DNA from: Rufibacter roseus
GTDB taxonomy: Bacteria; Bacteroidota; Bacteroidia; Cytophagales; Hymenobacteraceae
NCBI RefSeq assembly: GCF_001647285.1
Contig: NZ_LRML01000003.1
Span: 372,001-436,000, forward strand
Length of the DNA stretch: 64,000 bases
Reading direction: 5' to 3'
A program made the position numbers and the translations under genes. Below are positions 1 through 64,000 of this stretch, piece by piece (position 1 is the stretch's first letter; each line of letters begins with the position of its first letter). A model generated the notes under the pieces. The model saw nothing but the letters and a program-made list of their open reading frames with translations, searched no databases and was not told the origin of the DNA.

Positions 1-11
1 TTGTTTCTGGT

Positions 12-572
12 TTATTTGAGTAAGGCCTGCTCTTCCATTAAAGCCAATAACTTTTTGCGGGCCCTGCTGTACTGAGATTTAGAAGTTGCCTCACTTATGC
101 TCAAAATGTCGGCAATCTCACCGTGGTCATAGCCTTCCAGCAGGTACAAGGTCAGCACTACTCGGTAACCGTCTGGCAGTAGCTGAATTGCCCGTTTGAT
201 GCTTTCCACTTTATAATCCATGTCTTCCTGATCATACTCAGGGCCCTCATCCACAAAGTCCTGGCTTTCTTCCATGGGTGTTACCTGCAGGCGCCGGCTG
301 CGCACTTTGGTGATGGACTTGTTAATGACAATGCGCTTGAGCCAGGAGCCAAACGTCGAGTCGCCTTTAAAGGTGTGCAGTTCCCTGAACGCACTCAGGA
401 AAGACTCCTGCAGTACATCTTCGGCCTCGGTATAGTCGTTCGTAATCCGCATGCTCACGTTGAACATAGATTTACTGTAGAGCTTGTACAGCTCATACTG
501 CGCCTTTCGGTCACCCTCTTTACATCGGGCCACTACTTGCGCATTTACGTCGGTGTATTCCAGCGTCTCCAA
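12..572 (-). CDS. ECF-type RNA polymerase sigma-70 factor
   Basis: A 186-residue extracytoplasmic-function sigma factor that would direct core RNA polymerase to a small regulon. Region 2 covers about residues 25-95 (helix with YTEAEDVLQESF, followed by FKGDSTFGSWLKRI) and region 4 about 125-180 (LLPDGYRVVLTLYLLEG, then a helix-turn-helix with HGEIADILSIS). The reading frame opens at a TTG. An ATG with an A-rich leader lies 25 bases upstream (complement of 595-597) but reads only MKAKTK before a TAA; removing one base near 578-584 would join it to this frame. Either TTG is used, or the start carries a frameshift or a sequencing error. No anti-sigma gene is visible beside it. The family call is firm; the start is not. 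Confidence 0.88.
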   Translation of the reverse strand: METLEYTDVNAQVVARCKEGDRKAQYELYKLYSKSMFNVSMRITNDYTEAEDVLQESFLSAFRELHTFKGDSTFGSWLKRIVINKSITKVRSRRLQVTPMEESQDFVDEGPEYDQEDMDYKVESIKRAIQLLPDGYRVVLTLYLLEGYDHGEIADILSISEATSKSQYSRARKKLLALMEEQALLK

Positions 573-1077
573 TCGGTTACTTGGTTTTGGCTTTCATAAA
601 GTCTTTCTTCTGCAGCTACTCTGGAACAACACCAACCATTTCTTTGCGCCAACGGGCTTTCTTATGTTCCTGATTCTATACTAAAGACAACAGGAAATGG
701 CTGGGGTTGCACGGGGTTCCTAAAATAAATTGGAAGGAATATCTACTAACCTGAAAGTAAATAATTTATGATTAAAAAAGTAGATTGTCTTAATCTAAAT
801 TTGGAGAGGTTCAGAGACTGAGGATTCTCTACAGAAATGCCTGCTATTTAAACGAGATAGCCGAGTTGCTTTAATGGAAGTGCTGCTGCATATACTCCGC
901 CTTTTAAGGTATCGAGCGATAAGGAAAACCTTCTAGATTCAGAAAGACAATTAACAGTTTTCGATCTTATTTTTGGGAAAGGCTGAAACAAGAAATAGCG
1001 CCTGCTCGAACGGCCTTAATGTGCCATTTGAAACTACGAGTACCTATACCAGAGTTGTATAATCCGCGATTCTAAAA
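573..1077. other. 505-bp intergenic region without a recognised gene
   Basis: This stretch separates the sigma factor from the 3' end of the DUF4442 gene. I see no convincing reading frame in it. It holds the short ATG-AAA-GCC-AAA frame just before the sigma gene (577-597) and a degenerate copy of the dispersed palindrome near 957-989. Leftover promoter or small-RNA content cannot be excluded by eye. Confidence 0.5.
957..989. repeat. Degenerate copy of dispersed palindrome
   Basis: The pattern GTTTTCGnnCTnATTTTT followed by GGAAA-n-GGCTGAAAC matches the outer and inner arms of the 40-bp palindrome family described elsewhere in the window, with several mismatches. It lies about 90 bases past the stop of the DUF4442 gene. 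Confidence 0.45.
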
Positions 1078-1581
1078 TCAGCTATAAGACTTTTTGCGAG
1101 CTTTATAAGACCAGGTAATTCTAAAGCGAGCTACTTCTTCGCCTTGCTCGTTACGCCCCACACTAATGGTTTCAATGGTGCTACCGTTGCCCGTTGCCTG
1201 GGTCTGCTGGATAGCATTAGCAATTTTGTCTCCGTCTGAACAGGTAAAGGTGATTACGCCTACTGCTTTTTTGGTGAATTCTGCCTGCATGTTTACTACC
1301 AGCATAGACACCGATGGCTCCGCTTTGTGCAGGTACATCATGCTCATGACGCCACTTGCCAGTTCAGCGGCCATACCCAGACAGGCGAAGTAAATAGATT
1401 TGAAAGGATTTTTGGTAAGATAGGTGTAAGCTACAGTCACCTGCGCCTCTGTCTCGGTTATGCTCTTAATTCGGAGACCCGCCAAATACGCCATAGGCAG
1501 GTGCTTAAACAAGAACAGCTTCAGCTTGACTGGGTTGGAAACAATCTTCATGAAAGCAGCTGAAGCAGTAGAAATAGGCAT
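1078..1581 (-). CDS. DUF4442 hotdog-fold, thioesterase-like protein
   Basis: A 167-residue protein that I place in the DUF4442 family, which adopts the acyl-CoA thioesterase hotdog fold. Supporting segments are the central helix FACLGMAAELASGVMSM and the strand-rich parts LLVVNMQAEFTKKAVG and VARFRITWSYKARKKS. Substrates are unknown; a role in acyl-CoA or fatty-acid turnover is inferred from fold alone. It starts at an ATG with no close upstream partner, and an aldehyde dehydrogenase lies 191 bases upstream on the same strand, separated by a strong terminator, so it is probably its own transcription unit. The catalytic residues of classical thioesterases cannot be assigned by eye. Confidence 0.75.
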   Translation of the reverse strand: MPISTASAAFMKIVSNPVKLKLFLFKHLPMAYLAGLRIKSITETEAQVTVAYTYLTKNPFKSIYFACLGMAAELASGVMSMMYLHKAEPSVSMLVVNMQAEFTKKAVGVITFTCSDGDKIANAIQQTQATGNGSTIETISVGRNEQGEEVARFRITWSYKARKKSYS

Positions 1582-1680
1582 ATAGAATAAGTAAAGCGAA
1601 CAGTAAGTGGCACAAATTAGATCTTCTAATCCACTACGCGCATTTTGATTCGGTAGGAATTACGTTTTATAAAGCAATTA

Positions 1681-1719
1681 CGTTTTAGACGTATTTTCAG
1701 AAAATCAGCCGGAAAACAG
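1681..1719. repeat. Dispersed palindrome copy
   Basis: CGTTTT-AG...GTATTTT-CAG-AAAA-TCAG-CCGG-AAAACAG: an imperfect copy of the roughly 40-bp nested palindrome. It lies just past the terminator of the aldehyde dehydrogenase gene, 54 bases after its stop codon. Confidence 0.55.
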
Positions 1720-1755
1720 AAAAGCCTCACTGGCTTTATAACCAGTGAGGCTTTT
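1720..1755 (-). terminator. Rho-independent terminator after aldehyde dehydrogenase
   Basis: A perfect 14-bp inverted repeat (AAAAGCCTCACTGG at 1720-1733, complement at 1742-1755) with an 8-base loop. The A and T ends make it usable on either strand. It begins 18 bases after the stop codon of the minus-strand aldehyde dehydrogenase gene. Confidence 0.85.
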
Positions 1756-1772
1756 ACATTATTTAAAACTAC

Positions 1773-3320
1773 TTATAAGTCAAACTTGATACCTTGCGCC
1801 AACGGCAGCTCCCGCCCAAAGTTAATAGTATTGGTCTGGCGGCGCATGTAGAATTTCCAGGCATCGGAACCGGACTCACGCCCTCCGCCGGTGTCTTTCT
1901 CACCCCCGAAGGCTCCGCCAATCTCGGCCCCGGAAGTACCAATGTTTACGTTGGCAATACCGCAGTCAGAACCCCAGTGGCTCAGGAAAGTCTCGGTCTC
2001 CAGTAGGTTCGTAGAGAAGATAGAAGATGATAAACCTTGCATAACTCCGTTTTGTATTTCAATGGCATCTTCCACGGTACCACTGTATTTGATCAGGTAC
2101 AAAATAGGCGCGAAGGTTTCTTCCTGCACCATGTGGTAGTGGTTTTCTGCCTCTACCAATGCCGGAGTAACGTAGGTACCGGTGGCATACTCCTCACCCT
2201 CCAGCACTTTTCCGCCGGTCAATAATTTGCCTCCTTCTTTCTGCACTTCGGCCAAAGCATTTTCAAAAGCTTTTACGGCGTCTTTGTCTATGAGCGGGCC
2301 TACCAGAATTCCGTCTTTCAATGGGTCACCTATGGGCAGGTTCGGATAAATTTTAAGCAGTTTGTCTCTTACCTCGTCGTAAATGCTGTCATGGATGATG
2401 AGGCGGCGGGTGGTGGTGCAGCGTTGCCCGGCAGTACCCACTGCTCCAAACACAATGGCGCGCATGGCCATTTCCAGATCGGCATTTTCAGTTAAAATGA
2501 TGGCGTTGTTTCCGCCTAACTCTAGTAACGATTTACCTAAACGGGCACCCACCGCCTCGCCTACTTTCTTACCCATGCGGGTAGAGCCGGTAGCCGAAAC
2601 AATAGGAACTCTTCTGTCATGCGCCATCAGGCTACCAATAGTGGCATCTCCTACTACTAAACAGAATACTCCCTCCGGCACGTTGTTTTCTTTCAGCACA
2701 TCCTGAATAATGCGCTGGCAGGCTACCGCCGTTAAAGGCGTTTTCTCTGATGGCTTCCACACCACCACATCTCCGCACACGGCGGCCAGCATGGCGTTCC
2801 AGCTCCAAACGGCCACCGGAAAATTGAACGCAGAGATTACGCCCACTACGCCCAACGGATGGTATTGCTCATACATGCGATGCGTAGGACGCTCTGAGTG
2901 CATAGTGAAGCCGTGCAGTTGCCTTGACAAACCAACGGCAAAGTCGCAGATGTCAATCATTTCCTGTACTTCGCCTAAGCCTTCCTGCAGAATCTTGCCC
3001 ATCTCATAGCTCACCAATTTACCGAGTGCCTCCTTGTTTTCACGCAGCTTCTGCCCTATCTGGCGCACTACTTCCCCACGCTTCGGCGACGGCCATTTGC
3101 GCCACTCTACAAAAGCTTTTTGGGCGGTAGAAATTACCTGATTGTAATTCTCTTCAGTGGCCATGTTCACCGAGGCAATTACTTTGCCGTTGGTGGGGGA
3201 ATGAATGGCTTTGGTTTCTGCGTTATTTTCTCCGCCCCAGGTAAGACCGGTAGTATAGGCCGGATTTGACTCCTGAATACCCAGTTGAGCGAGCATGTCT
3301 TTAATAGCTTGTTGTTGCAT
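1773..3320 (-). CDS. Aldehyde dehydrogenase, ALDH7 / aminoadipate-semialdehyde type
   Basis: A 515-residue NAD(P)-dependent aldehyde dehydrogenase. The catalytic glutamate is in LLELGGNNA (about residue 267) and the nucleophilic cysteine in AGQRCTTTRR (about 301); the cofactor lysine segment reads VVWKPSEK. The overall pattern resembles the ALDH7 (antiquitin) family, whose members oxidise L-2-aminoadipate 6-semialdehyde in lysine breakdown or act on betaine and other stress aldehydes. I chose the ATG at 3320 (MQQQAIKDML...) because an upstream in-frame ATG at 3401 would read back through the degP terminator and adds 27 residues unlike the family. No lysine-catabolism neighbours are present, so the substrate is inferred. 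Confidence 0.88.
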   Translation of the reverse strand: MQQQAIKDMLAQLGIQESNPAYTTGLTWGGENNAETKAIHSPTNGKVIASVNMATEENYNQVISTAQKAFVEWRKWPSPKRGEVVRQIGQKLRENKEALGKLVSYEMGKILQEGLGEVQEMIDICDFAVGLSRQLHGFTMHSERPTHRMYEQYHPLGVVGVISAFNFPVAVWSWNAMLAAVCGDVVVWKPSEKTPLTAVACQRIIQDVLKENNVPEGVFCLVVGDATIGSLMAHDRRVPIVSATGSTRMGKKVGEAVGARLGKSLLELGGNNAIILTENADLEMAMRAIVFGAVGTAGQRCTTTRRLIIHDSIYDEVRDKLLKIYPNLPIGDPLKDGILVGPLIDKDAVKAFENALAEVQKEGGKLLTGGKVLEGEEYATGTYVTPALVEAENHYHMVQEETFAPILYLIKYSGTVEDAIEIQNGVMQGLSSSIFSTNLLETETFLSHWGSDCGIANVNIGTSGAEIGGAFGGEKDTGGGRESGSDAWKFYMRRQTNTINFGRELPLAQGIKFDL

Positions 3321-3402
3321 ATGTACTTTCTGATAGTTCTGAAATAAAACAAGGGGATTAATAATGCTAGTATAGGCCTTTCTGGTAACATATAGAAACA
3401 AA

Positions 3403-3430
3403 AAAGCTTCCGCCTTAGGGCAGAAGCTTT
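3403..3430 (-). terminator. Terminator after the Do-family protease gene
   Basis: A 12-bp stem (AAAGCTTCCGCC at 3403-3414 with GGCAGAAGCTTT at 3419-3430, one G-U pair) and a TTAG loop, followed on the minus strand by a T-run. It sits 44 bases after the protease stop codon and upstream of the aldehyde dehydrogenase start. Confidence 0.8.
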
Positions 3431-3440
3431 CCGAATGTCA

Positions 3441-3473
3441 TTTTAAGGCTGTTTTTATAAAATAAGACAAAAA
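3441..3473. repeat. Degenerate dispersed palindrome touching a stop codon
   Basis: TTTTAAGGCTGTTTTT-ATAAAAT-AAGAC-AAAAA: a worn copy of the palindrome family, directly abutting the stop codon of the protease gene, which is the preferred position of the family. Confidence 0.45.
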
Positions 3474-4967
3474 CTAGCGACCAATGGCGTAGTAGGCTCT
3501 ACGTCCGTCTGGATATACACCTTCAATCAAGAGACCACCACGGCGAGTACCTTTCAGGATTTTCTCTACGTCTTGCGGTGAATTAGTTGGGGTGCGGTCA
3601 ATGCTGGTGATGATGAAGCCGTCTTTCATACCTGTTTCGGCAAAAGCACTGCTCTCTACACCAGAGATTCTCACGCCACCCGGTATATCTAAACGGTTCA
3701 GGTCTTGCTTGCTGGCGGCCTCAAACTTGGCTCCATCAATGGTCAACGCTTTGCTGGCATTGGCGTCACGCTTAATAATTTCAGTGCTTCCGTTGGCATT
3801 GCGCAGGGTAACATTAACTGTTTTGGTGTTTCCACCACGCATATACGCTACCTTCACTTTGTCACCAGGTCTGTAACGGGTTACCTGCTCTTGCAGCTGG
3901 GCACCGGTGCTTACTTTTACACCGTTTATTTCAGTGATCACGTCTCCGGCCTGAAGACCGGCAGCTTTTGCGGCACTTTCTTCAGAGAAGCCAGCCACAA
4001 ACACACCGTTCAGAGTTTTCAGGCCTTTTTCTTTGGCCAGTTCAGCATCAACTTCCTGCATTTGCACCCCTAGCAAGGCACGCTGCACTTCACCATACTT
4101 GATTAGGTCATCTACTACCTTGCTCACAATGGAAGAAGGAACGGCAAATGAGTAGCCAGCAAAGGTACCAGTTTGAGAAGCAATAGCGGTGTTGATACCC
4201 ACCAAGTCACCGTTTAGGTTTACCAAAGCACCACCGCTATTTCCAGGGTTAACGGCCGCATCGGTCTGAATAAAGGCTTCTACACTGTACGTTCCTGCTC
4301 CTTGCAAAATACCCACGTTACGTCCTTTGGCACTAACTATACCGGCGGTAACTGTTGAGTTCAGGTTAAAAGGATTCCCTACCGCCAACACCCACTCGCC
4401 TACGCGTACATTATCTGAGTTACCGTAGCGCAAAGCTGGCAGGTTATCCGCATTTATTTTCAGAAGGGCGATATCAGTATTTGGGTCGGCACCAACCAGC
4501 GTAGCTTCGAAAGTGCGTTTATCATCCAGAATCACCTGAATTTTGTCGGCGCGATCAATTACGTGGTTGTTGGTCACAATGTAACCGTTTGAAGCAATGA
4601 TCACACCTGAACCGGAACCCATAGCAGGTCCTTGGCGGCGTTGATAACCTTCAAACTCGTCTCCGAAGAAATCACGGAAAAAAGGATGTATTTGACTAGG
4701 CGAAGACCGACGAGCCTGTACTTTATATTCAGTTGTAACGTGCACCACTGCTGGAGTTACCAGTTCGGCGGCAGTTACAAAGTTAAGTCCTTCTGGTACT
4801 ACCACCTTAGAATCGCGCATGGCGCTGGTGTACCGTACGTTTGTGTTTGGCAACTGCTGGCCTGAGTTAGGTTGCTCATTTTCCAGCAACTTATAACTCC
4901 CTACGGCCACTCCCCCACCTACCATAGCGGAGAGCATCAAGCCCAACATTAACTGTTTTGTATTCAT
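3474..4967 (-). CDS. degP: Periplasmic serine protease/chaperone, HtrA/Do family
   Basis: A 497-residue envelope protease that would degrade or refold misfolded exported proteins. An N-terminal hydrophobic segment (about residues 6-24) is a signal peptide or anchor. The trypsin-like domain has the full triad: His135 in TNNHVID, Asp165 in NTDIALL and Ser244 in NPGNSGGAL. Two PDZ domains follow, about residues 295-390 and 400-497, the first with GLQAGDVITEINGVKV. Length and domain order match Do-family proteases. It is transcribed alone, between the terminator at 5100-5125 and its own terminator at 3403-3430. A small heat-shock gene lies just upstream on the same strand, which fits a shared proteostasis theme. 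DegP and DegQ cannot be told apart by eye. Confidence 0.92.
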   Translation of the reverse strand: MNTKQLMLGLMLSAMVGGGVAVGSYKLLENEQPNSGQQLPNTNVRYTSAMRDSKVVVPEGLNFVTAAELVTPAVVHVTTEYKVQARRSSPSQIHPFFRDFFGDEFEGYQRRQGPAMGSGSGVIIASNGYIVTNNHVIDRADKIQVILDDKRTFEATLVGADPNTDIALLKINADNLPALRYGNSDNVRVGEWVLAVGNPFNLNSTVTAGIVSAKGRNVGILQGAGTYSVEAFIQTDAAVNPGNSGGALVNLNGDLVGINTAIASQTGTFAGYSFAVPSSIVSKVVDDLIKYGEVQRALLGVQMQEVDAELAKEKGLKTLNGVFVAGFSEESAAKAAGLQAGDVITEINGVKVSTGAQLQEQVTRYRPGDKVKVAYMRGGNTKTVNVTLRNANGSTEIIKRDANASKALTIDGAKFEAASKQDLNRLDIPGGVRISGVESSAFAETGMKDGFIITSIDRTPTNSPQDVEKILKGTRRGGLLIEGVYPDGRRAYYAIGR

Positions 4968-5099
4968 ATTCGGGTCAGCTATATAGGTTAATAAATTGAA
5001 CAGTATCTATTTGTATAGACCTCACTAGTCTACCCTTTGTTGTACGACAGAACGCTAAAATAGTAAAACTAGTACCTTTTAATCAACAAAGACTAAGCC

Positions 5100-5125
5100 A
5101 AAAAGGCGCATTGCTGCGCCTTTTT
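5100..5125. terminator. Bidirectional terminator between hsp20 and degP
   Basis: AAAAAGGCGCA (5100-5110), loop TTGC, then the exact complement TGCGCCTTTTT (5115-5125). It follows the small heat-shock gene by 19 bases on the minus strand. The flanking A and T runs make it symmetrical. Confidence 0.88.
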
Positions 5126-5144
5126 AACATTTTTTAACATTTGG

Positions 5145-5579
5145 TTACTTCACCGCAATCTGCCGCTTCATAACTTTTTCCTCTACCTTTGGCACGGAGA
5201 TATGCAGCACACCATTCTCAAATTGGGCATCAATGGCGGCTCCGTCAACGTGCTCAGGCAATTGGAAGGAGCGTCTGAATTTACCGTACAGGTTCTCTAC
5301 GCGGTGGTACTTTACCTCTTTGCGGTCTTGGCTCAATGTTCTCTCGCCGCTTACCGTCAGAACCCCATCCTGAAACTCTACGTTGATTTCTTCTTTTTTC
5401 AGGCCAGGTAACACTACCTCCAATTCATACCCTGCCTGCGTCTCCCACAAGTCAACCGCAGGGGTAAAACCTTGTACACGGCGGGCGTTCACAGAGTCAT
5501 TGAAAAACCGGTCTAATACTTGGCTGAAAGTCTGTGCATTTCTGCCTTCTAATACCGGATGTTGTTTTACAGTTGTCAT
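5145..5579 (-). CDS. Small heat-shock protein, Hsp20/alpha-crystallin family
   Basis: A 144-residue ATP-independent holdase that binds unfolding proteins under stress. The alpha-crystallin domain spans about residues 38-135 (AVDLWETQAGYELEVVLPGL at its start, GVLTVSGER in the middle, FENGVLHISVPK near the end), with a short N-terminal arm beginning MTTVKQHPV and a C-terminal tail ending RQIAVK. Length is normal for bacterial Hsp20. It lies between a 458-bp upstream gap and a strong terminator, so it is monocistronic. No CIRCE-type operator or clear TAnnTTTG box was found upstream. Confidence 0.93.
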   Translation of the reverse strand: MTTVKQHPVLEGRNAQTFSQVLDRFFNDSVNARRVQGFTPAVDLWETQAGYELEVVLPGLKKEEINVEFQDGVLTVSGERTLSQDRKEVKYHRVENLYGKFRRSFQLPEHVDGAAIDAQFENGVLHISVPKVEEKVMKRQIAVK

Positions 5580-5791
5580 GGTTTTATGTCTTCTTTAGGT
5601 CCAAATCTTTTTCAGATATCTCTCCTATAGTAAATTTTGTACCAAGGCTATTTTAGAAGATATTTCGGAAATAATGTCAGCTCAAAAAGAACATATAATT
5701 ACTTTTTAGGACTTTATGTCTGCTAAAATAGTATTTAAGAAGAAATGAAGTGACGATTGCGCTTGCTCAAAAGACCTAGCTGCGTATTCCA

Positions 5792-5878
5792 GACCTGCTA
5801 GTGTCTGCGCAAATATCGTCGTTCTGAATTCTGCCCCTCGAAGAAGGTAACTTCAGCAATGCGTGGACCTGCTAGTGT
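5792..5878. repeat. 13-bp direct repeat pair
   Basis: GACCTGCTAGTGT occurs at 5792-5804 and again at 5866-5878, 61 bases apart, with no obvious coding role. The first copy is also flanked by CAGAC and GTCTG, giving a small dyad. Confidence 0.6.
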
Positions 5879-5969
5879 AAACATCCCCCTTCGCCCCCTT
5901 CAAAGGGGGAATCTGCTCTGACCATGCGGTAAATGAGATTTGAAAGGCTTCTGTTACAAGGTAAAACAA

Positions 5970-6017
5970 ACTCCTGTTTTCGGCCTGAATTTGTAAAAGC
6001 AGGTCAAAAACAGGAGT
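5970..6017. repeat. Dispersed palindrome copy after M20 amidohydrolase
   Basis: ACTCCTGTTTT-CGGCCTG...CAGGTC-AAAAACAGGAGT: outer arms of about 11 bp, inner GGCCTG/CAGG arms and a T/A-rich centre. It lies 20 bases past the stop codon of the minus-strand amidohydrolase and may act as its transcript end. Confidence 0.75.
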
Positions 6018-6037
6018 AGGAGCTATGGAGATTAAAT

Positions 6038-7243
6038 CTAGTTATTATTTATTAGCACCTGCAGCTCATTCACCGCCAGCCAAGCCATAAGACCACTACC
6101 AATTTCCAGGGCGGATTCATCTATGTTGAAGGTGGGGGTATGCACGCTGGAAGTAATTCCCTGCTGTTCATTGCGGGTGCCCAAGCGGTAAAAACAGGCA
6201 GGCGCATGTTGTGAGTAGTAAGCGAAATCTTCCGAAGCCATCCACATATCTAGCTCAACCACGTTGTCAGCTCCTAAGTAGGCTTCGGCGGCTTTACGGG
6301 CGCGTTCGGCAACAGCTACATCGTTTTTCAGGAAAGGATAGCCGTCCATGATGGTAAATTCACAGGAGCCGCCCATGCTCTCGCACAAGCCTTCGGCCAG
6401 CTTCTTCATTTTCTGTTTGGCATCGGCTCGCCAGACCTCATCCATGGTTCTGAAAGTACCTTCCAGCTTCACCTCCCCCGGAATAACATTGGTAGCTCCA
6501 TCCGCAATCACTCTTCCGAATGACAATACAGAAGGAATCTTTGGGTTAGCTCTACGGCTTACAATCTGTTGCAACGCAACCAGCAAATGCGCTGTAATGA
6601 TAACTGGGTCCACTAACTGCTCTGGCAATCCACCGTGCCCTCCTTTGCCTTTTACAGTCACATAAATTTCATCGGCTGAGGCCATGTACATTCCTGAACG
6701 AAAACCTACTTTACCTGCCTCCAGCATAGGAAACACGTGCTGCCCGAAAATACTTTGCGGCGCCGGGTTTTGCAGCACACCTTCTTTGATCATCAAGGAC
6801 GCTCCGCCCGGAAACTTCTCCTCGCCCGGCTGGAAAATGAGTTTTACCGTTCCTTCAAACTGGTCGCGGAGCTGGTGCAGAATGCGGGCGGTGGTCAGCA
6901 ATGAAGAACTATGCACGTCATGCCCGCAGGCATGCATTACGCCTTCATTCTGCGACTTATAAGCCACGTCGTTTTTCTCCAGAATGGGCAAGGCATCTAA
7001 ATCGGCGCGCAGTGCGGTTGTAGCTTTCTCAGGGTTTTTACCCTTTATTAGCGCTACCACCCCGGTTTCCGTCATGCGCTGCGGTTCAAGCCCGTATTCC
7101 TGCAGCTTCTGGAACACAAAATCTGCGGTTTTGAATTCTTGGAAAGAAAGCTCTGGATTCTGATGCAAAAGGTGCCGGGTATCTATAGTATCAGAGGCAT
7201 ATTGGCTGGCAAGTTGTTGTATTTGATCAGAAAGTTGTTGCAT
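6038..7243 (-). CDS. M20-family metallo-amidohydrolase (N-acyl amino acid hydrolase type)
   Basis: A 401-residue zinc or manganese amidohydrolase of the M20D group, whose members release amino acids from N-acyl or auxin-like conjugates. Metal-site residues are visible in HACGHDVH (Cys106, His108, His111) and FQPGEE, with a C-terminal HTPTFNIDE segment; an inserted dimerisation domain occupies about residues 190-300. No signal peptide is present, so it is cytoplasmic. It starts at ATG 7243 and is followed by a copy of the dispersed palindrome. The natural substrate cannot be told from sequence; neighbours give no pathway hint. Confidence 0.88.
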   Translation of the reverse strand: MQQLSDQIQQLASQYASDTIDTRHLLHQNPELSFQEFKTADFVFQKLQEYGLEPQRMTETGVVALIKGKNPEKATTALRADLDALPILEKNDVAYKSQNEGVMHACGHDVHSSSLLTTARILHQLRDQFEGTVKLIFQPGEEKFPGGASLMIKEGVLQNPAPQSIFGQHVFPMLEAGKVGFRSGMYMASADEIYVTVKGKGGHGGLPEQLVDPVIITAHLLVALQQIVSRRANPKIPSVLSFGRVIADGATNVIPGEVKLEGTFRTMDEVWRADAKQKMKKLAEGLCESMGGSCEFTIMDGYPFLKNDVAVAERARKAAEAYLGADNVVELDMWMASEDFAYYSQHAPACFYRLGTRNEQQGITSSVHTPTFNIDESALEIGSGLMAWLAVNELQVLINNN

Positions 7244-7357
7244 GGCAAAGACGGTAGAACTATTATGTCACAAAGGTAGGGATAAAAATTTTTCCGCTGT
7301 TTTGGGTCTCTTTTTCTTAACACAAGCTTGAAACTGCGGAAAAGTTTATAAAAGAAA

Positions 7358-7395
7358 ACGCCGTGTAGTTTCTAAAAGAGAAACTTACACGGCGT
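7358..7395 (-). terminator. Terminator of the secA-deoC-lipoprotein run
   Basis: A 16/17-bp inverted repeat (ACGCCGTGTA-GTTTCT at 7358-7373, complement at 7379-7395 with one bulged base) with loop AAAAG, T-rich beyond it on the minus strand. It is 46 bases after the lipoprotein stop codon. Confidence 0.85.
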
Positions 7396-7441
7396 CCAAA
7401 GAAGTCTTACGTCTTGTGTCTTCTAAAAAACGTCTAAAAAA

Positions 7442-7990
7442 TTACTTCGGAATATTAATGGTTTCCTGCACCAACATTGCTCTTGGCAACAAATCTTGAA
7501 TCTTTGAGAGGGCGGCCTGAGCCTCTACCCGGGTAAAGAAATCACCAATTTTCAGTTGGTAAGTAGGCTGCTTGTATGTCAGGTAATCTTTTTCCTCGGG
7601 CAAACGCTGAATGATTGCGTTTCGCAAATCCATAGCGGCTTTACGTTCTATTCCGGTATAGGCCAGAATTCGGTAGCCAGAGGCGTAGCGGATGTTTTTC
7701 TGTACCTGCGCCACACTATCCATGAGTACGGTTACTTCATTACGGATGTGGCGGGTAGGAGCTACCGGGGCGGCAGCCGGAGCTGAGGCAGACGGCGCTG
7801 CCGGGAAAGTTGGCCGGTATTGCTCTATGTTAGTGAGTGTGGTAGCGGTACCACCTTTGGCGTTCACGTTTGTATCAGTAGAACCTGCCCCCGTGTTGCT
7901 GGAAGAAGTACTGCCACCGGCGGCACAACCCATTAGGGCCACGGCGCACAAAAGCGATAAAAATCTTGAGGTCATGTTTTCCAATGTCAT
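7442..7990 (-). CDS. Lipoprotein with C-terminal SPOR-like domain
   Basis: A 182-residue predicted lipoprotein: hydrophobic segment SLLCAVALMGC ending in a lipobox cysteine, a Ser/Thr/Gly/Ala/Pro-rich linker to about residue 85, and a C-terminal module with two related halves (YRILAYTGIERKAAMDL and YQLKIGDFFTRVEAQAAL) that resembles SPOR domains, which bind denuded peptidoglycan at septa. It probably sits in the envelope. Its ATG overlaps the deoC stop codon as ATGA, so translation is probably coupled; a second ATG five codons in is possible. The SPOR call is by pattern recognition and moderately sure. Confidence 0.72.
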   Translation of the reverse strand: MTLENMTSRFLSLLCAVALMGCAAGGSTSSSNTGAGSTDTNVNAKGGTATTLTNIEQYRPTFPAAPSASAPAAAPVAPTRHIRNEVTVLMDSVAQVQKNIRYASGYRILAYTGIERKAAMDLRNAIIQRLPEEKDYLTYKQPTYQLKIGDFFTRVEAQAALSKIQDLLPRAMLVQETINIPK

Positions 7991-8658
7991 AGCAACGATA
8001 CGCCGGAAGATGTTCCAATCCGGTCGGCTCCGGCTTTCACCAACGCAAGGGCGGCTTCCTTGGTTTTGATTCCGCCCGATGCTTTTATTTTTATATGCTT
8101 TGATAAAGTAGCCCGCATGAGCAGAATATCTTCTACCTGTGCACCACCGGAGGCAAAACCAGTGGAAGTTTTCACATAATCAGCTTCCGCTTCTTCGCAT
8201 ATTTTGCAAGCCTGCACTATTTCCTCTGGGCTCAACAAAGCAGTTTCAATAATGACCTTCAGCACTGCATTTTTAAAGTGGCACAGCGTGCTCAGCTCCT
8301 GCAGTTCAGACAGCACCTCTTCGTGCTTGCCTGATTTGAATGCGGCAATATTCATGACCACATCTATCTCCGTAGCACCTTCAGTTAAGGCTTGATGCGC
8401 CTCAAAAAATTTCACCTTGGCTAACTGGTACCCCAGCGGAAAACCTACTACCGTGGCCACTTGAACCCCGGTATCTTGCAGAGCCGCCACTGCCTGCTTC
8501 ACGAAACAAGGTGGCACGCAAACGGCCGCAAACCTATGGTGAACAGCTTCTTCACAAAGCTGTGCCACCATGGCTTGGGTTGTGTCTGGCTTGAGCACCG
8601 TATGATCTATGTACGGCGCCAAACTCTGCTCTGGTGCTATAGGCACGTTAGTCTTCAA
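7987..8658 (-). CDS. deoC: Deoxyribose-phosphate aldolase
   Basis: A 223-residue class I aldolase that converts 2-deoxyribose 5-phosphate into glyceraldehyde 3-phosphate and acetaldehyde in deoxynucleoside salvage. The Schiff-base lysine lies in YVKTSTGFASGG (Lys163) and the second active-site lysine in IKIKASGGIK (Lys192); the N-terminal IDHTVLKPD is also typical. Its start lies inside the 3' end of secA, overlapping by 11 bases, and its stop overlaps the following lipoprotein start by 4, so the three genes form a coupled unit. No other deo genes are nearby. Confidence 0.95.
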   Translation of the reverse strand: MKTNVPIAPEQSLAPYIDHTVLKPDTTQAMVAQLCEEAVHHRFAAVCVPPCFVKQAVAALQDTGVQVATVVGFPLGYQLAKVKFFEAHQALTEGATEIDVVMNIAAFKSGKHEEVLSELQELSTLCHFKNAVLKVIIETALLSPEEIVQACKICEEAEADYVKTSTGFASGGAQVEDILLMRATLSKHIKIKASGGIKTKEAALALVKAGADRIGTSSGVSLL

Positions 8659-11600
8659 TGATCACGCAACGGTTGTTGAGCAAATCGTTTTCTACGTTCT
8701 TGAACTTCACGTCTTTTACTACGCGGCCGTCCATGTACTGCACACTCACCTTATCATTACGGCCAATGGTTTTCTCTACCCTTATGGGGGCCTGCTTTTG
8801 AACAGGCGCCTGTGGCATAGCCGGCATTGGCGGATGATTTTCTTCTAAGGTAGAGTGCACTTCTTCCTTCTGCACGTTCAGTTTAGGTGCTTTAGGTGCC
8901 GGAGCTTGGCGGGCTTCCTGCACGGGCTGCTCCTGCTGCACTGGTAAATCTGCCTTGAACAAGAACGATACTGTTTCTTCGTTCACCTTGGCAATCATAC
9001 GCTTGAACAGCTGGAACGACTCAAACTTATAAATCAAGAGCGGGTCTTTCTGCTCGTATACCGCATTTTGAACGCTCTGCTTCAGGTCGTCCATTTCGCG
9101 GAGGTGCTGGGTCCAGGCTTGGTCAATGGTGGCCAGGGAAATGACTTTCTCCATGGTTTTGATCAACTCACGGCCACCGCTGTTTACTACTTTCTCCAGG
9201 TTGGCCACGGCCGTTATCTGGCGGCGACCGTCAGAGAATGGAACGGCTATGTTCTCAATCATAGGACCACGGTTGGCATAAATGTCTGCCATGATTGGGG
9301 CTGACTGCTGCATGATGCGCTCATTCTTCTCTTGATAGAAATCCAGCGCCTCATTGTACAGGCGGTCTATCAACGAATCTACTGGCTGACCAACCAAGTC
9401 TTCGGCAGTAATGCCAGTGTTAAACCCGAACACGCGGATGATGTGCAGCGTGAAGTCATCGTGGTTGCCGGTGGCTTTATAGGTCTGCACAATGTCAGTG
9501 GCGGTTTCGTCAATCATGAGCCAGATATCCAGCTCCAGACGCTCCCCGTATAGGGCGTTGCGGCGGCGTTTGTACACCACTTCACGCTGGGCGTTCATCA
9601 CGTCGTCGTACTCCAGCAAGCGCTTACGGGTACCGAAGTTGTTTTCCTCCACCTTCTTCTGCGCACGCTCAATAGAGTTGGTGATCATGGAGTGCTGAAT
9701 CACTTCGCCTTCCTCCAGACCCATGCGGTCCATCAAGCGGGCGATGCGGTCAGAACCGAACAGACGCATTAAGCTGTCTTCCAGTGACACGAAGAACTGC
9801 GATGAACCTGGGTCTCCCTGACGACCGGCACGACCACGCAGCTGGCGGTCAACGCGACGTGATTCGTGACGTTCGGTACCAATAATGGCCAATCCGCCCG
9901 CGGCTTTAGATTCCGGAGCCAGCTTAATATCTGTACCACGACCCGCCATGTTGGTAGCAATGGTCACGGCACCCGGTTTACCGGCTTCGGCCACAATCTC
10001 GGCCTCCCGCTGGTGATGCTTGGCATTCAGAACCTGGTGCGGAATTCCGCGCATTTTCAGCATACGGCTTACCAGTTCAGAAATTTCTACGGAAGTGGTA
10101 CCTACCAGCACCGGACGACCTTGTTTAGTCAGTTCCTGAATTTCTTCAGCTACGGCGTTATATTTCTCACGGGTGGTTTTATATACCTTGTCGTGCTCGT
10201 CTTTGCGTTGGGCTACGCGGTTGGTTGGTATCACCACCACGTCCAACTTATAGATTTCCCAGAACTCACCGGCCTCTGTCTCAGCAGTACCGGTCATACC
10301 GGCCAGCTTGTGGTACATTCTGAAGTAGTTCTGTAGGGTTACCGTAGCATAGGTTTGGGTGGCATCTTCCACGCGCACGTTTTCCTTTGCCTCAATAGCT
10401 TGGTGCAAACCGTCTGAATACCGGCGGCCTTCCATCACACGACCCGTTTGCTCATCTACAATTTTCACCTTGCGGTCTTCGGTCACGATGTACTCCGTAT
10501 CCTTCTCAAACAAGGTGTAAGCTTTGAGCAACTGGTTAATAGTGTGCACCCGCTGGGTTTTCTCCTGGTAATCCTGGATTAACCGTTCTTTCTGGTGCAG
10601 TTTCTCTTCTTCAGAAAGCCCGTTGTTGTTCTCTATGTTGGCAATTTCCGTCCCGATGTCTGGCAAAATGAACAAATTCGGGTCTTCGCCCTGGCCGGTA
10701 ATCAGGTCAATACCTTTTTCGGTCAGTTCAATCTGGTTGTGTTTCTCGTCAATGGTGAAGTACAAAGGCTTGTCGGCCTCCGGCATTTGACGCGAGTGGT
10801 CTTGCAGGTAGAACGCCTCTGTCTTCAGCAAAATCTGGCGAACACCGGTCTCACTCAAGAACTTAATCAAAGGCTTGTTTTTTGGCAAACCACGGTAGGC
10901 ACGGAACAAAGACAAACCGCCTTCTTTCTCGTTTCCTTCTTTAATCAGGCGCTTGGCCTCTACCAGGTAATTGCTCACCAATTTACGCTGCGCCTCTACC
11001 AGAGCAGATACTCTTGGCTTCAGGGTGTGGAATTCGTGCTCATCGCCACGTGGCACTGGGCCAGAAATAATCAACGGGGTACGGGCATCGTCAATCAATA
11101 CAGAGTCCACCTCATCTACCATGGCGTAGTGGTGCTTGCGCTGCACCAACTCACCCGGCTCACGCGACATGTTGTCACGCAGGTAATCAAAGCCAAATTC
11201 ATTGTTGGTACCGTAGGTGATATCCGCTAAATAAGCTTTGCGGCGGGCATCGGTATTAGGCTGGTGTTTGTCAATGCAGTCAATGGTGATGCCGTGGAAC
11301 TCAAATAATGGCGCCATCCACTCAGAGTCACGCTTGGCCAGGTAATCGTTCACAGTTACTACGTGCACGCCACGTTTTGCCAAGGCGTTCAGGAAAGCCG
11401 GCAGCGTAGCCACCAACGTTTTACCTTCACCCGTGGCCATCTCGGCAATTTTACCTTGGTGCAATACAATACCACCAATCAGCTGCACATCATAATGCAG
11501 CATGTCCCAGGTTACTTCGGTACCGGCGGCATTCCATTTGTTCGCCCACACGGCTTTGTCGCCGTTTATCTGCACGTTTGACTTGCGCGAAGCAAATTCA

Positions 11601-12022
11601 TGGTCAAGCTCAGTAGCGGTAACGGTCAATTGACCATTCTCTTTGAAGCGGCGGGCAGTTTCCTTTACAATGGCAAAGGCCTGCGGCAGCACTTCCATGA
11701 GTACTACTTCCAGATCTTTGTTACGATCCTTCTCTAGTTGATCTATCTCCAAAAAGATATCTTCCTTCTGGGTGATATCTAGTTCAGGCTCGTCTTCTAT
11801 ACGCTGGCGAAGCGCGGCAATTTTATCGTCAATGGGTTTCAGACGCTCGGCAATAACCGCTTGCACCTCTTGGGTACGGGCCCGAAGCTGGTCATCAGAC
11901 AAGGCGGCCAATTTGGCAAACTCTTCGTTTATAAGGGCCACATAGGGCATTACCCCCTTAATATCCCGCTCCGATTTGGTACCGAAAATCTTGGCGACTG
12001 TCTTCCCAAAAAAATCAAACAT
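8648..12022 (-). CDS. secA: Preprotein translocase ATPase SecA
   Basis: The motor that pushes unfolded preproteins through SecYEG; secY lies 27 kb away in this window. At 1124 residues it is the long form common in Bacteroidota, longer than the roughly 900 residues of E. coli. Walker A reads MATGEGKT and the Walker B/DEAD-like segment MVDEVDSVLIDD; helicase motifs TNMAGRGTDI and QLRGRAGRQGDPG are intact. The usual C-terminal zinc motif (CxCxnCH or CC) is absent: the tail has IGRND but continues KVSVQYMDG and ends CVIIED. A possible promoter box lies at 12056-12063, and deoC follows with an 11-base overlap. Confidence 0.97.
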   Translation of the reverse strand: MFDFFGKTVAKIFGTKSERDIKGVMPYVALINEEFAKLAALSDDQLRARTQEVQAVIAERLKPIDDKIAALRQRIEDEPELDITQKEDIFLEIDQLEKDRNKDLEVVLMEVLPQAFAIVKETARRFKENGQLTVTATELDHEFASRKSNVQINGDKAVWANKWNAAGTEVTWDMLHYDVQLIGGIVLHQGKIAEMATGEGKTLVATLPAFLNALAKRGVHVVTVNDYLAKRDSEWMAPLFEFHGITIDCIDKHQPNTDARRKAYLADITYGTNNEFGFDYLRDNMSREPGELVQRKHHYAMVDEVDSVLIDDARTPLIISGPVPRGDEHEFHTLKPRVSALVEAQRKLVSNYLVEAKRLIKEGNEKEGGLSLFRAYRGLPKNKPLIKFLSETGVRQILLKTEAFYLQDHSRQMPEADKPLYFTIDEKHNQIELTEKGIDLITGQGEDPNLFILPDIGTEIANIENNNGLSEEEKLHQKERLIQDYQEKTQRVHTINQLLKAYTLFEKDTEYIVTEDRKVKIVDEQTGRVMEGRRYSDGLHQAIEAKENVRVEDATQTYATVTLQNYFRMYHKLAGMTGTAETEAGEFWEIYKLDVVVIPTNRVAQRKDEHDKVYKTTREKYNAVAEEIQELTKQGRPVLVGTTSVEISELVSRMLKMRGIPHQVLNAKHHQREAEIVAEAGKPGAVTIATNMAGRGTDIKLAPESKAAGGLAIIGTERHESRRVDRQLRGRAGRQGDPGSSQFFVSLEDSLMRLFGSDRIARLMDRMGLEEGEVIQHSMITNSIERAQKKVEENNFGTRKRLLEYDDVMNAQREVVYKRRRNALYGERLELDIWLMIDETATDIVQTYKATGNHDDFTLHIIRVFGFNTGITAEDLVGQPVDSLIDRLYNEALDFYQEKNERIMQQSAPIMADIYANRGPMIENIAVPFSDGRRQITAVANLEKVVNSGGRELIKTMEKVISLATIDQAWTQHLREMDDLKQSVQNAVYEQKDPLLIYKFESFQLFKRMIAKVNEETVSFLFKADLPVQQEQPVQEARQAPAPKAPKLNVQKEEVHSTLEENHPPMPAMPQAPVQKQAPIRVEKTIGRNDKVSVQYMDGRVVKDVKFKNVENDLLNNRCVIIED

Positions 12023-12055
12023 ATAAAGCTATTTAAGACGTACTTAATTCAATTT

Positions 12056-12063
12056 CAAAAATA
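12056..12063 (-). promoter_or_regulatory. Putative secA -7 promoter box (TATTTTTG)
   Basis: On the minus strand TATTTTTG fits the Bacteroidota -7 consensus TAnnTTTG, 34 bases before the secA ATG. No good -33 TTTG is present at the usual spacing, so the call is tentative. Confidence 0.4.
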
Positions 12064-12184
12064 AGCGGATTTTCCGACATTCTCTAGTTAGCTAAAACAA
12101 TACCATGTTTGCATTAGTGCCCCGCGCCTGACGGGATGTCAGAAATAGCCTGATTTTGTTTGTACGAAGGCAAGGGAGAGGAGA

Positions 12185-12223
12185 TGTTTCGGAGCTGATT
12201 TTTGGAAAAGAGGCCGAAAACAG
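12185..12223. repeat. Dispersed palindrome copy upstream of secA
   Basis: TGTTTCGGAGCTG-ATTTTTGGAAAAG-AGGCCGAAAACAG: outer and inner arms match the family with mismatches on the left. It is one of the few copies not next to a stop codon. Confidence 0.6.
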
Positions 12224-12320
12224 AAAGGAATAGAAAAAAATGGGGGTATGTAGGATCAGAACCAACTAAGGTACTTAAGCTTTGAGGCAGGAGAAAAATC
12301 TAATCTCTAAAATTAAAATA

Positions 12321-12367
12321 CCCCCTGTTTTGACCCTACTTTTTAAAAAGAAGGGCTAAAACAGGGG
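12321..12367. repeat. Dispersed palindrome copy after the fusion gene
   Basis: CCCCCTGTTTT-GACCCT...AGGGCT-AAAACAGGGG: a strong copy 18 bases after the stop codon of the GH1/RmlD fusion gene. Confidence 0.75.
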
Positions 12368-12385
12368 ATCATGCTCTTCGTATAT

Positions 12386-14659
12386 CTATGCATGCGCGGC
12401 CAATAGCTCATCATCTTCAGTAGTATCTACCAATGGTTCTGACGGTCTGAAAGCAAATTCAGTGGCTCTTAGATAGCGTAGAAGTGCGTCCTCCACTCTA
12501 GGTAAGTTGGCTCTTTTACCTGTAGCCAAGGCCGAATTGGCAGGCCTGAGGGCAGACAGGTCAAGCGACTCCTGTGAAACTGGCTGTAGCCAAGGGTGAG
12601 GTTCTAAACCAGCCACAGTGGCAGCCAGTTCGGCTAGTTGTGCCCATGAGTACGTACCGCTGTTGGCTATATGCCAAATGCCGCTCTCCTCATCCAGCAA
12701 AAGGTCAACTGTGGTTTGAACTAAGTCTGGCACGTAGGTGGGAGTGATATAAGTATCATCCGCAGCTTGAAAAAATTCTTTATGGGCTATGGTCTTCAAG
12801 GCTTGGTAAACAAAGTTATGCTCATCCCAAGGGCCGAAGAAAGCGCTGGTTCTTATGATCAAAGCCTTTGGCATGGCGGCCAAAACCTGTTCTTCGGCTA
12901 ATGCTTTGCTGCTGCCATACACATTGAGCGGGTTGGGTTGATCTGTTTCATGATAGCCCCCTTTATTTTGCCCGTCAAATACTAAATCAGAAGAAAAAGT
13001 TACCAGCTGAATGCCTCTGGCACGGCAGTGCTTTGCCAAGTTAACGGGCCCCAGTGCGTTTTCACGATAGCAAGTTTCTGGCTCTAACTCGGCTTGGTCT
13101 ACCCGCACATAACCAGCGGTGTTTACCACTGCCCAAGGTCCATATTTCTGCAAAGCTTTTTCTACCGAAGCCTCCTCCGTTATGTCCATTTCTTGCCGTG
13201 AGAGCAGTACGTATGGGATTCCACGCTCATCACAAATGCGGGCGAAGGCTTTACCTAGGGTACCAGTTGCACCTGTTATGAGCAGTGGCTCTATTTTTGT
13301 TTTTGGCAACGCCGCTTGGTCAGCGACACACCACTTCTCAGGTACTTCAGGCGGGGCCGGGAAAAGAGTGCGACAGGTTCGTTTCCACCAGCCGTCTATC
13401 TGCAACACGGGGTGGCGTGGCGCATTAGAGGACAAATCCTTCATCAGCTTGGCCACGGCGTTGGGTTCAGGCACTCCGGTTCGCACATCAAACACACCGG
13501 GTTCATAAAAGCCACGTTGCTCAGTTAAGAGAGTATTCCAGTCAAATGCCCCCAGCAGAGACCAAGCCGTTACCGCCAACACGTTTTTGCCCTGATTTTT
13601 CAAAAACAGGGCAGAATCCCACACTTCAGCTAACCAGCGCATCTGCTCTTCGCGGGTACAGCACAAGTGGGCTTCGGTAATAGCTATAGCACTATCAGGG
13701 TATCGTTCACAAGCTTGCGCCAGAATGTTCTGCACCCCCAGCGGCTGGGCATGCCCCACGCGTACGGTTTCTACATCGGCGTAGCGATGCCGGCCGTTAC
13801 TGCCATGCGTGTGCAGGGGGTAATCAGTGATGTGTTCGTCTAAGTACCGCTCACTGGTGACGTAGTAGTTCACCCCTATCACCTCAGGTGGGCAGGGTAC
13901 TTTTACCAAGTCTAACAGTTCTGCCTCCGGAATTCCTCCTGCCAATAAGTACTTCCAAAGCGGGTGCTGCGGGTTTACCTTACCGCATAGCAAATCCCAG
14001 GAGAGCCAGCGGCGGTGATTTTCGAAATCGGCTTGGTATTGTAAGGCAGGCGTGCTTTGGGTGTAGCCCAAGTCATCTGTCTGGACTAATTTAGCCTCAG
14101 GATTTATTTCCCTGATGGCCTGCATGGCATGTCTGGTGCCTTTGATCTGGTTCAGGAGGGCCTTCAGGAAAGAGGCATCGTCTTTGGCGTGCGGATACCA
14201 GAGACCGTAGAGGGCGCTGAACCGAGCAGTGGTTAGGGGTTCGTTAACGGGAGTGTAGTAATTCACCCACGGAAACTGTTGGGCCACAGCCCGCGCATAG
14301 GCGGCAAATTTCTGTGGGAAATCTTGATCTAGTAAGTTAGTGTACCGCGGGCCGCTGCCATGGTGCAGCAAACCTACAATAGGGTCTATATCTAACGCGC
14401 GGAGCTTGTTCAGGCGTTCGGTGGCCCAGCTCCAGTCTTGCTGTTCCGGATGATCCGGTGCTACGCTTTCCCATAGCACCGAATACCGTATTTTCTTGAT
14501 GCCTAAATCTGCGAAGAGATCTAAGTCTGATAATCGGCTTTTATGTCCACTTTGGGCGAGCTGGTCAAAGTACTGGTCACCTACCCGGTTAATGGTACAC
14601 TCCACACCGCCCCAAAGGTCAATGTTTACCATTCGTACTGATTTTGGTGGAACTTCCAT
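12386..14659 (-). CDS. Two-domain protein: GH1-like glycosidase fused to RmlD-like reductase
   Basis: A 757-residue fusion. Residues about 12-410 form a GH1-like TIM barrel with acid/base Glu140 in YTPVNEPLTT and a nucleophile-like Glu329 in IAITEAHLCC (family 1 usually reads ITENG). Residues about 457-720 form a short-chain dehydrogenase of the dTDP-4-dehydrorhamnose reductase type: Rossmann motif ITGATGTLGKAF, FSSDLVFDG, and active-site YGSSK (Tyr581, Lys585). There is no signal peptide, so both domains work in the cytoplasm. The start overlaps the 3' end of glf by 41 bases; a second ATG at 14632 would cut the overlap to 14. It ends the glycosyltransferase-glf-fusion operon, so a role in building or editing a cell-surface sugar is likely. 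The real substrates are unknown. One palindrome unit lies in frame at residues 348-360. Confidence 0.82.
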   Translation of the reverse strand: MEVPPKSVRMVNIDLWGGVECTINRVGDQYFDQLAQSGHKSRLSDLDLFADLGIKKIRYSVLWESVAPDHPEQQDWSWATERLNKLRALDIDPIVGLLHHGSGPRYTNLLDQDFPQKFAAYARAVAQQFPWVNYYTPVNEPLTTARFSALYGLWYPHAKDDASFLKALLNQIKGTRHAMQAIREINPEAKLVQTDDLGYTQSTPALQYQADFENHRRWLSWDLLCGKVNPQHPLWKYLLAGGIPEAELLDLVKVPCPPEVIGVNYYVTSERYLDEHITDYPLHTHGSNGRHRYADVETVRVGHAQPLGVQNILAQACERYPDSAIAITEAHLCCTREEQMRWLAEVWDSALFLKNQGKNVLAVTAWSLLGAFDWNTLLTEQRGFYEPGVFDVRTGVPEPNAVAKLMKDLSSNAPRHPVLQIDGWWKRTCRTLFPAPPEVPEKWCVADQAALPKTKIEPLLITGATGTLGKAFARICDERGIPYVLLSRQEMDITEEASVEKALQKYGPWAVVNTAGYVRVDQAELEPETCYRENALGPVNLAKHCRARGIQLVTFSSDLVFDGQNKGGYHETDQPNPLNVYGSSKALAEEQVLAAMPKALIIRTSAFFGPWDEHNFVYQALKTIAHKEFFQAADDTYITPTYVPDLVQTTVDLLLDEESGIWHIANSGTYSWAQLAELAATVAGLEPHPWLQPVSQESLDLSALRPANSALATGKRANLPRVEDALLRYLRATEFAFRPSEPLVDTTEDDELLAAHA
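13581..13619. repeat. Dispersed palindrome copy inside a coding region
   Basis: GTTTTTGCCCTGATTTTT followed by AAAAACAGGGC: a good match to the family core, read in frame as part of the GH1-like domain (residues DSALFLKNQGKNV). It is one of two coding copies in the window. Confidence 0.6.
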
Positions 14660-15815
14660 TTAGCGCATCGCGCAGGCCTTTAGGCAACACATCAACTCCA
14701 TCTACGGCCGGCACTTTCACTTTCTCTAGCTCGGTTAGCTTTTTGTGTAGGGTCAGCGCTTGGGCCACTACCTGGTCCATGTTGTAGTATTTGTAGGTTG
14801 CCAATCGGCCCACGAAATGCACGTTGGGTGTGGCTTCAGCCAGCTTCTTGTATTTGTTGTAAAGTTCCGCGTTCTCAGGCTTGGGCACCGGATAGTAAGG
14901 ATCGCCTTCGGCACGTGGGAATTCATACACCAGGCTCGTTTTGGGGTGCTGCTGACCAGTCAGGTATTTAAACTCAGTCACGCGGGTATACAGCTGCTCA
15001 TTGGGGTAGTTCACCACCGCCACCGGCTGAAATACTTCTTTGTTCACCGTTTCATGTTTGAACTCGAGTGAGCGGTACGGCAGCTTGCCATATTTAAAAT
15101 CAAAGTACTCATCTACCGGACCCGTAAAAATCATTTCTTTGAACGGAATCACGTCCAGTATTTCATGGTAGTCGGTGTTGAGCATGATTTTGATGTTGGG
15201 GTGATCCAGCATCTTCTCAAACATCTTGGTGAAGCCGTGCAGCGGCATGGCTTGGTAGGTGTCGGTGAAGTAGCGGTCGTCGCGGTTGGTGCGAGTGGGC
15301 ACACGTGAGGTCACTGATTTATCCAGCTCCGACGGGTCCATGCCCCACTGCTTACGGGTGTAGTTCTTGAAGAATTTCTCGTACAGCTCACGCCCTACTT
15401 TGCTCACTACCACATCCTCAGACGTTCTGATGGTGTCTACTTTCTCCGCCACCGACTCAAACCATTTGTCCAGCTCAAAAGAGGTAAGACTGAGGCCGTA
15501 TAGTTTGTTGATGGTATCCAGGTTGATAGGCATGGGCACCTGCTGCCCGTCTACACTGGCCAGCACGCGGTGCTCGTAAGGGCGCCACTCAGTGAACTGC
15601 CCCAGATATTCGAACACATCTTTAGAGTTGGTATGGAAGATGTGCGGTCCGTATTTATGGACTAGAATGCCTTCTTCATTATAATGGTCATAGGCGTTAC
15701 CGGCAATATGCGGGCGCTTGTCTATGATTAAAACTTTTTTGTTAGAAACCCGGGCAAGGCGCTCGGCTAACACACTGCCGGCAAAACCGGCCCCTACTAT
15801 CAGGTAATCAAACAT
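14619..15815 (-). CDS. glf: UDP-galactopyranose mutase
   Basis: A 398-residue FAD enzyme that interconverts UDP-galactopyranose and UDP-galactofuranose, the donor for galactofuranose in surface glycans. The FAD-binding motif is at the N-terminus (YLIVGAGFAGSVLAERLA), followed by PHIAGNAYDHYNEEGILVHK and PHIFHTNSKDVFEYL, both typical of Glf; the C-terminal GRLATYKYYNMDQVVAQAL binds the flavin. It lies between a glycosyltransferase 111 bases upstream and the fusion gene, whose start it overlaps. The context suggests a galactofuranose-containing polymer or glycolipid. Confidence 0.95.
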   Translation of the reverse strand: MFDYLIVGAGFAGSVLAERLARVSNKKVLIIDKRPHIAGNAYDHYNEEGILVHKYGPHIFHTNSKDVFEYLGQFTEWRPYEHRVLASVDGQQVPMPINLDTINKLYGLSLTSFELDKWFESVAEKVDTIRTSEDVVVSKVGRELYEKFFKNYTRKQWGMDPSELDKSVTSRVPTRTNRDDRYFTDTYQAMPLHGFTKMFEKMLDHPNIKIMLNTDYHEILDVIPFKEMIFTGPVDEYFDFKYGKLPYRSLEFKHETVNKEVFQPVAVVNYPNEQLYTRVTEFKYLTGQQHPKTSLVYEFPRAEGDPYYPVPKPENAELYNKYKKLAEATPNVHFVGRLATYKYYNMDQVVAQALTLHKKLTELEKVKVPAVDGVDVLPKGLRDALNGSSTKISTNGKH

Positions 15816-15862
15816 AAAAAGGGGAAATTAAAGATGTATATAATATCAAGCTGAAAAAGGCA

Positions 15863-15903
15863 GCGTGTTTTGAGCATGCTTTCTGAAAACACGCTCAAAA
15901 TGC
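15863..15903. repeat. Dispersed palindrome variant after glycosyltransferase
   Basis: GCGTGTTTTGAGCATGCTTTC-TGAAAACACGCTCAAAATGC: same architecture as the palindrome family but with GAGC/GCTC in place of GGCC. It is 23 bases past the glycosyltransferase stop and upstream of glf. Confidence 0.6.
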
Positions 15904-15926
15904 ATTTCCACCTTCAGGCTGAAATG

Positions 15927-17210
15927 TTACTTTTTAGAATTGCTTTTCTTTTCTTCTGAAATGCATTGCATCAGGCGCACCATGTTTCTCCATGTCTTAT
16001 CCCAGGAGATGGTGGTCAGAAAATCGTCGGTGCGGCGCATCCAGCCCAGGTCATCTTTTTGAATCAATGCTTTTTCAATGGCTTGCTCAAAGGCAGCGGC
16101 ACCATCGGCAATGTGCACCAGATTTTGTTCGCCGTACGGGCGAACCACATCTCTGATAGAAGTAGACACCACTGGTTTTCCGGCGGCTAAGTATTCTGGG
16201 GTTTTGGTTGGGCTGATGTATTTGGTAGACTCATTGTGCGCGAACAGCAGCATGGCTACGTCCCAACCGGCTAAGTAAGCAGGGAGCTCGTTATATGTTT
16301 TACCGCCGAGGTAATGGATGTTTTTGTTTTTAGGCAGCACCTCTGGGTCAATCTTCACGACTGGTCCTATAATGACAAACTGCCACTCAGGCCGGGCCTC
16401 AGACACCTCGCGCAGCAATTCAATATCAAAACGCTCGTCAACCACCCCGAAGAAGCCCATGCGTGGGTGCGGAATATTGGCTTGGTCAGCGGGTTCTTCC
16501 TGTAGTTGGCGGGCTTGGGCAAAGTGTGCTTTGTCAATGCTGCTCGGGAAGGCATAGACTTCTTTGTGACGGTCTTTTTTGGCTTCGTACAGGCTTTGGC
16601 CACCGGTAAACACCACATCGGCCTTGGCCATCATTTCGGCTTCCAGCTCTACCAGTCTTGGCGGGGCAAACTTAAACGCCGACAGTTCATCCATGCAGTC
16701 GAACACGGTGAGGGCCGGGGTAAGGTGACGGCTGAATTCTAGTGCCATGGGCGTGTAATACCAAAGCACGTAATTCTTCAGCTTGCGCTCCTTTAAAAAC
16801 TTATCGATCATGTTCCGCTGCTCTGCCTCAATTTCAGAAGGGGTAAGCCCATGTGGCAAGTGCGGAACAGCAATGGTCACGTTGCCTTCGCGGGTAGAAA
16901 TAGCTAATTGCGGGGTGGCGCCGTCAAAGAAAAGAGGCTCTTCAAAGAAAAAAAGCGGCGTATGTTTGGCGAAACGCGACAACAAGTGTTGCGGACGTTG
17001 ATACACGAAATCCCAGCGAAGGTGTGAAAGGCACACCAAAGCCGAAACCGAACTTAAATAATCCTCTAACGAAGGTTTTGAAATGGAAGGAGCTTTAGGT
17101 GCGGGAGCCGGGTTGGCAGAAACGTAGTTGGTGAAGATATTTACTTCTGGCTCAGAAACTGAGTAACTGCTACCCGCGCTTGGAGTGAAATCGGTGTCAA
17201 GGTCAAACAT
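15927..17210 (-). CDS. Glycosyltransferase, GT-B fold
   Basis: A 427-residue cytoplasmic glycosyltransferase. The N-terminal domain has the marker SHLRWDFVYQRPQHLLSRF, common in Bacteroidota family-1-like transferases; the C-terminal nucleotide-sugar half contains RMGFFGVVDERFDIELL and SPTKTPEYLAAGKPVVST, the usual donor-binding region. I chose the ATG at 17210 (MFDLDTDF...): the frame stays open upstream to 17363 but those 51 residues are hydrophobic, unlike the family, and probably untranslated. It starts the cluster with glf and the GH1/RmlD fusion, so it may transfer galactofuranose or a related sugar. Confidence 0.85.
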   Translation of the reverse strand: MFDLDTDFTPSAGSSYSVSEPEVNIFTNYVSANPAPAPKAPSISKPSLEDYLSSVSALVCLSHLRWDFVYQRPQHLLSRFAKHTPLFFFEEPLFFDGATPQLAISTREGNVTIAVPHLPHGLTPSEIEAEQRNMIDKFLKERKLKNYVLWYYTPMALEFSRHLTPALTVFDCMDELSAFKFAPPRLVELEAEMMAKADVVFTGGQSLYEAKKDRHKEVYAFPSSIDKAHFAQARQLQEEPADQANIPHPRMGFFGVVDERFDIELLREVSEARPEWQFVIIGPVVKIDPEVLPKNKNIHYLGGKTYNELPAYLAGWDVAMLLFAHNESTKYISPTKTPEYLAAGKPVVSTSIRDVVRPYGEQNLVHIADGAAAFEQAIEKALIQKDDLGWMRRTDDFLTTISWDKTWRNMVRLMQCISEEKKSNSKK

Positions 17211-17417
17211 ATACGATAGCTTAGGATAAGAATAGAATGGTATATCAAAAAAGTAAGAGAAATGGCTGGCATCTCTCTTACTGCTCCCGTGCATACGTAT
17301 TACTGCTAAAAAAGCTACATAAACCTTTAAAATAGAGTATTTATTTAATTTTGAATAGGGCAAATCCGTAAAAATAACATCGGCTGTTGCCTTACCTTTT
17401 ACTGCTCCTGATTAGTG

Positions 17418-17942
17418 TTATTTCTGTTGTAGAAGCTTCTGAAACTCCACTACGTCTTCCCAGCCACTGGCCGCCTGCAGCCACTCCTTTCGAATGCCTA
17501 TTTGGGTAAAGCCCTGCTGCCGGAAAAGCCCCAAACTTTTGGCATTACTTTGCGCTACTGAGCAGTACAACTGGTGCAGGTGCAGCACCTGCCGGGCATA
17601 TTCCACCAACAGCTGCAAGGCTTCTGCTGCTATTCCCTGCCCTCGGTACGGCTTGGCAACGGCAATACCCATGCCCGCCCGGCGGTGCAGCGGCTCAAAG
17701 TCAAACAAATCAATGGTGCCCACCACGGTTTCCTGCTTTTGCAGACACACCATCAGCCGCAGTTGACGGGCCGAGTAAATGTCAGCGGTGGCGTTGTCTA
17801 GGTACTGACGCAGCACATCTTTTGACAGCGGCGCCACCGCCATGCTCACCGGCCATAGCTCCGGCTCATTCTCAAAGAGGTAGAGAAAGTCCAGGTCCGT
17901 AGGCTCTGGGGCTCTTAGAAAAATGCGGTCGGTTTGCAGCAC
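17418..17942 (-). CDS. GNAT-family N-acetyltransferase, RimJ/RimL type
   Basis: A 174-residue acetyl-CoA-dependent acetyltransferase. The N-terminus (TDRIFLRAPEPTDLDFLYLF) is typical of RimJ/RimL-like members, and the acetyl-CoA loop reads VAKPYRGQGIAAEALQLL (Q/RxxGxG/A). It may acetylate a protein N-terminus, an amino sugar or a small molecule; the target is unknown. The best start is a GTG at 17942; the frame stays open upstream through a 35-bp AT-rich repeat, so the exact start is uncertain. It lies 126 bases after dapF on the same strand. Confidence 0.85.
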   Translation of the reverse strand: MLQTDRIFLRAPEPTDLDFLYLFENEPELWPVSMAVAPLSKDVLRQYLDNATADIYSARQLRLMVCLQKQETVVGTIDLFDFEPLHRRAGMGIAVAKPYRGQGIAAEALQLLVEYARQVLHLHQLYCSVAQSNAKSLGLFRQQGFTQIGIRKEWLQAASGWEDVVEFQKLLQQK

Positions 17943-17946
17943 TTTA

Positions 17947-17981
17947 TTAATTAAGAATTTAGAATTAGGAATTAAGAATGG
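17947..17981 (-). repeat. 35-bp AT-rich repeat just before a start codon
   Basis: Read on the minus strand, the 35-bp sequence runs from CCATTCTTAATTCC to CTTAATTAA. It matches 31 of 35 bases of the plus-strand sequence at 20166-20200. Each copy ends 4 bases before a start codon (GNAT gene here, Ppx/GppA gene there). Confidence 0.65.
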
Positions 17982-18019
17982 ATTCAGAATGTGCTTGGTA
18001 TCAAAATAGGCATGTATAT

Positions 18020-18059
18020 CTGTTTTTAGCTTGTTTTTATAAAATCAGGCCGAAAACAG
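18020..18059. repeat. Dispersed palindrome copy after dapF
   Basis: CTGTTTTTAGCTTG-TTTTTATAAAA-TCAGGCCGAAAACAG, 9 bases past the dapF stop codon. The outer CTGTTTT/AAAACAG arms are exact. Confidence 0.75.
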
Positions 18060-18068
18060 AAGAAGGAA

Positions 18069-18833
18069 CTATAAAGTAATTTCGCCCTTAAACACTTGTA
18101 CGGCGGGACCGATGAGGAAGACGTTTTTAAAGCCGTTGCTTTCTTTCTCGAAACTCACCTGAAGCTCACCTCCAAGCACTTTTATCTTCACTGGGCTTTG
18201 GTAGCCAGCGCGGCTAGCGGCAAGGGCGCAGGCGGTTACGCCGGTACCACAGGAGAAAGTCTCGTCCTCCACGCCACGCTCATAAGTGCGCACTGAAAGC
18301 TGGTTCTCCGGTAGGTGCTCCACAAAATTGACGTTGGTACCCTCAGCTTTGAAGCGGTCTGAGTACCGGATGGCGCGGCCTTCGGCGAATACGTTAAGGT
18401 CTTGCAGCGCTTCCACCTGCTTCACATAGTGTGGTGAACCGGTGTTCATGAAAGAGGCATCGTCTAGGTCTTCAATGGCGTCTAGGTCTTTCATTTGCAG
18501 GTGCACCAATCTGTCTTTCAGGTAGGCTTTATGAGGTCCGTCAGAGGCAATGAAATAGGCCTCATTCTCTACCACGCCCAAATATTGCGCGAAAGCTACC
18601 AGACAGCGCCCCCCGTTTCCGCACATAGAACCCTCGCGTCCGTCGGAATTATAATAGACCATCTCAAAGTCATAGCCTTCTTTCAACTGCAGCAGCATCA
18701 GGCCATCTGCTCCAATGCCTCTGCGGCGGTCGCACAAGAAAGCCACCTGTTCTTGGGTAAGTTGCAGGCTGCCGTCTCTGTTGTCAAGCACCACAAAATC
18801 GTTGCCGGTGCCTTGGTATTTATAGAAAGTCAT
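18069..18833 (-). CDS. dapF: Diaminopimelate epimerase
   Basis: A 254-residue cofactor-free epimerase that turns LL- into meso-diaminopimelate, the lysine precursor and peptidoglycan cross-linker. Both catalytic cysteines are present: Cys71 in GSMCGNGGRC and Cys195 in ETFSCGTGVTAC. The N-terminal TFYKYQGTGNDFVVLDNR is also typical. It is divergent from the methyltransferase at 19081, with 247 bases between them holding another palindrome copy. No other dap gene is in the window. Confidence 0.96.
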   Translation of the reverse strand: MTFYKYQGTGNDFVVLDNRDGSLQLTQEQVAFLCDRRRGIGADGLMLLQLKEGYDFEMVYYNSDGREGSMCGNGGRCLVAFAQYLGVVENEAYFIASDGPHKAYLKDRLVHLQMKDLDAIEDLDDASFMNTGSPHYVKQVEALQDLNVFAEGRAIRYSDRFKAEGTNVNFVEHLPENQLSVRTYERGVEDETFSCGTGVTACALAASRAGYQSPVKIKVLGGELQVSFEKESNGFKNVFLIGPAVQVFKGEITL

Positions 18834-18903
18834 TTTGTTAATGTGGTAATGGAGACATAAGATTTAAGACGCAAGACACAAGACTATCCTGTAACTAAGT
18901 TTA

Positions 18904-18942
18904 CGTTTTAGGCCTATTTTCAGGAAAACAGCTTAAAAACAG
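18904..18942. repeat. Dispersed palindrome copy between divergent genes
   Basis: CGTTTTAGGCCTATTTT-CAG-GAAAACAGCTTAAAAACAG: a recognisable copy in the shared upstream region of dapF and the methyltransferase, not near a stop codon. Confidence 0.65.
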
Positions 18943-19049
18943 GCCTTGCAAAGTTTACCGCAGACTTCGGTTTCTTCCGTTAGCCGTAATTTCCTATCCT
19001 TGTTAACTGTTTACTAATTACTGTTCACTGATAACTGCCACAGGAACCG

Positions 19050-19057
19050 TACCTTTG
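19050..19057 (+). promoter_or_regulatory. Putative -7 promoter box (TACCTTTG) for methyltransferase
   Basis: TACCTTTG followed by CGG fits the Bacteroidota consensus TAnnTTTG and lies 23 bases before the methyltransferase ATG. The -33 element is weak. Confidence 0.5.
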
Positions 19058-19080
19058 CGGCAGAAACCTTTTACAAAGAT

Positions 19081-19965
19081 ATGTATTCTTTCCTGACCAC
19101 TACCGCTTGGACCGATTACGAACTGATTGACTGCGGCAATTTTGAGAAGCTGGAGCGCTTCGGCGATTACGTGCTGGCCCGCCCCGAGCCGCAAGCCGCC
19201 TGGGACAAGCATTTGCCGGAACGCGAGTGGGAAAGATTAGCCCAAGCCACTTTTAAACGCGAGAAAGGCAACGCCGAAAAAGGCCAGTGGCAGCTCAAGA
19301 AAGGAATGGCCGAGCAGTGGTTTATCAATTATAAATACAACGATCTAAAGCTGCGGTTCCGGCTGGGGCTGTCTTCGTTTAAGCACGTGGGACTGTTTCC
19401 GGAGCAAGACCCCAACTGGCAGTTCATCTTTGACCGCACCCGCGCCCTTTCTGGCAAACCGAAGGTGCTGAACATGTTCGCCTATACCGGCGGCGCCTCG
19501 TTGGCCGCTAATGCCGGCGGAGCCGATGTCACCCACTTGGACAGCGTGAAGCAGGTTAATTTCTGGGCCCGCCAAAACATGGAAGCCAGCAACCTGGACA
19601 ACATCCGTTGGTTAGTGGAAGACGCCATGAAGTACGCCCGCCGCGAGGTAAAACGCGGAAACAAATACCAAGGCATCATTCTAGATCCTCCCGCCTATGG
19701 CCGCGGCCCAGACGGTGAGAAATGGCAGCTGGAAGAGCAGATAAACGAGCTGATTAAACTCTGCGCCGAATTGCTGGACCCACAAGAAAATTTCTTCGTG
19801 ATAAACCTGTACTCCCTCGGCTTCTCAGCACTTATTCTGGACAACCTTATTAGGGCTTCCTTCGGGGCAACGGTTAAAAACGAAGAACTAGGCGAATTAT
19901 ACCTGCAAGACCGAGCTCAGCGCAAACTCCCTTTGGGCACCTTCTTCCGGTTCAGCTCTAAATAA
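19081..19965 (+). CDS. Class I SAM-dependent methyltransferase, RlmI-type
   Basis: A 294-residue S-adenosylmethionine methyltransferase of the group that includes the 23S rRNA enzymes RlmI and RlmK. The SAM loop reads VLNMFAYTGGASLAA and the catalytic motif ILDPPAYGRGP. The N-terminal PUA domain of RlmI is absent, and the first 100 residues are a distinct beta-rich region, so the target could be rRNA or another RNA. It is alone on the plus strand, with a likely promoter box 23 bases upstream and a dispersed palindrome shortly after its stop. Confidence 0.87.
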   Translation: MYSFLTTTAWTDYELIDCGNFEKLERFGDYVLARPEPQAAWDKHLPEREWERLAQATFKREKGNAEKGQWQLKKGMAEQWFINYKYNDLKLRFRLGLSSFKHVGLFPEQDPNWQFIFDRTRALSGKPKVLNMFAYTGGASLAANAGGADVTHLDSVKQVNFWARQNMEASNLDNIRWLVEDAMKYARREVKRGNKYQGIILDPPAYGRGPDGEKWQLEEQINELIKLCAELLDPQENFFVINLYSLGFSALILDNLIRASFGATVKNEELGELYLQDRAQRKLPLGTFFRFSSK

Positions 19966-19999
19966 TTGTTGATTGCTGGTTGTTGATTGTTATTTTTTA

Positions 20000-20044
20000 A
20001 AATCCGTTTTGCTGTTTCCTGGAAAACAGGGCAAAAACGGATTT
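20000..20044. repeat. Dispersed palindrome copy after methyltransferase
   Basis: AAATCCGTTTT-GCTGTTTCC-TGGAAAACAGGGC-AAAACGGATTT with 11-bp outer arms. It lies 34 bases after the methyltransferase stop. Upstream of it is a low-complexity GTTGATTG repeat (about 19970-19990). Confidence 0.75.
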
Positions 20045-20165
20045 ACTTTTTATCAGAAAAACACCTGCTGGGCCAAAGAAAAGATTCTTTGCCTTATTTT
20101 GCTGTTCTAATGCTGCCGTTCTCCGTACAAGTGCGGTAAAACAGAGTGGCGCTACAGCAAATCTG

Positions 20166-20200
20166 CCATTCTTAGTTCCTAACTCTCAATACTTAATTAA
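20166..20200 (+). repeat. 35-bp AT-rich repeat just before the Ppx/GppA start
   Basis: Second copy of the repeat at 17947-17981 (31 of 35 bases identical), running from CCATTCTTAGTTCC to CTTAATTAA and ending 4 bases before the ATG at 20205. Confidence 0.65.
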
Positions 20201-20204
20201 ACCT

Positions 20205-21137
20205 ATGTTGCCTCGTTTAGCCCTCATTGACCTTGGTACTAATACATTTCACTTACTCATAGTGGAGGTGCCTGCTACCGGAGAGCCTGTTACTCTGTTC
20301 AAAACCAAAGTTGCAGTAAAGTTGGGGCAAGGCGGTATCAGCAAAGGTGAGATTACCCCAGAAGCACTCGCCCGAGGCCTCACCACATTAGCCGAGTTCA
20401 AAGAAATTATGGAACAGCACGGCGTGACAAGGGTAAAAGCCACCGCCACCAGCGCCATCCGGAATGCCAGCAACGGACCCGATGTGGTAGCTGCCATAAA
20501 GGAAAGAACCGGCATTGAGGTAGAAGTCATTTCCGGCTCACGCGAGGCCGAGCTTATCTTTAAAGGCGTTCAGCAAGCCTTGCAAGTAGGGCCAAAGCCG
20601 GCACTGGTGATGGACATAGGCGGTGGCAGCGTGGAATTCATCATTGGGTCAGACAAAGGCATTTTGTGGAAGAAGAGCTTTGAGATTGGTGCCCAGCGCC
20701 TGCTCGACAAATTCTTTCACCTGGACCCTATGGCTCCCGCCGATGTGAAAGCCCAGCGCCACTACCTGCAAGACCAGCTCCAGAAATTGACTGCCGCTGT
20801 TTTACAGCATCAGCCCGAGGTACTGATTGGTTCTTCTGGCACGTTTGACACACTGGTTGACATTGACCTTGCCAAACGCAACCTCTCCCGCGGAGAAGAC
20901 GCTTCGCCTGAAATGGATCTACCAGTATCTTCTTTCCAGCAGATATATAAAGAAATTCTCCAAAAAAACCGTGCCGAGCGTTTAGCCATACCGGGTATGC
21001 TGGAAATGCGCGTGGATATGATTGTAGTTGCCTGCGTGCTGATTGATTGGGTGCTGGAGAAATACAACCTGGAGCAAATTAGAGTATCATCTTACGCGCT
21101 AAAGGAAGGAATGCTGGCGGAGTTGTTGCAAGAGTAG
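20205..21137 (+). CDS. Exopolyphosphatase / pppGpp phosphatase, Ppx-GppA family
   Basis: A 310-residue phosphatase of the ASKHA superfamily that would release phosphate from polyphosphate or convert pppGpp to ppGpp. The phosphate-binding loops are visible: ALIDLGTNTFHLLIVE at the N-terminus, LVMDIGGGSVEFIIG in the middle and IGSSGTFDTL later. It lacks the C-terminal HD-like domain of the long E. coli enzymes, as many Bacteroidota members do. It is transcribed alone; a 35-bp repeat lies directly before its ATG and a palindrome copy follows 14 bases after its stop. Confidence 0.92.
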   Translation: MLPRLALIDLGTNTFHLLIVEVPATGEPVTLFKTKVAVKLGQGGISKGEITPEALARGLTTLAEFKEIMEQHGVTRVKATATSAIRNASNGPDVVAAIKERTGIEVEVISGSREAELIFKGVQQALQVGPKPALVMDIGGGSVEFIIGSDKGILWKKSFEIGAQRLLDKFFHLDPMAPADVKAQRHYLQDQLQKLTAAVLQHQPEVLIGSSGTFDTLVDIDLAKRNLSRGEDASPEMDLPVSSFQQIYKEILQKNRAERLAIPGMLEMRVDMIVVACVLIDWVLEKYNLEQIRVSSYALKEGMLAELLQE

Positions 21138-21151
21138 ATTCTTGTTTAGTG

Positions 21152-21196
21152 CCTATCGTTTTTCACCTGCTTCTCGAAAAGCAGCGCCAAAATAGG
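21152..21196. repeat. Dispersed palindrome copy after the Ppx/GppA gene
   Basis: CCTATCGTTTTT...CTGCTT-n5-AAAGCAG...CCAAAATAGG: an imperfect copy of the family with a clear inner stem, 14 bases past the Ppx/GppA stop codon. Confidence 0.6.
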
Positions 21197-21263
21197 AGTT
21201 TTAAATTCATAGTACCAAGAACAGGTTATCCCTGTGGGCGCCCCATCTAAAGGATTTTGCACA

Positions 21264-21492
21264 CATTTCGTCCCCCTTTGAAGGTAGGGCCGTTAAGTTC
21301 TCCGCTGTTCGGGATTTGCAATCCCGAACTTAGGTATCCTGCGGATTTGCAATCCGCGGCTTTTCCGTTTTATGGCGCAGCAACGGGGATTACAAATCCC
21401 CTAGATACCCGCTTCCGGATTGCAAATCCGGAAGAGCAACCTCTTATAGTGAGAACTTAACAGCCCTACCCCCTTCAAAGGGGGACGAAATG
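21264..21492. repeat. Nested inverted repeat (cruciform-like) with four inner palindromes
   Basis: Outer arms at 21264-21302 and 21451-21492 are inverted copies of each other (CATTTCGTCCCCCTTTGAA, then TAGGGC-n-GTTAAGTTCTC) with one 3-base gap and about one mismatch. Inside are four small palindromes: GTTCGGGATT-TGC-AATCCCGAAC (21307-21329), GCGGATT-TGC-AATCCGC (21341-21357), GGGGATT-ACA-AATCCCC (21385-21401) and CTTCCGGATT-GCA-AATCCGGAAG (21412-21434). The first two and last two have mirrored loops, and GGTATC/GATACC (21333-21338 and 21404-21409) pair between them. This resembles a REP/BIME or MITE-like non-autonomous element; no transposase is present. Confidence 0.85.
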
Positions 21493-21606
21493 CGTTAAAT
21501 CAGAATGATTCCTTAGAGAAAAGATGAGAGTCTTGGAAGTAACTTCCGTGCCATAGAACTCTAGTATTGCGCTTCCACCTTATCGTCTTCATACCAACCA
21601 CCATAA

Positions 21607-21639
21607 AGAAAGCCTCTCATATGAAATGAGAGGCTTTCT
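21607..21639 (-). terminator. Terminator after the TPR-like gene
   Basis: Perfect 14-bp stem AGAAAGCCTCTCAT (21607-21620) with its complement (21626-21639) and a 5-base loop, 21 bases past the stop of the minus-strand gene; T-rich afterwards on that strand. Confidence 0.85.
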
Positions 21640-21660
21640 AGCATTTAACATTTACTGCAA

Positions 21661-24018
21661 TTAAGTTAGCTTCTTGAATTTCTTCTCATAAGCTTTGCCC
21701 AGCTTTTTCAGGGCTTTGTCGCCGCCGGTGTAAGAGGCAGCCAATTGCTTATAGTTACCCTCTGGATTTGTGCGAACATCTCTGATAGCCAAGGTCTCTC
21801 CTACAAATTTCTGCAACTGGTTTAGGTTGTATTTCGCCAATTTCAAGTCAGACAGCCTTCTGATAAGGGCAATGGCTTCAGTGGCATCTCCGTTAGAAGC
21901 TTTGTGGCGGGCTACTTCTACCACAAAACTTTTGTTCGAGCTTTGCAACGCATACTCCTGCAAACTGGCATGACGTAAGCCAAAACCATGTACATCTCTT
22001 GCCTCAAAATGGCGACCAGCTTCTTGATACACTTTGATGGCATCGGCAAATTTAGACTGGTTCATCAGCGTAGCAACCTCCTGCAGTAGCTCCTGATAAT
22101 GAGCAGGGGCGTCAATACGGTTCAACTCTAGATCTGCAGTGGCGAAGGAAATAGAGCAACCGGCGTTCCCTTTGGCGGAGGCAATGGCTTTGTCTAACTC
22201 AGCAGCAGCCTGGGCATAGTTCCCCTCAGAGCTATACTGCAAAGAGCGCTGGTAATGCTGATCATAGGTAGACTGGGCGTTGGCGCACTCCTGACTGAAA
22301 ATAGCCGTACTTAATGCTCTGTATTTTACATCTAAATCGCGGTCGTTTACTAGGCTGTACTTCACCAGCAGGCTGTTTATCTGGGCAGCGGTGGTGCGGG
22401 CCTGGGCCAATTGGTTTAATGAGGCATACTGCTGACCGTCGGCTATGCGCTCCAACAGCACCGGCTTAGCCGCTTGCCTGATAAGATTATCCGCATCGGC
22501 TTGTTGGGTGAGCCCGTAATCCAGAGCCACTGATTTTGCCTTCTCAAAAGCAGCCAACGAGGCGCTGTATTGTCTGGCCTGCAGGGCCCTGCGGCCATCG
22601 GACATGTTGCTTTGGTACACCTGCTGCTGAACCTCACGCATCAGGTTTTGGGCGGCGGCATCAGAAGTAATGGCTGAGCGATTGTTGTTGGCATAACGTT
22701 GCGCCTCAGCGGCCAAGTTAGAGGCCTCAGATAATCGGTTCTGGCGCAGGGCCAGACGGGCATCTGCCAACATATTATTATAGATACCGCCTTTGGCTTC
22801 TGCAATGCCACTTTCCCAAAGCTCAGAACGGCAACGCAGGCTGGAAATGCTGCGGCAGTAGTCTCTGGCTTGCTCAAACTGCTGCAACGCCTGCTCATAT
22901 TTTCCTTGGTTGTTCAGCTGTTCACCTTGGCGCACGTACTCGTTCTGCACATCTAGAGCCAATTGCTGGGCAAACCTATGCGTTTCCGGGTCTACCTGCA
23001 TGCGGGTCAGTATGTCTTTGGTACGTTGGGCGGCCTCGGCTACATAACCTTCCCGTAAATCAAGGCGGGCCAACTGCAGGTGAGAAGGGGCAAACGCCGG
23101 ATTAGCCTGTAAGGAACGGGCGAAGAAATCGCGGGCGGCCCGTGGATTTCCGTTTACAGCCAACTCCAGACCACGGCTGTAGAAGATTTCAGGCAGACGA
23201 GCCCAAGTCTGGTCTATAGCCACCCGACGCTCCCGCAGGCGGTTGTCTAATTCCTTCACTTTGTATCTCAACCGCGCAGGGTCATTTTCCTTTAAATTCA
23301 GCTCACGCTCCATACGGTTGTCTACTAATTGGTCAAGGGCGCGCTCCAATACAGCCAAACGGTCGGTGTGCAGTTGCAGGTTATCTACATCATTGGGGTT
23401 GATGTTCTGCAAATCACGGTGTAACAGGGCTAAGCGGTCTTCGGTCTCATAATAGCGCTTTACCAAGGCCACACGCTCTCGCACGGCGGTACGGTTGGCG
23501 TGGCTAAAGCCCAACTTCTGGTCTACCACTTTCAGCTTGTAACCGGTAAAGGACGAGGTGTCCGTAAAGGATGTCTGCGCCAACACGGTGTTTCCGTTCT
23601 GGCTGATGTTTTTGTTAGACACATCAAAGGTTTGCACCACTTTGTCTCCGGCACCCAGCAACTGAATTTTAGCCGAAACAGTGGTGGGCGTGAAAGCATC
23701 GGCTACATCAAACTGGCGGAACATGATTTTCTCGGGTACCCAGAACTTCTGCACGTTGGCCTCTACCTTTATCTGGCTACCGTCTTTTACAATCTTCAGG
23801 TGCTGCTCAAACTCAACGGGCATCAAGATTTTGCCGGAGCGGTTGGTGTTGTACCTCCCTATCTCCTCTGCCATTGCCCGAAAGTCAGCATTCTCGAAAC
23901 TGGAAAGGGTAATCGTTTCCTTCTTTTTCTGGTCAAAAAGAACATTAGACTGCGCCACTGCAAATCTGCTCCCCATAAGCAGAAACAAGGCTAAAACCGA
24001 GATTAAGGGTGCTTTCAT
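21661..24018 (-). CDS. Large exported TPR-like repeat protein
   Basis: A 785-residue protein with an N-terminal signal peptide (hydrophobic SVLALFLLMGSRFAVAQS) and long alpha-helical content. From about residue 270 on, tetratricopeptide-like helices recur, for example ARDFFARSLQANPAFAPSHL, EQLNNQGKYEQALQQFEQAR and SEGNYAQAAAELDKAI, which suggests a protein-binding scaffold in the periplasm or outer envelope. The first 170 residues appear beta-rich and resemble no domain I can name. It is monocistronic, closed by the terminator at 21607-21639. Function unknown. Confidence 0.75.
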   Translation of the reverse strand: MKAPLISVLALFLLMGSRFAVAQSNVLFDQKKKETITLSSFENADFRAMAEEIGRYNTNRSGKILMPVEFEQHLKIVKDGSQIKVEANVQKFWVPEKIMFRQFDVADAFTPTTVSAKIQLLGAGDKVVQTFDVSNKNISQNGNTVLAQTSFTDTSSFTGYKLKVVDQKLGFSHANRTAVRERVALVKRYYETEDRLALLHRDLQNINPNDVDNLQLHTDRLAVLERALDQLVDNRMERELNLKENDPARLRYKVKELDNRLRERRVAIDQTWARLPEIFYSRGLELAVNGNPRAARDFFARSLQANPAFAPSHLQLARLDLREGYVAEAAQRTKDILTRMQVDPETHRFAQQLALDVQNEYVRQGEQLNNQGKYEQALQQFEQARDYCRSISSLRCRSELWESGIAEAKGGIYNNMLADARLALRQNRLSEASNLAAEAQRYANNNRSAITSDAAAQNLMREVQQQVYQSNMSDGRRALQARQYSASLAAFEKAKSVALDYGLTQQADADNLIRQAAKPVLLERIADGQQYASLNQLAQARTTAAQINSLLVKYSLVNDRDLDVKYRALSTAIFSQECANAQSTYDQHYQRSLQYSSEGNYAQAAAELDKAIASAKGNAGCSISFATADLELNRIDAPAHYQELLQEVATLMNQSKFADAIKVYQEAGRHFEARDVHGFGLRHASLQEYALQSSNKSFVVEVARHKASNGDATEAIALIRRLSDLKLAKYNLNQLQKFVGETLAIRDVRTNPEGNYKQLAASYTGGDKALKKLGKAYEKKFKKLT

Positions 24019-24170
24019 AATATTAACTTTTACTGATATTCAGCAAGTGGCAAAATCCGTTCCAGAAATTATTCTTGCTTTTACAAGTAGATGCCGCACA
24101 GGGGAATTTGGTTGTTTGGGCAGGGAAATTTCACCAAAATTTCACACTCTTGAAAGAAGTTAAAATAAAA

Positions 24171-24216
24171 GGCGCATTTTGGAGCTATTTTCTGGAAAAC
24201 AGCCCCAAAACACGCC
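24171..24216. repeat. Dispersed palindrome copy after the DUF4139 gene
   Basis: GGCGCATTTTGGAGCT-ATTTTC-TGGAAAACAGC-CCCAAAACACGCC: arms of the family type, 21 bases past the stop of the minus-strand DUF4139 gene. Confidence 0.7.
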
Positions 24217-24237
24217 TTCAGTTAATATCTATTTTGC

Positions 24238-25884
24238 TTAAAGACCGCTTACCTGCCGGTTCTTCGGGTATTTCACCACGTACTTAAGGTGCCGTTTGGC
24301 GGTTTCATTAGGCTGTAGCTGAATTTGCCAGGTAACTTTGCCGGTGTCTTTGTCTAGCTTGCCGCCGTTGGTTTCAATGTCTTCCACGCTCACTTCACTG
24401 GTGGAGCTCACCGGAACCTGGTCTTCCAAGGTAATGGTAACGGGCTGTGCTTTGGTGTTTCGCAAGGTAATTTCAAACCCAAACTGCTCTTTGATATTAC
24501 TGCCGAAAGTAGACTGCTTTTGGTAATCTTGCTGCCGCTCACGCTGTACTATCACGTTTTGGTCGCGGCCCAGGGAGATGGTGAGTGTGTCACCGGTTTC
24601 TTCAGGGTTGAGGAACGACTTACCCGTGAAAGTGCCGCCCAGAAACACATTGGCTACACCAGGAAGCAGCTTTAAAGCCTCCCAATTAGTTAAATGTGCT
24701 ACCAAGAAAGCGGTGGGGTCAAGTTTTGGCACAGTGGTGTGGGCGTACGTAGTGGTGAGGTTGTGCTGCTGAATGTCAACGGTGTGCGGTTTCCCGTCTG
24801 AAGGAACACTGAACGGGATGCCTATTTTAAACTCAGCGGCCAGTGTGGTAGAAATGGCCTCAGTGTAATCTGCTGTGGTTTCAGAGACAGCATCTGCCCT
24901 TACTACACCAGCCACTCTTCCAACTAACACTTCATTTAGGTCCTGTTCCTCTTCATCTTTCTTCACCACCGGAGGAGTAAACTTAACTGTACTTCTGACT
25001 GGCGGGGGCGTAAGTGGGTACAGGTCTATGTAGTTTGTAGTCAAGTAAGGCTTTTCAGCGCCTTCAGCGGGATTGGTAGTGGCCAAAGTAAGTTGTACGT
25101 TGTTCCAGTCTACACCGGTGTTCTGGCGCACATTGGCTTTGTACTGAAGCTGCACCGGCCCTTGGTTACCCGATGCCCGAAGGTCATAAACTGGTTCCCA
25201 TGCAGCATTATACACCAAATACGTTACCTCCAGCCCCACCTGCGCCTTGCCTGAGGCCTGCACCGCCACAATCACACGGTTATTGGCTTGTTGGTTTCGC
25301 CTGAACTGATTCACCTGATTATTAAACTGAATTTGCCGCCGGCGCAGAATTTCCAATTGAATGTCTATCAGCTGAATTTCCTTCCGGATGGCCAGCAGGC
25401 GGGTACGGTAATAATCGGCTACTTCTTTGAGACGGGCGGCGGTGGTACCTGCCTGAGAGCCACCTATATTCTGGTTGGCGTGCAGCAGTGCCTCTTCTTT
25501 CTGCAACACCTCCCGTTGGTCGTTTAGACTTCTAATTCGGCCATTGTAGCTCTGCACTGAGTCTTCTAGGCGCTGATGCTCTACCAGTTTCTCATTAGCC
25601 TGCAGAAAGTTCTGCTCATACCGCACCGAAAGCAGCGTTATGTTTCCGGTGGGGTTTACCTGCACGCTATTTTCGTCGAGCTGCGTGGGCATGCCCTCCA
25701 GCACTAATTCGGTCACACCTGACTCAACACTGGCTCGGCCCACGTTGGTAACCTGCGCCCGGTTCAGGAACACGGTTACCGCTTTTACCTGTGTGGGCAG
25801 CGGCACCTGTTTCTGGGCTGAAATCTGAAAAACAGGTCCAAAACAGGTAATGAGTAAAATAAAAGGAAGAAAAACATTTTTCAT
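24238..25884 (-). CDS. DUF4139 domain protein (mucoidy-inhibitor-like)
   Basis: A 548-residue exported protein of the DUF4139 family, sometimes labelled mucoidy inhibitor A. A signal peptide occupies about residues 1-24; an N-terminal domain with VTVFLNRAQVTNVGRASV (DUF4140-like) is followed by a coiled coil (about 96-205) and the C-terminal DUF4139 beta-rich domain. Residues about 315-328 (DLNEVLVGRVAGVV) recall the plug signature of SusC-type TonB receptors, an odd insertion in this family. One dispersed palindrome is read in frame across the signal-peptide cleavage region (residues 13-27). The molecular role is unknown. Confidence 0.82.
   Translation of the reverse strand: MKNVFLPFILLITCFGPVFQISAQKQVPLPTQVKAVTVFLNRAQVTNVGRASVESGVTELVLEGMPTQLDENSVQVNPTGNITLLSVRYEQNFLQANEKLVEHQRLEDSVQSYNGRIRSLNDQREVLQKEEALLHANQNIGGSQAGTTAARLKEVADYYRTRLLAIRKEIQLIDIQLEILRRRQIQFNNQVNQFRRNQQANNRVIVAVQASGKAQVGLEVTYLVYNAAWEPVYDLRASGNQGPVQLQYKANVRQNTGVDWNNVQLTLATTNPAEGAEKPYLTTNYIDLYPLTPPPVRSTVKFTPPVVKKDEEEQDLNEVLVGRVAGVVRADAVSETTADYTEAISTTLAAEFKIGIPFSVPSDGKPHTVDIQQHNLTTTYAHTTVPKLDPTAFLVAHLTNWEALKLLPGVANVFLGGTFTGKSFLNPEETGDTLTISLGRDQNVIVQRERQQDYQKQSTFGSNIKEQFGFEITLRNTKAQPVTITLEDQVPVSSTSEVSVEDIETNGGKLDKDTGKVTWQIQLQPNETAKRHLKYVVKYPKNRQVSGL
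25806..25847. repeat. Dispersed palindrome copy inside a signal-peptide coding region
   Basis: CCTGTTTCTGGGCTG-AAATCTGAAAAA-CAGGTCC-AAAACAGG: family-like arms read in frame at residues 13-27 of the DUF4139 protein, spanning the predicted cleavage site. Confidence 0.55.
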
Positions 25885-26093
25885 TTCGTGGCGATGGTTT
25901 TTTTAGAGCACATAAAAATTTTGGTTCATGCTCTTTGTAGATGCCGCACTTCCTTCATTTCCATAAACAGGTTGAAATTTTTACTCATTTACCTGATTTC
26001 TTTTTCAGGCGATGAGGAAGTTTGACAAGAACAGCATCTAAAGGATACCAATCCAAAGCTAACATTTCCGGTCGTATTTTCTTCGGTTTCCCT

Positions 26094-26101
26094 TACCTTT
26101 G
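26094..26101 (+). promoter_or_regulatory. Putative -7 promoter box (TACCTTTG) for the Ldh-family gene
   Basis: TACCTTTG fits the TAnnTTTG consensus and lies 20 bases before the ATG at 26122. No clear -33 TTTG is visible. Confidence 0.5.
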
Positions 26102-26121
26102 GCCGTCCTGAATATTAGAAT

Positions 26122-27180
26122 ATGTACACGTACCAACGCCTCTTTGATTTCTCTAAGAAAATATTCCTGAGCATAGGCTGCCCCGAAGCAGACGCCCAAA
26201 CCGCCACCGAAACCCTTCTCTCCGCTGATTTACGCGGCGTTGACTCGCACGGCGTGGCCCGGCTGATTGGCTATGTGCGCCTGTGGGAAGCTGGCCGAAT
26301 CAATGCTACACCCAACATCAAAATAATACACGAGACCCCTAGCACGGCAACTGTAGACGGAGACGGCGGCCTTGGGTTGGTAGTGGCTCCCAAAGCCATG
26401 CAGATTGCGCTGGAGAAAGCCAGGAACGTAGGCAGCGGCTGGGTAAGCGTGAAAAACTCGAACCACTACGGTATTGCCGGTTACCACGCCATGAAAGCCT
26501 TGGAGCACGACATGATTGGGATGTCCATGACCAATGCCAGTCCGTTGGTGGCCCCTACTTTTTCTTTAGAGCGCTTGTTGGGCACCAACCCTATTGCCGT
26601 GGCCATTCCGGCTGGCGAGCAACCTCCCTTCGTGTCTGATTTGGCCACTACTACCGCCGCTAACGGTAAACTGGAAATGCTGCAGCGCAAAAACTTGGAG
26701 GCTCCCCAAGGCTGGATTCAGTCTTCTGACGGCAGTGCCTCTACCAACCCACATGAACTGAAAGACGGCGGAGCCCTGCTCCCGTTAGGCGGAGACACTG
26801 GCAGCCACAAAGGCTATGCGCTGGGTGCGGTGGTAGATATTTTCTCAGCAGTGCTATCAGGCGCTAATTACGGCCCCTGGGTACCGCCGTTCGTCAGCTT
26901 CCTGGCTCCTCCTGCCGACCCGGTGGGCGAAGGAATTGGTCATTTCTTCGGGGCTATGCGCGTAGACGCTTTCCGCCCTGCTACTGATTTCAAACAGCAC
27001 ATGGACAACTGGATCACCCGCTTCCGGAGTTCTAAAGCCAAAGAAGGCAAAGAAGTATTGATTCCCGGTGACCCGGAGCGATTGTTTACGGAGCAACGCC
27101 TGAAAGACGGAATTCCGTTGTTGCCGCCGGTGGTGAAAGATTTGGAGGGGTTGGGAGAAAAGTTTGGAGTGGAGTTGTAG
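26122..27180 (+). CDS. Ldh-family (type 2 malate/L-lactate) oxidoreductase
   Basis: A 352-residue NAD(P)-dependent dehydrogenase of the type 2 malate/L-sulfolactate/L-lactate family, which reduces or oxidises 2-hydroxy acids. Diagnostic segments are ADLRGVDSHGVARL near the N-terminus, NSNHYGIAGYHAM with the catalytic histidine, and GTNPIAVAIPAGEQPP. No signal peptide. It is transcribed alone from a probable promoter at 26094-26101, and a palindrome copy begins 3 bases after its stop. The exact 2-hydroxy acid cannot be told from sequence. Confidence 0.9.
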   Translation: MYTYQRLFDFSKKIFLSIGCPEADAQTATETLLSADLRGVDSHGVARLIGYVRLWEAGRINATPNIKIIHETPSTATVDGDGGLGLVVAPKAMQIALEKARNVGSGWVSVKNSNHYGIAGYHAMKALEHDMIGMSMTNASPLVAPTFSLERLLGTNPIAVAIPAGEQPPFVSDLATTTAANGKLEMLQRKNLEAPQGWIQSSDGSASTNPHELKDGGALLPLGGDTGSHKGYALGAVVDIFSAVLSGANYGPWVPPFVSFLAPPADPVGEGIGHFFGAMRVDAFRPATDFKQHMDNWITRFRSSKAKEGKEVLIPGDPERLFTEQRLKDGIPLLPPVVKDLEGLGEKFGVEL

Positions 27181-27183
27181 TGA

Positions 27184-27221
27184 CGTTTTCGCCTATTTTT
27201 GCAAAAATAGGCCGAAAACAG
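27184..27221. repeat. Dispersed palindrome copy after the Ldh-family gene
   Basis: CGTTTTCGCCTATTTTTGC-AAAAATAGGCCGAAAACAG: one of the best copies, beginning 3 bases after the stop codon. Confidence 0.8.
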
Positions 27222-27323
27222 GCGGGAGAAGTTCTCTTCTTGCTCTGTTATTGAGTAATGGATAAGAGAAATTCCTTATATTTATTTCAATGCCAGCCGC
27301 TCCATCTATCTTTTCAGAACCAC

Positions 27324-28406
27324 ATGAGATTTCTCTTCCCCCTATTTGTCATCTTCCTCATTAGCCATCATCTCCAGTGCCAATCTCTGCCCTCTTTCCC
27401 ATCCCATAAAATAGGAAATTGGAATTCATCGGAGCCAATAGTAAAAGGTGCAGTCAAGGTTAGCTATAAATATTTTAAGGCAGAAAACGGCTCATTATCT
27501 TATAGGCCCTTTAGCTCGATTGAAGAACATATATTTAAAGCTGGTAAACTCCAGAAGATAACTTTTAGGCACCCTCTCGGCGACTCTATAAGCGGCATCT
27601 ATCATTTTGATAGAAAAGGAAGAATCAAAAGGCAAGAAAGGGTTAATAAGAACGCTTGGTGGCCAGTTATCAAGTATTTTTATGATGAACGAAGACGCAT
27701 TTCCAAAGAAGTTTGTTACCAGGCATCATCTAAAATAGATGAACAGACGCTCATCTACTACAATGAAAATTATTTGCCTATAAAGAAAGAGGTATTAGAT
27801 GAGAATCATCAACTAAAAAATTTCTGGATTTATGAATACAATTCACGCTGGGATTTAACAAAGGAGATTTTTATCAATACTTCTAATGGCGGAGGAATGA
27901 CACTTGATGGAAGTATCACGGGAGGGGCTAGTAAATTCACTCCCTGGCCTAATGATACTACCGTGTACCAATTAGGCTATGACAACTTAAACAGGCTTAT
28001 TGTAAAGAAGAAGTATTCCAATTCCAAACTCAAAGAAACGTTGTCTAACATTTTTTTTCAAGATTCTGTCGTAAGCACCCTAACAGAATTCAGCAGACTA
28101 GATGATAAGCCTCAAACCATTACTGTTACTACTGAAGTCGGTTCTAAGAAAGTTATTCGTAGAAACTTAATCGATTTAGACGGTAAGACAATAAGTAGCT
28201 GGACAAAATTCACCTATGAAAGTGGTAAGTTTAAGGAGTTTTCATCTTATTCTTTTGGTCGTATAAAACGAATCGCGAGTACAGCTATTCAATCTTTCAC
28301 CTACGACCACAAGGGGAATTGGATAAAAAAACAAACCTTTGAAAACAACCAGATAACCGGAATTGTAGAAAGAGAAATAGAATACCAGAAGTCTTTTTTC
28401 AGGTAG
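27324..28406 (+). CDS. Exported protein of unknown function, AT-rich gene
   Basis: A 360-residue protein I do not recognise. The N-terminus (MRFLFPLFVIFLISHHLQC) is a signal peptide, possibly with a lipobox cysteine; I chose this ATG because the upstream in-frame ATG at 27258 would put 22 polar residues in front of it. The body has short repeated beta-hairpin-like units such as YHFDRKGRIKRQERVN, YNENYLPIKKEVLDE and YDHKGNWIKKQTFEN, reminiscent of YD/RHS or MORN-type repeats. Base composition is clearly more AT-rich than its neighbours, with adenine-rich codons, which suggests recent acquisition. It stands alone and converges on the CPBP-type gene. Confidence 0.7.
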   Translation: MRFLFPLFVIFLISHHLQCQSLPSFPSHKIGNWNSSEPIVKGAVKVSYKYFKAENGSLSYRPFSSIEEHIFKAGKLQKITFRHPLGDSISGIYHFDRKGRIKRQERVNKNAWWPVIKYFYDERRRISKEVCYQASSKIDEQTLIYYNENYLPIKKEVLDENHQLKNFWIYEYNSRWDLTKEIFINTSNGGGMTLDGSITGGASKFTPWPNDTTVYQLGYDNLNRLIVKKKYSNSKLKETLSNIFFQDSVVSTLTEFSRLDDKPQTITVTTEVGSKKVIRRNLIDLDGKTISSWTKFTYESGKFKEFSSYSFGRIKRIASTAIQSFTYDHKGNWIKKQTFENNQITGIVEREIEYQKSFFR

Positions 28407-28440
28407 CTTTTACACTTTAATTACTATTCGTCATTCCCCC

Positions 28441-28477
28441 TTTTCGACCTGTCTTTGAAAAAGCAGGCCGAAAATAG
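28441..28477. repeat. Dispersed palindrome copy between convergent genes
   Basis: TTTTCGACCTGTCTTTG-AAAAAGCAGGCCGAAAATAG, 34 bases after the orphan gene's stop and 40 bases from the CPBP-type stop. It could serve both transcripts. Confidence 0.75.
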
Positions 28478-28517
28478 AAATCTACGCCCTTTGCATTTTT
28501 ACTTAAGAATTCATGCT

Positions 28518-29300
28518 TTAGGAATAGCTTAACTTTTTGCTCACAATATAATTAACTAGAGCAAAAAGCAGGATAAAGAAAGTGAGTTCCCAAAGCCCCG
28601 GTATGGCAGAGGTACCTTCTTTGACAGACAACACATCATTTGAGAAACGATACACAATGTTGCCGGCCCAATGCGCGCCTACTGTGTACCACAGGTTCTT
28701 AGTATAAACTAATGGAATAGCCATCATGATGCCTAATACAAACAAATATATTAGAGCGGCTGGGCCATCATTCAGGGAGTAGACATGGTTTAGCACATAC
28801 ACCACTGCTGACAGTATAACAAGAGACCATTTCCCCATTCTCTTATGCAGGTGCCCGTAAAGATAGCCTCTGGTCAAAACGTCTTCCGCCAACGACGGCA
28901 AAAAGGTACCCACAGTGAAAATTAACGTTTGTATAGCTAAAGTGGAAAGTTCTGGCACTGCAGTCACTACTTCCATATTTAACCACAGCCGTACCGCAAA
29001 AGCCACTCCGTTCACCAATATTCCCAAGCCTAAGCCGTAGGCAAAAAACTTGATGAACGTACTGTTCATCCGCAGCCCCCATGCGCTGAGTCCTTTAAGA
29101 CCCTGTAGCCGTGCTACTATGTATGCTACCGGAATAACGGCCAGCATCAACCCAAGAAACAAAGGGACGTGCTGGTGAAACCGCATGGCATATTCGGCGG
29201 CATGATAGGTTAAAGCAAGTGCCCCATACCCCGCTACCACAGACAGCCAGGAGCTTTTAACGGTAAATGAACGGATAGGTGCTGTTTGAAGCTGCGGCAT
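28518..29300 (-). CDS. CPBP-family (CaaX protease-like) membrane protein
   Basis: A 260-residue polytopic membrane protein with about seven hydrophobic segments. The CPBP motifs appear as AEDVLTRGYLYG (ExxxR type; the usual EE is ED), VYVLNHVYSLND and GAHWAGNIVYR, which supply the conserved glutamate, arginine and histidines of the Abi/CaaX intramembrane protease family. Members may cleave prenylated or bacteriocin-related peptides, or have lost activity; the substrate here is unknown. It is divergent from hscA, 217 bases away. Confidence 0.82.
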   Translation of the reverse strand: MPQLQTAPIRSFTVKSSWLSVVAGYGALALTYHAAEYAMRFHQHVPLFLGLMLAVIPVAYIVARLQGLKGLSAWGLRMNSTFIKFFAYGLGLGILVNGVAFAVRLWLNMEVVTAVPELSTLAIQTLIFTVGTFLPSLAEDVLTRGYLYGHLHKRMGKWSLVILSAVVYVLNHVYSLNDGPAALIYLFVLGIMMAIPLVYTKNLWYTVGAHWAGNIVYRFSNDVLSVKEGTSAIPGLWELTFFILLFALVNYIVSKKLSYS

Positions 29301-29470
29301 AGAAAACTATTCCAGAAGTATTACTAGCTTTTGAAGTTACTGTAAATATAGATTATTTCTTATACTTAAAGAACTTCACTAAGCTTTGCTACTGAGTAAG
29401 ACATCCTTTCAATCATTCTATATCAGTTACCCTTCTGAAACCGTAAACCAATAGGCAGGCTATTTCTTTG

Positions 29471-29478
29471 TACTTTTG
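29471..29478 (+). promoter_or_regulatory. Putative -7 promoter box (TACTTTTG) for hscA
   Basis: TACTTTTG followed by CA fits TAnnTTTG and lies 40 bases before the chosen hscA ATG at 29518, so the in-frame TTG inside this box (29476) is unlikely to be the start. Confidence 0.5.
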
Positions 29479-29517
29479 CAGAGAGTGCACAAAATGCGCT
29501 CCATTAAAACTGACTAT

Positions 29518-31377
29518 ATGGCTAAAATTGCAATAAACTTAACCACCGCTTCCATTCAGCAGGAAGAAGTGATTGTAGGTATTGACTTGGGAACTACCAA
29601 CAGCCTGGTAGCCTATATACACCCTGAAGACCGGAAACCCATTGCTATCAATGACCAAGGCTTAGGCACCATTGTCCCCTCAATAGTACACTTCTCCCAG
29701 AACGAAGAAGTGCTGGTAGGCAATGCAGCAAAGGATTACCTTATCACAGACCCCGCCAACACTATTTATTCTGTAAAACGCTTGCTGGGTAAGTCATACC
29801 AAGACCTAGGTGAGCACAAAGATTTCTTCGGCTATAAAATCATTGACGATAACTCTGAAGGCTTGGTGAAAATACGGGTGCAGGACAAGTTCTACTCCCC
29901 CATTGAACTGAGCGCTGAAATTCTTAAGGAGCTTCGTGCCCGCGCCGAGCACTCTTTGAAAACGCCGGTAAACCGTGCCGTTATTACCGTTCCCGCTTAC
30001 TTCAATGACAGCCAACGCCAAGCTACCCGCGATGCCGGAAAACTAGCCGGGCTGGAAGTGCTCCGTATTGTGAACGAACCTACCGCAGCTGCTTTGGCTT
30101 ACGGCATTGGCTTAGACCAAACCGAAGAGAAAACCATCGCTGTGTATGATTTGGGCGGTGGAACCTTTGATATTTCCATCCTTCGCATTCACCAGGGAAT
30201 CTTCGAAGTACTTTCCACCAACGGCGACACTTATTTGGGCGGTGACGATTTTGACCGCGAAATCATTCAGCATTGGACGCTTGGCAATAAACTTTTAGCT
30301 GACTCTGCGGCCATAGACCCCAACCTTGGTCAGGCTTTACGCCTGAGAGCAGAAGAAGCAAAAAAAGCATTGAGCACCTCTGATAAATATTCTTCAGAAC
30401 TCAACGGCATAGAGTTAACGCTGGACCGCCACACCTTTGAAACGCTTATCACGCCTATTGTAGACCGCACCATGGCCTCCTGCAAAATGGCTCTGAGTGA
30501 TGCTGGTCTTAAAACTGAACAGATTGATACGGTGATTATGGTGGGTGGCTCCACCCGGGTGCCACTGGTACTGCAAGCCGTAGCTGACTTTTTTCAATGC
30601 CCAGTAAACAACACCTTGAATCCTGATGAAGTGGTTGCTCTGGGCGCCGCTATTCAGGCCGATGTGTTGTCTGGGAACCGGAAGGACATTCTGCTGCTGG
30701 ACGTGACTCCGCTGACATTAGGTATTGAAACCATGGGCGGCTTAATGGATCCTATTATACCTCGTAATTCTAAAATACCCACCAAGGCAGGCCGCCAGTA
30801 CACCACTTCTATTGACGGCCAGGTGAACATGAAGATTTCGGTGTACCAAGGCGAGCGTGATTTGGTGAAAGAGAACCGAAAACTGGCGGAATTCGATTTA
30901 AGAGGCATTCCGGCCATGCCTGCCGGTTTCCCGAAGGTAGACGTAAACTTCATCTTGAATGCCGACGGTATTTTGAAAGTAGAAGCCATTGAACTGCGTT
31001 CTGGGGTTCGGCAGGAAGTGGAAGTGAAACCTCAGTATGGCCTCACCGATGAGCAGGTAGAGCAGATGCTCATGGACTCCATTACCCACGCCCGTGAAGA
31101 CGTGAGCACCCGCATGGTGATTGAAGCCCGCACCACCGCCGAGCAGATGATTTACCAAGTAGAGCGTTTTGTGGAGAAAAACGGAGAGCATTTAACTCCA
31201 GAAGAGATTGAGTTGACCCGCCAAAACGTGCAGAATTTAAAAGATGTACTAAGTTCCGGTGACAAAGACACCATACTGAAAGCTGTGGATGTGCTGGAAG
31301 AACAAACCAGTCCATTTGCGGAGCGTGTCATGCAGATATCTATCAAGAAAGCCATGACCGGTAAAAAGTTAAACTAA
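29518..31377 (+). CDS. hscA: Hsp70-family chaperone, HscA-like (Fe-S assembly)
   Basis: A 619-residue Hsp70. Nucleotide-binding motifs are intact: VGIDLGTTNSLVAY, AVYDLGGGTFDISIL and VGGSTRVPLVLQAV; the substrate-binding domain follows with DVTPLTLGIETMGG and a C-terminal helical lid. The N-terminal stretch MAKIAINLTTASIQQEE resembles the Bacteroidota HscA group, which helps transfer iron-sulfur clusters from IscU, rather than canonical DnaK. No isc or hscB gene is adjacent, so the specific role is inferred. I chose ATG 29518 over upstream in-frame starts because they fall in or next to the probable promoter. A palindrome copy and a strong terminator follow at once. Confidence 0.85.
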   Translation: MAKIAINLTTASIQQEEVIVGIDLGTTNSLVAYIHPEDRKPIAINDQGLGTIVPSIVHFSQNEEVLVGNAAKDYLITDPANTIYSVKRLLGKSYQDLGEHKDFFGYKIIDDNSEGLVKIRVQDKFYSPIELSAEILKELRARAEHSLKTPVNRAVITVPAYFNDSQRQATRDAGKLAGLEVLRIVNEPTAAALAYGIGLDQTEEKTIAVYDLGGGTFDISILRIHQGIFEVLSTNGDTYLGGDDFDREIIQHWTLGNKLLADSAAIDPNLGQALRLRAEEAKKALSTSDKYSSELNGIELTLDRHTFETLITPIVDRTMASCKMALSDAGLKTEQIDTVIMVGGSTRVPLVLQAVADFFQCPVNNTLNPDEVVALGAAIQADVLSGNRKDILLLDVTPLTLGIETMGGLMDPIIPRNSKIPTKAGRQYTTSIDGQVNMKISVYQGERDLVKENRKLAEFDLRGIPAMPAGFPKVDVNFILNADGILKVEAIELRSGVRQEVEVKPQYGLTDEQVEQMLMDSITHAREDVSTRMVIEARTTAEQMIYQVERFVEKNGEHLTPEEIELTRQNVQNLKDVLSSGDKDTILKAVDVLEEQTSPFAERVMQISIKKAMTGKKLN

Positions 31378-31378
31378 G

Positions 31379-31418
31379 CTGTTTTAGGGCTGTTTTCTCA
31401 AAAACAGCCCTAAAACAG
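31379..31418. repeat. Dispersed palindrome copy right after hscA
   Basis: CTGTTTTAGGGCTGTTTT-CTC-AAAAACAGCCC-TAAAACAG: a nearly perfect copy, beginning 1 base after the hscA stop codon and followed at once by a conventional terminator. Confidence 0.85.
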
Positions 31419-31420
31419 AA

Positions 31421-31471
31421 CTATAAAGCAGAAGGGGCGGCTCCGTTAAGAGCCGCCCTTCTGCTTTATAG
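31421..31471. terminator. Bidirectional terminator between hscA and divIC
   Basis: A 22-23-bp inverted repeat (CTATAAAGCAGAAGGGGCGG onward, centre CGTTAA) with one bulged G. It separates convergent hscA and divIC and can end both transcripts. Confidence 0.9.
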
Positions 31472-31482
31472 TTAAAAGAATT

Positions 31483-31782
31483 TTATTTCTCGTCCTTCTC
31501 TACAATGATGTATAAATCTTCTGTAGGCTTTTTCATGAGGTACTTTTCACGCGCAAATTTCTCAAGTAGTTCTGGGTTGCTCAACAGTTCTTTGCGGTCT
31601 TTCTGTACCTCGGCAATCTTCTCCAGGTAATAATCACGCTCCTCTTCCAGCGCGCTTAGCTTGCGGCTGGTCTGAAACTGCGTGATAAAATCATTGGCAT
31701 CAAAGAAGAACATCCACACCAAAAAGGCGAGGGTAATCAGAAAATAGAAGTTGCGGAAAAATTTAGGGACGCGTGCCAGCAT
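31483..31782 (-). CDS. FtsB/DivIC-type septum formation initiator
   Basis: A 99-residue bitopic cell-division protein of the FtsB/DivIC group, which links the divisome core to septal wall synthesis. After a short basic cytoplasmic start (ARVPKFFRN) comes one membrane helix (FYFLITLAFLVWMFFFD), then a coiled coil (about residues 40-75) and the conserved PELLEKFAREKYLMKKPTED. I chose the ATG at 31782: the frame is open to 31890, but those 36 extra residues would be encoded by the terminator at 31795-31822 and a dispersed palindrome. Only about 13 bases lie between that hairpin and the ATG. It follows eno on the same strand. Confidence 0.85.
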   Translation of the reverse strand: MLARVPKFFRNFYFLITLAFLVWMFFFDANDFITQFQTSRKLSALEEERDYYLEKIAEVQKDRKELLSNPELLEKFAREKYLMKKPTEDLYIIVEKDEK

Positions 31783-31794
31783 AATCTCAAAAAA

Positions 31795-31822
31795 ATGGCG
31801 GCAAGCCCGAGCTTGCCGCCAT
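31795..31822 (-). terminator. Terminator or attenuator between eno and divIC
   Basis: Perfect 12-bp stem ATGGCGGCAAGC (31795-31806) with its complement (31811-31822) and a 4-base loop, followed on the minus strand by a T-run ending about 7 bases before the divIC ATG. Its position makes it a terminator for carA-eno or an attenuator for divIC. Confidence 0.8.
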
Positions 31823-31877
31823 GAATTTACAAAGAATCCTGAAGGTAACGCAAAAGAATTTTCACTTTCCGCTAATT

Positions 31878-31915
31878 CTGTTTTAGGCATAGTTTTCTAA
31901 AACCAGTCCTAAAAC
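31878..31915. repeat. Dispersed palindrome copy after eno
   Basis: CTGTTTTAGGCATAGTTTTC-TAAAACCAGTCC-TAAAACG: a moderate copy, 33 bases past the eno stop and upstream of the terminator at 31795-31822. Confidence 0.65.
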
Positions 31916-31948
31916 GAAAGCTCACCTTCTGACTTCTTTTTTTCAATA

Positions 31949-33232
<1,284 letters not shown>

Positions 33233-33244
33233 CTATTTTAGGTG

Positions 33245-34357
33245 TTACTTATTTTTACTTTTTTCCAGCATCTCCACGAACAGGTCGAACAAATACTCAG
33301 AATCATGTGGCCCTGGAGAAGACTCAGGGTGGTATTGTACAGAGAAAGCAGGTTTATTTTTTACCCGAATTCCTTCTATTGTATTATCATTCAAGTTGAT
33401 GTGTGTAACTTCAATGTTGGGGTTATTCTTCAATGCTTCCGCATCTACCGCAAACCCATGATTTTGGGAAGTTATCTCACTTTTGCCTGTGATCAAATTT
33501 TTTACTGGGTGGTTTAAGCCACGGTGACCATTGTGCATTTTATAGGTAGGTATTCCATTCGCTTGGGCCAAAATTTGGTGTCCCATGCAAATTCCGAACA
33601 TTGGTCTTTCTACATTCAAAATGGCCTCAACGCTCTTAACCGCTTCTGTGGTTACAGCAGGGTCACCAGGACCATTGGAAATGAAATAGCCATCAGGCCC
33701 CCAAGCCTCCATCTCCTCAAATGAAGTCCCGTAAGGGTACACTCTGCACTCACAGCCTCTTTGGACTAAATTGTTTAAGATGTTCTTTTTTATCCCTAAA
33801 TCAAGAACAGCTACTTTAAATTTCTTCTCGGTTGGCTGCAGTTCATACATTTGACCTGTAGTTACTTTAGAAGATAATTCTAAGCCCTTCATAGAAGGCA
33901 CTTGGTTCAACTTATCTTTCAAAGTCTCTACATCTGTGGTCTCAGAAGAGATGATGGCGTTCATAGCACCTTTGTCACGTATATAACGCACTAAAGATCT
34001 GGTATCTATTTCGCAAATACCTACTATCCCTGCCTTTTCAAAATACTCCTGCAAAGAACCCTCGGCTGTATTGCGTGAAAAAAAGTGAGAAAACTCTTTA
34101 CACACCAATCCCTTAATCTGAATGGCATCTGATTCTACCTCCTCAGGTTGTACACCATAATTTCCTACGTGTGAAACAGTGGTGATTACAATTTGCCCGT
34201 AGTACGATGGATCTGTAAAAATCTCTTGATAACCAGTCATTCCAGTATTGAAGCAAAGCTCACCACCGGTTGTACCAATTTTGCCAAGGCTTTTACCTTT
34301 AAAGAAAGTGCCGTCTTCCAGCACCAGTACTGCATCTGTTGTTGTTTGAAGCTTCAT
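33245..34357 (-). CDS. carA: Carbamoyl-phosphate synthase small subunit (glutamine amidotransferase)
   Basis: A 370-residue subunit that hydrolyses glutamine and passes ammonia to CarB for carbamoyl phosphate, feeding arginine and pyrimidine synthesis. The class I amidotransferase domain is in the C-terminal half: nucleophilic cysteine in PMFGICMGHQIL and the His-Glu pair in SVQYHPESSPGPHD; the N-terminal half begins with VLEDGTFFKGKS. carB is not in the window. A TATTTTTG box lies in the T-run of the rplQ terminator just upstream, so carA may start its own transcript with a very short leader. eno follows 18 bases downstream. Confidence 0.96.
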   Translation of the reverse strand: MKLQTTTDAVLVLEDGTFFKGKSLGKIGTTGGELCFNTGMTGYQEIFTDPSYYGQIVITTVSHVGNYGVQPEEVESDAIQIKGLVCKEFSHFFSRNTAEGSLQEYFEKAGIVGICEIDTRSLVRYIRDKGAMNAIISSETTDVETLKDKLNQVPSMKGLELSSKVTTGQMYELQPTEKKFKVAVLDLGIKKNILNNLVQRGCECRVYPYGTSFEEMEAWGPDGYFISNGPGDPAVTTEAVKSVEAILNVERPMFGICMGHQILAQANGIPTYKMHNGHRGLNHPVKNLITGKSEITSQNHGFAVDAEALKNNPNIEVTHINLNDNTIEGIRVKNKPAFSVQYHPESSPGPHDSEYLFDLFVEMLEKSKNK

Positions 34358-34374
34358 TTTATTTAGGTCTGTGG

Positions 34375-34382
34375 CAAAAATA
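34375..34382 (-). promoter_or_regulatory. Putative carA -7 promoter box overlapping the rplQ terminator
   Basis: On the minus strand TATTTTTG fits TAnnTTTG, 17 bases before the carA ATG, and lies in the T-run just past the rplQ terminator stem. The -33 element would fall inside the hairpin and is not recognisable. Confidence 0.4.
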
Positions 34383-34416
34383 AAAAAGGGATACGAGTAA
34401 ACTCGTATCCCTTTTT
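34383..34416 (-). terminator. Terminator at the end of the ribosomal protein cluster
   Basis: Perfect 16-bp inverted repeat AAAAAGGGATACGAGT (34383-34398) and its complement (34401-34416) with a formal 2-base loop, 19 bases past the rplQ stop. Confidence 0.88.
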
Positions 34417-34435
34417 ATAAATTATTGAAAATTTG

Positions 34436-34960
34436 TTACTCATTAACTGGAGCATCAGCATTTCCTTCAGCTGCCGGAGTATCATTAGCTGGAGCGTTTG
34501 ACTCACTTGATGCCTGAGCAGCGTCTTTTTTCTTACCTGAAGAACGACGTCTGGTTTTTGTTTTACCAGCACTGTCAGCACCTTTTGTAGATAGCATATC
34601 CTCGTTGTAGTCTACTAACTCAATGATACACATTTCAGCGTTATCACCTAAACGAGTACCAGTCTTTAAAATGCGGGTATATCCACCTGGACGACCAGCA
34701 ATTTTAGCAGAAACGTTGTCATACAACTCTTTTACAGATTCTTTGTTCTGCAAGTAAGAGAATACTGTACGACGAGAGTGCGTAGTATCGCTTTTTGATT
34801 TAGTTAATAGAGGCTCAACATACTTACGAAGTGCTTTGGCCTTAGCTACTGTAGTAGATAAACGCTTGTGCAGGATAAGGGATGATGCCATGTTAGAAAG
34901 CAAAGCAGCTCTGTGAGAGGCTGTTCTTCCTAAGTGGTTAATTTTTTTACCGTGTCTCAT
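34436..34960 (-). CDS. rplQ: Ribosomal protein L17
   Basis: A 174-residue large-subunit protein located near the polypeptide exit tunnel. The core ([20 protein letters not shown], then [20 protein letters not shown] and [13 protein letters not shown]) is standard; a C-terminal extension of about 50 residues, basic then acidic and rich in Ala, Ser and Glu, goes beyond the usual 115-130 residues, a feature I associate with Bacteroidota L17. Last gene of the alpha operon, 67 bases after rpoA and followed by a strong terminator. Confidence 0.96.
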
Positions 34961-35027
34961 TATTTTAATTGTGCACGTGCATACCGTCAGTCAACCTTTC
35001 GGGACCGGGAATTATGCCGTAAGATTA

Positions 35028-36017
35028 CTAATCTTCTTCTAATTTATACTTAGAGATATCCATCCCAAAGGTAAGACCTTTTTCAGATACAAGATTCTCT
35101 AACTCAGTAAGAGATTTCTTACCAAAGTTACGGAATTTCATCATATCTGCCAGATCTAACTGTACAAGATCTCCTAAAGTTCTGATATCAGCAGCTTTTA
35201 AGCAGTTATAAGCACGTACTGAAAGATCCATGTCATGTAATGGAGTTTTCAGTACTTTTCTCATGTGCAGCATTTCTTCATCTACTGCTTCTTCCTCTTC
35301 AGGCTTCACAGTTTCAAAAGTCATGGTGTTATCAGAGAACAGCATAAAGTGCTGAATCAGAATGTTGGCAGCACCTTTCAAAGCATCTTCTGGATGGATA
35401 GAACCATCAGTAGAAATCTCTAACAAAAGACGCTCGTAGTCAGTTTTCTGCTCAACGCGGGTATTCTCAACGCTAAATTTCACGTTTTTTACAGGCGTGA
35501 AAATAGAGTCAATCGATATTTGACCAAAAACTTGATCAGCAGGTTTATTCTCTTCAGCAGGAACGTATCCTCTACCCTTCTGAATTGTCAATTCAATCTC
35601 GAAGCTAACTTCTGGATCTAAGTGACAGATTACTAAATCTGGGTTAAGAACTTGAAATGAGCTTGAGAACTTGTTAATATCTCCGGCGGTGAAAGTATCC
35701 TGTTTGCTAATGCTAACAGTAATTTTATCATCTACTAAATCACCAATTTTTTTAAAGCGAACCATTTTGAGGTTCAAAATAATCTCAGAGACATCTTCAA
35801 CCACACCTTCAATGGTAGAGAACTCATGGAGAACACTAGGAATCCGGATACTTGAGATGGCGTACCCCTCCAATGAGGATAGAAGGATTCTTCTCAGCGC
35901 ATTCCCAATGGTTACACCATAGCCCTTTTCTAGCGGCTTGAATTCAAATTGCCCCTGAAAGTCATCGGATTTCTCCATCACGACTTTTTCTGGCATTTGA
36001 AAGGCTAATATTGACAT
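35028..36017 (-). CDS. rpoA: RNA polymerase alpha subunit
   Basis: A 329-residue subunit that dimerises to start core enzyme assembly and carries promoter and activator contacts. The N-terminal domain ([20 protein letters not shown], then [15 protein letters not shown]) and the C-terminal domain with helix-hairpin-helix ([20 protein letters not shown], then [13 protein letters not shown]) are both complete. It is 40 bases after rpsD and 67 before rplQ in the alpha operon. A TGCACGTGCA palindrome lies in the gap to rplQ. Confidence 0.98.
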
Positions 36018-36057
36018 GATTGTTGGTTTAAGGTTGACACTTAAAATTTAGAACTCA

Positions 36058-36663
36058 TTACTTAGAGTAAAGCTCGACAATCAGCTGCTCTTGGATTTTC
36101 TCAGGGATTTGATCACGCTGAGGAGCAGAGATGAACTTGCCAACCATTTGGTTTGCATCCCACTCTAACCAGGTAAACTGACGAGCATTACGGGAAGCTA
36201 AGCTTGTAGTAATGGCTTCTAATGATTTTGATTTCTCACGAACACTTACTACATCACCAGGACGCAGTGTGTAAGAAGGAATGTTCACCACATTACCATT
36301 TACTAAAACGTGTTTGTGAAGAACCAATTGACGTGCACCACGTCTTGTTGGAGCGATACCTAAACGATAAACGGTGTTATCTAATCTAGCTTCCAATAAA
36401 GCTAATAAGTTTTCACCAGTGATACCTTGCTTACGAGCTGCTTTGTCAAATAAATTAGCAAACTGTCTTTCTAATACACCATAGATGTATTTAGCCTTCT
36501 GCTTTTCCATTAACTGAATAGCATATTCAGACTGCTTCTTTCTACGACCGCGGCCGTGCATTCCAGGACCATAAGCCTTTTTAGCTAACGCTTTGCTTGG
36601 TCCGAAAATAGGTTCATTATATCTTCTAGAGATTTTACTCTTAGGGCCTGTATATCTTGCCAT
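36058..36663 (-). CDS. rpsD: Ribosomal protein S4
   Basis: A 201-residue primary 16S rRNA binder at the 5' domain, and with S3 and S5 part of the mRNA entry site. It begins [20 protein letters not shown], and the S4 RNA-binding domain is seen at [17 protein letters not shown] through [19 protein letters not shown]. It lacks N-terminal cysteines, so it is a zinc-free S4. In the alpha operon after rpsK (20 bases); in E. coli S4 represses this operon, but no matching leader could be verified here. Confidence 0.97.
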
Positions 36664-36683
36664 TTCTAATACTTAAAAATACC

Positions 36684-37076
36684 TTAAACTCTTCTGCGTT
36701 TGGGAGGACGGCAACCATTATGTGGTAATGGAGTTACATCTTTGATAGAAGTAATCTCTATACCTACATTTTGCATTGTCCGGATAGCTGACTCACGTCC
36801 AGCACCTGGGCCCTTAACAAACACTTCCGCTTTTCTCATACCTGCTTCATAGGCAACTTTACCGCAATCAGCGGCAGCCATCTGAGCGGCATAAGGAGTA
36901 TTTTTCTTAGACCCTTTAAAACCCATTTTACCAGCAGACGCCCAAGAAATAACTTGGCCATTATTGTTGGTAACAGAGATGATGATATTATTGAAAGAAG
37001 CTTTGATGTGTACCTGACCTACAGGCTCAACCACCACTACACGCTTCTTGGCTTTGTCTTTTCTTTTCTGAGCCAT
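36684..37076 (-). CDS. rpsK: Ribosomal protein S11
   Basis: A 130-residue protein of the small-subunit platform, near the mRNA exit and E site. It has the expected [20 protein letters not shown], the glycine-rich [14 protein letters not shown] and the C-terminal [18 protein letters not shown]; length is normal. It lies 9 bases after rpsM and 20 before rpsD. Confidence 0.97.
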
Positions 37077-37085
37077 TGTTACTTA

Positions 37086-37463
37086 TTATTTAGATGCCTT
37101 CTTCTTGTTAGCAACAGTTTTACGCTTGCCTTTACGAGTTCTAGAGTTGTTTTTAGTTCTCTGACCTCTAACTGGTAAACCTTTTCTGTGACGTAGACCG
37201 CGGTAGCTACCAATGTCCATCAAACGCTTGATGTGCAATTGGACTTCGGAACGAAGAACACCTTCAACTTTGTGCTCAGAAGCGATTACATTACGGATTT
37301 CGCCAGCTTCATCTTCTGACCAATCCTTTACTTTTTTGTCAAGATCCACCCCAGCCTTAACTAAAATCGACTGTGACAACTTACGACCAATGCCGTAGAT
37401 GTACGTCAAGGCAATTTCGCCTCTTTTGTTATCTGGAATATCAACTCCTGCTATTCTAGCCAT
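37086..37463 (-). CDS. rpsM: Ribosomal protein S13
   Basis: A 125-residue small-subunit head protein that contacts the P-site tRNA and forms bridges with L5. The N-terminus [20 protein letters not shown], the helix-hairpin-helix [14 protein letters not shown] and the C-terminal [20 protein letters not shown] are typical, with a lysine-rich tail. It lies 10 bases after rpmJ and 9 before rpsK. Confidence 0.97.
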
Positions 37464-37473
37464 GTTTTAATAA

Positions 37474-37590
37474 TTAACCTTGTCTTTGTTTATAACGTGG
37501 ATTCTTCTTGTTGATCACGTAAAGTTTTCCTTTACGTCTGATCACTTTGCAGTCTTCACTGCGCTTTTTTACTGACGCTTTAACTTTCAT
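37474..37590 (-). CDS. rpmJ: Ribosomal protein L36, zinc-free form
   Basis: A short gene of 38 codons plus stop, found by translating the gap between infA and rps[21 protein letters not shown], then [18 protein letters not shown]. It is the smallest large-subunit protein and packs against 23S rRNA. The zinc-binding Cys11, Cys14, Cys27 and His33 of classic L36 are replaced except for one (Ser11, Cys14, Asn27, Tyr33), so this is a zinc-independent form. It is 4 bases after infA and 10 before rpsM, as expected in the alpha operon. Confidence 0.93.
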
Positions 37591-37594
37591 CTGT

Positions 37595-37813
37595 TTATTT
37601 GTATCTGTAAACTATTCTACCTTTACTAAGGTCGTAAGGAGACATTTCCAATTTTACTCTATCACCAGGAAGAATTTTGATGTAGTGCATCCGCATCTTT
37701 CCAGAAATATGAGCAATAACTTGATGGCCATTTTCTAACTCCACCCGGAACATAGCGTTCGAAAGGGCTTCAATGATGGTACCGTCTTGTTCGATAGAAG
37801 ACTGTTTAGCCAT
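37595..37813 (-). CDS. infA: Translation initiation factor IF-1
   Basis: A 72-residue OB-fold factor that occupies the ribosomal A site during initiation. The sequence [20 protein letters not shown] and the segment [20 protein letters not shown] are standard for IF-1. It lies 3 bases after map and 4 before rpmJ. Confidence 0.97.
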
Positions 37814-37816
37814 GTA

Positions 37817-38587
37817 TCAGTTCAGTGCTTTATCTATATAATCAAAAGTTGTCAAAATCTCTGCTTTCCCTTTTCGAACAACTACAGTATGTTCAAAATG
37901 AGCAGAAGGTTTTTTATCTCGAGTACGGATAGTCCAGCCATCTTCCTCTTGAACCACATGCCGTGAACCTAAATTTACCATCGGCTCAATAGCTAGTACA
38001 AGACCCTCCTGAAGTTTAAGCCCTTGCCCTCTTTTACCGTAGTTTGGTACTTCAGGACTTTCATGTAAGCTTTTGCCTACACCATGACCTACTAGTTCCC
38101 TTACTACACCATAACCATGCTTTTCAACATGATTTTGAATGGCAAAGCCTATATCTCCAATTCTAGATCCGGCAACAGCCCATTCTATACCTTTATACAA
38201 AGATTCTTTAGTCTTGATCAATAAATCAGTTACTAAAGGATCCACATTGCCAACAGCATGGGTATAGGCGCTATCACTGTGAAAACCTTTAAAAAAAACT
38301 CCACAGTCTATAGAAACAACATCTCCAGACCGCAGAGAGTAAGAACTAGGTATACCGTGTACAACAGCTGAATTTAAGCTAATACACAAACTATGCATAA
38401 AACCATTGTAACCTTTGAAAGAGGGAGCACCTCCATGATCACGTATGAATTCTTCAGCAACTTTATCTAGTTGCAAAGTACTGACACCTTCTTTAACAAA
38501 CTTGGTGACCTCACCATGAGCCTGTCCTAAAATGTCAGCACCCTGCTTTATTAAATCTATTTCCTCTTCTGTTTTGTAAACAATCAT
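37817..38587 (-). CDS. map: Methionine aminopeptidase, type I
   Basis: A 256-residue dimetal enzyme that removes the initiator methionine from nascent proteins. The five metal ligands can be placed: Asp in SIDCGVF, Asp in HSDSAYT, His in LVGHGVGKSLHE, Glu in AIEPMVNLG and Glu in HFEHTVVV. No N-terminal SH3 or zinc extension. It lies 3 bases after secY and 3 before infA. Confidence 0.97.
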   Translation of the reverse strand: MIVYKTEEEIDLIKQGADILGQAHGEVTKFVKEGVSTLQLDKVAEEFIRDHGGAPSFKGYNGFMHSLCISLNSAVVHGIPSSYSLRSGDVVSIDCGVFFKGFHSDSAYTHAVGNVDPLVTDLLIKTKESLYKGIEWAVAGSRIGDIGFAIQNHVEKHGYGVVRELVGHGVGKSLHESPEVPNYGKRGQGLKLQEGLVLAIEPMVNLGSRHVVQEEDGWTIRTRDKKPSAHFEHTVVVRKGKAEILTTFDYIDKALN

Positions 38588-38590
38588 TAA

Positions 38591-39916
38591 TTATGAAGCA
38601 ACTGCAACGTTTTTAGAACGACCTCTTAGCTTGCCAGACTTCATCATTCCATCATAATGACGCATCAACAAATAACTTTCAATTTGGTTCAAAGTATCCA
38701 ATACAACACCAACCAAAATTATTAAGGAAGTACCTCCGAAGAATGCAGCAAACTCTCTAGTCACCCCAAATAAGATAGCTATAGAAGGAAGAATAGCAAC
38801 AATAGCTAAAAATAGAGCGCCAGGAAAAGTAATACGAGTTAAAACTTCATCTATAAATTCTGAAGTAGCTAAACCAGGTTTAACACCAGGTATAAAACCT
38901 CCACTTCTTTTCAAATCATCAGAAATCTGATTTGGGTTTACACTTATTGCAGTATAAAAGAAGGTAAAGATAATGATGAGTATAGCAAAAGATAAGTTAT
39001 ACTGCCATGAAGTGAAGTCAGAGAAAACATTCCCTACCTCATTAGCTAAATCACTTTCATTTCTCCAGAAAGACGCAATCATACCAGGCAAGAACATCAA
39101 CGACTGAGCGAAAATGATTGGCATTACTCCGGCAGCATTAACTTTAAGTGGAATAAATTGTCTCTGACCTGCTTGCAAAGATGAACTTCCGCCTACCTGC
39201 TTTGCATACTGCACTGGAATTCTTCTTACAGCCTGTGTTAGCATAACAACACTCATCACTACAAAAAACAGCACCATTAGCTCAATGATGAAAACTAATG
39301 CTCTATTCAACCCAAGTGCCATTGCCTCACCTATTAAGGCACCTGGTAGACGAGAAACTATACCAATCATGATTAGCATAGAAATACCATTACCAATACC
39401 TTTATCAGTAATCTTCTCTCCTAGCCACATACAGAACATTGTCCCGGCAGTCAAGATGATCATGGAAGAAATTGTAAATAATGGTCCTGCTACAGAAGGA
39501 TCTATTGCTTCAGAATTGATAGTTGCTAAGAACCCAACAGACTGAGCCAGAGTAATTACAATAGTAAGTAAACGGGTATACTGGTTTATTTTCTTACGAC
39601 CAGACTCTCCTTCTTTTTGTAGTTTCTGAAAATATGGTACAGCAATAGTTAGAAGCTGCAACACGATTGAAGCAGATATATAAGGCATGATACCTAACGC
39701 AAAAATGGATGCATTACTAAATGCACCCCCAAGGAAAGTATCCAGCAGACCTAATATGCCCTGTGAACTTGACTTCAATTGGTTAGGATCAATGCCAGGT
39801 AAAACGACAAATGATCCTAATCTGAAAATTGCGATGAATCCTAAAGTATTTAGGATTCTAACTCGCAAATCTTCAATCGCAAAAATATTCTTAATCGTAT
39901 TAATCAGCTTCTTCAT
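38591..39916 (-). CDS. secY: Protein translocase channel subunit SecY
   Basis: A 441-residue inner-membrane protein with about ten hydrophobic segments, forming the protein-conducting channel used by SecA. The plug and N-terminal region (LRVRILNTLGFIAIFRLGSF) and the cytosolic loops RRIPVQYAKQVGG and LKRSGGFIPGVKPGLATSEF are characteristic. secE would be expected just beyond the window next to nusG; secG is not seen. It lies 3 bases after rplO and 3 before map, inside the spc-type cluster. Confidence 0.98.
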   Translation of the reverse strand: MKKLINTIKNIFAIEDLRVRILNTLGFIAIFRLGSFVVLPGIDPNQLKSSSQGILGLLDTFLGGAFSNASIFALGIMPYISASIVLQLLTIAVPYFQKLQKEGESGRKKINQYTRLLTIVITLAQSVGFLATINSEAIDPSVAGPLFTISSMIILTAGTMFCMWLGEKITDKGIGNGISMLIMIGIVSRLPGALIGEAMALGLNRALVFIIELMVLFFVVMSVVMLTQAVRRIPVQYAKQVGGSSSLQAGQRQFIPLKVNAAGVMPIIFAQSLMFLPGMIASFWRNESDLANEVGNVFSDFTSWQYNLSFAILIIIFTFFYTAISVNPNQISDDLKRSGGFIPGVKPGLATSEFIDEVLTRITFPGALFLAIVAILPSIAILFGVTREFAAFFGGTSLIILVGVVLDTLNQIESYLLMRHYDGMMKSGKLRGRSKNVAVAS

Positions 39917-39919
39917 CTG

Positions 39920-40366
39920 TTACAAAGTCACAACCTTGCCGCCTGCTTTTTCAATTGCTTCAACTGCCGATTTTGAGAATGCATGAGCATGCACTTCTAC
40001 AGCAGTTGTTAATTCACCTCTACCTAATACTTTGATGTTATCATTTTTAGAGGCTAAACCGTTCTGACGGAAAGTATCGAAATTGATAACAGTAGAACCT
40101 ACTTTAGAAGATAGATTCTGTAAAACGTCTAAGTTGATGGCAGTAAATTCAACTCTGTTGATGTTCTTAAAACCAAATTTTGGTACACGGCGTACTAAAG
40201 GCATCTGACCACCTTCAAATCCGGCTTTAGAAGAATATCCTGAGCGTGATTTAGCTCCTTTATGTCCACGGGTAGAAGTACCACCTCTACCAGAACCAGT
40301 ACCACGACCAATTCTCTTCCGGTTCTTTACAGAACCTTCAGCAGGTTTTAAATTGCTTAAGTTCAT
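39920..40366 (-). CDS. rplO: Ribosomal protein L15
   Basis: A 148-residue late-assembly large-subunit protein. The glycine- and arginine-rich N-terminus (KRIGRGTGSGRGGTSTRGHK) and GFEGGQMPLVRRVPKFGF are diagnostic. Its ATG follows a good Shine-Dalgarno-like AAGGAGG formed by the last codons of rpmD, which is unusual for this organism. 1 base after rpmD. Confidence 0.97.
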   Translation of the reverse strand: MNLSNLKPAEGSVKNRKRIGRGTGSGRGGTSTRGHKGAKSRSGYSSKAGFEGGQMPLVRRVPKFGFKNINRVEFTAINLDVLQNLSSKVGSTVINFDTFRQNGLASKNDNIKVLGRGELTTAVEVHAHAFSKSAVEAIEKAGGKVVTL

Positions 40367-40367
40367 T

Positions 40368-40547
40368 TTAAACCTCCTTAATGGTTACTAAATGTTGTAC
40401 TTTGTTAACCATTCCGGCTACTTGCGGAGTTAACTCTTTAGTGACAGTTTTATTGATCTTTCCAAGACCTAGAGCTTTCATAGTTCTCTTTTGTCTTTCA
40501 GGGCGGTCAATAATACTTTTTATCTGGGTTATTTCTACACTTGCCAT
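40368..40547 (-). CDS. rpmD: Ribosomal protein L30
   Basis: A 59-codon gene found by translating the gap between rpsE and rplO: MASVEITQIKSIIDRPERQK, then RTMKALGLGKINKTV and a tail ending HLVTIKEV. L30 is a small large-subunit protein; the central KRTMKALGLGKIN motif (usually LGLxxxxxxV) is typical. Its last codons AAG GAG GTT also give rplO a ribosome-binding-like sequence. Spacing is 2 bases to rpsE and 1 to rplO. Confidence 0.93.
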   Translation of the reverse strand: MASVEITQIKSIIDRPERQKRTMKALGLGKINKTVTKELTPQVAGMVNKVQHLVTIKEV

Positions 40548-40549
40548 AA

Positions 40550-41068
40550 CTATCCGTTAAATACACGTTGTAAACTGATACCACGTTGCTGAGCAACTAC
40601 CAACGGATCACGCATTTTAGAAAGTGCATCAAATGTAGCTTTCACCACATTGTGAGGATTAGAAGATCCTTTTGATTTAGCCAAAACATCTTTTATTCCT
40701 GCACTATCAAATACAGCACGCATCGCACCACCAGCTATTACACCCGTACCAGCTGCAGCTGGTTTGATTAACACAAATCCACCTGAGAATTTACCCTCCA
40801 TAGGATGTGGAACAGTATGCTTAAACAAAGGCACGCGAACAAGATTTTTCTTTGCATCGTCTATACCTTTGGCTATAGCATCAGTTACTTCATTAGCTTT
40901 ACCTAAACCGTAACCTACTACACCGTTTCCGTCACCAACTACTACAATAGCAGAAAAACTAAATCTTCTACCACCTTTTACTACTTTGGCAACTCTATTG
41001 ATGGCTACAACGCGTTCTTTCAGTTCAATGTCACTGGCCTTAACGCTCTTAATATTTAATTTTGACAT
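40550..41068 (-). CDS. rpsE: Ribosomal protein S5
   Basis: A 172-residue small-subunit protein at the mRNA entry and the decoding-accuracy site. The double-stranded RNA-binding-like N-terminal domain ([20 protein letters not shown], then [17 protein letters not shown]) and the C-terminal [19 protein letters not shown] are intact. 5 bases after rplR and 2 before rpmD. Confidence 0.97.
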
Positions 41069-41073
41069 GCTCT

Positions 41074-41427
41074 TTAGAATTTAAGACCCGCTTCACGAGC
41101 GCCTTCTGCCAACGATTTTACACGACCATGGTATAAGTATCCACCTCTGTCGAAAACAACTTCAGTAATACCTTTCTCAAGGGCTTTAGCTGCTATATCA
41201 CGCCCAACTAATGAAGATGATTCTACTTTATTTGTAGAACTTACTCCTTCAGTAGTTGCAGATGAAGAACTTGCCAATGTTACACCATTCACGTCATCAA
41301 TCAGCTGAGCATATATAAATTTATTGCTTCTGAATACAGAAAGACGTGGACGCTGAGCTGTTCCGGACACCTTATTACGGATGCTCCTACGGATTCTCAG
41401 TCTTCTTTTTGCTTTATCGAATGCCAT
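41074..41427 (-). CDS. rplR: Ribosomal protein L18
   Basis: A 117-residue protein that binds 5S rRNA together with L5. The N-terminal basic [20 protein letters not shown], the [17 protein letters not shown] strand pair and the C-terminal [20 protein letters not shown] are standard. 9 bases after rplF and 5 before rpsE. Confidence 0.97.
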
Positions 41428-41436
41428 TTCTATAAA

Positions 41437-41991
41437 TTATTTAGAAGCAGTTTTACCAGCTTTTCTTCTAACCACTTCACCCACGAATCTGATACCCTTA
41501 CCTTTGTAAGGCTCAACTTTACGTAATGAGCGAATTTTGGCAGCAACCTGACCAATCAACTGCTTATCTATTCCTTCTAGAGTTATTACTGGAGCTTTTC
41601 CTTTTTCAGTTACTGCGTTCGCAGTGATTTCAGAAGGAAGAGCAACATAGATATTGTGAGAATATCCTAAAGCTAACTCTAAATTTTGTCCTTGAGTAGT
41701 GGCCTTGTATCCAACACCAACTAATTCAAGTGAAACTTTATATCCCGCACTTACACCTATTACCATATTGTTCAATATGGAGCGGTATAAACCATGCATG
41801 GCTTTATGTCTCTTTTGCTCGGTAGGACGAGATACAGTAAGTACTCCCTCCTCTACAGCTACTATGATATCAGTATCAACTTGAGAAGAAAGTGTTCCTT
41901 TAGGGCCTTTCACTGTAACCAAGTTGTCCTGGCTTACCGTCACCTCTACACCTTGTGGGAGTGTGATGGGCAGTTTTCCTATCCGTGACAT
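41437..41991 (-). CDS. rplF: Ribosomal protein L6
   Basis: A 184-residue large-subunit protein near the factor-binding (sarcin-ricin) region. It has two similar domains, with MSRIGKLPITLPQGVEV at the start and RSLRKVEPYKGKGIRFVGE near the end. I chose the ATG at 41991 since the family begins MSRIGK; an upstream in-frame ATG at 42018 lies across the rpsH stop. 11 bases after rpsH. Confidence 0.97.
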   Translation of the reverse strand: MSRIGKLPITLPQGVEVTVSQDNLVTVKGPKGTLSSQVDTDIIVAVEEGVLTVSRPTEQKRHKAMHGLYRSILNNMVIGVSAGYKVSLELVGVGYKATTQGQNLELALGYSHNIYVALPSEITANAVTEKGKAPVITLEGIDKQLIGQVAAKIRSLRKVEPYKGKGIRFVGEVVRRKAGKTASK

Positions 41992-42002
41992 TTCTACTTC
42001 AA

Positions 42003-42401
42003 TTAATACACATAACACAACACTTCACCTCCAACGTTAAGGCCTTTAGCCTCTTTGTCAGTGATAACACCTTTAGAAGTAGAAAGGATGGCTACGCCAT
42101 ATCCATTCAATACTCTAGGCATTTCATCTAGGTGAACATACTTACGGAGTCCAGGCTTGCTGATTCTCTCAAGTTTCACGATAGCAGATTGCTTTGTGGC
42201 GGGATCATATTTCAGAGCAATTTTAATGGTGCCCTGAACAGAACTATCATCGAACTTGTAACTTTGAATATAACCTTTTTCGTAAAGAACCTTGGTTATT
42301 TCTTTTTTGATATTGCTAGCCGGAATTTCAACTACCCGGTGATGCGCTTTTATCGCATTCCGTAGTCTAGTTAAATAATCTGCTATCGGATCTGAATGCA
42401 T
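42003..42401 (-). CDS. rpsH: Ribosomal protein S8
   Basis: A 132-residue primary binder of the central 16S domain. The N-terminal DPIADYLTRLRNAIKAHHR and the C-terminal GVAILSTSKGVITDKEAK, ending GGEVLCYVY, are typical. The 88-base gap before it (to rpsN) is the longest inside this part of the cluster and carries a promoter-like box. Confidence 0.97.
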   Translation of the reverse strand: MHSDPIADYLTRLRNAIKAHHRVVEIPASNIKKEITKVLYEKGYIQSYKFDDSSVQGTIKIALKYDPATKQSAIVKLERISKPGLRKYVHLDEMPRVLNGYGVAILSTSKGVITDKEAKGLNVGGEVLCYVY

Positions 42402-42441
42402 TAGACTATATTTTTTAGATTCCGCTCTTTTTAAGGAGCCG

Positions 42442-42449
42442 CAAAGATA
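42442..42449 (-). promoter_or_regulatory. Putative internal promoter box between rpsN and rpsH
   Basis: On the minus strand TATCTTTG followed by C matches TAnnTTTG exactly, 41 bases before the rpsH ATG, in an 88-base gap that is unusually long for this cluster. No -33 TTTG is seen at 19-21 bases, so confidence is moderate. Confidence 0.5.
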
Positions 42450-42489
42450 CTAATGTTTTTCCTAACTACTATTATGGTAGGAGTAATAA

Positions 42490-42759
42490 TTACCAACTAG
42501 CCTTCGTTACTCCAGGAATCTTACCTGCTGAGGCCATTTCTCTGAAAGTCACACGTGAAATACCGAACTTTCTCATGTATCCTCTTGGTCTTCCAGTCAA
42601 TTTGCATCTGTTGTGTAAACGAACTGGAGAAGCATTCTTAGGCAGTTTGTCCAAACCTTCATAATCACCAGCAGCCTTTAAAGCGGCACGCTTCGCAGCG
42701 TACTTGGCAACTAGTTTTTGTCTTTTAAGCTCTCTCGCTTTGATCGATTCTTTAGCCAT
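42490..42759 (-). CDS. rpsN: Ribosomal protein S14, zinc-free form
   Basis: An 89-residue small-subunit head protein. It is the long form ([20 protein letters not shown] onward) without the CxxC pairs of zinc-binding S14; the C-terminal [20 protein letters not shown] is conserved. Like L36 here, it does not need zinc. 4 bases after rplE. Confidence 0.96.
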
Positions 42760-42763
42760 TTTC

Positions 42764-43315
42764 TTATTTCTTTAAATTAGCGAAAGGCAAACCAAAAGCT
42801 CTTAAAAGCTCTAGGCTTTCTTCATCTGTGGTAGCAGTAGTAACAAAAGTAATATCCATACCAGCAATAGCTTTGATTTTATCTATGCTTATTTCTGGAA
42901 AAATGATTTGCTCCTTAACGCCTAACGTATAGTTGCCGCGGCCATCAAAACCTTTGTCACTGATACCTTTAAAGTCTCTTACCCGAGGCAAGGCAACAGT
43001 TACCAAACGATCTAAAAACTCATACATTTTCTCACCTCTAAGAGTAACTCTAGCCCCGATAGGCATACCTTCTCTTAATTTGAAGTTTGAAATTGAATTT
43101 TTCGCTTTTGTTTGAACTGCTTTTTGACCAGCAATGATGGTTAGCTCTTCTACTCCAATATCAACCAGCTTTTTGTCAGCCACTGCATTACCAATACCTC
43201 TATTAATGCTGATCTTGGTAATTTTTGGTACTTGCATTATGCTCTTGTATTGAAATTTTTCTTTCAATGCAGGCACAATTTCTTTTGTATATTTATCTTT
43301 AAGTCTAGCTGCCAT
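42764..43315 (-). CDS. rplE: Ribosomal protein L5
   Basis: A 183-residue 5S rRNA-binding protein in the central protuberance that bridges to S13. The segments [40 protein letters not shown] and [20 protein letters not shown] are typical. 1 base after rplX. Confidence 0.97.
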
Positions 43316-43316
43316 T

Positions 43317-43640
43317 TTAGATTAAGTTTCCGGTTTTCTTAGAGTAACGCTGAAGCTTTCCATCATCGTTCAGCTTCTTACCAGATCTAGTAGCTACGTT
43401 GGTTGCTGGCTCTACTAACATGACATTGCTGGCGTGTATAGGAGCTTCAACTTTAACGATTCCGCCGTTAGGATTCTTTGCACTTGGCTTTTGGTGCTTA
43501 GACACAAAGTTTACACCCTCTACTAAAACTTTCTGCTTTTCAACAAGCACAGAAGTTACTGTTCCGGTTTTACCTTTGTCATCACCAGCGATTACTTTTA
43601 CAGTATCGCCTTTCTTTACATGAAGTTTATGCTTTGACAT
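43317..43640 (-). CDS. rplX: Ribosomal protein L24
   Basis: A 107-residue assembly initiator of the large subunit with an N-terminal KOW motif ([20 protein letters not shown]) and the usual [20 protein letters not shown]. 20 bases after rplN and 1 before rplE. Confidence 0.97.
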
Positions 43641-43660
43641 TTCTTTTTCTCTTCTCGTTT

Positions 43661-44029
43661 TTATAATACTTCCGGAGCCAAAGAAACAATTTTCATAAAC
43701 TGTCTTTCACGTAACTCACGGGCTACAGGCCCAAAAATACGCGTACCACGTGGCTCATCGTTGTTGTTCAATAACACAGCTGCGTTATCATCAAAACGAA
43801 TATAAGATCCATCTTTACGACGAACTTCTTTCTTGGTGCGAACAATTACTGCTTTAGTAACAGTTCCTTTTTTAACGTTGCCTGAAGAAAGAGCAGATTT
43901 TACGGTAACAACAATTTTATCACCAACTGAGGCATATTTCTTACCTGTACCTCCTAATACACGGATGCACAGAACCTCTTTTGCTCCGCTGTTATCAGCA
44001 ACACTAAGTCTTGATTCTTGTTGTATCAT
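43661..44029 (-). CDS. rplN: Ribosomal protein L14
   Basis: A 122-residue large-subunit interface protein. [20 protein letters not shown] and the C-terminal [20 protein letters not shown] are conserved and the length is the usual one. 1 base after rpsQ. Confidence 0.98.
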
Positions 44030-44030
44030 C

Positions 44031-44288
44031 TTATTTCGCTCTTTCTACTATTTCTATTAAGCGCCAGCATTTGTTTTTGCTCAATGGTCTTATCTCCATG
44101 ATGCGAACAGTATCACCGATACCACATTCGTTGTTTTCATCATGAGCCATGAACTTTTTAGACTTGGAAACAAATTTCCCATACATTGGGTGTTTCACTT
44201 TGCTTTCAACAAGAACGGTGATAGACTTATCCATCTTGTTGCTTACCACTCGTCCAGTTTTTTCTTTTCTTAGATTTCTCGTCTCCAT
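44031..44288 (-). CDS. rpsQ: Ribosomal protein S17
   Basis: An 85-residue OB-fold protein binding the 5' domain of 16S rRNA. It has [20 protein letters not shown], followed by a conserved [20 protein letters not shown] and [20 protein letters not shown]. 12 bases after rpmC. Confidence 0.97.
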
Positions 44289-44300
44289 GGATTTCTCTTA

Positions 44301-44495
44301 TTAGCCATTGAGCTCTAGAGAACGAAGTTGAGTCTCTAGTCTGGCGATGGTTTTTCTTGTATGCTTAATTCTGCTAGGGTTTTCTAGAGGAGAAATAGCA
44401 TGCGCGAACTTTAGGTTCTGCAAGTTATTTCTTTCGGTTGTCAATTGCTCTTTTACCTCTTGGAGGGATAGAGCTGTTATCTCAGCTTGCTTCAT
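44301..44495 (-). CDS. rpmC: Ribosomal protein L29
   Basis: A 64-residue two-helix protein near the exit tunnel that helps dock trigger factor and SRP. EITALSLQEVKEQLTTERNN and HAISPLENPSRIKHTRKTIA fit L29. 2 bases after rplP. Confidence 0.95.
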   Translation of the reverse strand: MKQAEITALSLQEVKEQLTTERNNLQNLKFAHAISPLENPSRIKHTRKTIARLETQLRSLELNG

Positions 44496-44497
44496 GG

Positions 44498-44920
44498 CTA
44501 TTTCTCTACGTAATCTCTACGTACTACAAATTTTGTTCTTACAGGTAGCTTTTGAGCAGCCAGTCTTAAAGACTCTTGCGCCACTTCCAAAGACACACCA
44601 TCTGATTCAAACATAATGGTGCCTGGTTTTACAACGGCTACCCAATATTCTGGAGAACCTTTACCTTTACCCATACGAACCTCTGCAGGTTTTTTGGTAA
44701 TAGGTTTATCTGGGAAGATTCTAATCCACACTTGGCCTTCACGCTTCATTGCACGGGTCATGGCAATACGAGCTGCTTCAATTTGCCGACTGGTGATCCA
44801 AGAAGCTTCTAATGATTTAATGGCGAAAGAACCAAAGGAAATTGTACTTCCTCTATGCGCAAGACCGTGCACACGGCCCTTTTGCATCTTTCTATATTTC
44901 GTCCGTTTTGGCTGTAACAT
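44498..44920 (-). CDS. rplP: Ribosomal protein L16
   Basis: A 140-residue protein near the A-site tRNA elbow. It begins [20 protein letters not shown] and carries [20 protein letters not shown] and the motif [19 protein letters not shown]. 27 bases after rpsC. Confidence 0.98.
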
Positions 44921-44947
44921 TTCTTAATTTACCTAAAGGTTGAACAA

Positions 44948-45709
44948 CTACTTGCGCTTGCGCTTTTGAGCAGCGTCAGGGCGTTTGCGATCGTTACGAC
45001 GATCACCTCTTTCACCTCTTTCATTACGCGAGCCAGAAGAAGGACCACCAGCCTGTTGGCCAGCATTAGGAGAAAGATCTCTTTTACCAAAAACTTCTCC
45101 TTTAAAGATCCACACTTTAATACCTAATTTACCATATACTGTCTGTGCTTCAGATAATGCATAGTCAATATCAGCTCTTAAAGTATGTAAAGGAGTACGT
45201 CCTTCTTTATAATGTTCAGTACGTGCCATTTCAGCACCACCTAAACGGCCGGATACCTGAATTTTGATACCTTCAGCACCTACTCTTATAGCAGAAGCAA
45301 TTGCTTGCTTCATAGCTCTTCTAAAAGAGATTCTAGCTTGTAATTGCTGAGCAACTGATTCGCCTACCAATTTAGCATCTAATTCAGGACGCTTGATTTC
45401 GAAGATGTTGATTTGTACATCTTTGTTGGTAACCTTTTTCAGTTCTTCTTTAATTTTATCTACTTCCTGACCACCTTTACCGATAACAACACCTGGTCTT
45501 GCAGTATTGATGGTGATAGTGATTCTTTTAAGAGTTCTCTCGATAATAATTTTAGAGATACCTCCTTTAGGAATACGAGCTAAAATATATTTTCTGATTT
45601 TTTCGTCCTCGATCAGTTTATCAGCGAAATCCTTGCCTCCGAACCAATTAGAGTCCCAGCCTTTTACTATACCTAATCTAAGGCCTACTGGATTAACTTT
45701 TTGTCCCAT
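44948..45709 (-). CDS. rpsC: Ribosomal protein S3
   Basis: A 253-residue small-subunit protein at the mRNA entry. The KH domain ([20 protein letters not shown], then [15 protein letters not shown]) and the C-terminal domain ([20 protein letters not shown]) are standard. A disordered tail of about 40 residues, rich in Arg, Gly, Asn and Asp and ending AAQKRKRK, extends beyond the usual length. 8 bases after rplV. Confidence 0.97.
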
Positions 45710-45717
45710 TCTTACAG

Positions 45718-46104
45718 CTATTTGGATTCGTTAGATTTAGATGATTCAACTGTCTCAACTTCTTCTTTTGAATCAATCACAAGAGTTACATGGTTTGATC
45801 TTTTTCTGATTCTATGTCCTCTACCTTGTGGGGCAGGACGTAGTCTCTTCAGCATTTTGCCTTCATCTACTCTAATTTCTTTGATAAAAAGATTAGCGTC
45901 TTCGATACGGGCATCTTCATTGGCAGCTTGCCAGTTTGATAAAGCAGAAAGGATAAGCTTTTCTAACTTAGGTGCTCCGGAATTCGGCTGGAATTTCAAT
46001 AATCCTAAAGCGCGAACAACGCTTTTGCCGCGAATCAAGTTCGCTACCAATCTCATTTTCCGTGGTGAGCTTGGTACGTTATTTAATTTAGCTACCGCTT
46101 CCAT
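45718..46104 (-). CDS. rplV: Ribosomal protein L22
   Basis: A 128-residue protein lining the exit tunnel and site of macrolide-resistance changes in other bacteria. [20 protein letters not shown] and [20 protein letters not shown] are conserved. A short acidic and serine-rich tail follows. Its start overlaps the rpsS stop by one base. Confidence 0.97.
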
Positions 46105-46382
46105 TATCTCTTACCTTTATCCTTTTTAGCAATATGGCCTCTAAAGTTTCTAGTAGGAGCAAACTCTCCCAACTTATGGCCTACCATATTTTCAGTCACG
46201 TACACAGGAATAAATTTATTTCCATTATGTACAGCAAATGTATGACCTACGAAATCTGGAGAAATCATAGAACGTCTTGACCAAGTTTTGATCACAGATT
46301 TCTTACCTGACTCTTCCATTGTTTGCACTTTTCTATCGAGCCTAAAGTCAATATAAGGCCCTTTTTTTAATGATCTTGCCAT
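46104..46382 (-). CDS. rpsS: Ribosomal protein S19
   Basis: A 92-residue small-subunit head protein contacting L5 and the A-site t[23 protein letters not shown] and the C-terminal [20 protein letters not shown] are typical. 3 bases after rplB; its last base is shared with the rplV start. Confidence 0.97.
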
Positions 46383-46385
46383 TAC

Positions 46386-47210
46386 CTATTTTTTCCTTCT
46401 ATTAACAATCAGGTTCTCAGAATATTTGTTTTTATTTCTGGTTTTCTGTCCTTTAGAGTACAGACCATTACGAGATCTTGGGTGACCTCCAGAAGATTTA
46501 CCTTCACCACCACCCATTGGGTGATCAACAGGGTTCATGGCAACACCTCTTACTCTTGGTCTAATACCTTTCCATCTGCTACGTCCAGCTTTTCCAAGCT
46601 TCACGTTCATATGGTCTGCATTAGATACTGTTCCTACAGTGGCAAGGCAGTTAACCAACACCATTCTCATTTCACCTGAAGGCAATTTCAAAGTAGCATA
46701 ACGACCTTCGCGGGCTACTAACTGCGCATAAGATCCAGCGCTTCTAGCTAAAACAGCTCCTTGGCCTGGTGCTAACTCTATGTTGTGTACAATTGTACCT
46801 AAAGGAATATCAGAAAGTGGCAAAGCATTACCTACTTCTGGAGCTACACCTGGACCTGATACTACTGTTGCATCCACAGCCAAGCCTGTTGGAGCAATTA
46901 TGTAGCTCTTTTCTCCATCCGCGTAATACAACAGTGCTATACGCGCTGTTCTGTTCGGATCGTATTCAATCGCTTTAACAGTTGCAGGAACTCCATATTT
47001 CGTTCTTTTGAAATCGATAATACGGAATCTTTTTTTGTGACCACCACCAATGTAGCGCATGGTCATTCTTCCTGAATTGTTGCGTCCACCAGATTTTTTC
47101 TTGGATGCCAACAAAGATTTCTCAGGCTCGCTCTTCGTAATTTCAGTGAAGGCAGGCGCTATTCTAAATCTTTGACCTGGTGTTGTCGGTCTTAGTTTTT
47201 TTAATGCCAT
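46386..47210 (-). CDS. rplB: Ribosomal protein L2
   Basis: A 274-residue core protein of the peptidyl transferase region. [20 protein letters not shown] near the N-terminus and [20 protein letters not shown] near the C-terminus, with the conserved histidine, are diagnostic. 12 bases after rplW and 3 before rpsS. Confidence 0.98.
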
Positions 47211-47222
47211 TCTAGTATGTGC

Positions 47223-47510
47223 TTATATACCGCTATAGAAATCGATTACTTCCCCTTCTTTCAAAGTGACAATCGCCTTCTTAGAGGATGCTGTACGTCC
47301 TGTTACAACACCAGATTTTGTGTTGCGAGACTTTAATTTTCCTTGGGTTCTCATAGTAGAGATTTTCTCTACTGTTACACCGTAACGTGACTGAATAGCC
47401 TTTTTAATTTCAATTTTATTGGCTTTTCTATCTACTTCAAAAGCATATTTTCCTACTTCATTAAGAGCAGTAAGCTTTTCAGTAAGCAAAGGTCTTTTAA
47501 GAATGCTCAT
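47223..47510 (-). CDS. rplW: Ribosomal protein L23
   Basis: A 95-residue exit-tunnel protein and docking point of trigger factor. It begins MSILKRPLLTEKLTALNEVG and has the YAFEVDRKANKIEIKKAI strand and VEKISTMRTQGKLKSRNTKS. Its start overlaps the rplD stop by one base. Confidence 0.97.
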   Translation of the reverse strand: MSILKRPLLTEKLTALNEVGKYAFEVDRKANKIEIKKAIQSRYGVTVEKISTMRTQGKLKSRNTKSGVVTGRTASSKKAIVTLKEGEVIDFYSGI

Positions 47511-48142
47511 TATTTCTTTGCGTAAATTTCTTCAAAAATAGAAAGAGATTCCTCTAAACAGATTACTCTGTCAGCATTCAACAAATCATAAGTTGTTAAT
47601 GCCGCTGGAGTTGCCACCTTTACTTTAGGTAAGTTTCTGCTTGAAAGAACTACATTCTTGTCAGCTTCTTTGGTTACTACAAGAGTTTTGCGAGCAGAAA
47701 CGTTCAAGCTATCTAGAACGGCCGCAAAAGAACTTGTTTTAGGAGTATCTATTACTAAGTTGTCTAGCAACACCAATCTATCTTCTTTGGCTAAAGTAGA
47801 AAGGGCTGACAATCTTGCTAAAGATTTTAATTTCTTATTTAACTTAAAGCTGTAGTTTCTTGGTCTTGGTCCAAATACGCGACCACCACCTACAAAAATT
47901 GGAGCTTTTAATGAACCAGCTCTTGCGCCACCAGTTCCCTTTTGGCGCTTGATCTTTTTAGTAGAACCTGCTACTTCATTGCGTTCCTTCGCTTTGTGTG
48001 TTCCCTGACGCTGATTGGCTAAATACTGCTTTACGTCAAGATACATTGCGTGCTCATTAGGTTCTACCCCGAACACCGACTCAGGAAGAGTTACTTTTCT
48101 TCCGGTATCTTGTCCTTTACTATTGAAAACTGATATGTCCAT
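47510..48142 (-). CDS. rplD: Ribosomal protein L4
   Basis: A 210-residue tunnel protein that in E. coli also represses the S10 operon. The segments MDISVFNSKGQDTGRKVTLP and the loop TKKIKRQKGTGGARAGSLKA, then FVGGGRVFGPRPRNYSFKLN are typical. I chose the ATG at 48142, since the alternative TTG at 48154 would overlap rplC. 1 base after rplC. Confidence 0.97.
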   Translation of the reverse strand: MDISVFNSKGQDTGRKVTLPESVFGVEPNEHAMYLDVKQYLANQRQGTHKAKERNEVAGSTKKIKRQKGTGGARAGSLKAPIFVGGGRVFGPRPRNYSFKLNKKLKSLARLSALSTLAKEDRLVLLDNLVIDTPKTSSFAAVLDSLNVSARKTLVVTKEADKNVVLSSRNLPKVKVATPAALTTYDLLNADRVICLEESLSIFEEIYAKK

Positions 48143-48143
48143 C

Positions 48144-48764
48144 TTATTTCTCAACTACAATAAATGAATTTTTAGCGCCAGGTATTGAACCGCTTACTAC
48201 TAGTACATTTTGTTCTGCCAACACGCGTAAAACTCGTAAGTTTTCGATTTTCACACGCTCTCCACCTGTTCTACCTGCCATGCGCATACCTTTGAATACT
48301 CTTGAAGGCCAAGAGCAGGCACCAATTGAACCAGGGTGTCTTGCTCTGTTGTGCTGACCGTGCGTTTGACCACCAACACCAGCAAAATTATGGCGCTTAA
48401 CAACTCCTTGAAAACCCTTACCTTTTGAGGTACCTACCACATCTACAAATTCTCCTTCATCGAAGATTGACACATTTACCTCAGCACCTAACGTGTAAGA
48501 AGCAACATCATCTTCTCTGAATTCTACCAGCTTCTTCTTTGCGGTAGTATTTGCTTTAGCAAAGTGACCAGCAAGCGCCTTGCTTGTTCTTTTTACTTTC
48601 TTCTCTCCGTACCCAAGCTGCACAGCGGTATAACCGTCTGTCTCCTGCGTTTTAACCTGAGTTACTACGCATGGTCCTGCTTGAATCAAAGTACAGGCCA
48701 CGCTCTTCCCATCAGGAGTGAAGAGGCTTGTCATTCCGATTTTCTTACCGATAATTCCAGGCAT
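48144..48764 (-). CDS. rplC: Ribosomal protein L3
   Basis: A 206-residue early-assembly protein reaching toward the peptidyl transferase centre. [40 protein letters not shown] and the segment [20 protein letters not shown] are standard. It is first in its operon, 433 bases from rpsJ, with a promoter-like pair upstream at 48823-48853 and a small hairpin in the leader. Confidence 0.97.
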
Positions 48765-49148
48765 TCTACTTTTTTATTTAAACAATTAACACTATATCCC
48801 ACTCGGGATTATTTAGGGAGTGCAAAGTTCTATATTTAATTTTTATTTTACAAGCTATCCTAAATTATTTGTTCTCAGTTACTAATGTTCTTTCTGCTTA
48901 TTACCTGCTTTTACTCACTTTTTATCTTTTTTACTTTCATTTCTTTATTGTATCCTCTGCACATCTACTTTTTTATATCACCCTTCATGTTTTTTTCTTA
49001 CTCTATTTCTTTTCTTACTATTTTTTATATTAAATAATTCGCAATAGATTAAGTCATAGTAGTCTCTATTTAGATGGATTACCAACTCTTGCTATATCTT
49101 TTTCAATGTTTTTTTTTCACTATCACCTTTTCTGTTTTCCTTCCGCAT
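48765..49148 (-). promoter_or_regulatory. Long AT-rich leader/promoter region before rplC
   Basis: Together with the terminator this makes a 433-bp gap between rpsJ and rplC, genes often adjacent in other bacteria. Its nearer part holds a small hairpin (ATCCC-ACTC-GGGAT, 48796-48809) and a promoter-like pair at 48823-48853. The rest (about 48860-49148) is very AT-rich and pyrimidine-biased on the plus strand, hence purine-rich on the coding strand. I see no gene in it. Confidence 0.6.
48823..48853 (-). promoter_or_regulatory. Putative promoter of the rplC operon
   Basis: On the minus strand a TTG (48851-48853), a 20-base spacer and GAACTTTG (48823-48830), close to the Bacteroidota pattern TTTG-N19-21-TAnnTTTG except for the first base of the -7 box. 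The predicted transcript would have a leader of about 50 bases that includes the small ATCCC/GGGAT hairpin. Confidence 0.5.
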
Positions 49149-49149
49149 A

Positions 49150-49181
49150 AAAAAAGGGAGAGGTTTCCCTCTCCCTTTTTT
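49150..49181 (-). terminator. Terminator after rpsJ
   Basis: Perfect 14-bp stem AAAAAAGGGAGAGG (49150-49163) and complement (49168-49181), loop TTTC, beginning 17 bases past the rpsJ stop. It closes the rpsL-rpsG-fusA-rpsJ unit before rplC. Confidence 0.9.
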
Positions 49182-49197
49182 GTTCATTTGGTCTCTA

Positions 49198-49503
49198 TCA
49201 AACTTTGATTTCGACGTCAACTCCACTTGGCAATTCAAGTTTCATCAATGCATCTACTGTTTTTGATGAAGTAGAATAGATATCTACTAATCTCTTGTAG
49301 GTGCAAAGCTGGAATTGCTCTCTCGCTTTTTTGTTCACGTGTGGTGAACGTAAAACGGTGAATATATCTTTTTCAGTTGGCAACGGAATGGGACCACTTA
49401 CGATCGCACCAGTTGCTTTTACCGCTTTCACGATTTTCTCTGATGATTTATCTACCAGATTGTGATCGTAAGATTTCAGTTTGATTCTGATCTTTTGATT
49501 CAT
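49198..49503 (-). CDS. rpsJ: Ribosomal protein S10 / NusE
   Basis: A 101-residue small-subunit head protein that also acts as NusE in antitermination and NusG coupling. [20 protein letters not shown] and [20 protein letters not shown] are conserved. It ends the str unit 10 bases after fusA and is followed by a terminator, so it is separated from the rest of the S10 cluster. Confidence 0.97.
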
Positions 49504-49513
49504 TCTATTTCAA

Positions 49514-51613
49514 CTATTTCGCTGTTCCTTTAATTTTTGCGATAATCCCATCTGCCAAGTTCTGTGGTACCTGCTCATAATGTGAGAAAGTAAGAGAGGC
49601 AGTTGCTCTACCAGAAGTGATAGTCCGTAGATCTGTTACGTATCCGAAAAGTTCTGACAAAGGTACATCTGCTTTTACTACTGTAGATGTTCCTTTTGTA
49701 TCCATACCTTTCATGATACCTCTTCTTCTGTTCAAGTCTCCTGTTACTGGACCAGTATATTCATCTGGAGTAACTACGTCAACTGCCATGATTGGCTCAA
49801 GTAACTTTGGAGCACATTGCTTTCCTGCTTCTTTGAACCCTTGACGAGCTGCTAATTCAAAGGATAATGAGTCAGAGTCTACATCGTGGAATGAACCGTG
49901 GAACAAACGCACTTTCATAGAGTCAACTGGGAAACCGGCTAAAATACCGTTCTTCATCGCCTCCTCAAACCCCTTTTGAATAGCTGGGATGAATTCTTTT
50001 GGAATCACACCACCAACAATAGCATTTTCAAATAGAAGGCCTTGCTTGTCATCATCACGTGGTCCAATGTTGAACACGATATCTGCAAACTTACCACGTC
50101 CACCTGACTGCTTCTTATACACCTCTCTGTGTTCAACAGTTTTGGTGATTGTTTCTTTATAAGCTACCTGTGGTGCACCCTGGTTCAGTTCTACCTTGAA
50201 CTCACGCTTCATCCGGTCTATGATGATCTCCAAGTGAAGCTCACCCATACCTCTTAGGATAGTCTGACCAGTCTCCTCGTCCGTGTTGACCTGTAACGTT
50301 GGATCCTCTTCAATAAGTTTGGCTATCGCCATACCCATTTTATCAGAGTCTGCCTGAGTTTTAGGCTCTATTGCATATCCAATTACTGGCTCTGGGAAAT
50401 CCATTGATTCCAGTACAATTTTTGCGTTCTGGTCGCAAAGTGTATCGCCTGTCTTGATATCTTTGAATCCTACTACCGCTCCAATATCACCAGCGCTCAG
50501 TCTTTCAATCTGATTCTGCTTATTTGCGTGCATCTGGAAGATGCGAGAGATACGCTCTTTGTTATTTGAGCGGGTATTGTATACGTAAGATCCTGACTCT
50601 AATACTCCAGAGTAAGCACGCACGAAACATAGACGGCCTACATATGGGTCTGTCGCAATTTTGAAAGCCAGACCTGAGAAAGGCTCAGATTCGCTAGGCT
50701 TACGCTTCACTTCTTCCCCAGTATCTGGGTTAGTACCAATGATGCTTTCCTTGTCCATTGGAGATGGGCAAAGTGCCATCACATAGTCAAGCATAGTTTG
50801 CACACCCTTGTTCTTGAATGAAGAACCGCAAAGCATTGGCACAATAGCCATATCAATGGTTGCTTTACGTAGAGCATTCAGAATCTCTTCTTCTGTAATA
50901 GAGTTTGGATCATCGAAGTATTTCTCCATCAATGACTCATCATACTCTGCTACCGCTTCTAAAAGCTTTTCTCTGTATTCTTCTGCCTCTTCAATCATAT
51001 CGTCAGGAATTGGCACTTCGGTAAAGGTCATCCCTTTATCATGCTCATTCCATTCAATACCTCTGAAGTTTACTAAGTCAACAACGCCTCTGAAGTTATC
51101 TTCAGAGCCTATTGGCAACTGAAGTGCAACGGCGTTACTTCCTAGCATTTCTTTCACTTGTTTACACACTGCAAGAAAATCAGCGCCAGAACGGTCCATT
51201 TTATTAACGAAACCGATACGGGCTACTTTGTAATTATCTGCTAGTCTCCAGTTTGTCTCTGACTGCGGCTCAACACCGTCAACAGCGCTAAACAAGAACA
51301 CTAAACCATCTAATACACGAAGAGAACGGTTTACTTCTACAGTGAAGTCAACGTGACCTGGTGTATCAATAATATTGATATGGTATTTGTCACCTCTGTA
51401 CTCCCAGTTAACTGTTGTAGCAGCAGAAGTAATGGTAATACCTCTTTCCTGCTCCTGCTCCATCCAGTCCATGGTGGCAGCTCCATCGTGCACCTCTCCT
51501 ATCTTGTGGCTAACGCCCGCATAGTAAAGAATACGCTCTGTAGTGGTTGTCTTACCGGCATCAATATGCGCAGCAATACCAATATTTCTTGTATATCTTA
51601 AATCTCTTGCCAT
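49514..51613 (-). CDS. fusA: Elongation factor G
   Basis: A 699-residue translational GTPase that drives translocation and, with RRF, ribosome recycling. GTPase motifs are intact: [17 protein letters not shown] (P-loop), DTPGHVDF and NKMDRSGAD; domain IV and V signatures ([36 protein letters not shown]) follow. 2 bases after rpsG and 10 before rpsJ. No second copy is in the window. Confidence 0.98.
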
Positions 51614-51615
51614 TA

Positions 51616-52083
51616 CTAGAATCTGAAATGTGAGAAAGCTTTATTGGCTTCTGCCATTCTGTGAGTATCATCTTTTTTCTTCACAGCTGCGCCTTCTCCT
51701 TTGGCAGCCGCAATGATTTCGCCTGCCAGTTTATCCATCATTGTTTTTTCACCTCTCTTGCGAGCATAGGTGATCATCCATTTAATTCCAAGAGAAATCT
51801 TTCTATCCGGACGCACTTCAGTAGGCACCTGGAAAGTTGCACCACCCACACGGCGGCTTTTCACCTCTACACCTGGCATGATATTGTTCAATGCTTTCTT
51901 CCAGGTCTCAAGACCGTTCTCCTTAGTTCTTTTTTCAACTAAGTCACAAGCATCGTAAAATATCTTGTAAGCCACACTCTTTTTACCGTCTACCATTAGG
52001 TAGTTTACGAAACGGGTAACTAGAGTTTCTTTGTATTTTGGATCAGGAAGAAGAATTCTCTTCTTTGGTTTCGCTTTTCTCAT
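51616..52083 (-). CDS. rpsG: Ribosomal protein S7
   Basis: A 155-residue primary binder of the 3' domain of 16S rRNA near the E site. It begins [20 protein letters not shown], then [19 protein letters not shown], with [20 protein letters not shown] and [20 protein letters not shown]. 13 bases after rpsL and 2 before fusA. Confidence 0.97.
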
Positions 52084-52096
52084 TGTCTTAACTCAA

Positions 52097-52513
52097 TTAT
52101 TTTTTCTTACCGCCTTTACCTGCAGCTGCTGCTGGTTGACCTGGCTTCGGACGCTTAGCTCCGTACTTAGAACGGGACTGCAGACGGCCATTAACTCCAG
52201 CTGTATCCAGAGCACCACGGATAATGTGATATCTTACACCTGGTAAGTCTTTCACACGACCACCTCTGATTAGCACAATAGAGTGCTCTTGCAGATTGTG
52301 GCCTTCACCCGGAATATAGGCATTGACTTCTTTGCCGTTTGTCAAACGCACACGAGCCACTTTTCTCATTGCAGAGTTTGGCTTTTTAGGTGTGGTTGTG
52401 TAAACGCGCGTGCACACGCCACGTCTTTGTGGGCATGAGTCAAGGGCTGGGGATTTAGACTTAGATGTTAGCTTCTCTCTTCCCTTTCTTACTAATTGTT
52501 GTATAGTAGGCAT
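52097..52513 (-). CDS. rpsL: Ribosomal protein S12
   Basis: A 138-residue decoding-centre protein. The accuracy loops [20 protein letters not shown] and [20 protein letters not shown] keep the wild-type lysines linked to streptomycin sensitivity in other bacteria. A short Ala/Pro/Lys tail follows. It starts the str unit from a clear promoter at 52558-52589, which lies just past the DUF3467 gene. Confidence 0.98.
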
Positions 52514-52557
52514 TTACTAACTTTTTAAACTGATTTCTCTCTTCAAAAAATGGTTTG

Positions 52558-52589
52558 CAAAGGTATAAAATAAGCTTTGCAAATTCAAA
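52558..52589 (-). promoter_or_regulatory. Promoter of the rpsL operon
   Basis: On the minus strand TTTG (52586-52589), a 20-base spacer and TACCTTTG (52558-52565) followed by CA match the Bacteroidota consensus on both elements. It gives a leader of roughly 40 bases before rpsL and begins 27 bases past the DUF3467 stop. Confidence 0.75.
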
Positions 52590-52615
52590 GTTTTAATTCA
52601 TTAATTATTAATGGC

Positions 52616-52930
52616 TTATGCTTCACCAACAGTTCCTCCAAAATTCAGAGGAAAGCTAGGGGCCTCTTGCGTCTGCTTGATCACCCCAAAACTTTGCTCA
52701 TACTTTTGGATGTTTTCCTCCAAAGCAGCCAAGAAACGTTTGGCATGCTCTGGAGTAATCACCACTCTTGATTTTACTTTTGCCTTTGGAATACCCGGCA
52801 TGAGCCGAATAAAATCTATCACAAATTCGCTGTGGGAATGCGCAATCATAGCTAAGTTAGCATATTCTCCTTCCGCTATTTCCTCTGTCAGCTCTATATT
52901 GATCTGATTTTGTTGTTCTGCTCCGGTCAT
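52616..52930 (-). CDS. DUF3467 protein, last gene of the rpoBC unit
   Basis: A 104-residue protein of the DUF3467 family, of unknown function. It has a compact core (INIELTEEIAEGEYANLAMI, then HSEFVIDFIRLMPG and VVITPEHAKRFLAALEENIQ) and an acidic N-terminus; no signal peptide or membrane segment. Its ATG lies 1 base after the rpoC stop, a pairing I recall from many Bacteroidota, so it is likely coexpressed with RNA polymerase; whether it binds polymerase is not known. Confidence 0.88.
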   Translation of the reverse strand: MTGAEQQNQINIELTEEIAEGEYANLAMIAHSHSEFVIDFIRLMPGIPKAKVKSRVVITPEHAKRFLAALEENIQKYEQSFGVIKQTQEAPSFPLNFGGTVGEA

Positions 52931-52931
52931 C

Positions 52932-55900
52932 TTATTTTTCTTGCAGTTCGCCTTGTTTGGCTCTGGTACTAGCTTGTCTGCTGGCAGTTAAGGCTTCATA
53001 TTCATCCTTTGAACCAACAATCAATTTAGTGTACTCACGCAGACCTGTACCTGCTGGTATTAAGTGTCCTACAATTACGTTTTCTTTCAGACCAAGTAAC
53101 TCATCTGCTTTTCCTTTGATAGCTGCTTCGCTCAACACCTTCGTAGTTTCCTGGAAGGAAGCTGCAGAGATAAAGCTCTGTGTACCCAATGAAGCTTGTG
53201 TAATACCTTGTAAGGTTGGTCTAGACACTGCTGGTTGAGCATCACGGACTGTTACTAAGCGTAAGTCACGGCGTTTCAAGCTGGAGTTTTCATCACGCAG
53301 ACGACGAGCTGTCACAATCATACCTGGTTTCATGGTAGATGAGTCTCCTGCATCTTCCACTACTTTCATGTCAATGATCATGTCATTCTCTTCCATAAAC
53401 GTTACTTTATCAACCGTCTGGTTTTCCAGGAAGCTGGTATCACCTGGGTCGATTACGTTTACTTTCTGCATCATCTGACGAACCACTACTTCAATGTGCT
53501 TGTCATTGATCTTCACCCCTTGCAGACGGTATACTTCCTGTATCTCGTTCACTAAGTATTCCTGCACAGCACCTGGACCCTGAATGTTCAGGATGTCATT
53601 TGGAGTAATGGCACCATCTGACAGTGGAACACCGGCACGTACGAAGTCATTATCTTGAACCAGGATGTGCTTGGATAGAGGCACCATGTACTTCTTCTTC
53701 ACACCGTCTTTAGATTCAATGTAAATTTCACGGTTACCGCGCTTCACACCGCCATATGTCACTACACCGTCTATCTCACTCACTACCGCTGGGTTAGATG
53801 GGTTACGAGCTTCGAAAAGCTCAGTAACACGTGGAAGACCACCCGTGATGTCACGAGTCTTACCAATGGCACGTGGTATTTTAGCAATGATCTGACCCGC
53901 TTTGATACGCTGACCATCTTCCACTGTTAAGTGAGCTCCCACCGGAATGTTGTATCCTTTTGGCTCTCCATTGGTTGGGTTTACTACTATTGCAGGGTTC
54001 TTGGTCTTATCTTTGGTCTCTATGATTACTTTTTCACGGTGACCTGTTTGCTCATCTGACTCCTCACGGTATGTTACACCATCCAAGATTGAGTCGTATG
54101 CAATGGTACCATCAAACTCGGATAAGATGACCGCGTTGTATGGATCCCAGTTACACAATTCGTCTCCTTTGGCTATGGTCTGTCCTTCTTTCACAACAAG
54201 GAATGAACCGTAAGGAACGTGGTTGCTGATTAACAGCTTACCTGTTGTCGGCTCCACTATCTTCACCTCGCCTGAACGACCCATAACTACTTTTACAGGC
54301 TCGCCTTCAGCGTTGGTTGTTTCAATAGTACGAACATCTTCAAATTCTACCACACCGTTGAATTTAGCACGGATAGCTGCATCAACGGCAATGTTAGAAG
54401 CTGTACCACCCACGTGGAACGTACGAAGTGTCAACTGAGTACCTGGTTCACCAATTGACTGGGCTGCAATAACTCCTACTGCTTCACCTTTCTGCACCAT
54501 TCGTCCAGATGAAAGGTTACGGCCGTAGCACTTGGCGCAGATACCACGCTTGGTTTCACAAGTAAGTACTGAACGGATTTCTACACTCTCAATAGCAGTG
54601 TTCTCAATGGCACGTGCCACTTCTTCCGTTATTTCACTTCCTGATTCCAGTATCAGATCTCCAGTCAGAGGATCGATGATGTCGTGAACATTTACACGAC
54701 CCAGGATACGCTCAGACAGAGACTCAACGATATCTTCATTGTCTTTCAGTGCGCTCACTTCCAGACCACGCAGTGTACCGCAATCTTCTTCGTTTACTAT
54801 AACGTCTTGAGAAACGTCTACTAAACGACGGGTAAGGTATCCCGCATCCGCTGTTTTCAAGGCTGTATCGGCTAGACCTTTACGAGCACCGTGGGTAGAG
54901 ATAAAGTACTCAATTACATCCAGGCCTTCTTTGAAGTTAGAAAGAATTGGGTTTTCAATGATCTCCCCTACTGAACCCTGTAATGATTTCTGAGGCTTAG
55001 CCATCAGACCACGCATACCACCTAACTGACGGATCTGCTCTCTTGAACCACGGGCTCCTGAGTGCATCATCATGAAGATAGAGTTGAAACCTTGGTCGTC
55101 TTTCTCAAGACGGCTCATCAATGTTTCAGTGATCTGGTTGTTGATACGGGTCCAGATATCAATTACCTGGTTGTAACGCTCATTATCTGTGATAAGACCC
55201 ATTGAGTAGTTTGCCCAAACAGCATCTACATCTTTTTTGGCCTGACCTACCAAGATATCTTTCTCTTTCGGAATTACGATGTCACCAAGTCCCATAGACA
55301 GGCCGCCTTTATAAGCAGACTGGAAACCTAGAGTTTTGATATCATCTAAGAACTGAGCAGTTCTCGCCATACCTGTTACTTTGAACACACGAGAGATAAT
55401 CTGCTGTAGTTTCTTTTTAGAAAGAAGCTCGTCTACATAACCTACTTCTTCTGGTACGAATTGGTTGAACAGTACACGACCAGCAACCGTTTCTACCAAT
55501 TTTGTTTCCAGTTCGCCTTTTTCATTCAGCACTTTCACGCGCACTTTGATGAACGCATGCTTAGACAAGCGACCTTCATTGATAGCAATGATAACCTCTT
55601 CTGCGCTGTAGAATGACATGCCTTCACCAGCAATTTTCTCATTCTCAGTTGAGCGCTTTCCTTTGGTCACGTAGTATAAGCCTAATACCATGTCCTGAGA
55701 TGGTACCGCAATTGGGGCACCATTCGCAGGGTTCAGGATATTATGCGATGCCAACATCAACATAGAGGCTTCCAAGATAGCAGCAGGTCCTAGAGGAACG
55801 TGCACCGCCATCTGGTCACCGTCAAAGTCGGCGTTAAATGCTGTGGTTACCAACGGGTGTAACTGAATCGCTTTTCCTTCAATCAGTTTTGGCTGGAAGG

Positions 55901-57248
55901 CCTGAATACCTAATCTGTGGAGTGTAGGGGCACGGTTCAATAGAACTGGGTGTCCTTTCAGTACGTTTTCCAAAATATCCCATACCACCGGGTCTTTTCT
56001 ATCTACGATCTTCTTCGCAGATTTCACCGTCTTCACGATACCGCGTTCAATAAGCTTGCGGATAATGAACGGTTTGAAAAGCTCAGCTGCCATGTTCTTA
56101 GGAAGGCCGCACTCATGCAGTTTCAGCTCTGGACCAACCACAATCACGGAACGACCAGAGTAGTCAACCCGCTTACCTAATAAGTTCTGACGGAAACGTC
56201 CTTGCTTACCTTTCAGCATATCAGAAAGTGACTTCAGGGCACGGTTTCCTTCTGCACGTACAGCGTTCACTTTACGTGAGTTGTCGAACAAAGAGTCTAC
56301 CGCCTCTTGAAGCATACGCTTCTCGTTCCGTAGAATTACCTCTGGCGCTTTGATCTCTATCAAACGCTTCAGACGGTTGTTCCGGATGATCACGCGACGG
56401 TACAAGTCATTCAAGTCAGAAGTAGCAAAACGGCCACCATCCAAAGGAACTAACGGACGCAATTCTGGTGGAATTACTGGCACCATTCTGATTACCATCC
56501 ACTCCGGCTTATTCTCAATTCTGGTTGAAGCGTCACGGAATGCTTCTACCACACGAAGACGCTTTAATGCCTCTGCTTTACGCTGCTGAGAAGTCTCATG
56601 TGCAGCTGAGTAGCGTAGGTCATATGAAAGGTCATCTAAGTTGATGCGCTCCAAAAGCATCTGTAGTGCTTCAGCTCCCATTCTCGCGATGAACTTGTTT
56701 GGATCATTATTGTCCAACATCTGGTTCTCACGAGGCAGCTTGTCGACCATGTCCAGATACTCATCTTCTGTCAGGAAGTCTAGCACGTTTACACCGTCTT
56801 CCCCTAAGATACCTGGTTGAATCACCACATACCGCTCATAATAGATAATCTGATCAAGCTTCTTTGTTGGTAAGCCCAGCAGATATCCAATTTTGTTTGG
56901 CAATGATTTGAAGTACCAGATATGTGCTACCGGTACAACTAATTCAATATGTCCCATGCGCTCACGGCGCACTTTTTTCTCAGTTACTTCTACCCCGCAA
57001 CGGTCACAGATAATCCCTTTGTAACGGATTCTCTTGTATTTACCGCAGTGGCACTCCCAGTCCTTTACCGGTCCAAAAATCCGCTCGCAGAACAAACCGC
57101 CCATTTCAGGTTTATAGGTTCTGTAGTTAATGGTTTCCGGTTTAGTTACTTCACCGTTTGATCTTTCCAGAATTGATTCTGGAGAAGCCAAGCTGATCGT
57201 AACTTTAGAGAAGTCCTGGATTAATTTTTTATTTCTTGCTAACGCCAT
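52932..57248 (-). CDS. rpoC: RNA polymerase beta-prime subunit
   Basis: A 1438-residue catalytic subunit. The magnesium site is [15 protein letters not shown]; the N-terminal zinc ribbon is [20 protein letters not shown] and the second zinc site [15 protein letters not shown]; the bridge/trigger region contains [19 protein letters not shown]. Length is in the usual range for the group. It follows rpoB after 123 bases that hold a 15-bp hairpin, and the DUF3467 gene follows 1 base after its stop. Confidence 0.99.
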
Positions 57249-57310
57249 GTTATGTGTTGCTAGATATGTAAAATTCCTTTTTACTAAGCCGCTCTTCTAA
57301 CGTGTAAGAG

Positions 57311-57357
57311 GGAGATTTCAGAAAGTGGCGTTTTTGGCCTCTTTTTCTGAAATCTCC
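57311..57357 (-). promoter_or_regulatory. Hairpin in the rpoB-rpoC junction
   Basis: GGAGATTTCAGAAAG (57311-57325) pairs with CTTTTTCTGAAATCTCC (57341-57357, two extra Ts), loop of 15 bases containing GTTTTTGGCC. There is no long T-run, so it may be an RNA-processing or stability element more than a terminator. The loop and flank also echo the dispersed palindrome. Confidence 0.6.
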
Positions 57358-57371
57358 TTCAAAACAGCTTT

Positions 57372-60300
57372 TTAGTCCAGCGTAATCTCCAAGGCTAAGC
57401 CTCTGAGTTCGTGAATCAACACGTTGAAAGACTCAGGGATATTCGGTTTCGGCAACACGTCACCTTTTACAATGGCTTCGTATGCTTTGGCACGACCAAT
57501 CACGTCGTCAGACTTCACCGTCAGGATTTCCTGTAGTACGTTAGCGGCACCAAAGGCCTCCAACGCCCACACTTCCATCTCACCAAAACGCTGACCACCA
57601 AACTGGGCTTTACCACCCAACGGCTGCTGCGTAATAAGTGAGTATGGTCCGATAGAACGAGCGTGCATTTTATCGTCAACCAAGTGACCCAGTTTCAGCA
57701 TATATATGACACCTACTGTTACTGGTTGGTCAAATCTATCACCTGACAGACCGTCGAATAAATATGAACGTCCGAATTTAGGCAAGCCTGCTTCGGTCAA
57801 CTCTGCTGATACTTGCTCTTCTGTGGCACCGTCAAAGATTGGTGTAGCATATGTACGTCCTAATCTTAAGCCGGCCCAGCCAAGAACTGTTTCATAGATC
57901 TGACCGATGTTCATCCTTGAAGGTACCCCTAGTGGGTTCAACACGATGTCCATTGGTGTTCCGTCTTCCAGGAATGGCATGTCTTCTTCACGAACAATAC
58001 GGGCTACCACCCCTTTGTTACCGTGACGGCCCGCCATCTTATCACCTACTTTCAGCTTACGCTTCTTAGCTATATAGACTTTAGCCAACTGAACAATACC
58101 TGCTGGTAATTCGTCACCAACTTCTAAAGTAAAGCGGTCGCGCTTGAAGCGGGCAGAGATCAAGTTGCGGCGCTTGGTGTAGTTCTTCACCAGTTCCAAC
58201 AACATTTTGTTCGTCTGCTCATCAGCGGTCCAACCTTCCAGAATCAAGTCTTTGAACAAGTTCACCTCTTCCGGAACAGCGTAGTTGCTTTCGTCTTTGT
58301 AAGGGTTTTTGTCTGGGAAGAGGGCATCAGTGATATTCTTCTTACCGAACTTAGCACCTTTTGTCAGTATTTCATCTCCGAAACGGTGACGTACTCCCTG
58401 ACTGGTTTTGCCATCAAGCAATTCAACCAGCTTCTCAATCATCACGTTTTTCACGGCTTTGAGTTCGCTGTTGTATTTTGCCTTCAGGTCTTCTACCTCT
58501 TTCTTAGCTTTCGCACGGAGGTTTTTATCTTTCTTAGGACGAGAGAATAATTTCGTCTCAATCACCACACCATTCAATGATGGCGGCGCTTTCAAGGAAG
58601 CATCCTTCACATCACCGGCTTTGTCACCAAAGATGGCACGTAAGAGTTTTTCTTCCGGAGTTGGATCTGTCTCTCCTTTAGGAGTGATTTTACCAATCAA
58701 GATATCACCTTCACGTACTTCAGCACCAATGCGGATGATACCATTCTCATCTAAGTTACGAACTGCTTCTTCGCTAACGTTTGGTATTTCGGAGGTTAAT
58801 TCCTCTTCACCACGTTTTGTCTCACGAACTTCCAGTTCAAACTCTTCAATGTGAATAGAAGTAAAGATGTCATCTCTTACTACCTTTTCAGAGATTACAA
58901 TCGCATCTTCAAAGTTATACCCTTGCCAAGGCATGAAGGCTACCTGTAGGTTTCTACCTAGGGCTAACTCTCCTTGGTTCGTGGCATATCCTTCGCACAT
59001 AGGTTGGCCTTTGGTTACCCGCTGACCTTTCTTCACTATTGGAGTAAGGTTAATGCAAGTATCCTGGTTTGTACGACGGAACTTGATCAAATCATAGGTC
59101 ACAAATTCAGCATCAAAGCTCACCAGTTTTTCCTCATCAGAGAGGTCATACCGAATGATGATCTTATCTGCATCAACAAAGTGTACTACTCCTTCACCTT
59201 CTGCACGTACTAAAGCTCTTGAGTCAAGCGCTGCTCTTGCCTCCAAACCTGTTCCTACAATAGGAGCTTCGGCTTTCAACAATGGCACTGCCTGACGCTG
59301 CATGTTTGATCCCATCAAGGCACGGTTCGCATCATCATGCTCCAAGAATGGAATCAATGAGGCAGCAACCGACACAATTTGGTTAGGTGCAACGTCCATA
59401 TAGGTATAGCGCTCTGGCTCTACTACTGGGAAGTCACCCTCAAAACGGCCTTTTACTTTGTCATTTACAAAGTTTCCGTTTTCATCTATCACAGCGTTGG
59501 CTTGAGCGATGTGGTGCGTATCTTCTTCTTCAGCAGTCAGATATTTTACTCCAGAGGTCAACTCTACTTTACCCTCTACCACATTGCGGTAAGGGGTTTC
59601 AATAAAGCCCATGCTGTTTACGCGAGCGTGCACACACAGAGAAGAAATCAAACCAATGTTTGGTCCCTCTGGAGTTTCAATGGTACAAAGACGACCGTAG
59701 TGGGTATAGTGAACGTCACGAACCTCAAAACCTGCTCTTTCACGAGAAAGACCTCCTGGCCCTAATGCAGACACACGGCGTTTGTGTGTGATTTCTGCCA
59801 GCGGGTTCGTTTGGTCCATGAACTGAGAAAGCTGGTTTGTTCCGAAGAAAGAGTTGATTACAGAAGAAAGCGTACGCGCGTTGATCAAATCAACTGGCTT
59901 AAATTCTTCGTTGTCTCGCACGTTCATACGCTCCTTAATGGTTCTAGCCATACGGGCCAGACCTACACCAAACTGCGCATACAACTGCTCACCTACCGTT
60001 CTTACACGGCGGTTGCTCAAGTGGTCAATATCATCCACAACCGCCTTAGAGTTGATCAGACCGATCAGGTATTTTACAATCAGAACAATGTCCTCATTGG
60101 TTAACACCTTTGCATCCCAGTTATGCTCTAAGCCAAGCTTCTTATTGATACGGTAACGTCCTACATCACCTAAATCATAACGCTTGTCACTGAAGAACAA
60201 TTTCTGGATAATATCACGGGCTGTTTCTACGTCTGGCGCCTCTGTATTTCTCAGTTGGCGATAGATTTGTTCTACCGCTTCTTGCTCTGAGTTTGAGTTA

Positions 60301-61244
60301 TCTTTTTGTAACGTATTGTAGATAATGCTGAAGTCAGCAATATTTACATTCTCACGGTGCAGGATGATTGACTGTACCCCTGAATCAAGGATCAAGTCAA
60401 CATCATCTTCTGTTACCTCAGAGTCACGCTCTAAAACAACTTCATTTCGGTCAATAGAAACTACTTCGCCAGTATCTTCATCTACGAAGTCTTCTGTCCA
60501 AGTTCTAAGAACTCTTGCAGCTAATCTTCTACCTACTATGTTCTTCAGGTTTTTCTTGTCAGCCTTTACTTCTTCTGACAACCCAAACAGGTCTAAGATA
60601 TCTTTATCTGTTCCATACCCAATGGCACGCAACAAAGTAGTTACTGGAAACTTTTTCTTACGATCTATGTAAGCATACATGACGTTGTTAACGTCTGTTG
60701 CGAACTCAATCCAAGAACCTTTAAAAGGAATAATTCTGGCAGAATATAATTTGGTTCCGTTAGTGTGTTTGCTTTGCGCAAAGAACACTCCTGGTGAACG
60801 GTGTAGCTGAGAAACAATAACACGCTCGGCGCCATTGATTACAAATGATCCTTTCTCAGTCATATAGGGAATATTCCCCAAGAAAACCTCTTGCTCTATC
60901 GTTTCAAAGTCTTCATTATCGGTATCGTTACAGATAAGGCGGAGCTTTGCTTTTAACGGAACAGAGTAGGTCAAGCCACGGTCTATACACTCATCTACTG
61001 AGTATTTTGGTGGGTCAACGTGGTAATCTACGAATTCCAGAACGAAATTTTCTCTTGAATCAGAGATAGGAAAGTTCTCAGCAAACACTTTGAAAAGTCC
61101 TTCTTCTGTCCGGTTTTCGGCTGCAGTTTCCAACTGGAAAAAATCCTGGAAAGACTGCAATTGCACATCCAGAAAATCAGGGTAATCAATTACTGACTTA
61201 ATGGAGGCAAAATTTATCCGCTCTGTCGATTTACGTGTAGCCAA
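57372..61244 (-). CDS. rpoB: RNA polymerase beta subunit
   Basis: A 1290-residue catalytic subunit. The rifampicin-pocket region [20 protein letters not shown], then [20 protein letters not shown] is wild-type-like; the C-terminal [20 protein letters not shown] and [20 protein letters not shown] are conserved. Three hairpins lie in the 151 bases after rplL, and another lies in the 123 bases before rpoC. Confidence 0.99.
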
Positions 61245-61275
61245 AGTTGTCAGATTTTTACGTTAAAACTTTGTT

Positions 61276-61301
61276 ATGCCTAAAGAAGTTCTTTTAGGCA
61301 T
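61276..61301 (-). other. Hairpin in the rplL-rpoB gap
   Basis: ATGCCTAAA-n7-TTTTAGGCAT, an inverted repeat of about 10 bp about 30 bases before the rpoB start. No T-run follows on the minus strand, so termination is unlikely. Confidence 0.5.
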
Positions 61302-61308
61302 TTTTATG

Positions 61309-61326
61309 CTAGAAAATCATTTCTAG
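61309..61326 (-). other. Small perfect hairpin in the rplL-rpoB gap
   Basis: CTAGAAA-ATCA-TTTCTAG, a 7-bp perfect stem between the upstream attenuator-like hairpin and the one nearest rpoB. Confidence 0.5.
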
Positions 61327-61340
61327 GTACAAACAGGAAA

Positions 61341-61364
61341 AGACCTGACTAAAATGCCAGGTCT
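61341..61364 (-). terminator. Attenuator-like hairpin after rplL
   Basis: AGACCTG-n10-CAGGTCT, followed on the minus strand by TTTCCTGTTTG. It begins about 30 bases past the rplL stop and could reduce read-through into rpoB, as an attenuator does at this junction in E. coli. Confidence 0.55.
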
Positions 61365-61395
61365 AACCCTTAGTGGTAATGGAAGGTGTGTGAGA

Positions 61396-61776
61396 TTACT
61401 TAACCTCCACTTCAGCACCAGCCTCTTCCAATTGCTTCTTCAATGAATCTGCTTCATCCTTAGCAACACCTTCTTTCAATGGTTTTGGAGCACCATCAAC
61501 TAGTTCTTTTGCTTCTTTAAGACCAAGACCAGTCAATTCTTTCACTAGCTTCACAACTGCTAGTTTAGAGGCACCAGCTGACTTAAGGACAACATCAAAA
61601 GATGTTTTTTCCTCAGCAGCAGCTCCGGCGTCACCACCGGCAGCACCAGCTACCATTACTGGAGCAGCAGCTGCTGGCTCAATACCATACTCATCCTTAA
61701 GAATTGTAGCAAGTTCATTAACTTCTTTTACAGTTAAGTTAACCAACTGCTCAGCGAATGCTTTCAAATCTGCCAT
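61396..61776 (-). CDS. rplL: Ribosomal protein L7/L12
   Basis: A 126-residue stalk protein, present in several copies per ribosome, that recruits translational GTPases. N-terminal dimerisation domain ([20 protein letters not shown]), Ala/Gly-rich hinge (about residues 36-54) and C-terminal factor-binding domain ([20 protein letters not shown]) are all present. 36 bases after rplJ. Confidence 0.98.
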
Positions 61777-61812
61777 TTTTATTAGTAATTAAAAGTTGTT
61801 TTAAAATTAAAA

Positions 61813-62340
61813 TTATTGTTCTCTCTCTGATAATGTTTTAACCAAACCGGCCAATGTATTGCCACCGCTCTGAAGGGCAGAAATAACATTTTTGGCAGGT
61901 GATTGAAGAAGGCCGATGATTTCGCCCAGTAACTCTTCTTTAGACTTGATTTTGCTAAGTGCATCTAACTGCTCTTCTCCTACATAGATGCTGCTATCAA
62001 TATAGGCACCTTTCAGGAGTGGCTTTTTGTTACCGCCCTTACGGAAGTCTAATAATAGTTTTGCTGGAGCGTTACCTGTAGTAGCTTCAAATAAAAGTCC
62101 TGAAGAACCTTTCAAAGCTACATCCAATGCTGAAGTATCAACATCTAAGGTATCTAAAGCTTTACGTATCAGAGTGTTTTTGTACACTTTATACTCAATG
62201 CCTCTATCAAAGCAAAGTCTTCTGAATTTATTGATAGTAGCTACTGTCAACTCAGAAGCATCTGTGATATAAACGAAGGAGTTTTGAGCTAATTTCTCAC
62301 TCAGGTCACGTACAATGATTTCTTTCTCTTCCCGTGTCAT
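61813..62340 (-). CDS. rplJ: Ribosomal protein L10
   Basis: A 175-residue stalk base that anchors L7/L12 to 23S rRNA. TREEKEIIVRDLSEKLAQNS and the segment TVATINKFRRLCFDRGIEYK at the N-terminus and the C-terminal helix SALQSGGNTLAGLVKTLSER are typical. 12 bases after rplA. Confidence 0.97.
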   Translation of the reverse strand: MTREEKEIIVRDLSEKLAQNSFVYITDASELTVATINKFRRLCFDRGIEYKVYKNTLIRKALDTLDVDTSALDVALKGSSGLLFEATTGNAPAKLLLDFRKGGNKKPLLKGAYIDSSIYVGEEQLDALSKIKSKEELLGEIIGLLQSPAKNVISALQSGGNTLAGLVKTLSEREQ

Positions 62341-62352
62341 CTATTAGTCTCG

Positions 62353-63042
62353 TTAAATTGAGTTTTTATCTACTGCCACACCAGGACTCATTGTGCTTGA
62401 CAATGTGACGCTCTTAATATAAGTTCCTTTTGCAGAAGAAGGCTTCAAGCGGTTAAGAGTGGCAATCACTTCAGCCGCATTTTCAGCTAACTTGTCAGGA
62501 CCGAAAGATACTTTTCCGATGCTAGTGTGAATGATACCAGTTTTATCAACTTTAAAGTCGATTTTACCCGCTTTCACTTCCTTCACTGCCTTGGCTACAT
62601 CTGTAGTTACAGTACCTGCCTTAGGGTTTGGCATCAGGTTACGTGGACCTAAAATACGTCCCAGTCTACCTACTTTAGCCATTACCGCTGGCATTGTGAT
62701 GATTACATCAATGTCAGTCCAGCCTTTTTCAATCTTCTGGATGTATTCGTCTAATCCTACATAGTCAGCGCCAGCAGCTTTTGCTTCTTCTTCTTTGTCA
62801 GGAGTACAAAGTACTAATACACGAACATCTTTACCTGTTCCGTGGGGAAGGGTAACTACCCCTCTTACCATTTGATCAGCCTTACGCGGGTCAACACCCA
62901 AGCGTACGTCAATGTCAACTGATGCATCAAACTTAGTGAAGGTGATTTCTTTCACCACACCTGCTGCATCTAACAAAGAGTACTCTTTTTTGGGATCGTA
63001 CTTCGCTAAGACTGCTTTTCTGTTTTTAGAAATTCTAGCCAT
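62353..63042 (-). CDS. rplA: Ribosomal protein L1
   Basis: A 229-residue protein of the mobile L1 stalk that moves deacylated tRNA out of the E site. [20 protein letters not shown] and the C-terminal segment [20 protein letters not shown] are diagnostic. In E. coli L1 represses rplK-rplA; that was not checked here. 11 bases after rplK. Confidence 0.98.
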
Positions 63043-63053
63043 TTGCTTTTTAA

Positions 63054-63497
63054 TTACTCACTCCAAGGAGCAGTTCCTTTAACTGTGATACCCATGCTAC
63101 GAGCGGTACCTGCTACCAATCTCATGGCTGACTCAACTTTGAAAGCGTTTAAGTCAGGCATCTTGATTTCTGCGATTTCACGAATCTGATCCCAAGTAAC
63201 TGAACCTACTTTGTTACGGTTCGGCTCTTTAGAACCATTTTTGATTTTCGCAGCATCCATCAACAACACCGGAGCCGGAGGAGTCTTAATTACAAAGTCA
63301 AATGACTTATCAGTGTAAATTGTAATCAAAACTGGGCATACTTGGCCGGCTTTATCCTGGGTTCTAGCATTGAATTGCTTACAGAACTCCATGATGTTCA
63401 AGCCTTTTGATCCAAGTGCAGGTCCTATCGGCGGTGCTGGATTAGCGGCGCCTCCCTTTACCTGAAGCTTCAGATAACCTTTTATTTCTTTTGCCAT
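63054..63497 (-). CDS. rplK: Ribosomal protein L11
   Basis: A 147-residue protein of the GTPase-associated centre, needed for stringent-response signalling by RelA in other bacteria. [20 protein letters not shown] and the C-terminal ALRLV-like segment [18 protein letters not shown] are typical. 12 bases after nusG. Confidence 0.98.
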
Positions 63498-63509
63498 TAT
63501 TAATTATTA

Positions 63510-64000
63510 CTACTGTTCTTTTTCTACCTGCATGTAGTTCAGCTCTACCGGAGTATTCCGTCCGAAGATCTTCACCATTACATTTAATTTCCGACGCTCT
63601 TCAAATACTTCCTCTACAGTTCCAGAGAATCCATTGAAAGGCCCGTCCATCACTTTTACTGTCTCACCTACTATGAATGGCGTTTCCAGTGTTTCAACCT
63701 CTTCGGCAGTTTCATCTACTTTACCGAGGATCCTGTTCACCTCGCTCATTCTCAATGGAACAGGCTTGGTTGAGGTATTTCCAGAACCAGCTCCTAAAAA
63801 ACCGATTACTCCTGGAGTACTGGTAATCAAGTGCTCCACTTCACCATTTGAGATATCAGCAAACACCAACACGTAGCCCGGAAAAAAGCTGCGTTCTCTC
63901 ACGCGTTTTTTTCCGTTGCGCATTTCATATACTTTTTCTGACGGTATTAGCACCTGCGGCACCATTTCCGTAAGATTATGACGAGCTACTTCGTTTTCTA
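63510..64000 (-). CDS. nusG: Transcription antitermination factor NusG (5' end cut by window)
   Basis: The frame runs off the right edge: reading back from the Met at 63965, the codons continue as ENEVARHNLTE without a stop, so that Met is internal. The visible 163 residues hold most of the NGN domain (KRVRERSFFPGYVLVFADIS, then HLITSTPGVIGFLG) and the C-terminal KOW domain (ETVKVMDGPFNGFSGTVEEV). NusG couples RNA polymerase to the ribosome through S10 and supports elongation. secE would be expected next, outside the window. Confidence 0.96.
   Translation of the reverse strand, partial: ENEVARHNLTEMVPQVLIPSEKVYEMRNGKKRVRERSFFPGYVLVFADISNGEVEHLITSTPGVIGFLGAGSGNTSTKPVPLRMSEVNRILGKVDETAEEVETLETPFIVGETVKVMDGPFNGFSGTVEEVFEERRKLNVMVKIFGRNTPVELNYMQVEKEQ

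What the first reader, a model, noticed from the sequence alone, without database searches (positions are those of the whole stretch)
957..31915. Dispersed 40-bp nested palindrome that favours positions just after stop codons
About 17 copies share one layout: CTGTTTT, n, GGCCTG-like, a T-rich then A-rich centre, CAGGCC-like, n, AAAACAG. Good copies are at 5970-6017, 12321-12367, 18020-18059, 20000-20044, 24171-24216, 27184-27221, 28441-28477 and 31379-31418; weaker ones at 957, 1681, 3441, 12185, 15863, 18904, 21152 and 31878, plus coding copies at 13581 and 25806. Twelve lie within about 1-55 bases after a stop codon, on both strands, and arms co-vary (GGCC/GGCC, GAGC/GCTC, GCCC/GGGC). None was found in the tightly packed ribosomal cluster, apart from an echo in the rpoB-rpoC gap. 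Co-variation with conserved stem layout suggests a structured RNA 3' end or a binding site, not chance. I know of no named family that matches, so it may be undescribed.
Basis: partly seen in the sequence, partly recalled or inferred. Interest (0 to 1): 0.78.

Follow-up and report, generated by a model that had tools for sequence, protein, structure and literature searches.

The report
Two-thousand-copy palindromic chromosome mark
A 36-40 base palindrome occurs an estimated 2,000 times in the chromosome of a Rufibacter-like bacterium, mostly between genes and often right behind stop codons; it tends to stay in the same places in related species while its letters drift, so it is probably a DNA site that some unknown protein reads, and it fits no family of repeats that we tested.

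Summary
A position matrix finds 190 copies in 456 kb of this Rufibacter-like genome (0-1.5 in simulated controls), an estimated 2,000 per genome. All 16 held genomes of the genus have it; among 395 drawn from the class only the window's own matches. Copies are mostly intergenic, biased to the first 60 bases after stop codons, and sit in 92 of 117 convergent gaps. The structured-RNA argument fails: G-T mismatches (572) equal A-C mismatches (573) on the transcribed strand, and pairing adds 0.004 bits per position. Arm symmetry is enriched only in a minority (180 of 1,141 copies, 66 expected). Between two species 39 of 39 strong aligned non-coding copies (39 of 40 the other way) stay in place; T/A tracts change at 7.5-9.2%, flanks at 21%. 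The consensus differs by species. Samples of two secondary contigs and one low-GC island nearly lack copies. Best reading: a dyad DNA site read by an unidentified protein and kept by selection, a chromosome punctuation whose job (insulation, topology, nucleoid) is inferred. REP-tag, terminator, Rfam and mobile-repeat tests were not met; uptake-sequence-like drive remains a rival.

The parts
1680..1719 (.). dyad element, 53 bases after the stop of ORF 1773-3401 (-)
3438..3477 (.). dyad element, weaker, overlaps the stop of ORF 3474-4967 (-)
   Evidence: same gap holds one in the 5 relatives compared there, 18-28 bits
5974..6013 (.). dyad element, 24 bases after the stop of ORF 6038-7243 (-)
   Evidence: present in the 3 relatives compared there, G012, G048 and G017
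12184..12223 (.). dyad element, first of two in the same gap
   Evidence: two copies also in G012, G048, G060, one in G017
12325..12364 (.). dyad element, 21 bases after the stop of ORF 12386-14659 (-)
13581..13620 (.). copy inside ORF 12386-14659
15865..15903 (.). weak dyad element, 23 bases after the stop of ORF 15927-17363 (-)
   Evidence: of 6 relatives compared there 4 show one, one of these at 10 bits only
18020..18059 (.). dyad element, 9 bases after the stop of dapF (18069-18833, -)
18903..18942 (.). dyad element in a divergent gap
   Evidence: present in the five relatives compared there
20004..20040 (.). dyad element in a shortened form, 38 bases after the stop of ORF 19081-19965 (+)
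21156..21195 (.). dyad element, 18 bases after the stop of the Ppx/GppA-family gene (20205-21137, +), convergent gap
24174..24213 (.). dyad element, 24 bases after the stop of ORF 24238-25884 (-)
25807..25846 (.). copy inside ORF 24238-25884 near its start
27182..27221 (.). dyad element, 1 base after the stop of ORF 26122-27180 (+)
28438..28477 (.). dyad element in the convergent gap between ORFs 27258-28406 (+) and 28518-29300 (-)
31379..31418 (.). best copy in the window, 1 base after the stop of the HscA-like gene (29476-31377, +)
   Evidence: 42 bits; an element in the same gap in all 13 relative sets compared, one of them weak (9 bits)
31421..31472 (+). separate intrinsic-terminator-like hairpin with flanking A/T tracts, just beyond the element
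   Evidence: read by eye; the same order stop-element-hairpin read by eye in L001-L008
31878..31917 (.). dyad element, 31 bases after the stop of enolase (31949-33226, -); overlaps the first 13 bases of ORF 31483-31890 as listed
   Evidence: an element in the same gap in all 13 relative sets compared
57328..57367 (.). weaker dyad element 4 bases after the stop of the gene taken as rpoB (57372-61244, -), in the rpoB-rpoC gap
   Evidence: found only by the model with pairs, E 0.03

Best explanation
The element is a 36-40 bp dyad-symmetric DNA site, half-site roughly (C/G)(T/C)GTTTT-n-RR(C/G)CTG-TTTTY, two half-sites meeting over about 2 free bases. An estimated 2,000 copies mark the chromosome of Rufibacter-group genomes. 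It most likely acts as double-stranded DNA, recognised by a dimeric or tetrameric sequence-specific protein not yet identified: helically spaced T/A tracts as minor-groove or bend contacts, the GGCCTG block as major-groove contact. Symmetry lets it work whichever way a neighbouring gene is read, which suits its frequency in convergent gaps and after stop codons. My preferred function is chromosome punctuation: an insulating, topological or nucleoid-binding site between transcription units. Shown: site, copy number in the samples, placement, retention in place, conserved T/A tracts, no RNA signature, species dialects, depletion in samples of two secondary contigs and one island. Inferred: the protein, its contacts and its job.
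For: 190 copies in 456 kb against 0-1.5 in Markov controls near the same threshold; 831 pattern matches genome-wide against 0 for the backward pattern; estimate 1,974-2,132 per genome. Half-sites almost always 2 (167), 3 (21) or 1 (13) bases apart. GT 572 = AC 573 mismatches on the mRNA strand over 463 copies; structure adds 0.004 bits per position. Orthologous gaps: element in both 66, relative only 11, own only 4, neither 125, tiny gaps set aside 144 (R. ruber counted twice as G060 and L002). Close pair: 39 of 39 strong aligned non-coding G045 copies recognised in G032 and 39 of 40 the other way; T/A tracts 35/466 and 43/467 changed, flanks 245/1176 and 255/1231. Density 37-57 per 100 kb in 11 sequence sets while the consensus differs, even around the G012 chromosome (144 in 20 stretches, variance/mean 0.52). 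Samples of two secondary contigs: 4 in 80 kb and 3 in 100 kb, chromosome 45.6 and 53.7 per 100 kb. Gaps of 60 bases or more over six genomes: convergent 92 of 117 occupied, tandem 268 of 561, divergent 52 of 125.
Against: No protein was identified, so 'protein-read' is inference. 52 of 125 divergent gaps also hold a copy, so this is not purely a transcription-unit end mark. The excess of perfectly symmetric copies (180 of 1,141 against 65.9; strongest in G012), positive arm-to-arm correlation in all 11 sets (z 0.6 to 4.7) and 92 two-sided cells against 72 are not needed by a protein site and hint at a palindrome-making process or cruciform. The pair-aware model R3 gives higher bit scores in the window than the pairless R2 (31379: 55.5 against 42.1 bits); the two use different scoring engines, so I do not count this either way. 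Variable positions change faster than the flanks (25-35% against 21%). The low rate in T/A tracts is partly helped by choosing copies by score, though in one genome at a time. One strong G032 copy (39 bits) has only a degenerate counterpart in G045. Only 39 of 60 and 40 of 66 strong non-coding copies lay in aligned DNA. G006:C3 (7.5 kb) has 3 matches of 23-29 bits, so depletion on secondary contigs is not universal.
Confidence: 0.55

Rival explanations
1. DNA-uptake-sequence-like signal kept by molecular drive: DNA carrying the site is taken up or recombined preferentially, so copies accumulate in the shared core genome, drift together into species dialects, and are missing from plasmids and islands.
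For: Thousands of copies, dialects, near absence from one island and from samples of two secondary contigs, association with gene ends; dialects and association with terminators are described for DUS in Neisseriaceae (PMC3630211, passages). ComEC-family gene in 16 of 16 genomes.
Against: Type IV pilus/type II secretion ATPase family PF00437 over its cut-off in 0 of 16 genomes (8 of 16 have a partial match below cut-off; 13 of 14 control genomes are over it); known DUS reading uses the receptor ComP (PMC3630211 passages; PMC3868556, abstract start). DUS is short (recalled); this site is a 36-40 bp dyad with solitary half-sites no commoner than in a control (56 against 62 at 11 bits).
Confidence: 0.15
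2. REP-like mobile palindrome spread by a RAYT/Y1 transposase or another transposase, with 3' preference from purging elsewhere.
For: High copy, intergenic, palindromic; excess of perfect palindromes; Y1 transposase family in 15 of 16 genomes; a few identical copies in G048 and G051; three IS200-type Y1 loci (L141-L143) have copies within about 400 bases of the gene.
Against: Copies stay in orthologous places; the 190 G000 copies contain no two identical 36-mers; the 8 Y1 loci fetched carry 14 copies of 20 bits or more in 26 kb, inside the range of the chromosomes (no statistical test); G017 has 361 pattern matches and no Y1 hit; GTAG/CGTC tags at chance; near absence from an island and samples of two secondary contigs.
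Confidence: 0.1
3. Structured RNA at mRNA 3' ends (exonuclease block or RNase III site).
For: Position after stop codons; weak co-variation (92 two-sided cells against 72 shuffled).
Against: GT = AC on the mRNA strand when pooled; single sets vary both ways, G012 having 32 GT and 63 AC; arms independent at positions 7-13 in G000; 0 Rfam matches in the window; two-arm changes in the close pair 17 against 13.2 expected, of which 2 keep a pair (23 ungapped copies).
Confidence: 0.08
4. Transcription terminator, intrinsic or bidirectional.
For: Occupies 92 of 117 convergent gaps. Outside the elements, terminator-like hairpins are found less often in convergent ends with an element (10 of 56 in G000) than in a Pontibacter sample (47 of 88), though the samples differ in gene content and masking may hide some.
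Against: No T-run follows the hairpin: the T tracts are 5' and central, A tracts 3'. A separate hairpin with T tract lies just beyond the best copy and in L001-L008. At the same HscA loci terminator frequency is similar: 33 of 103 ends in Rufibacter, 110 of 280 in Pontibacter.
Confidence: 0.1

Closest known systems
REP/BIME elements (GTAG- and CGTC-tagged palindromes; PMC3733652, passages)
   Same: 20-40 bp palindromes, high copy, intergenic, often near stop codons
   Different: No GTAG/CGTC tag above chance, few multiple copies per gap (119 gaps with one, 19 with two, 3 with three), no GT bias, no clear transposase link, kept in place across species
DNA uptake sequences (DUS of Neisseriaceae, USS of Pasteurellaceae)
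   Same: Thousands of copies, species dialects, gene-end association; DUS distribution is used to spot acquired elements (PMC7371117, title and abstract start)
   Different: 36-40 bp dyad instead of a short oriented word (recalled); PF00437 ATPase not over cut-off; only 21 of 190 copies inside genes
HIP1 of cyanobacteria (GCGATCGC)
   Same: Highly iterated palindrome typical of one lineage
   Different: HIP1 is an 8-base word linked to DNA methyltransferases (PMC4390886, abstract start); this is long with variable core letters
Chromosome-organising dyads (parS, matS; recalled, no call)
   Same: Palindromic chromosomal sites read by a dimeric protein
   Different: Those are few per genome and regional (recalled); here an estimated 2,000, spread evenly around the G012 chromosome

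Membership tests
REP (tagged palindromes) | GTAG or CGTC tetranucleotide at one end | tested here: not met
   GTAG within 12 bases of 8 and 6 copies on the two sides against 5.9 expected; CGTC 2 and 0 against 3.2 (190 copies); feature from PMC3733652 passages
REP (tagged palindromes) | associated with RAYT transposase genes (GTAG type) | tested here: inconclusive
   8 Y1 loci fetched carry 14 copies of 20 bits or more in 26 kb, within the chromosomal range, though L141-L143 have copies near the gene; G017 has no Y1 hit
REP (tagged palindromes) | GT pairing of stem residues often seen | tested here: not met
   GT 572, AC 573 pooled over 463 copies
Intrinsic terminator | hairpin followed at once by a T-run | tested here: not met
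   consensus has T tracts 5' and central, A tracts 3'; separate terminator beside the best copy
Structured RNA family (Rfam) | match to a curated family | tested here: not met
   0 matches over gathering score in the window
Structured RNA family (Rfam) | co-variation across copies beyond column composition | tested here: inconclusive
   weak; excess of fully symmetric copies; no GT bias
DNA uptake sequence | thousands of copies with species dialects | tested here: met
   estimated about 2,000; consensus differs between sets
DNA uptake sequence | type IV pilus uptake machinery | tested here: not met
   PF00437 over cut-off in 0 of 16 genomes, partial matches below cut-off in 8; only this one family was tested
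DNA uptake sequence | enhances uptake or transformation | not testable with these tools
   needs an experiment
Mobile repeat (MITE-like) | gain and loss at orthologous places | tested here: not met
   39 of 39 strong aligned non-coding copies kept one way, 39 of 40 the other; across the genus 15 of 81 occupied gap comparisons are one-sided
Protein-bound DNA site | a protein that binds it | not testable with these tools
   no candidate found; no systematic search made

The most novel reading that the evidence does not exclude
A genus-specific chromosome punctuation system: an unknown DNA-binding protein reads about 2,000 palindromic sites between transcription units and insulates or organises the chromosome. 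Protein and sites have co-evolved into species dialects, so that site letters change together across the genome while their places stay fixed, and newly acquired DNA is recognisably unmarked.
Probability: 0.35. Interest if true: 0.88.

Novelty: new variant of a known kind. Interest (0 to 1): 0.72.

Why it matters
If sites in about half of the intergenic gaps of 60 bases or more (412 of 803 over six genomes) are held in place by selection, the genus has a genome-wide DNA mark of unknown reader. My searches showed no description of it (open-licence papers, listings only; one search was too loose to tell). It gives a natural experiment on how thousands of sites change letters together, and a test bed for whether bacteria insulate convergent genes with proteins. 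It might also mark acquired DNA by its absence.

Tried and rejected
Structured RNA: rejected as the main reading after the pairing, wobble and model tests. Model R1 was built with a structure string shifted by one column; it was not used.

Transposon ends: half-site pairs at larger distances (up to 400 bases) were looked for and none stood out; longer distances were not tested.

RAYT-driven REP: disfavoured. Terminator replacement: inconclusive to negative. The first count was contaminated because the finder reads the element itself as a terminator, so it was redone with elements masked.

Whole-genome count by model: one search scored only 150 of 7,970 candidates, so it is no count; copy number comes. 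In one search the label 'of 28' is wrong: the pattern has 26 fixed bases.

Word enrichment in sister genera for an analogous element gave nothing clear. One-arm clustering of changes in the close pair (P 0.0085) is partly an indel artefact and is not relied on. One-sided rows of the close pair at 10-24 bits (8 in G045 only, 10 of the 11 in G032 only, mostly coding) fall below the 25-bit cut of the 39-of-39 count. The 13 sets overlap slightly: L001 and L004 lie partly in the G045 and G032 stretches.

A systematic hunt for the binding protein was not done.

Full report
WHAT IS THERE. The window is G000:C23:372001-436000 of a 5.12-Mb genome. Its HscA-like protein is 86-91% identical to those of Sabulibacter ruber and Rufibacter species (L001-L008) and 69-84% to the other 72 of the 80 loci kept. 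A consensus scan scores 24 or more at 17 places in the window, against 1 place in 20 simulated windows. Iterating a position matrix over 456 kb of the same contig gives 190 copies at 13 bits or more; simulated stretches of equal length give 0-1.5 near that threshold in the last two rounds. A strict pattern with up to 3 mismatches has 831 matches genome-wide and none when read backwards. In the 456 kb the same pattern matches 80 times, so the genome holds an estimated 1,974 (by ratio) to 2,132 (by length) copies.

ANATOMY. Each half-site reads roughly (C/G)(T/C)GTTTT n (G/A)(G/A)(C/G)CTG T TTT (T/C). Two half-sites face each other, usually across 2 bases (167 pairs), sometimes 3 (21) or 1 (13); solitary half-sites at 11 bits or more number 56, against 62 half-site matches in a simulated sequence. 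Positions 3-4 and 14-16 are 95-98% T, positions 2 and 5 84-89%; position 6 and the centre are nearly free, and the GGCCTG block is intermediate.

DNA, NOT RNA. If a hairpin RNA were the selected form, G-T mismatches should be tolerated on the transcribed strand and A-C ones not. Over 463 tandem-gap copies of 11 sequence sets the counts are GT 572 and AC 573; single sets vary both ways (G012 32 and 63, G037 29 and 18). In G000 the arms at positions 7-13 pair as often as if dealt independently. A pair-aware model holds 0.956 bits per position against 0.952 without pairs. In the close pair of species, changes in both arms are 17 against 13.2 expected, and 2 keep a pair in both species (23 ungapped copies).

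RESULTS AGAINST A PURE INDEPENDENT-ARM VIEW. Cells changed on both sides are 92 against 72+-6 shuffled. Position 6 co-varies in G000 (0.39 against 0.27); in other sets single columns reach z 2.8-4.5, and arm-to-arm identity exceeds shuffles in all 11 sets (z 0.6-4.7). On whole arms, 180 of 1,141 copies in 13 sets are symmetric at positions 6-9 against 65.9 expected; in G012 31 of 203 are symmetric at positions 1-13 against 3.3. In the window the pair-aware model scores the same sites higher than the pairless one, but the two engines are not comparable. So a minority of copies are, or recently were, perfect palindromes. Template-switch repair of palindromes or cruciform selection could do this (inference).

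PLACE. Of 190 copies 116 are in tandem gaps, 37 convergent, 16 divergent, 21 in genes (home-made gene finder). In gaps of 60 bases or more over six genomes, 92 of 117 convergent, 268 of 561 tandem and 52 of 125 divergent gaps hold one; a second sample of G012 gives 29 of 40, 69 of 135 and 10 of 39. Within 60 bases of a stop: 103 of 153 against 65.1 expected. Copies are single in most occupied gaps (119 with one, 19 with two, 3 with three). Terminator-like hairpins lie beside some of them, in either order, so the element is not the terminator at those places.

DISTRIBUTION. All 16 held genomes of the genus, the window's own included, match the strict pattern (22-1,538 matches); of 104 other family genomes 4 have a single match each. 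In a class-wide draw of 395 genomes, with no other member of the genus among them, only the window's own matches at up to 2 mismatches; that pattern is built on the G000 consensus and would miss a strongly shifted relative. Low strict counts inside the genus go with dialects: with a matrix refitted to each set the density is 37-57 per 100 kb in all 11 sets, against 0-4 matches per set on reversed sequence. R. immobilis (G048) prefers GTTTAGGGGCTG, G051 GTTTTnGGnCTCATTTC. Of 32 Pontibacter/Adhaeribacter/Hymenobacter loci scanned (L009-L032 and eight more), 30 have no match and two have one 12-bit match each. Copies are spread evenly around the G012 chromosome, 5-10 per 20 kb except one stretch with 1. 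Samples of two secondary contigs (80 of 155 kb in G051, 100 of 235 kb in G006) are depleted about ten-fold or more (5.0 against 45.6, 3.0 against 53.7 per 100 kb), while a 7.5-kb contig is not (3 matches); that these contigs are plasmids was not tested. A 38.6-kb low-GC stretch of C23 (36.2-74.8 kb), with genes that look from their N-termini like glycosyltransferases and sugar-nucleotide enzymes (my reading, no family search), has no intergenic copy. The window's ribosomal-cluster part is also nearly empty, so deserts are not all acquired DNA.

HISTORY. In orthologous gaps between G000 and 13 relative sets, both have an element 66 times, only the relative 11, only G000 4, neither 125; 144 tiny gaps were set aside (relatives scored at 8 bits or more, G000 at 13; R. 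ruber is present twice). Sabulibacter ruber (G045) and R. psychrotolerans (G032) are 91% alike at the HscA locus, 75-91% over the twelve longest aligned blocks. All 39 strong (25 bits or more) non-coding G045 copies in aligned DNA are recognised in G032, and 39 of 40 the other way; 21 of 60 and 26 of 66 strong copies lay outside aligned DNA. T/A tracts differ at 35 of 466 (43 of 467) sites, flanks at 245 of 1,176 (255 of 1,231), the GGCCTG block at 115 of 459 (120 of 470), free positions at 75 of 231 (82 of 234). At all strengths 59 are in both, 8 in G045 only and 11 in G032 only; 15 of these 19 are coding matches of 10-22 bits, 4 are non-coding (15, 18, 24 and 39 bits), so at least one real loss or gain exists. 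Elements are therefore mostly not hopping; they are kept where they are, their tracts under constraint, the rest changing faster than the flanks.

MECHANISM. Fixed half-site spacing, constraint on tracts rather than on pairing, indifference to strand, and retention in place point to a dyad DNA site read by a dimeric or tetrameric protein. Symmetry makes it usable from both sides, which fits convergent gaps. I think insulation or topological/nucleoid anchoring between transcription units most likely (about 0.3 by itself), with protein-roadblock termination as one form. The protein is unknown. Uptake-sequence-like drive explains dialects and the depleted island and contigs equally well, but the type IV pilus/type II secretion ATPase family is not over cut-off in any of the 16 genomes, whereas ComEC is in all.

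KNOWN KINDS. Of the marks tested it does not show those of REP elements (tag, GT pairing; the transposase link is inconclusive), intrinsic terminators, Rfam RNAs or mobile repeats (see membership test). It shares with DUS/USS the copy number and dialects. Searches for a description listed no paper on it: 2 papers, off topic by title; 0; 1, off topic; 8 of 18 listed, none about this by title; none of these papers was read, one search was too loose to tell, and subscription papers were not searchable.

Noticed in passing
G000:C23:36226-74807 (L082-L084): Low-GC stretch (0.38-0.42 against 0.464) whose genes look from their N-termini like glycosyltransferases and sugar-nucleotide enzymes, with no intergenic element: perhaps acquired later. 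No family search was run on it.
   Followed up: partly
window 12386-14659 (-): One 757-aa ORF matches glycosyl hydrolase family 1 (39-384) and RmlD substrate-binding/epimerase domains (459-716): an unusual fusion.
   Followed up: no
G048 (Rufibacter immobilis) L104-L106, L126-L130: Copies are homogenised: 7 of 70 share one 36-mer, and the centre is CC/GG in 41 of 70, unlike G000 where no two of 190 are identical.
   Followed up: partly
G012, 31 of 203 copies: Symmetric at positions 1-13, 3.3 expected: a subset with matching arms whose origin is unexplained.
   Followed up: partly
L189 (viral contig IMGVR_UViG_2839759663_000002): One strong copy (51 bits) between two predicted genes of a contig filed as viral, perhaps a prophage of a Rufibacter relative.
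   Followed up: no
L009-L028 (Pontibacter HscA loci): The text behind HscA repeats AACTATAG/TATACTT-like words (by eye); CAAGTATG occurs 30 times against 10.8 expected in Pontibacter non-coding DNA. Possibly another genus-specific iterated motif.
   Followed up: no
G000:C39:219735-220076 (L141): A strong Y1/IS200-type transposase match (97 bits) with element copies about 400 bases before and 250 after it; weaker Y1 matches in open frames of 185-226 aa at five other places in G000.
   Followed up: no
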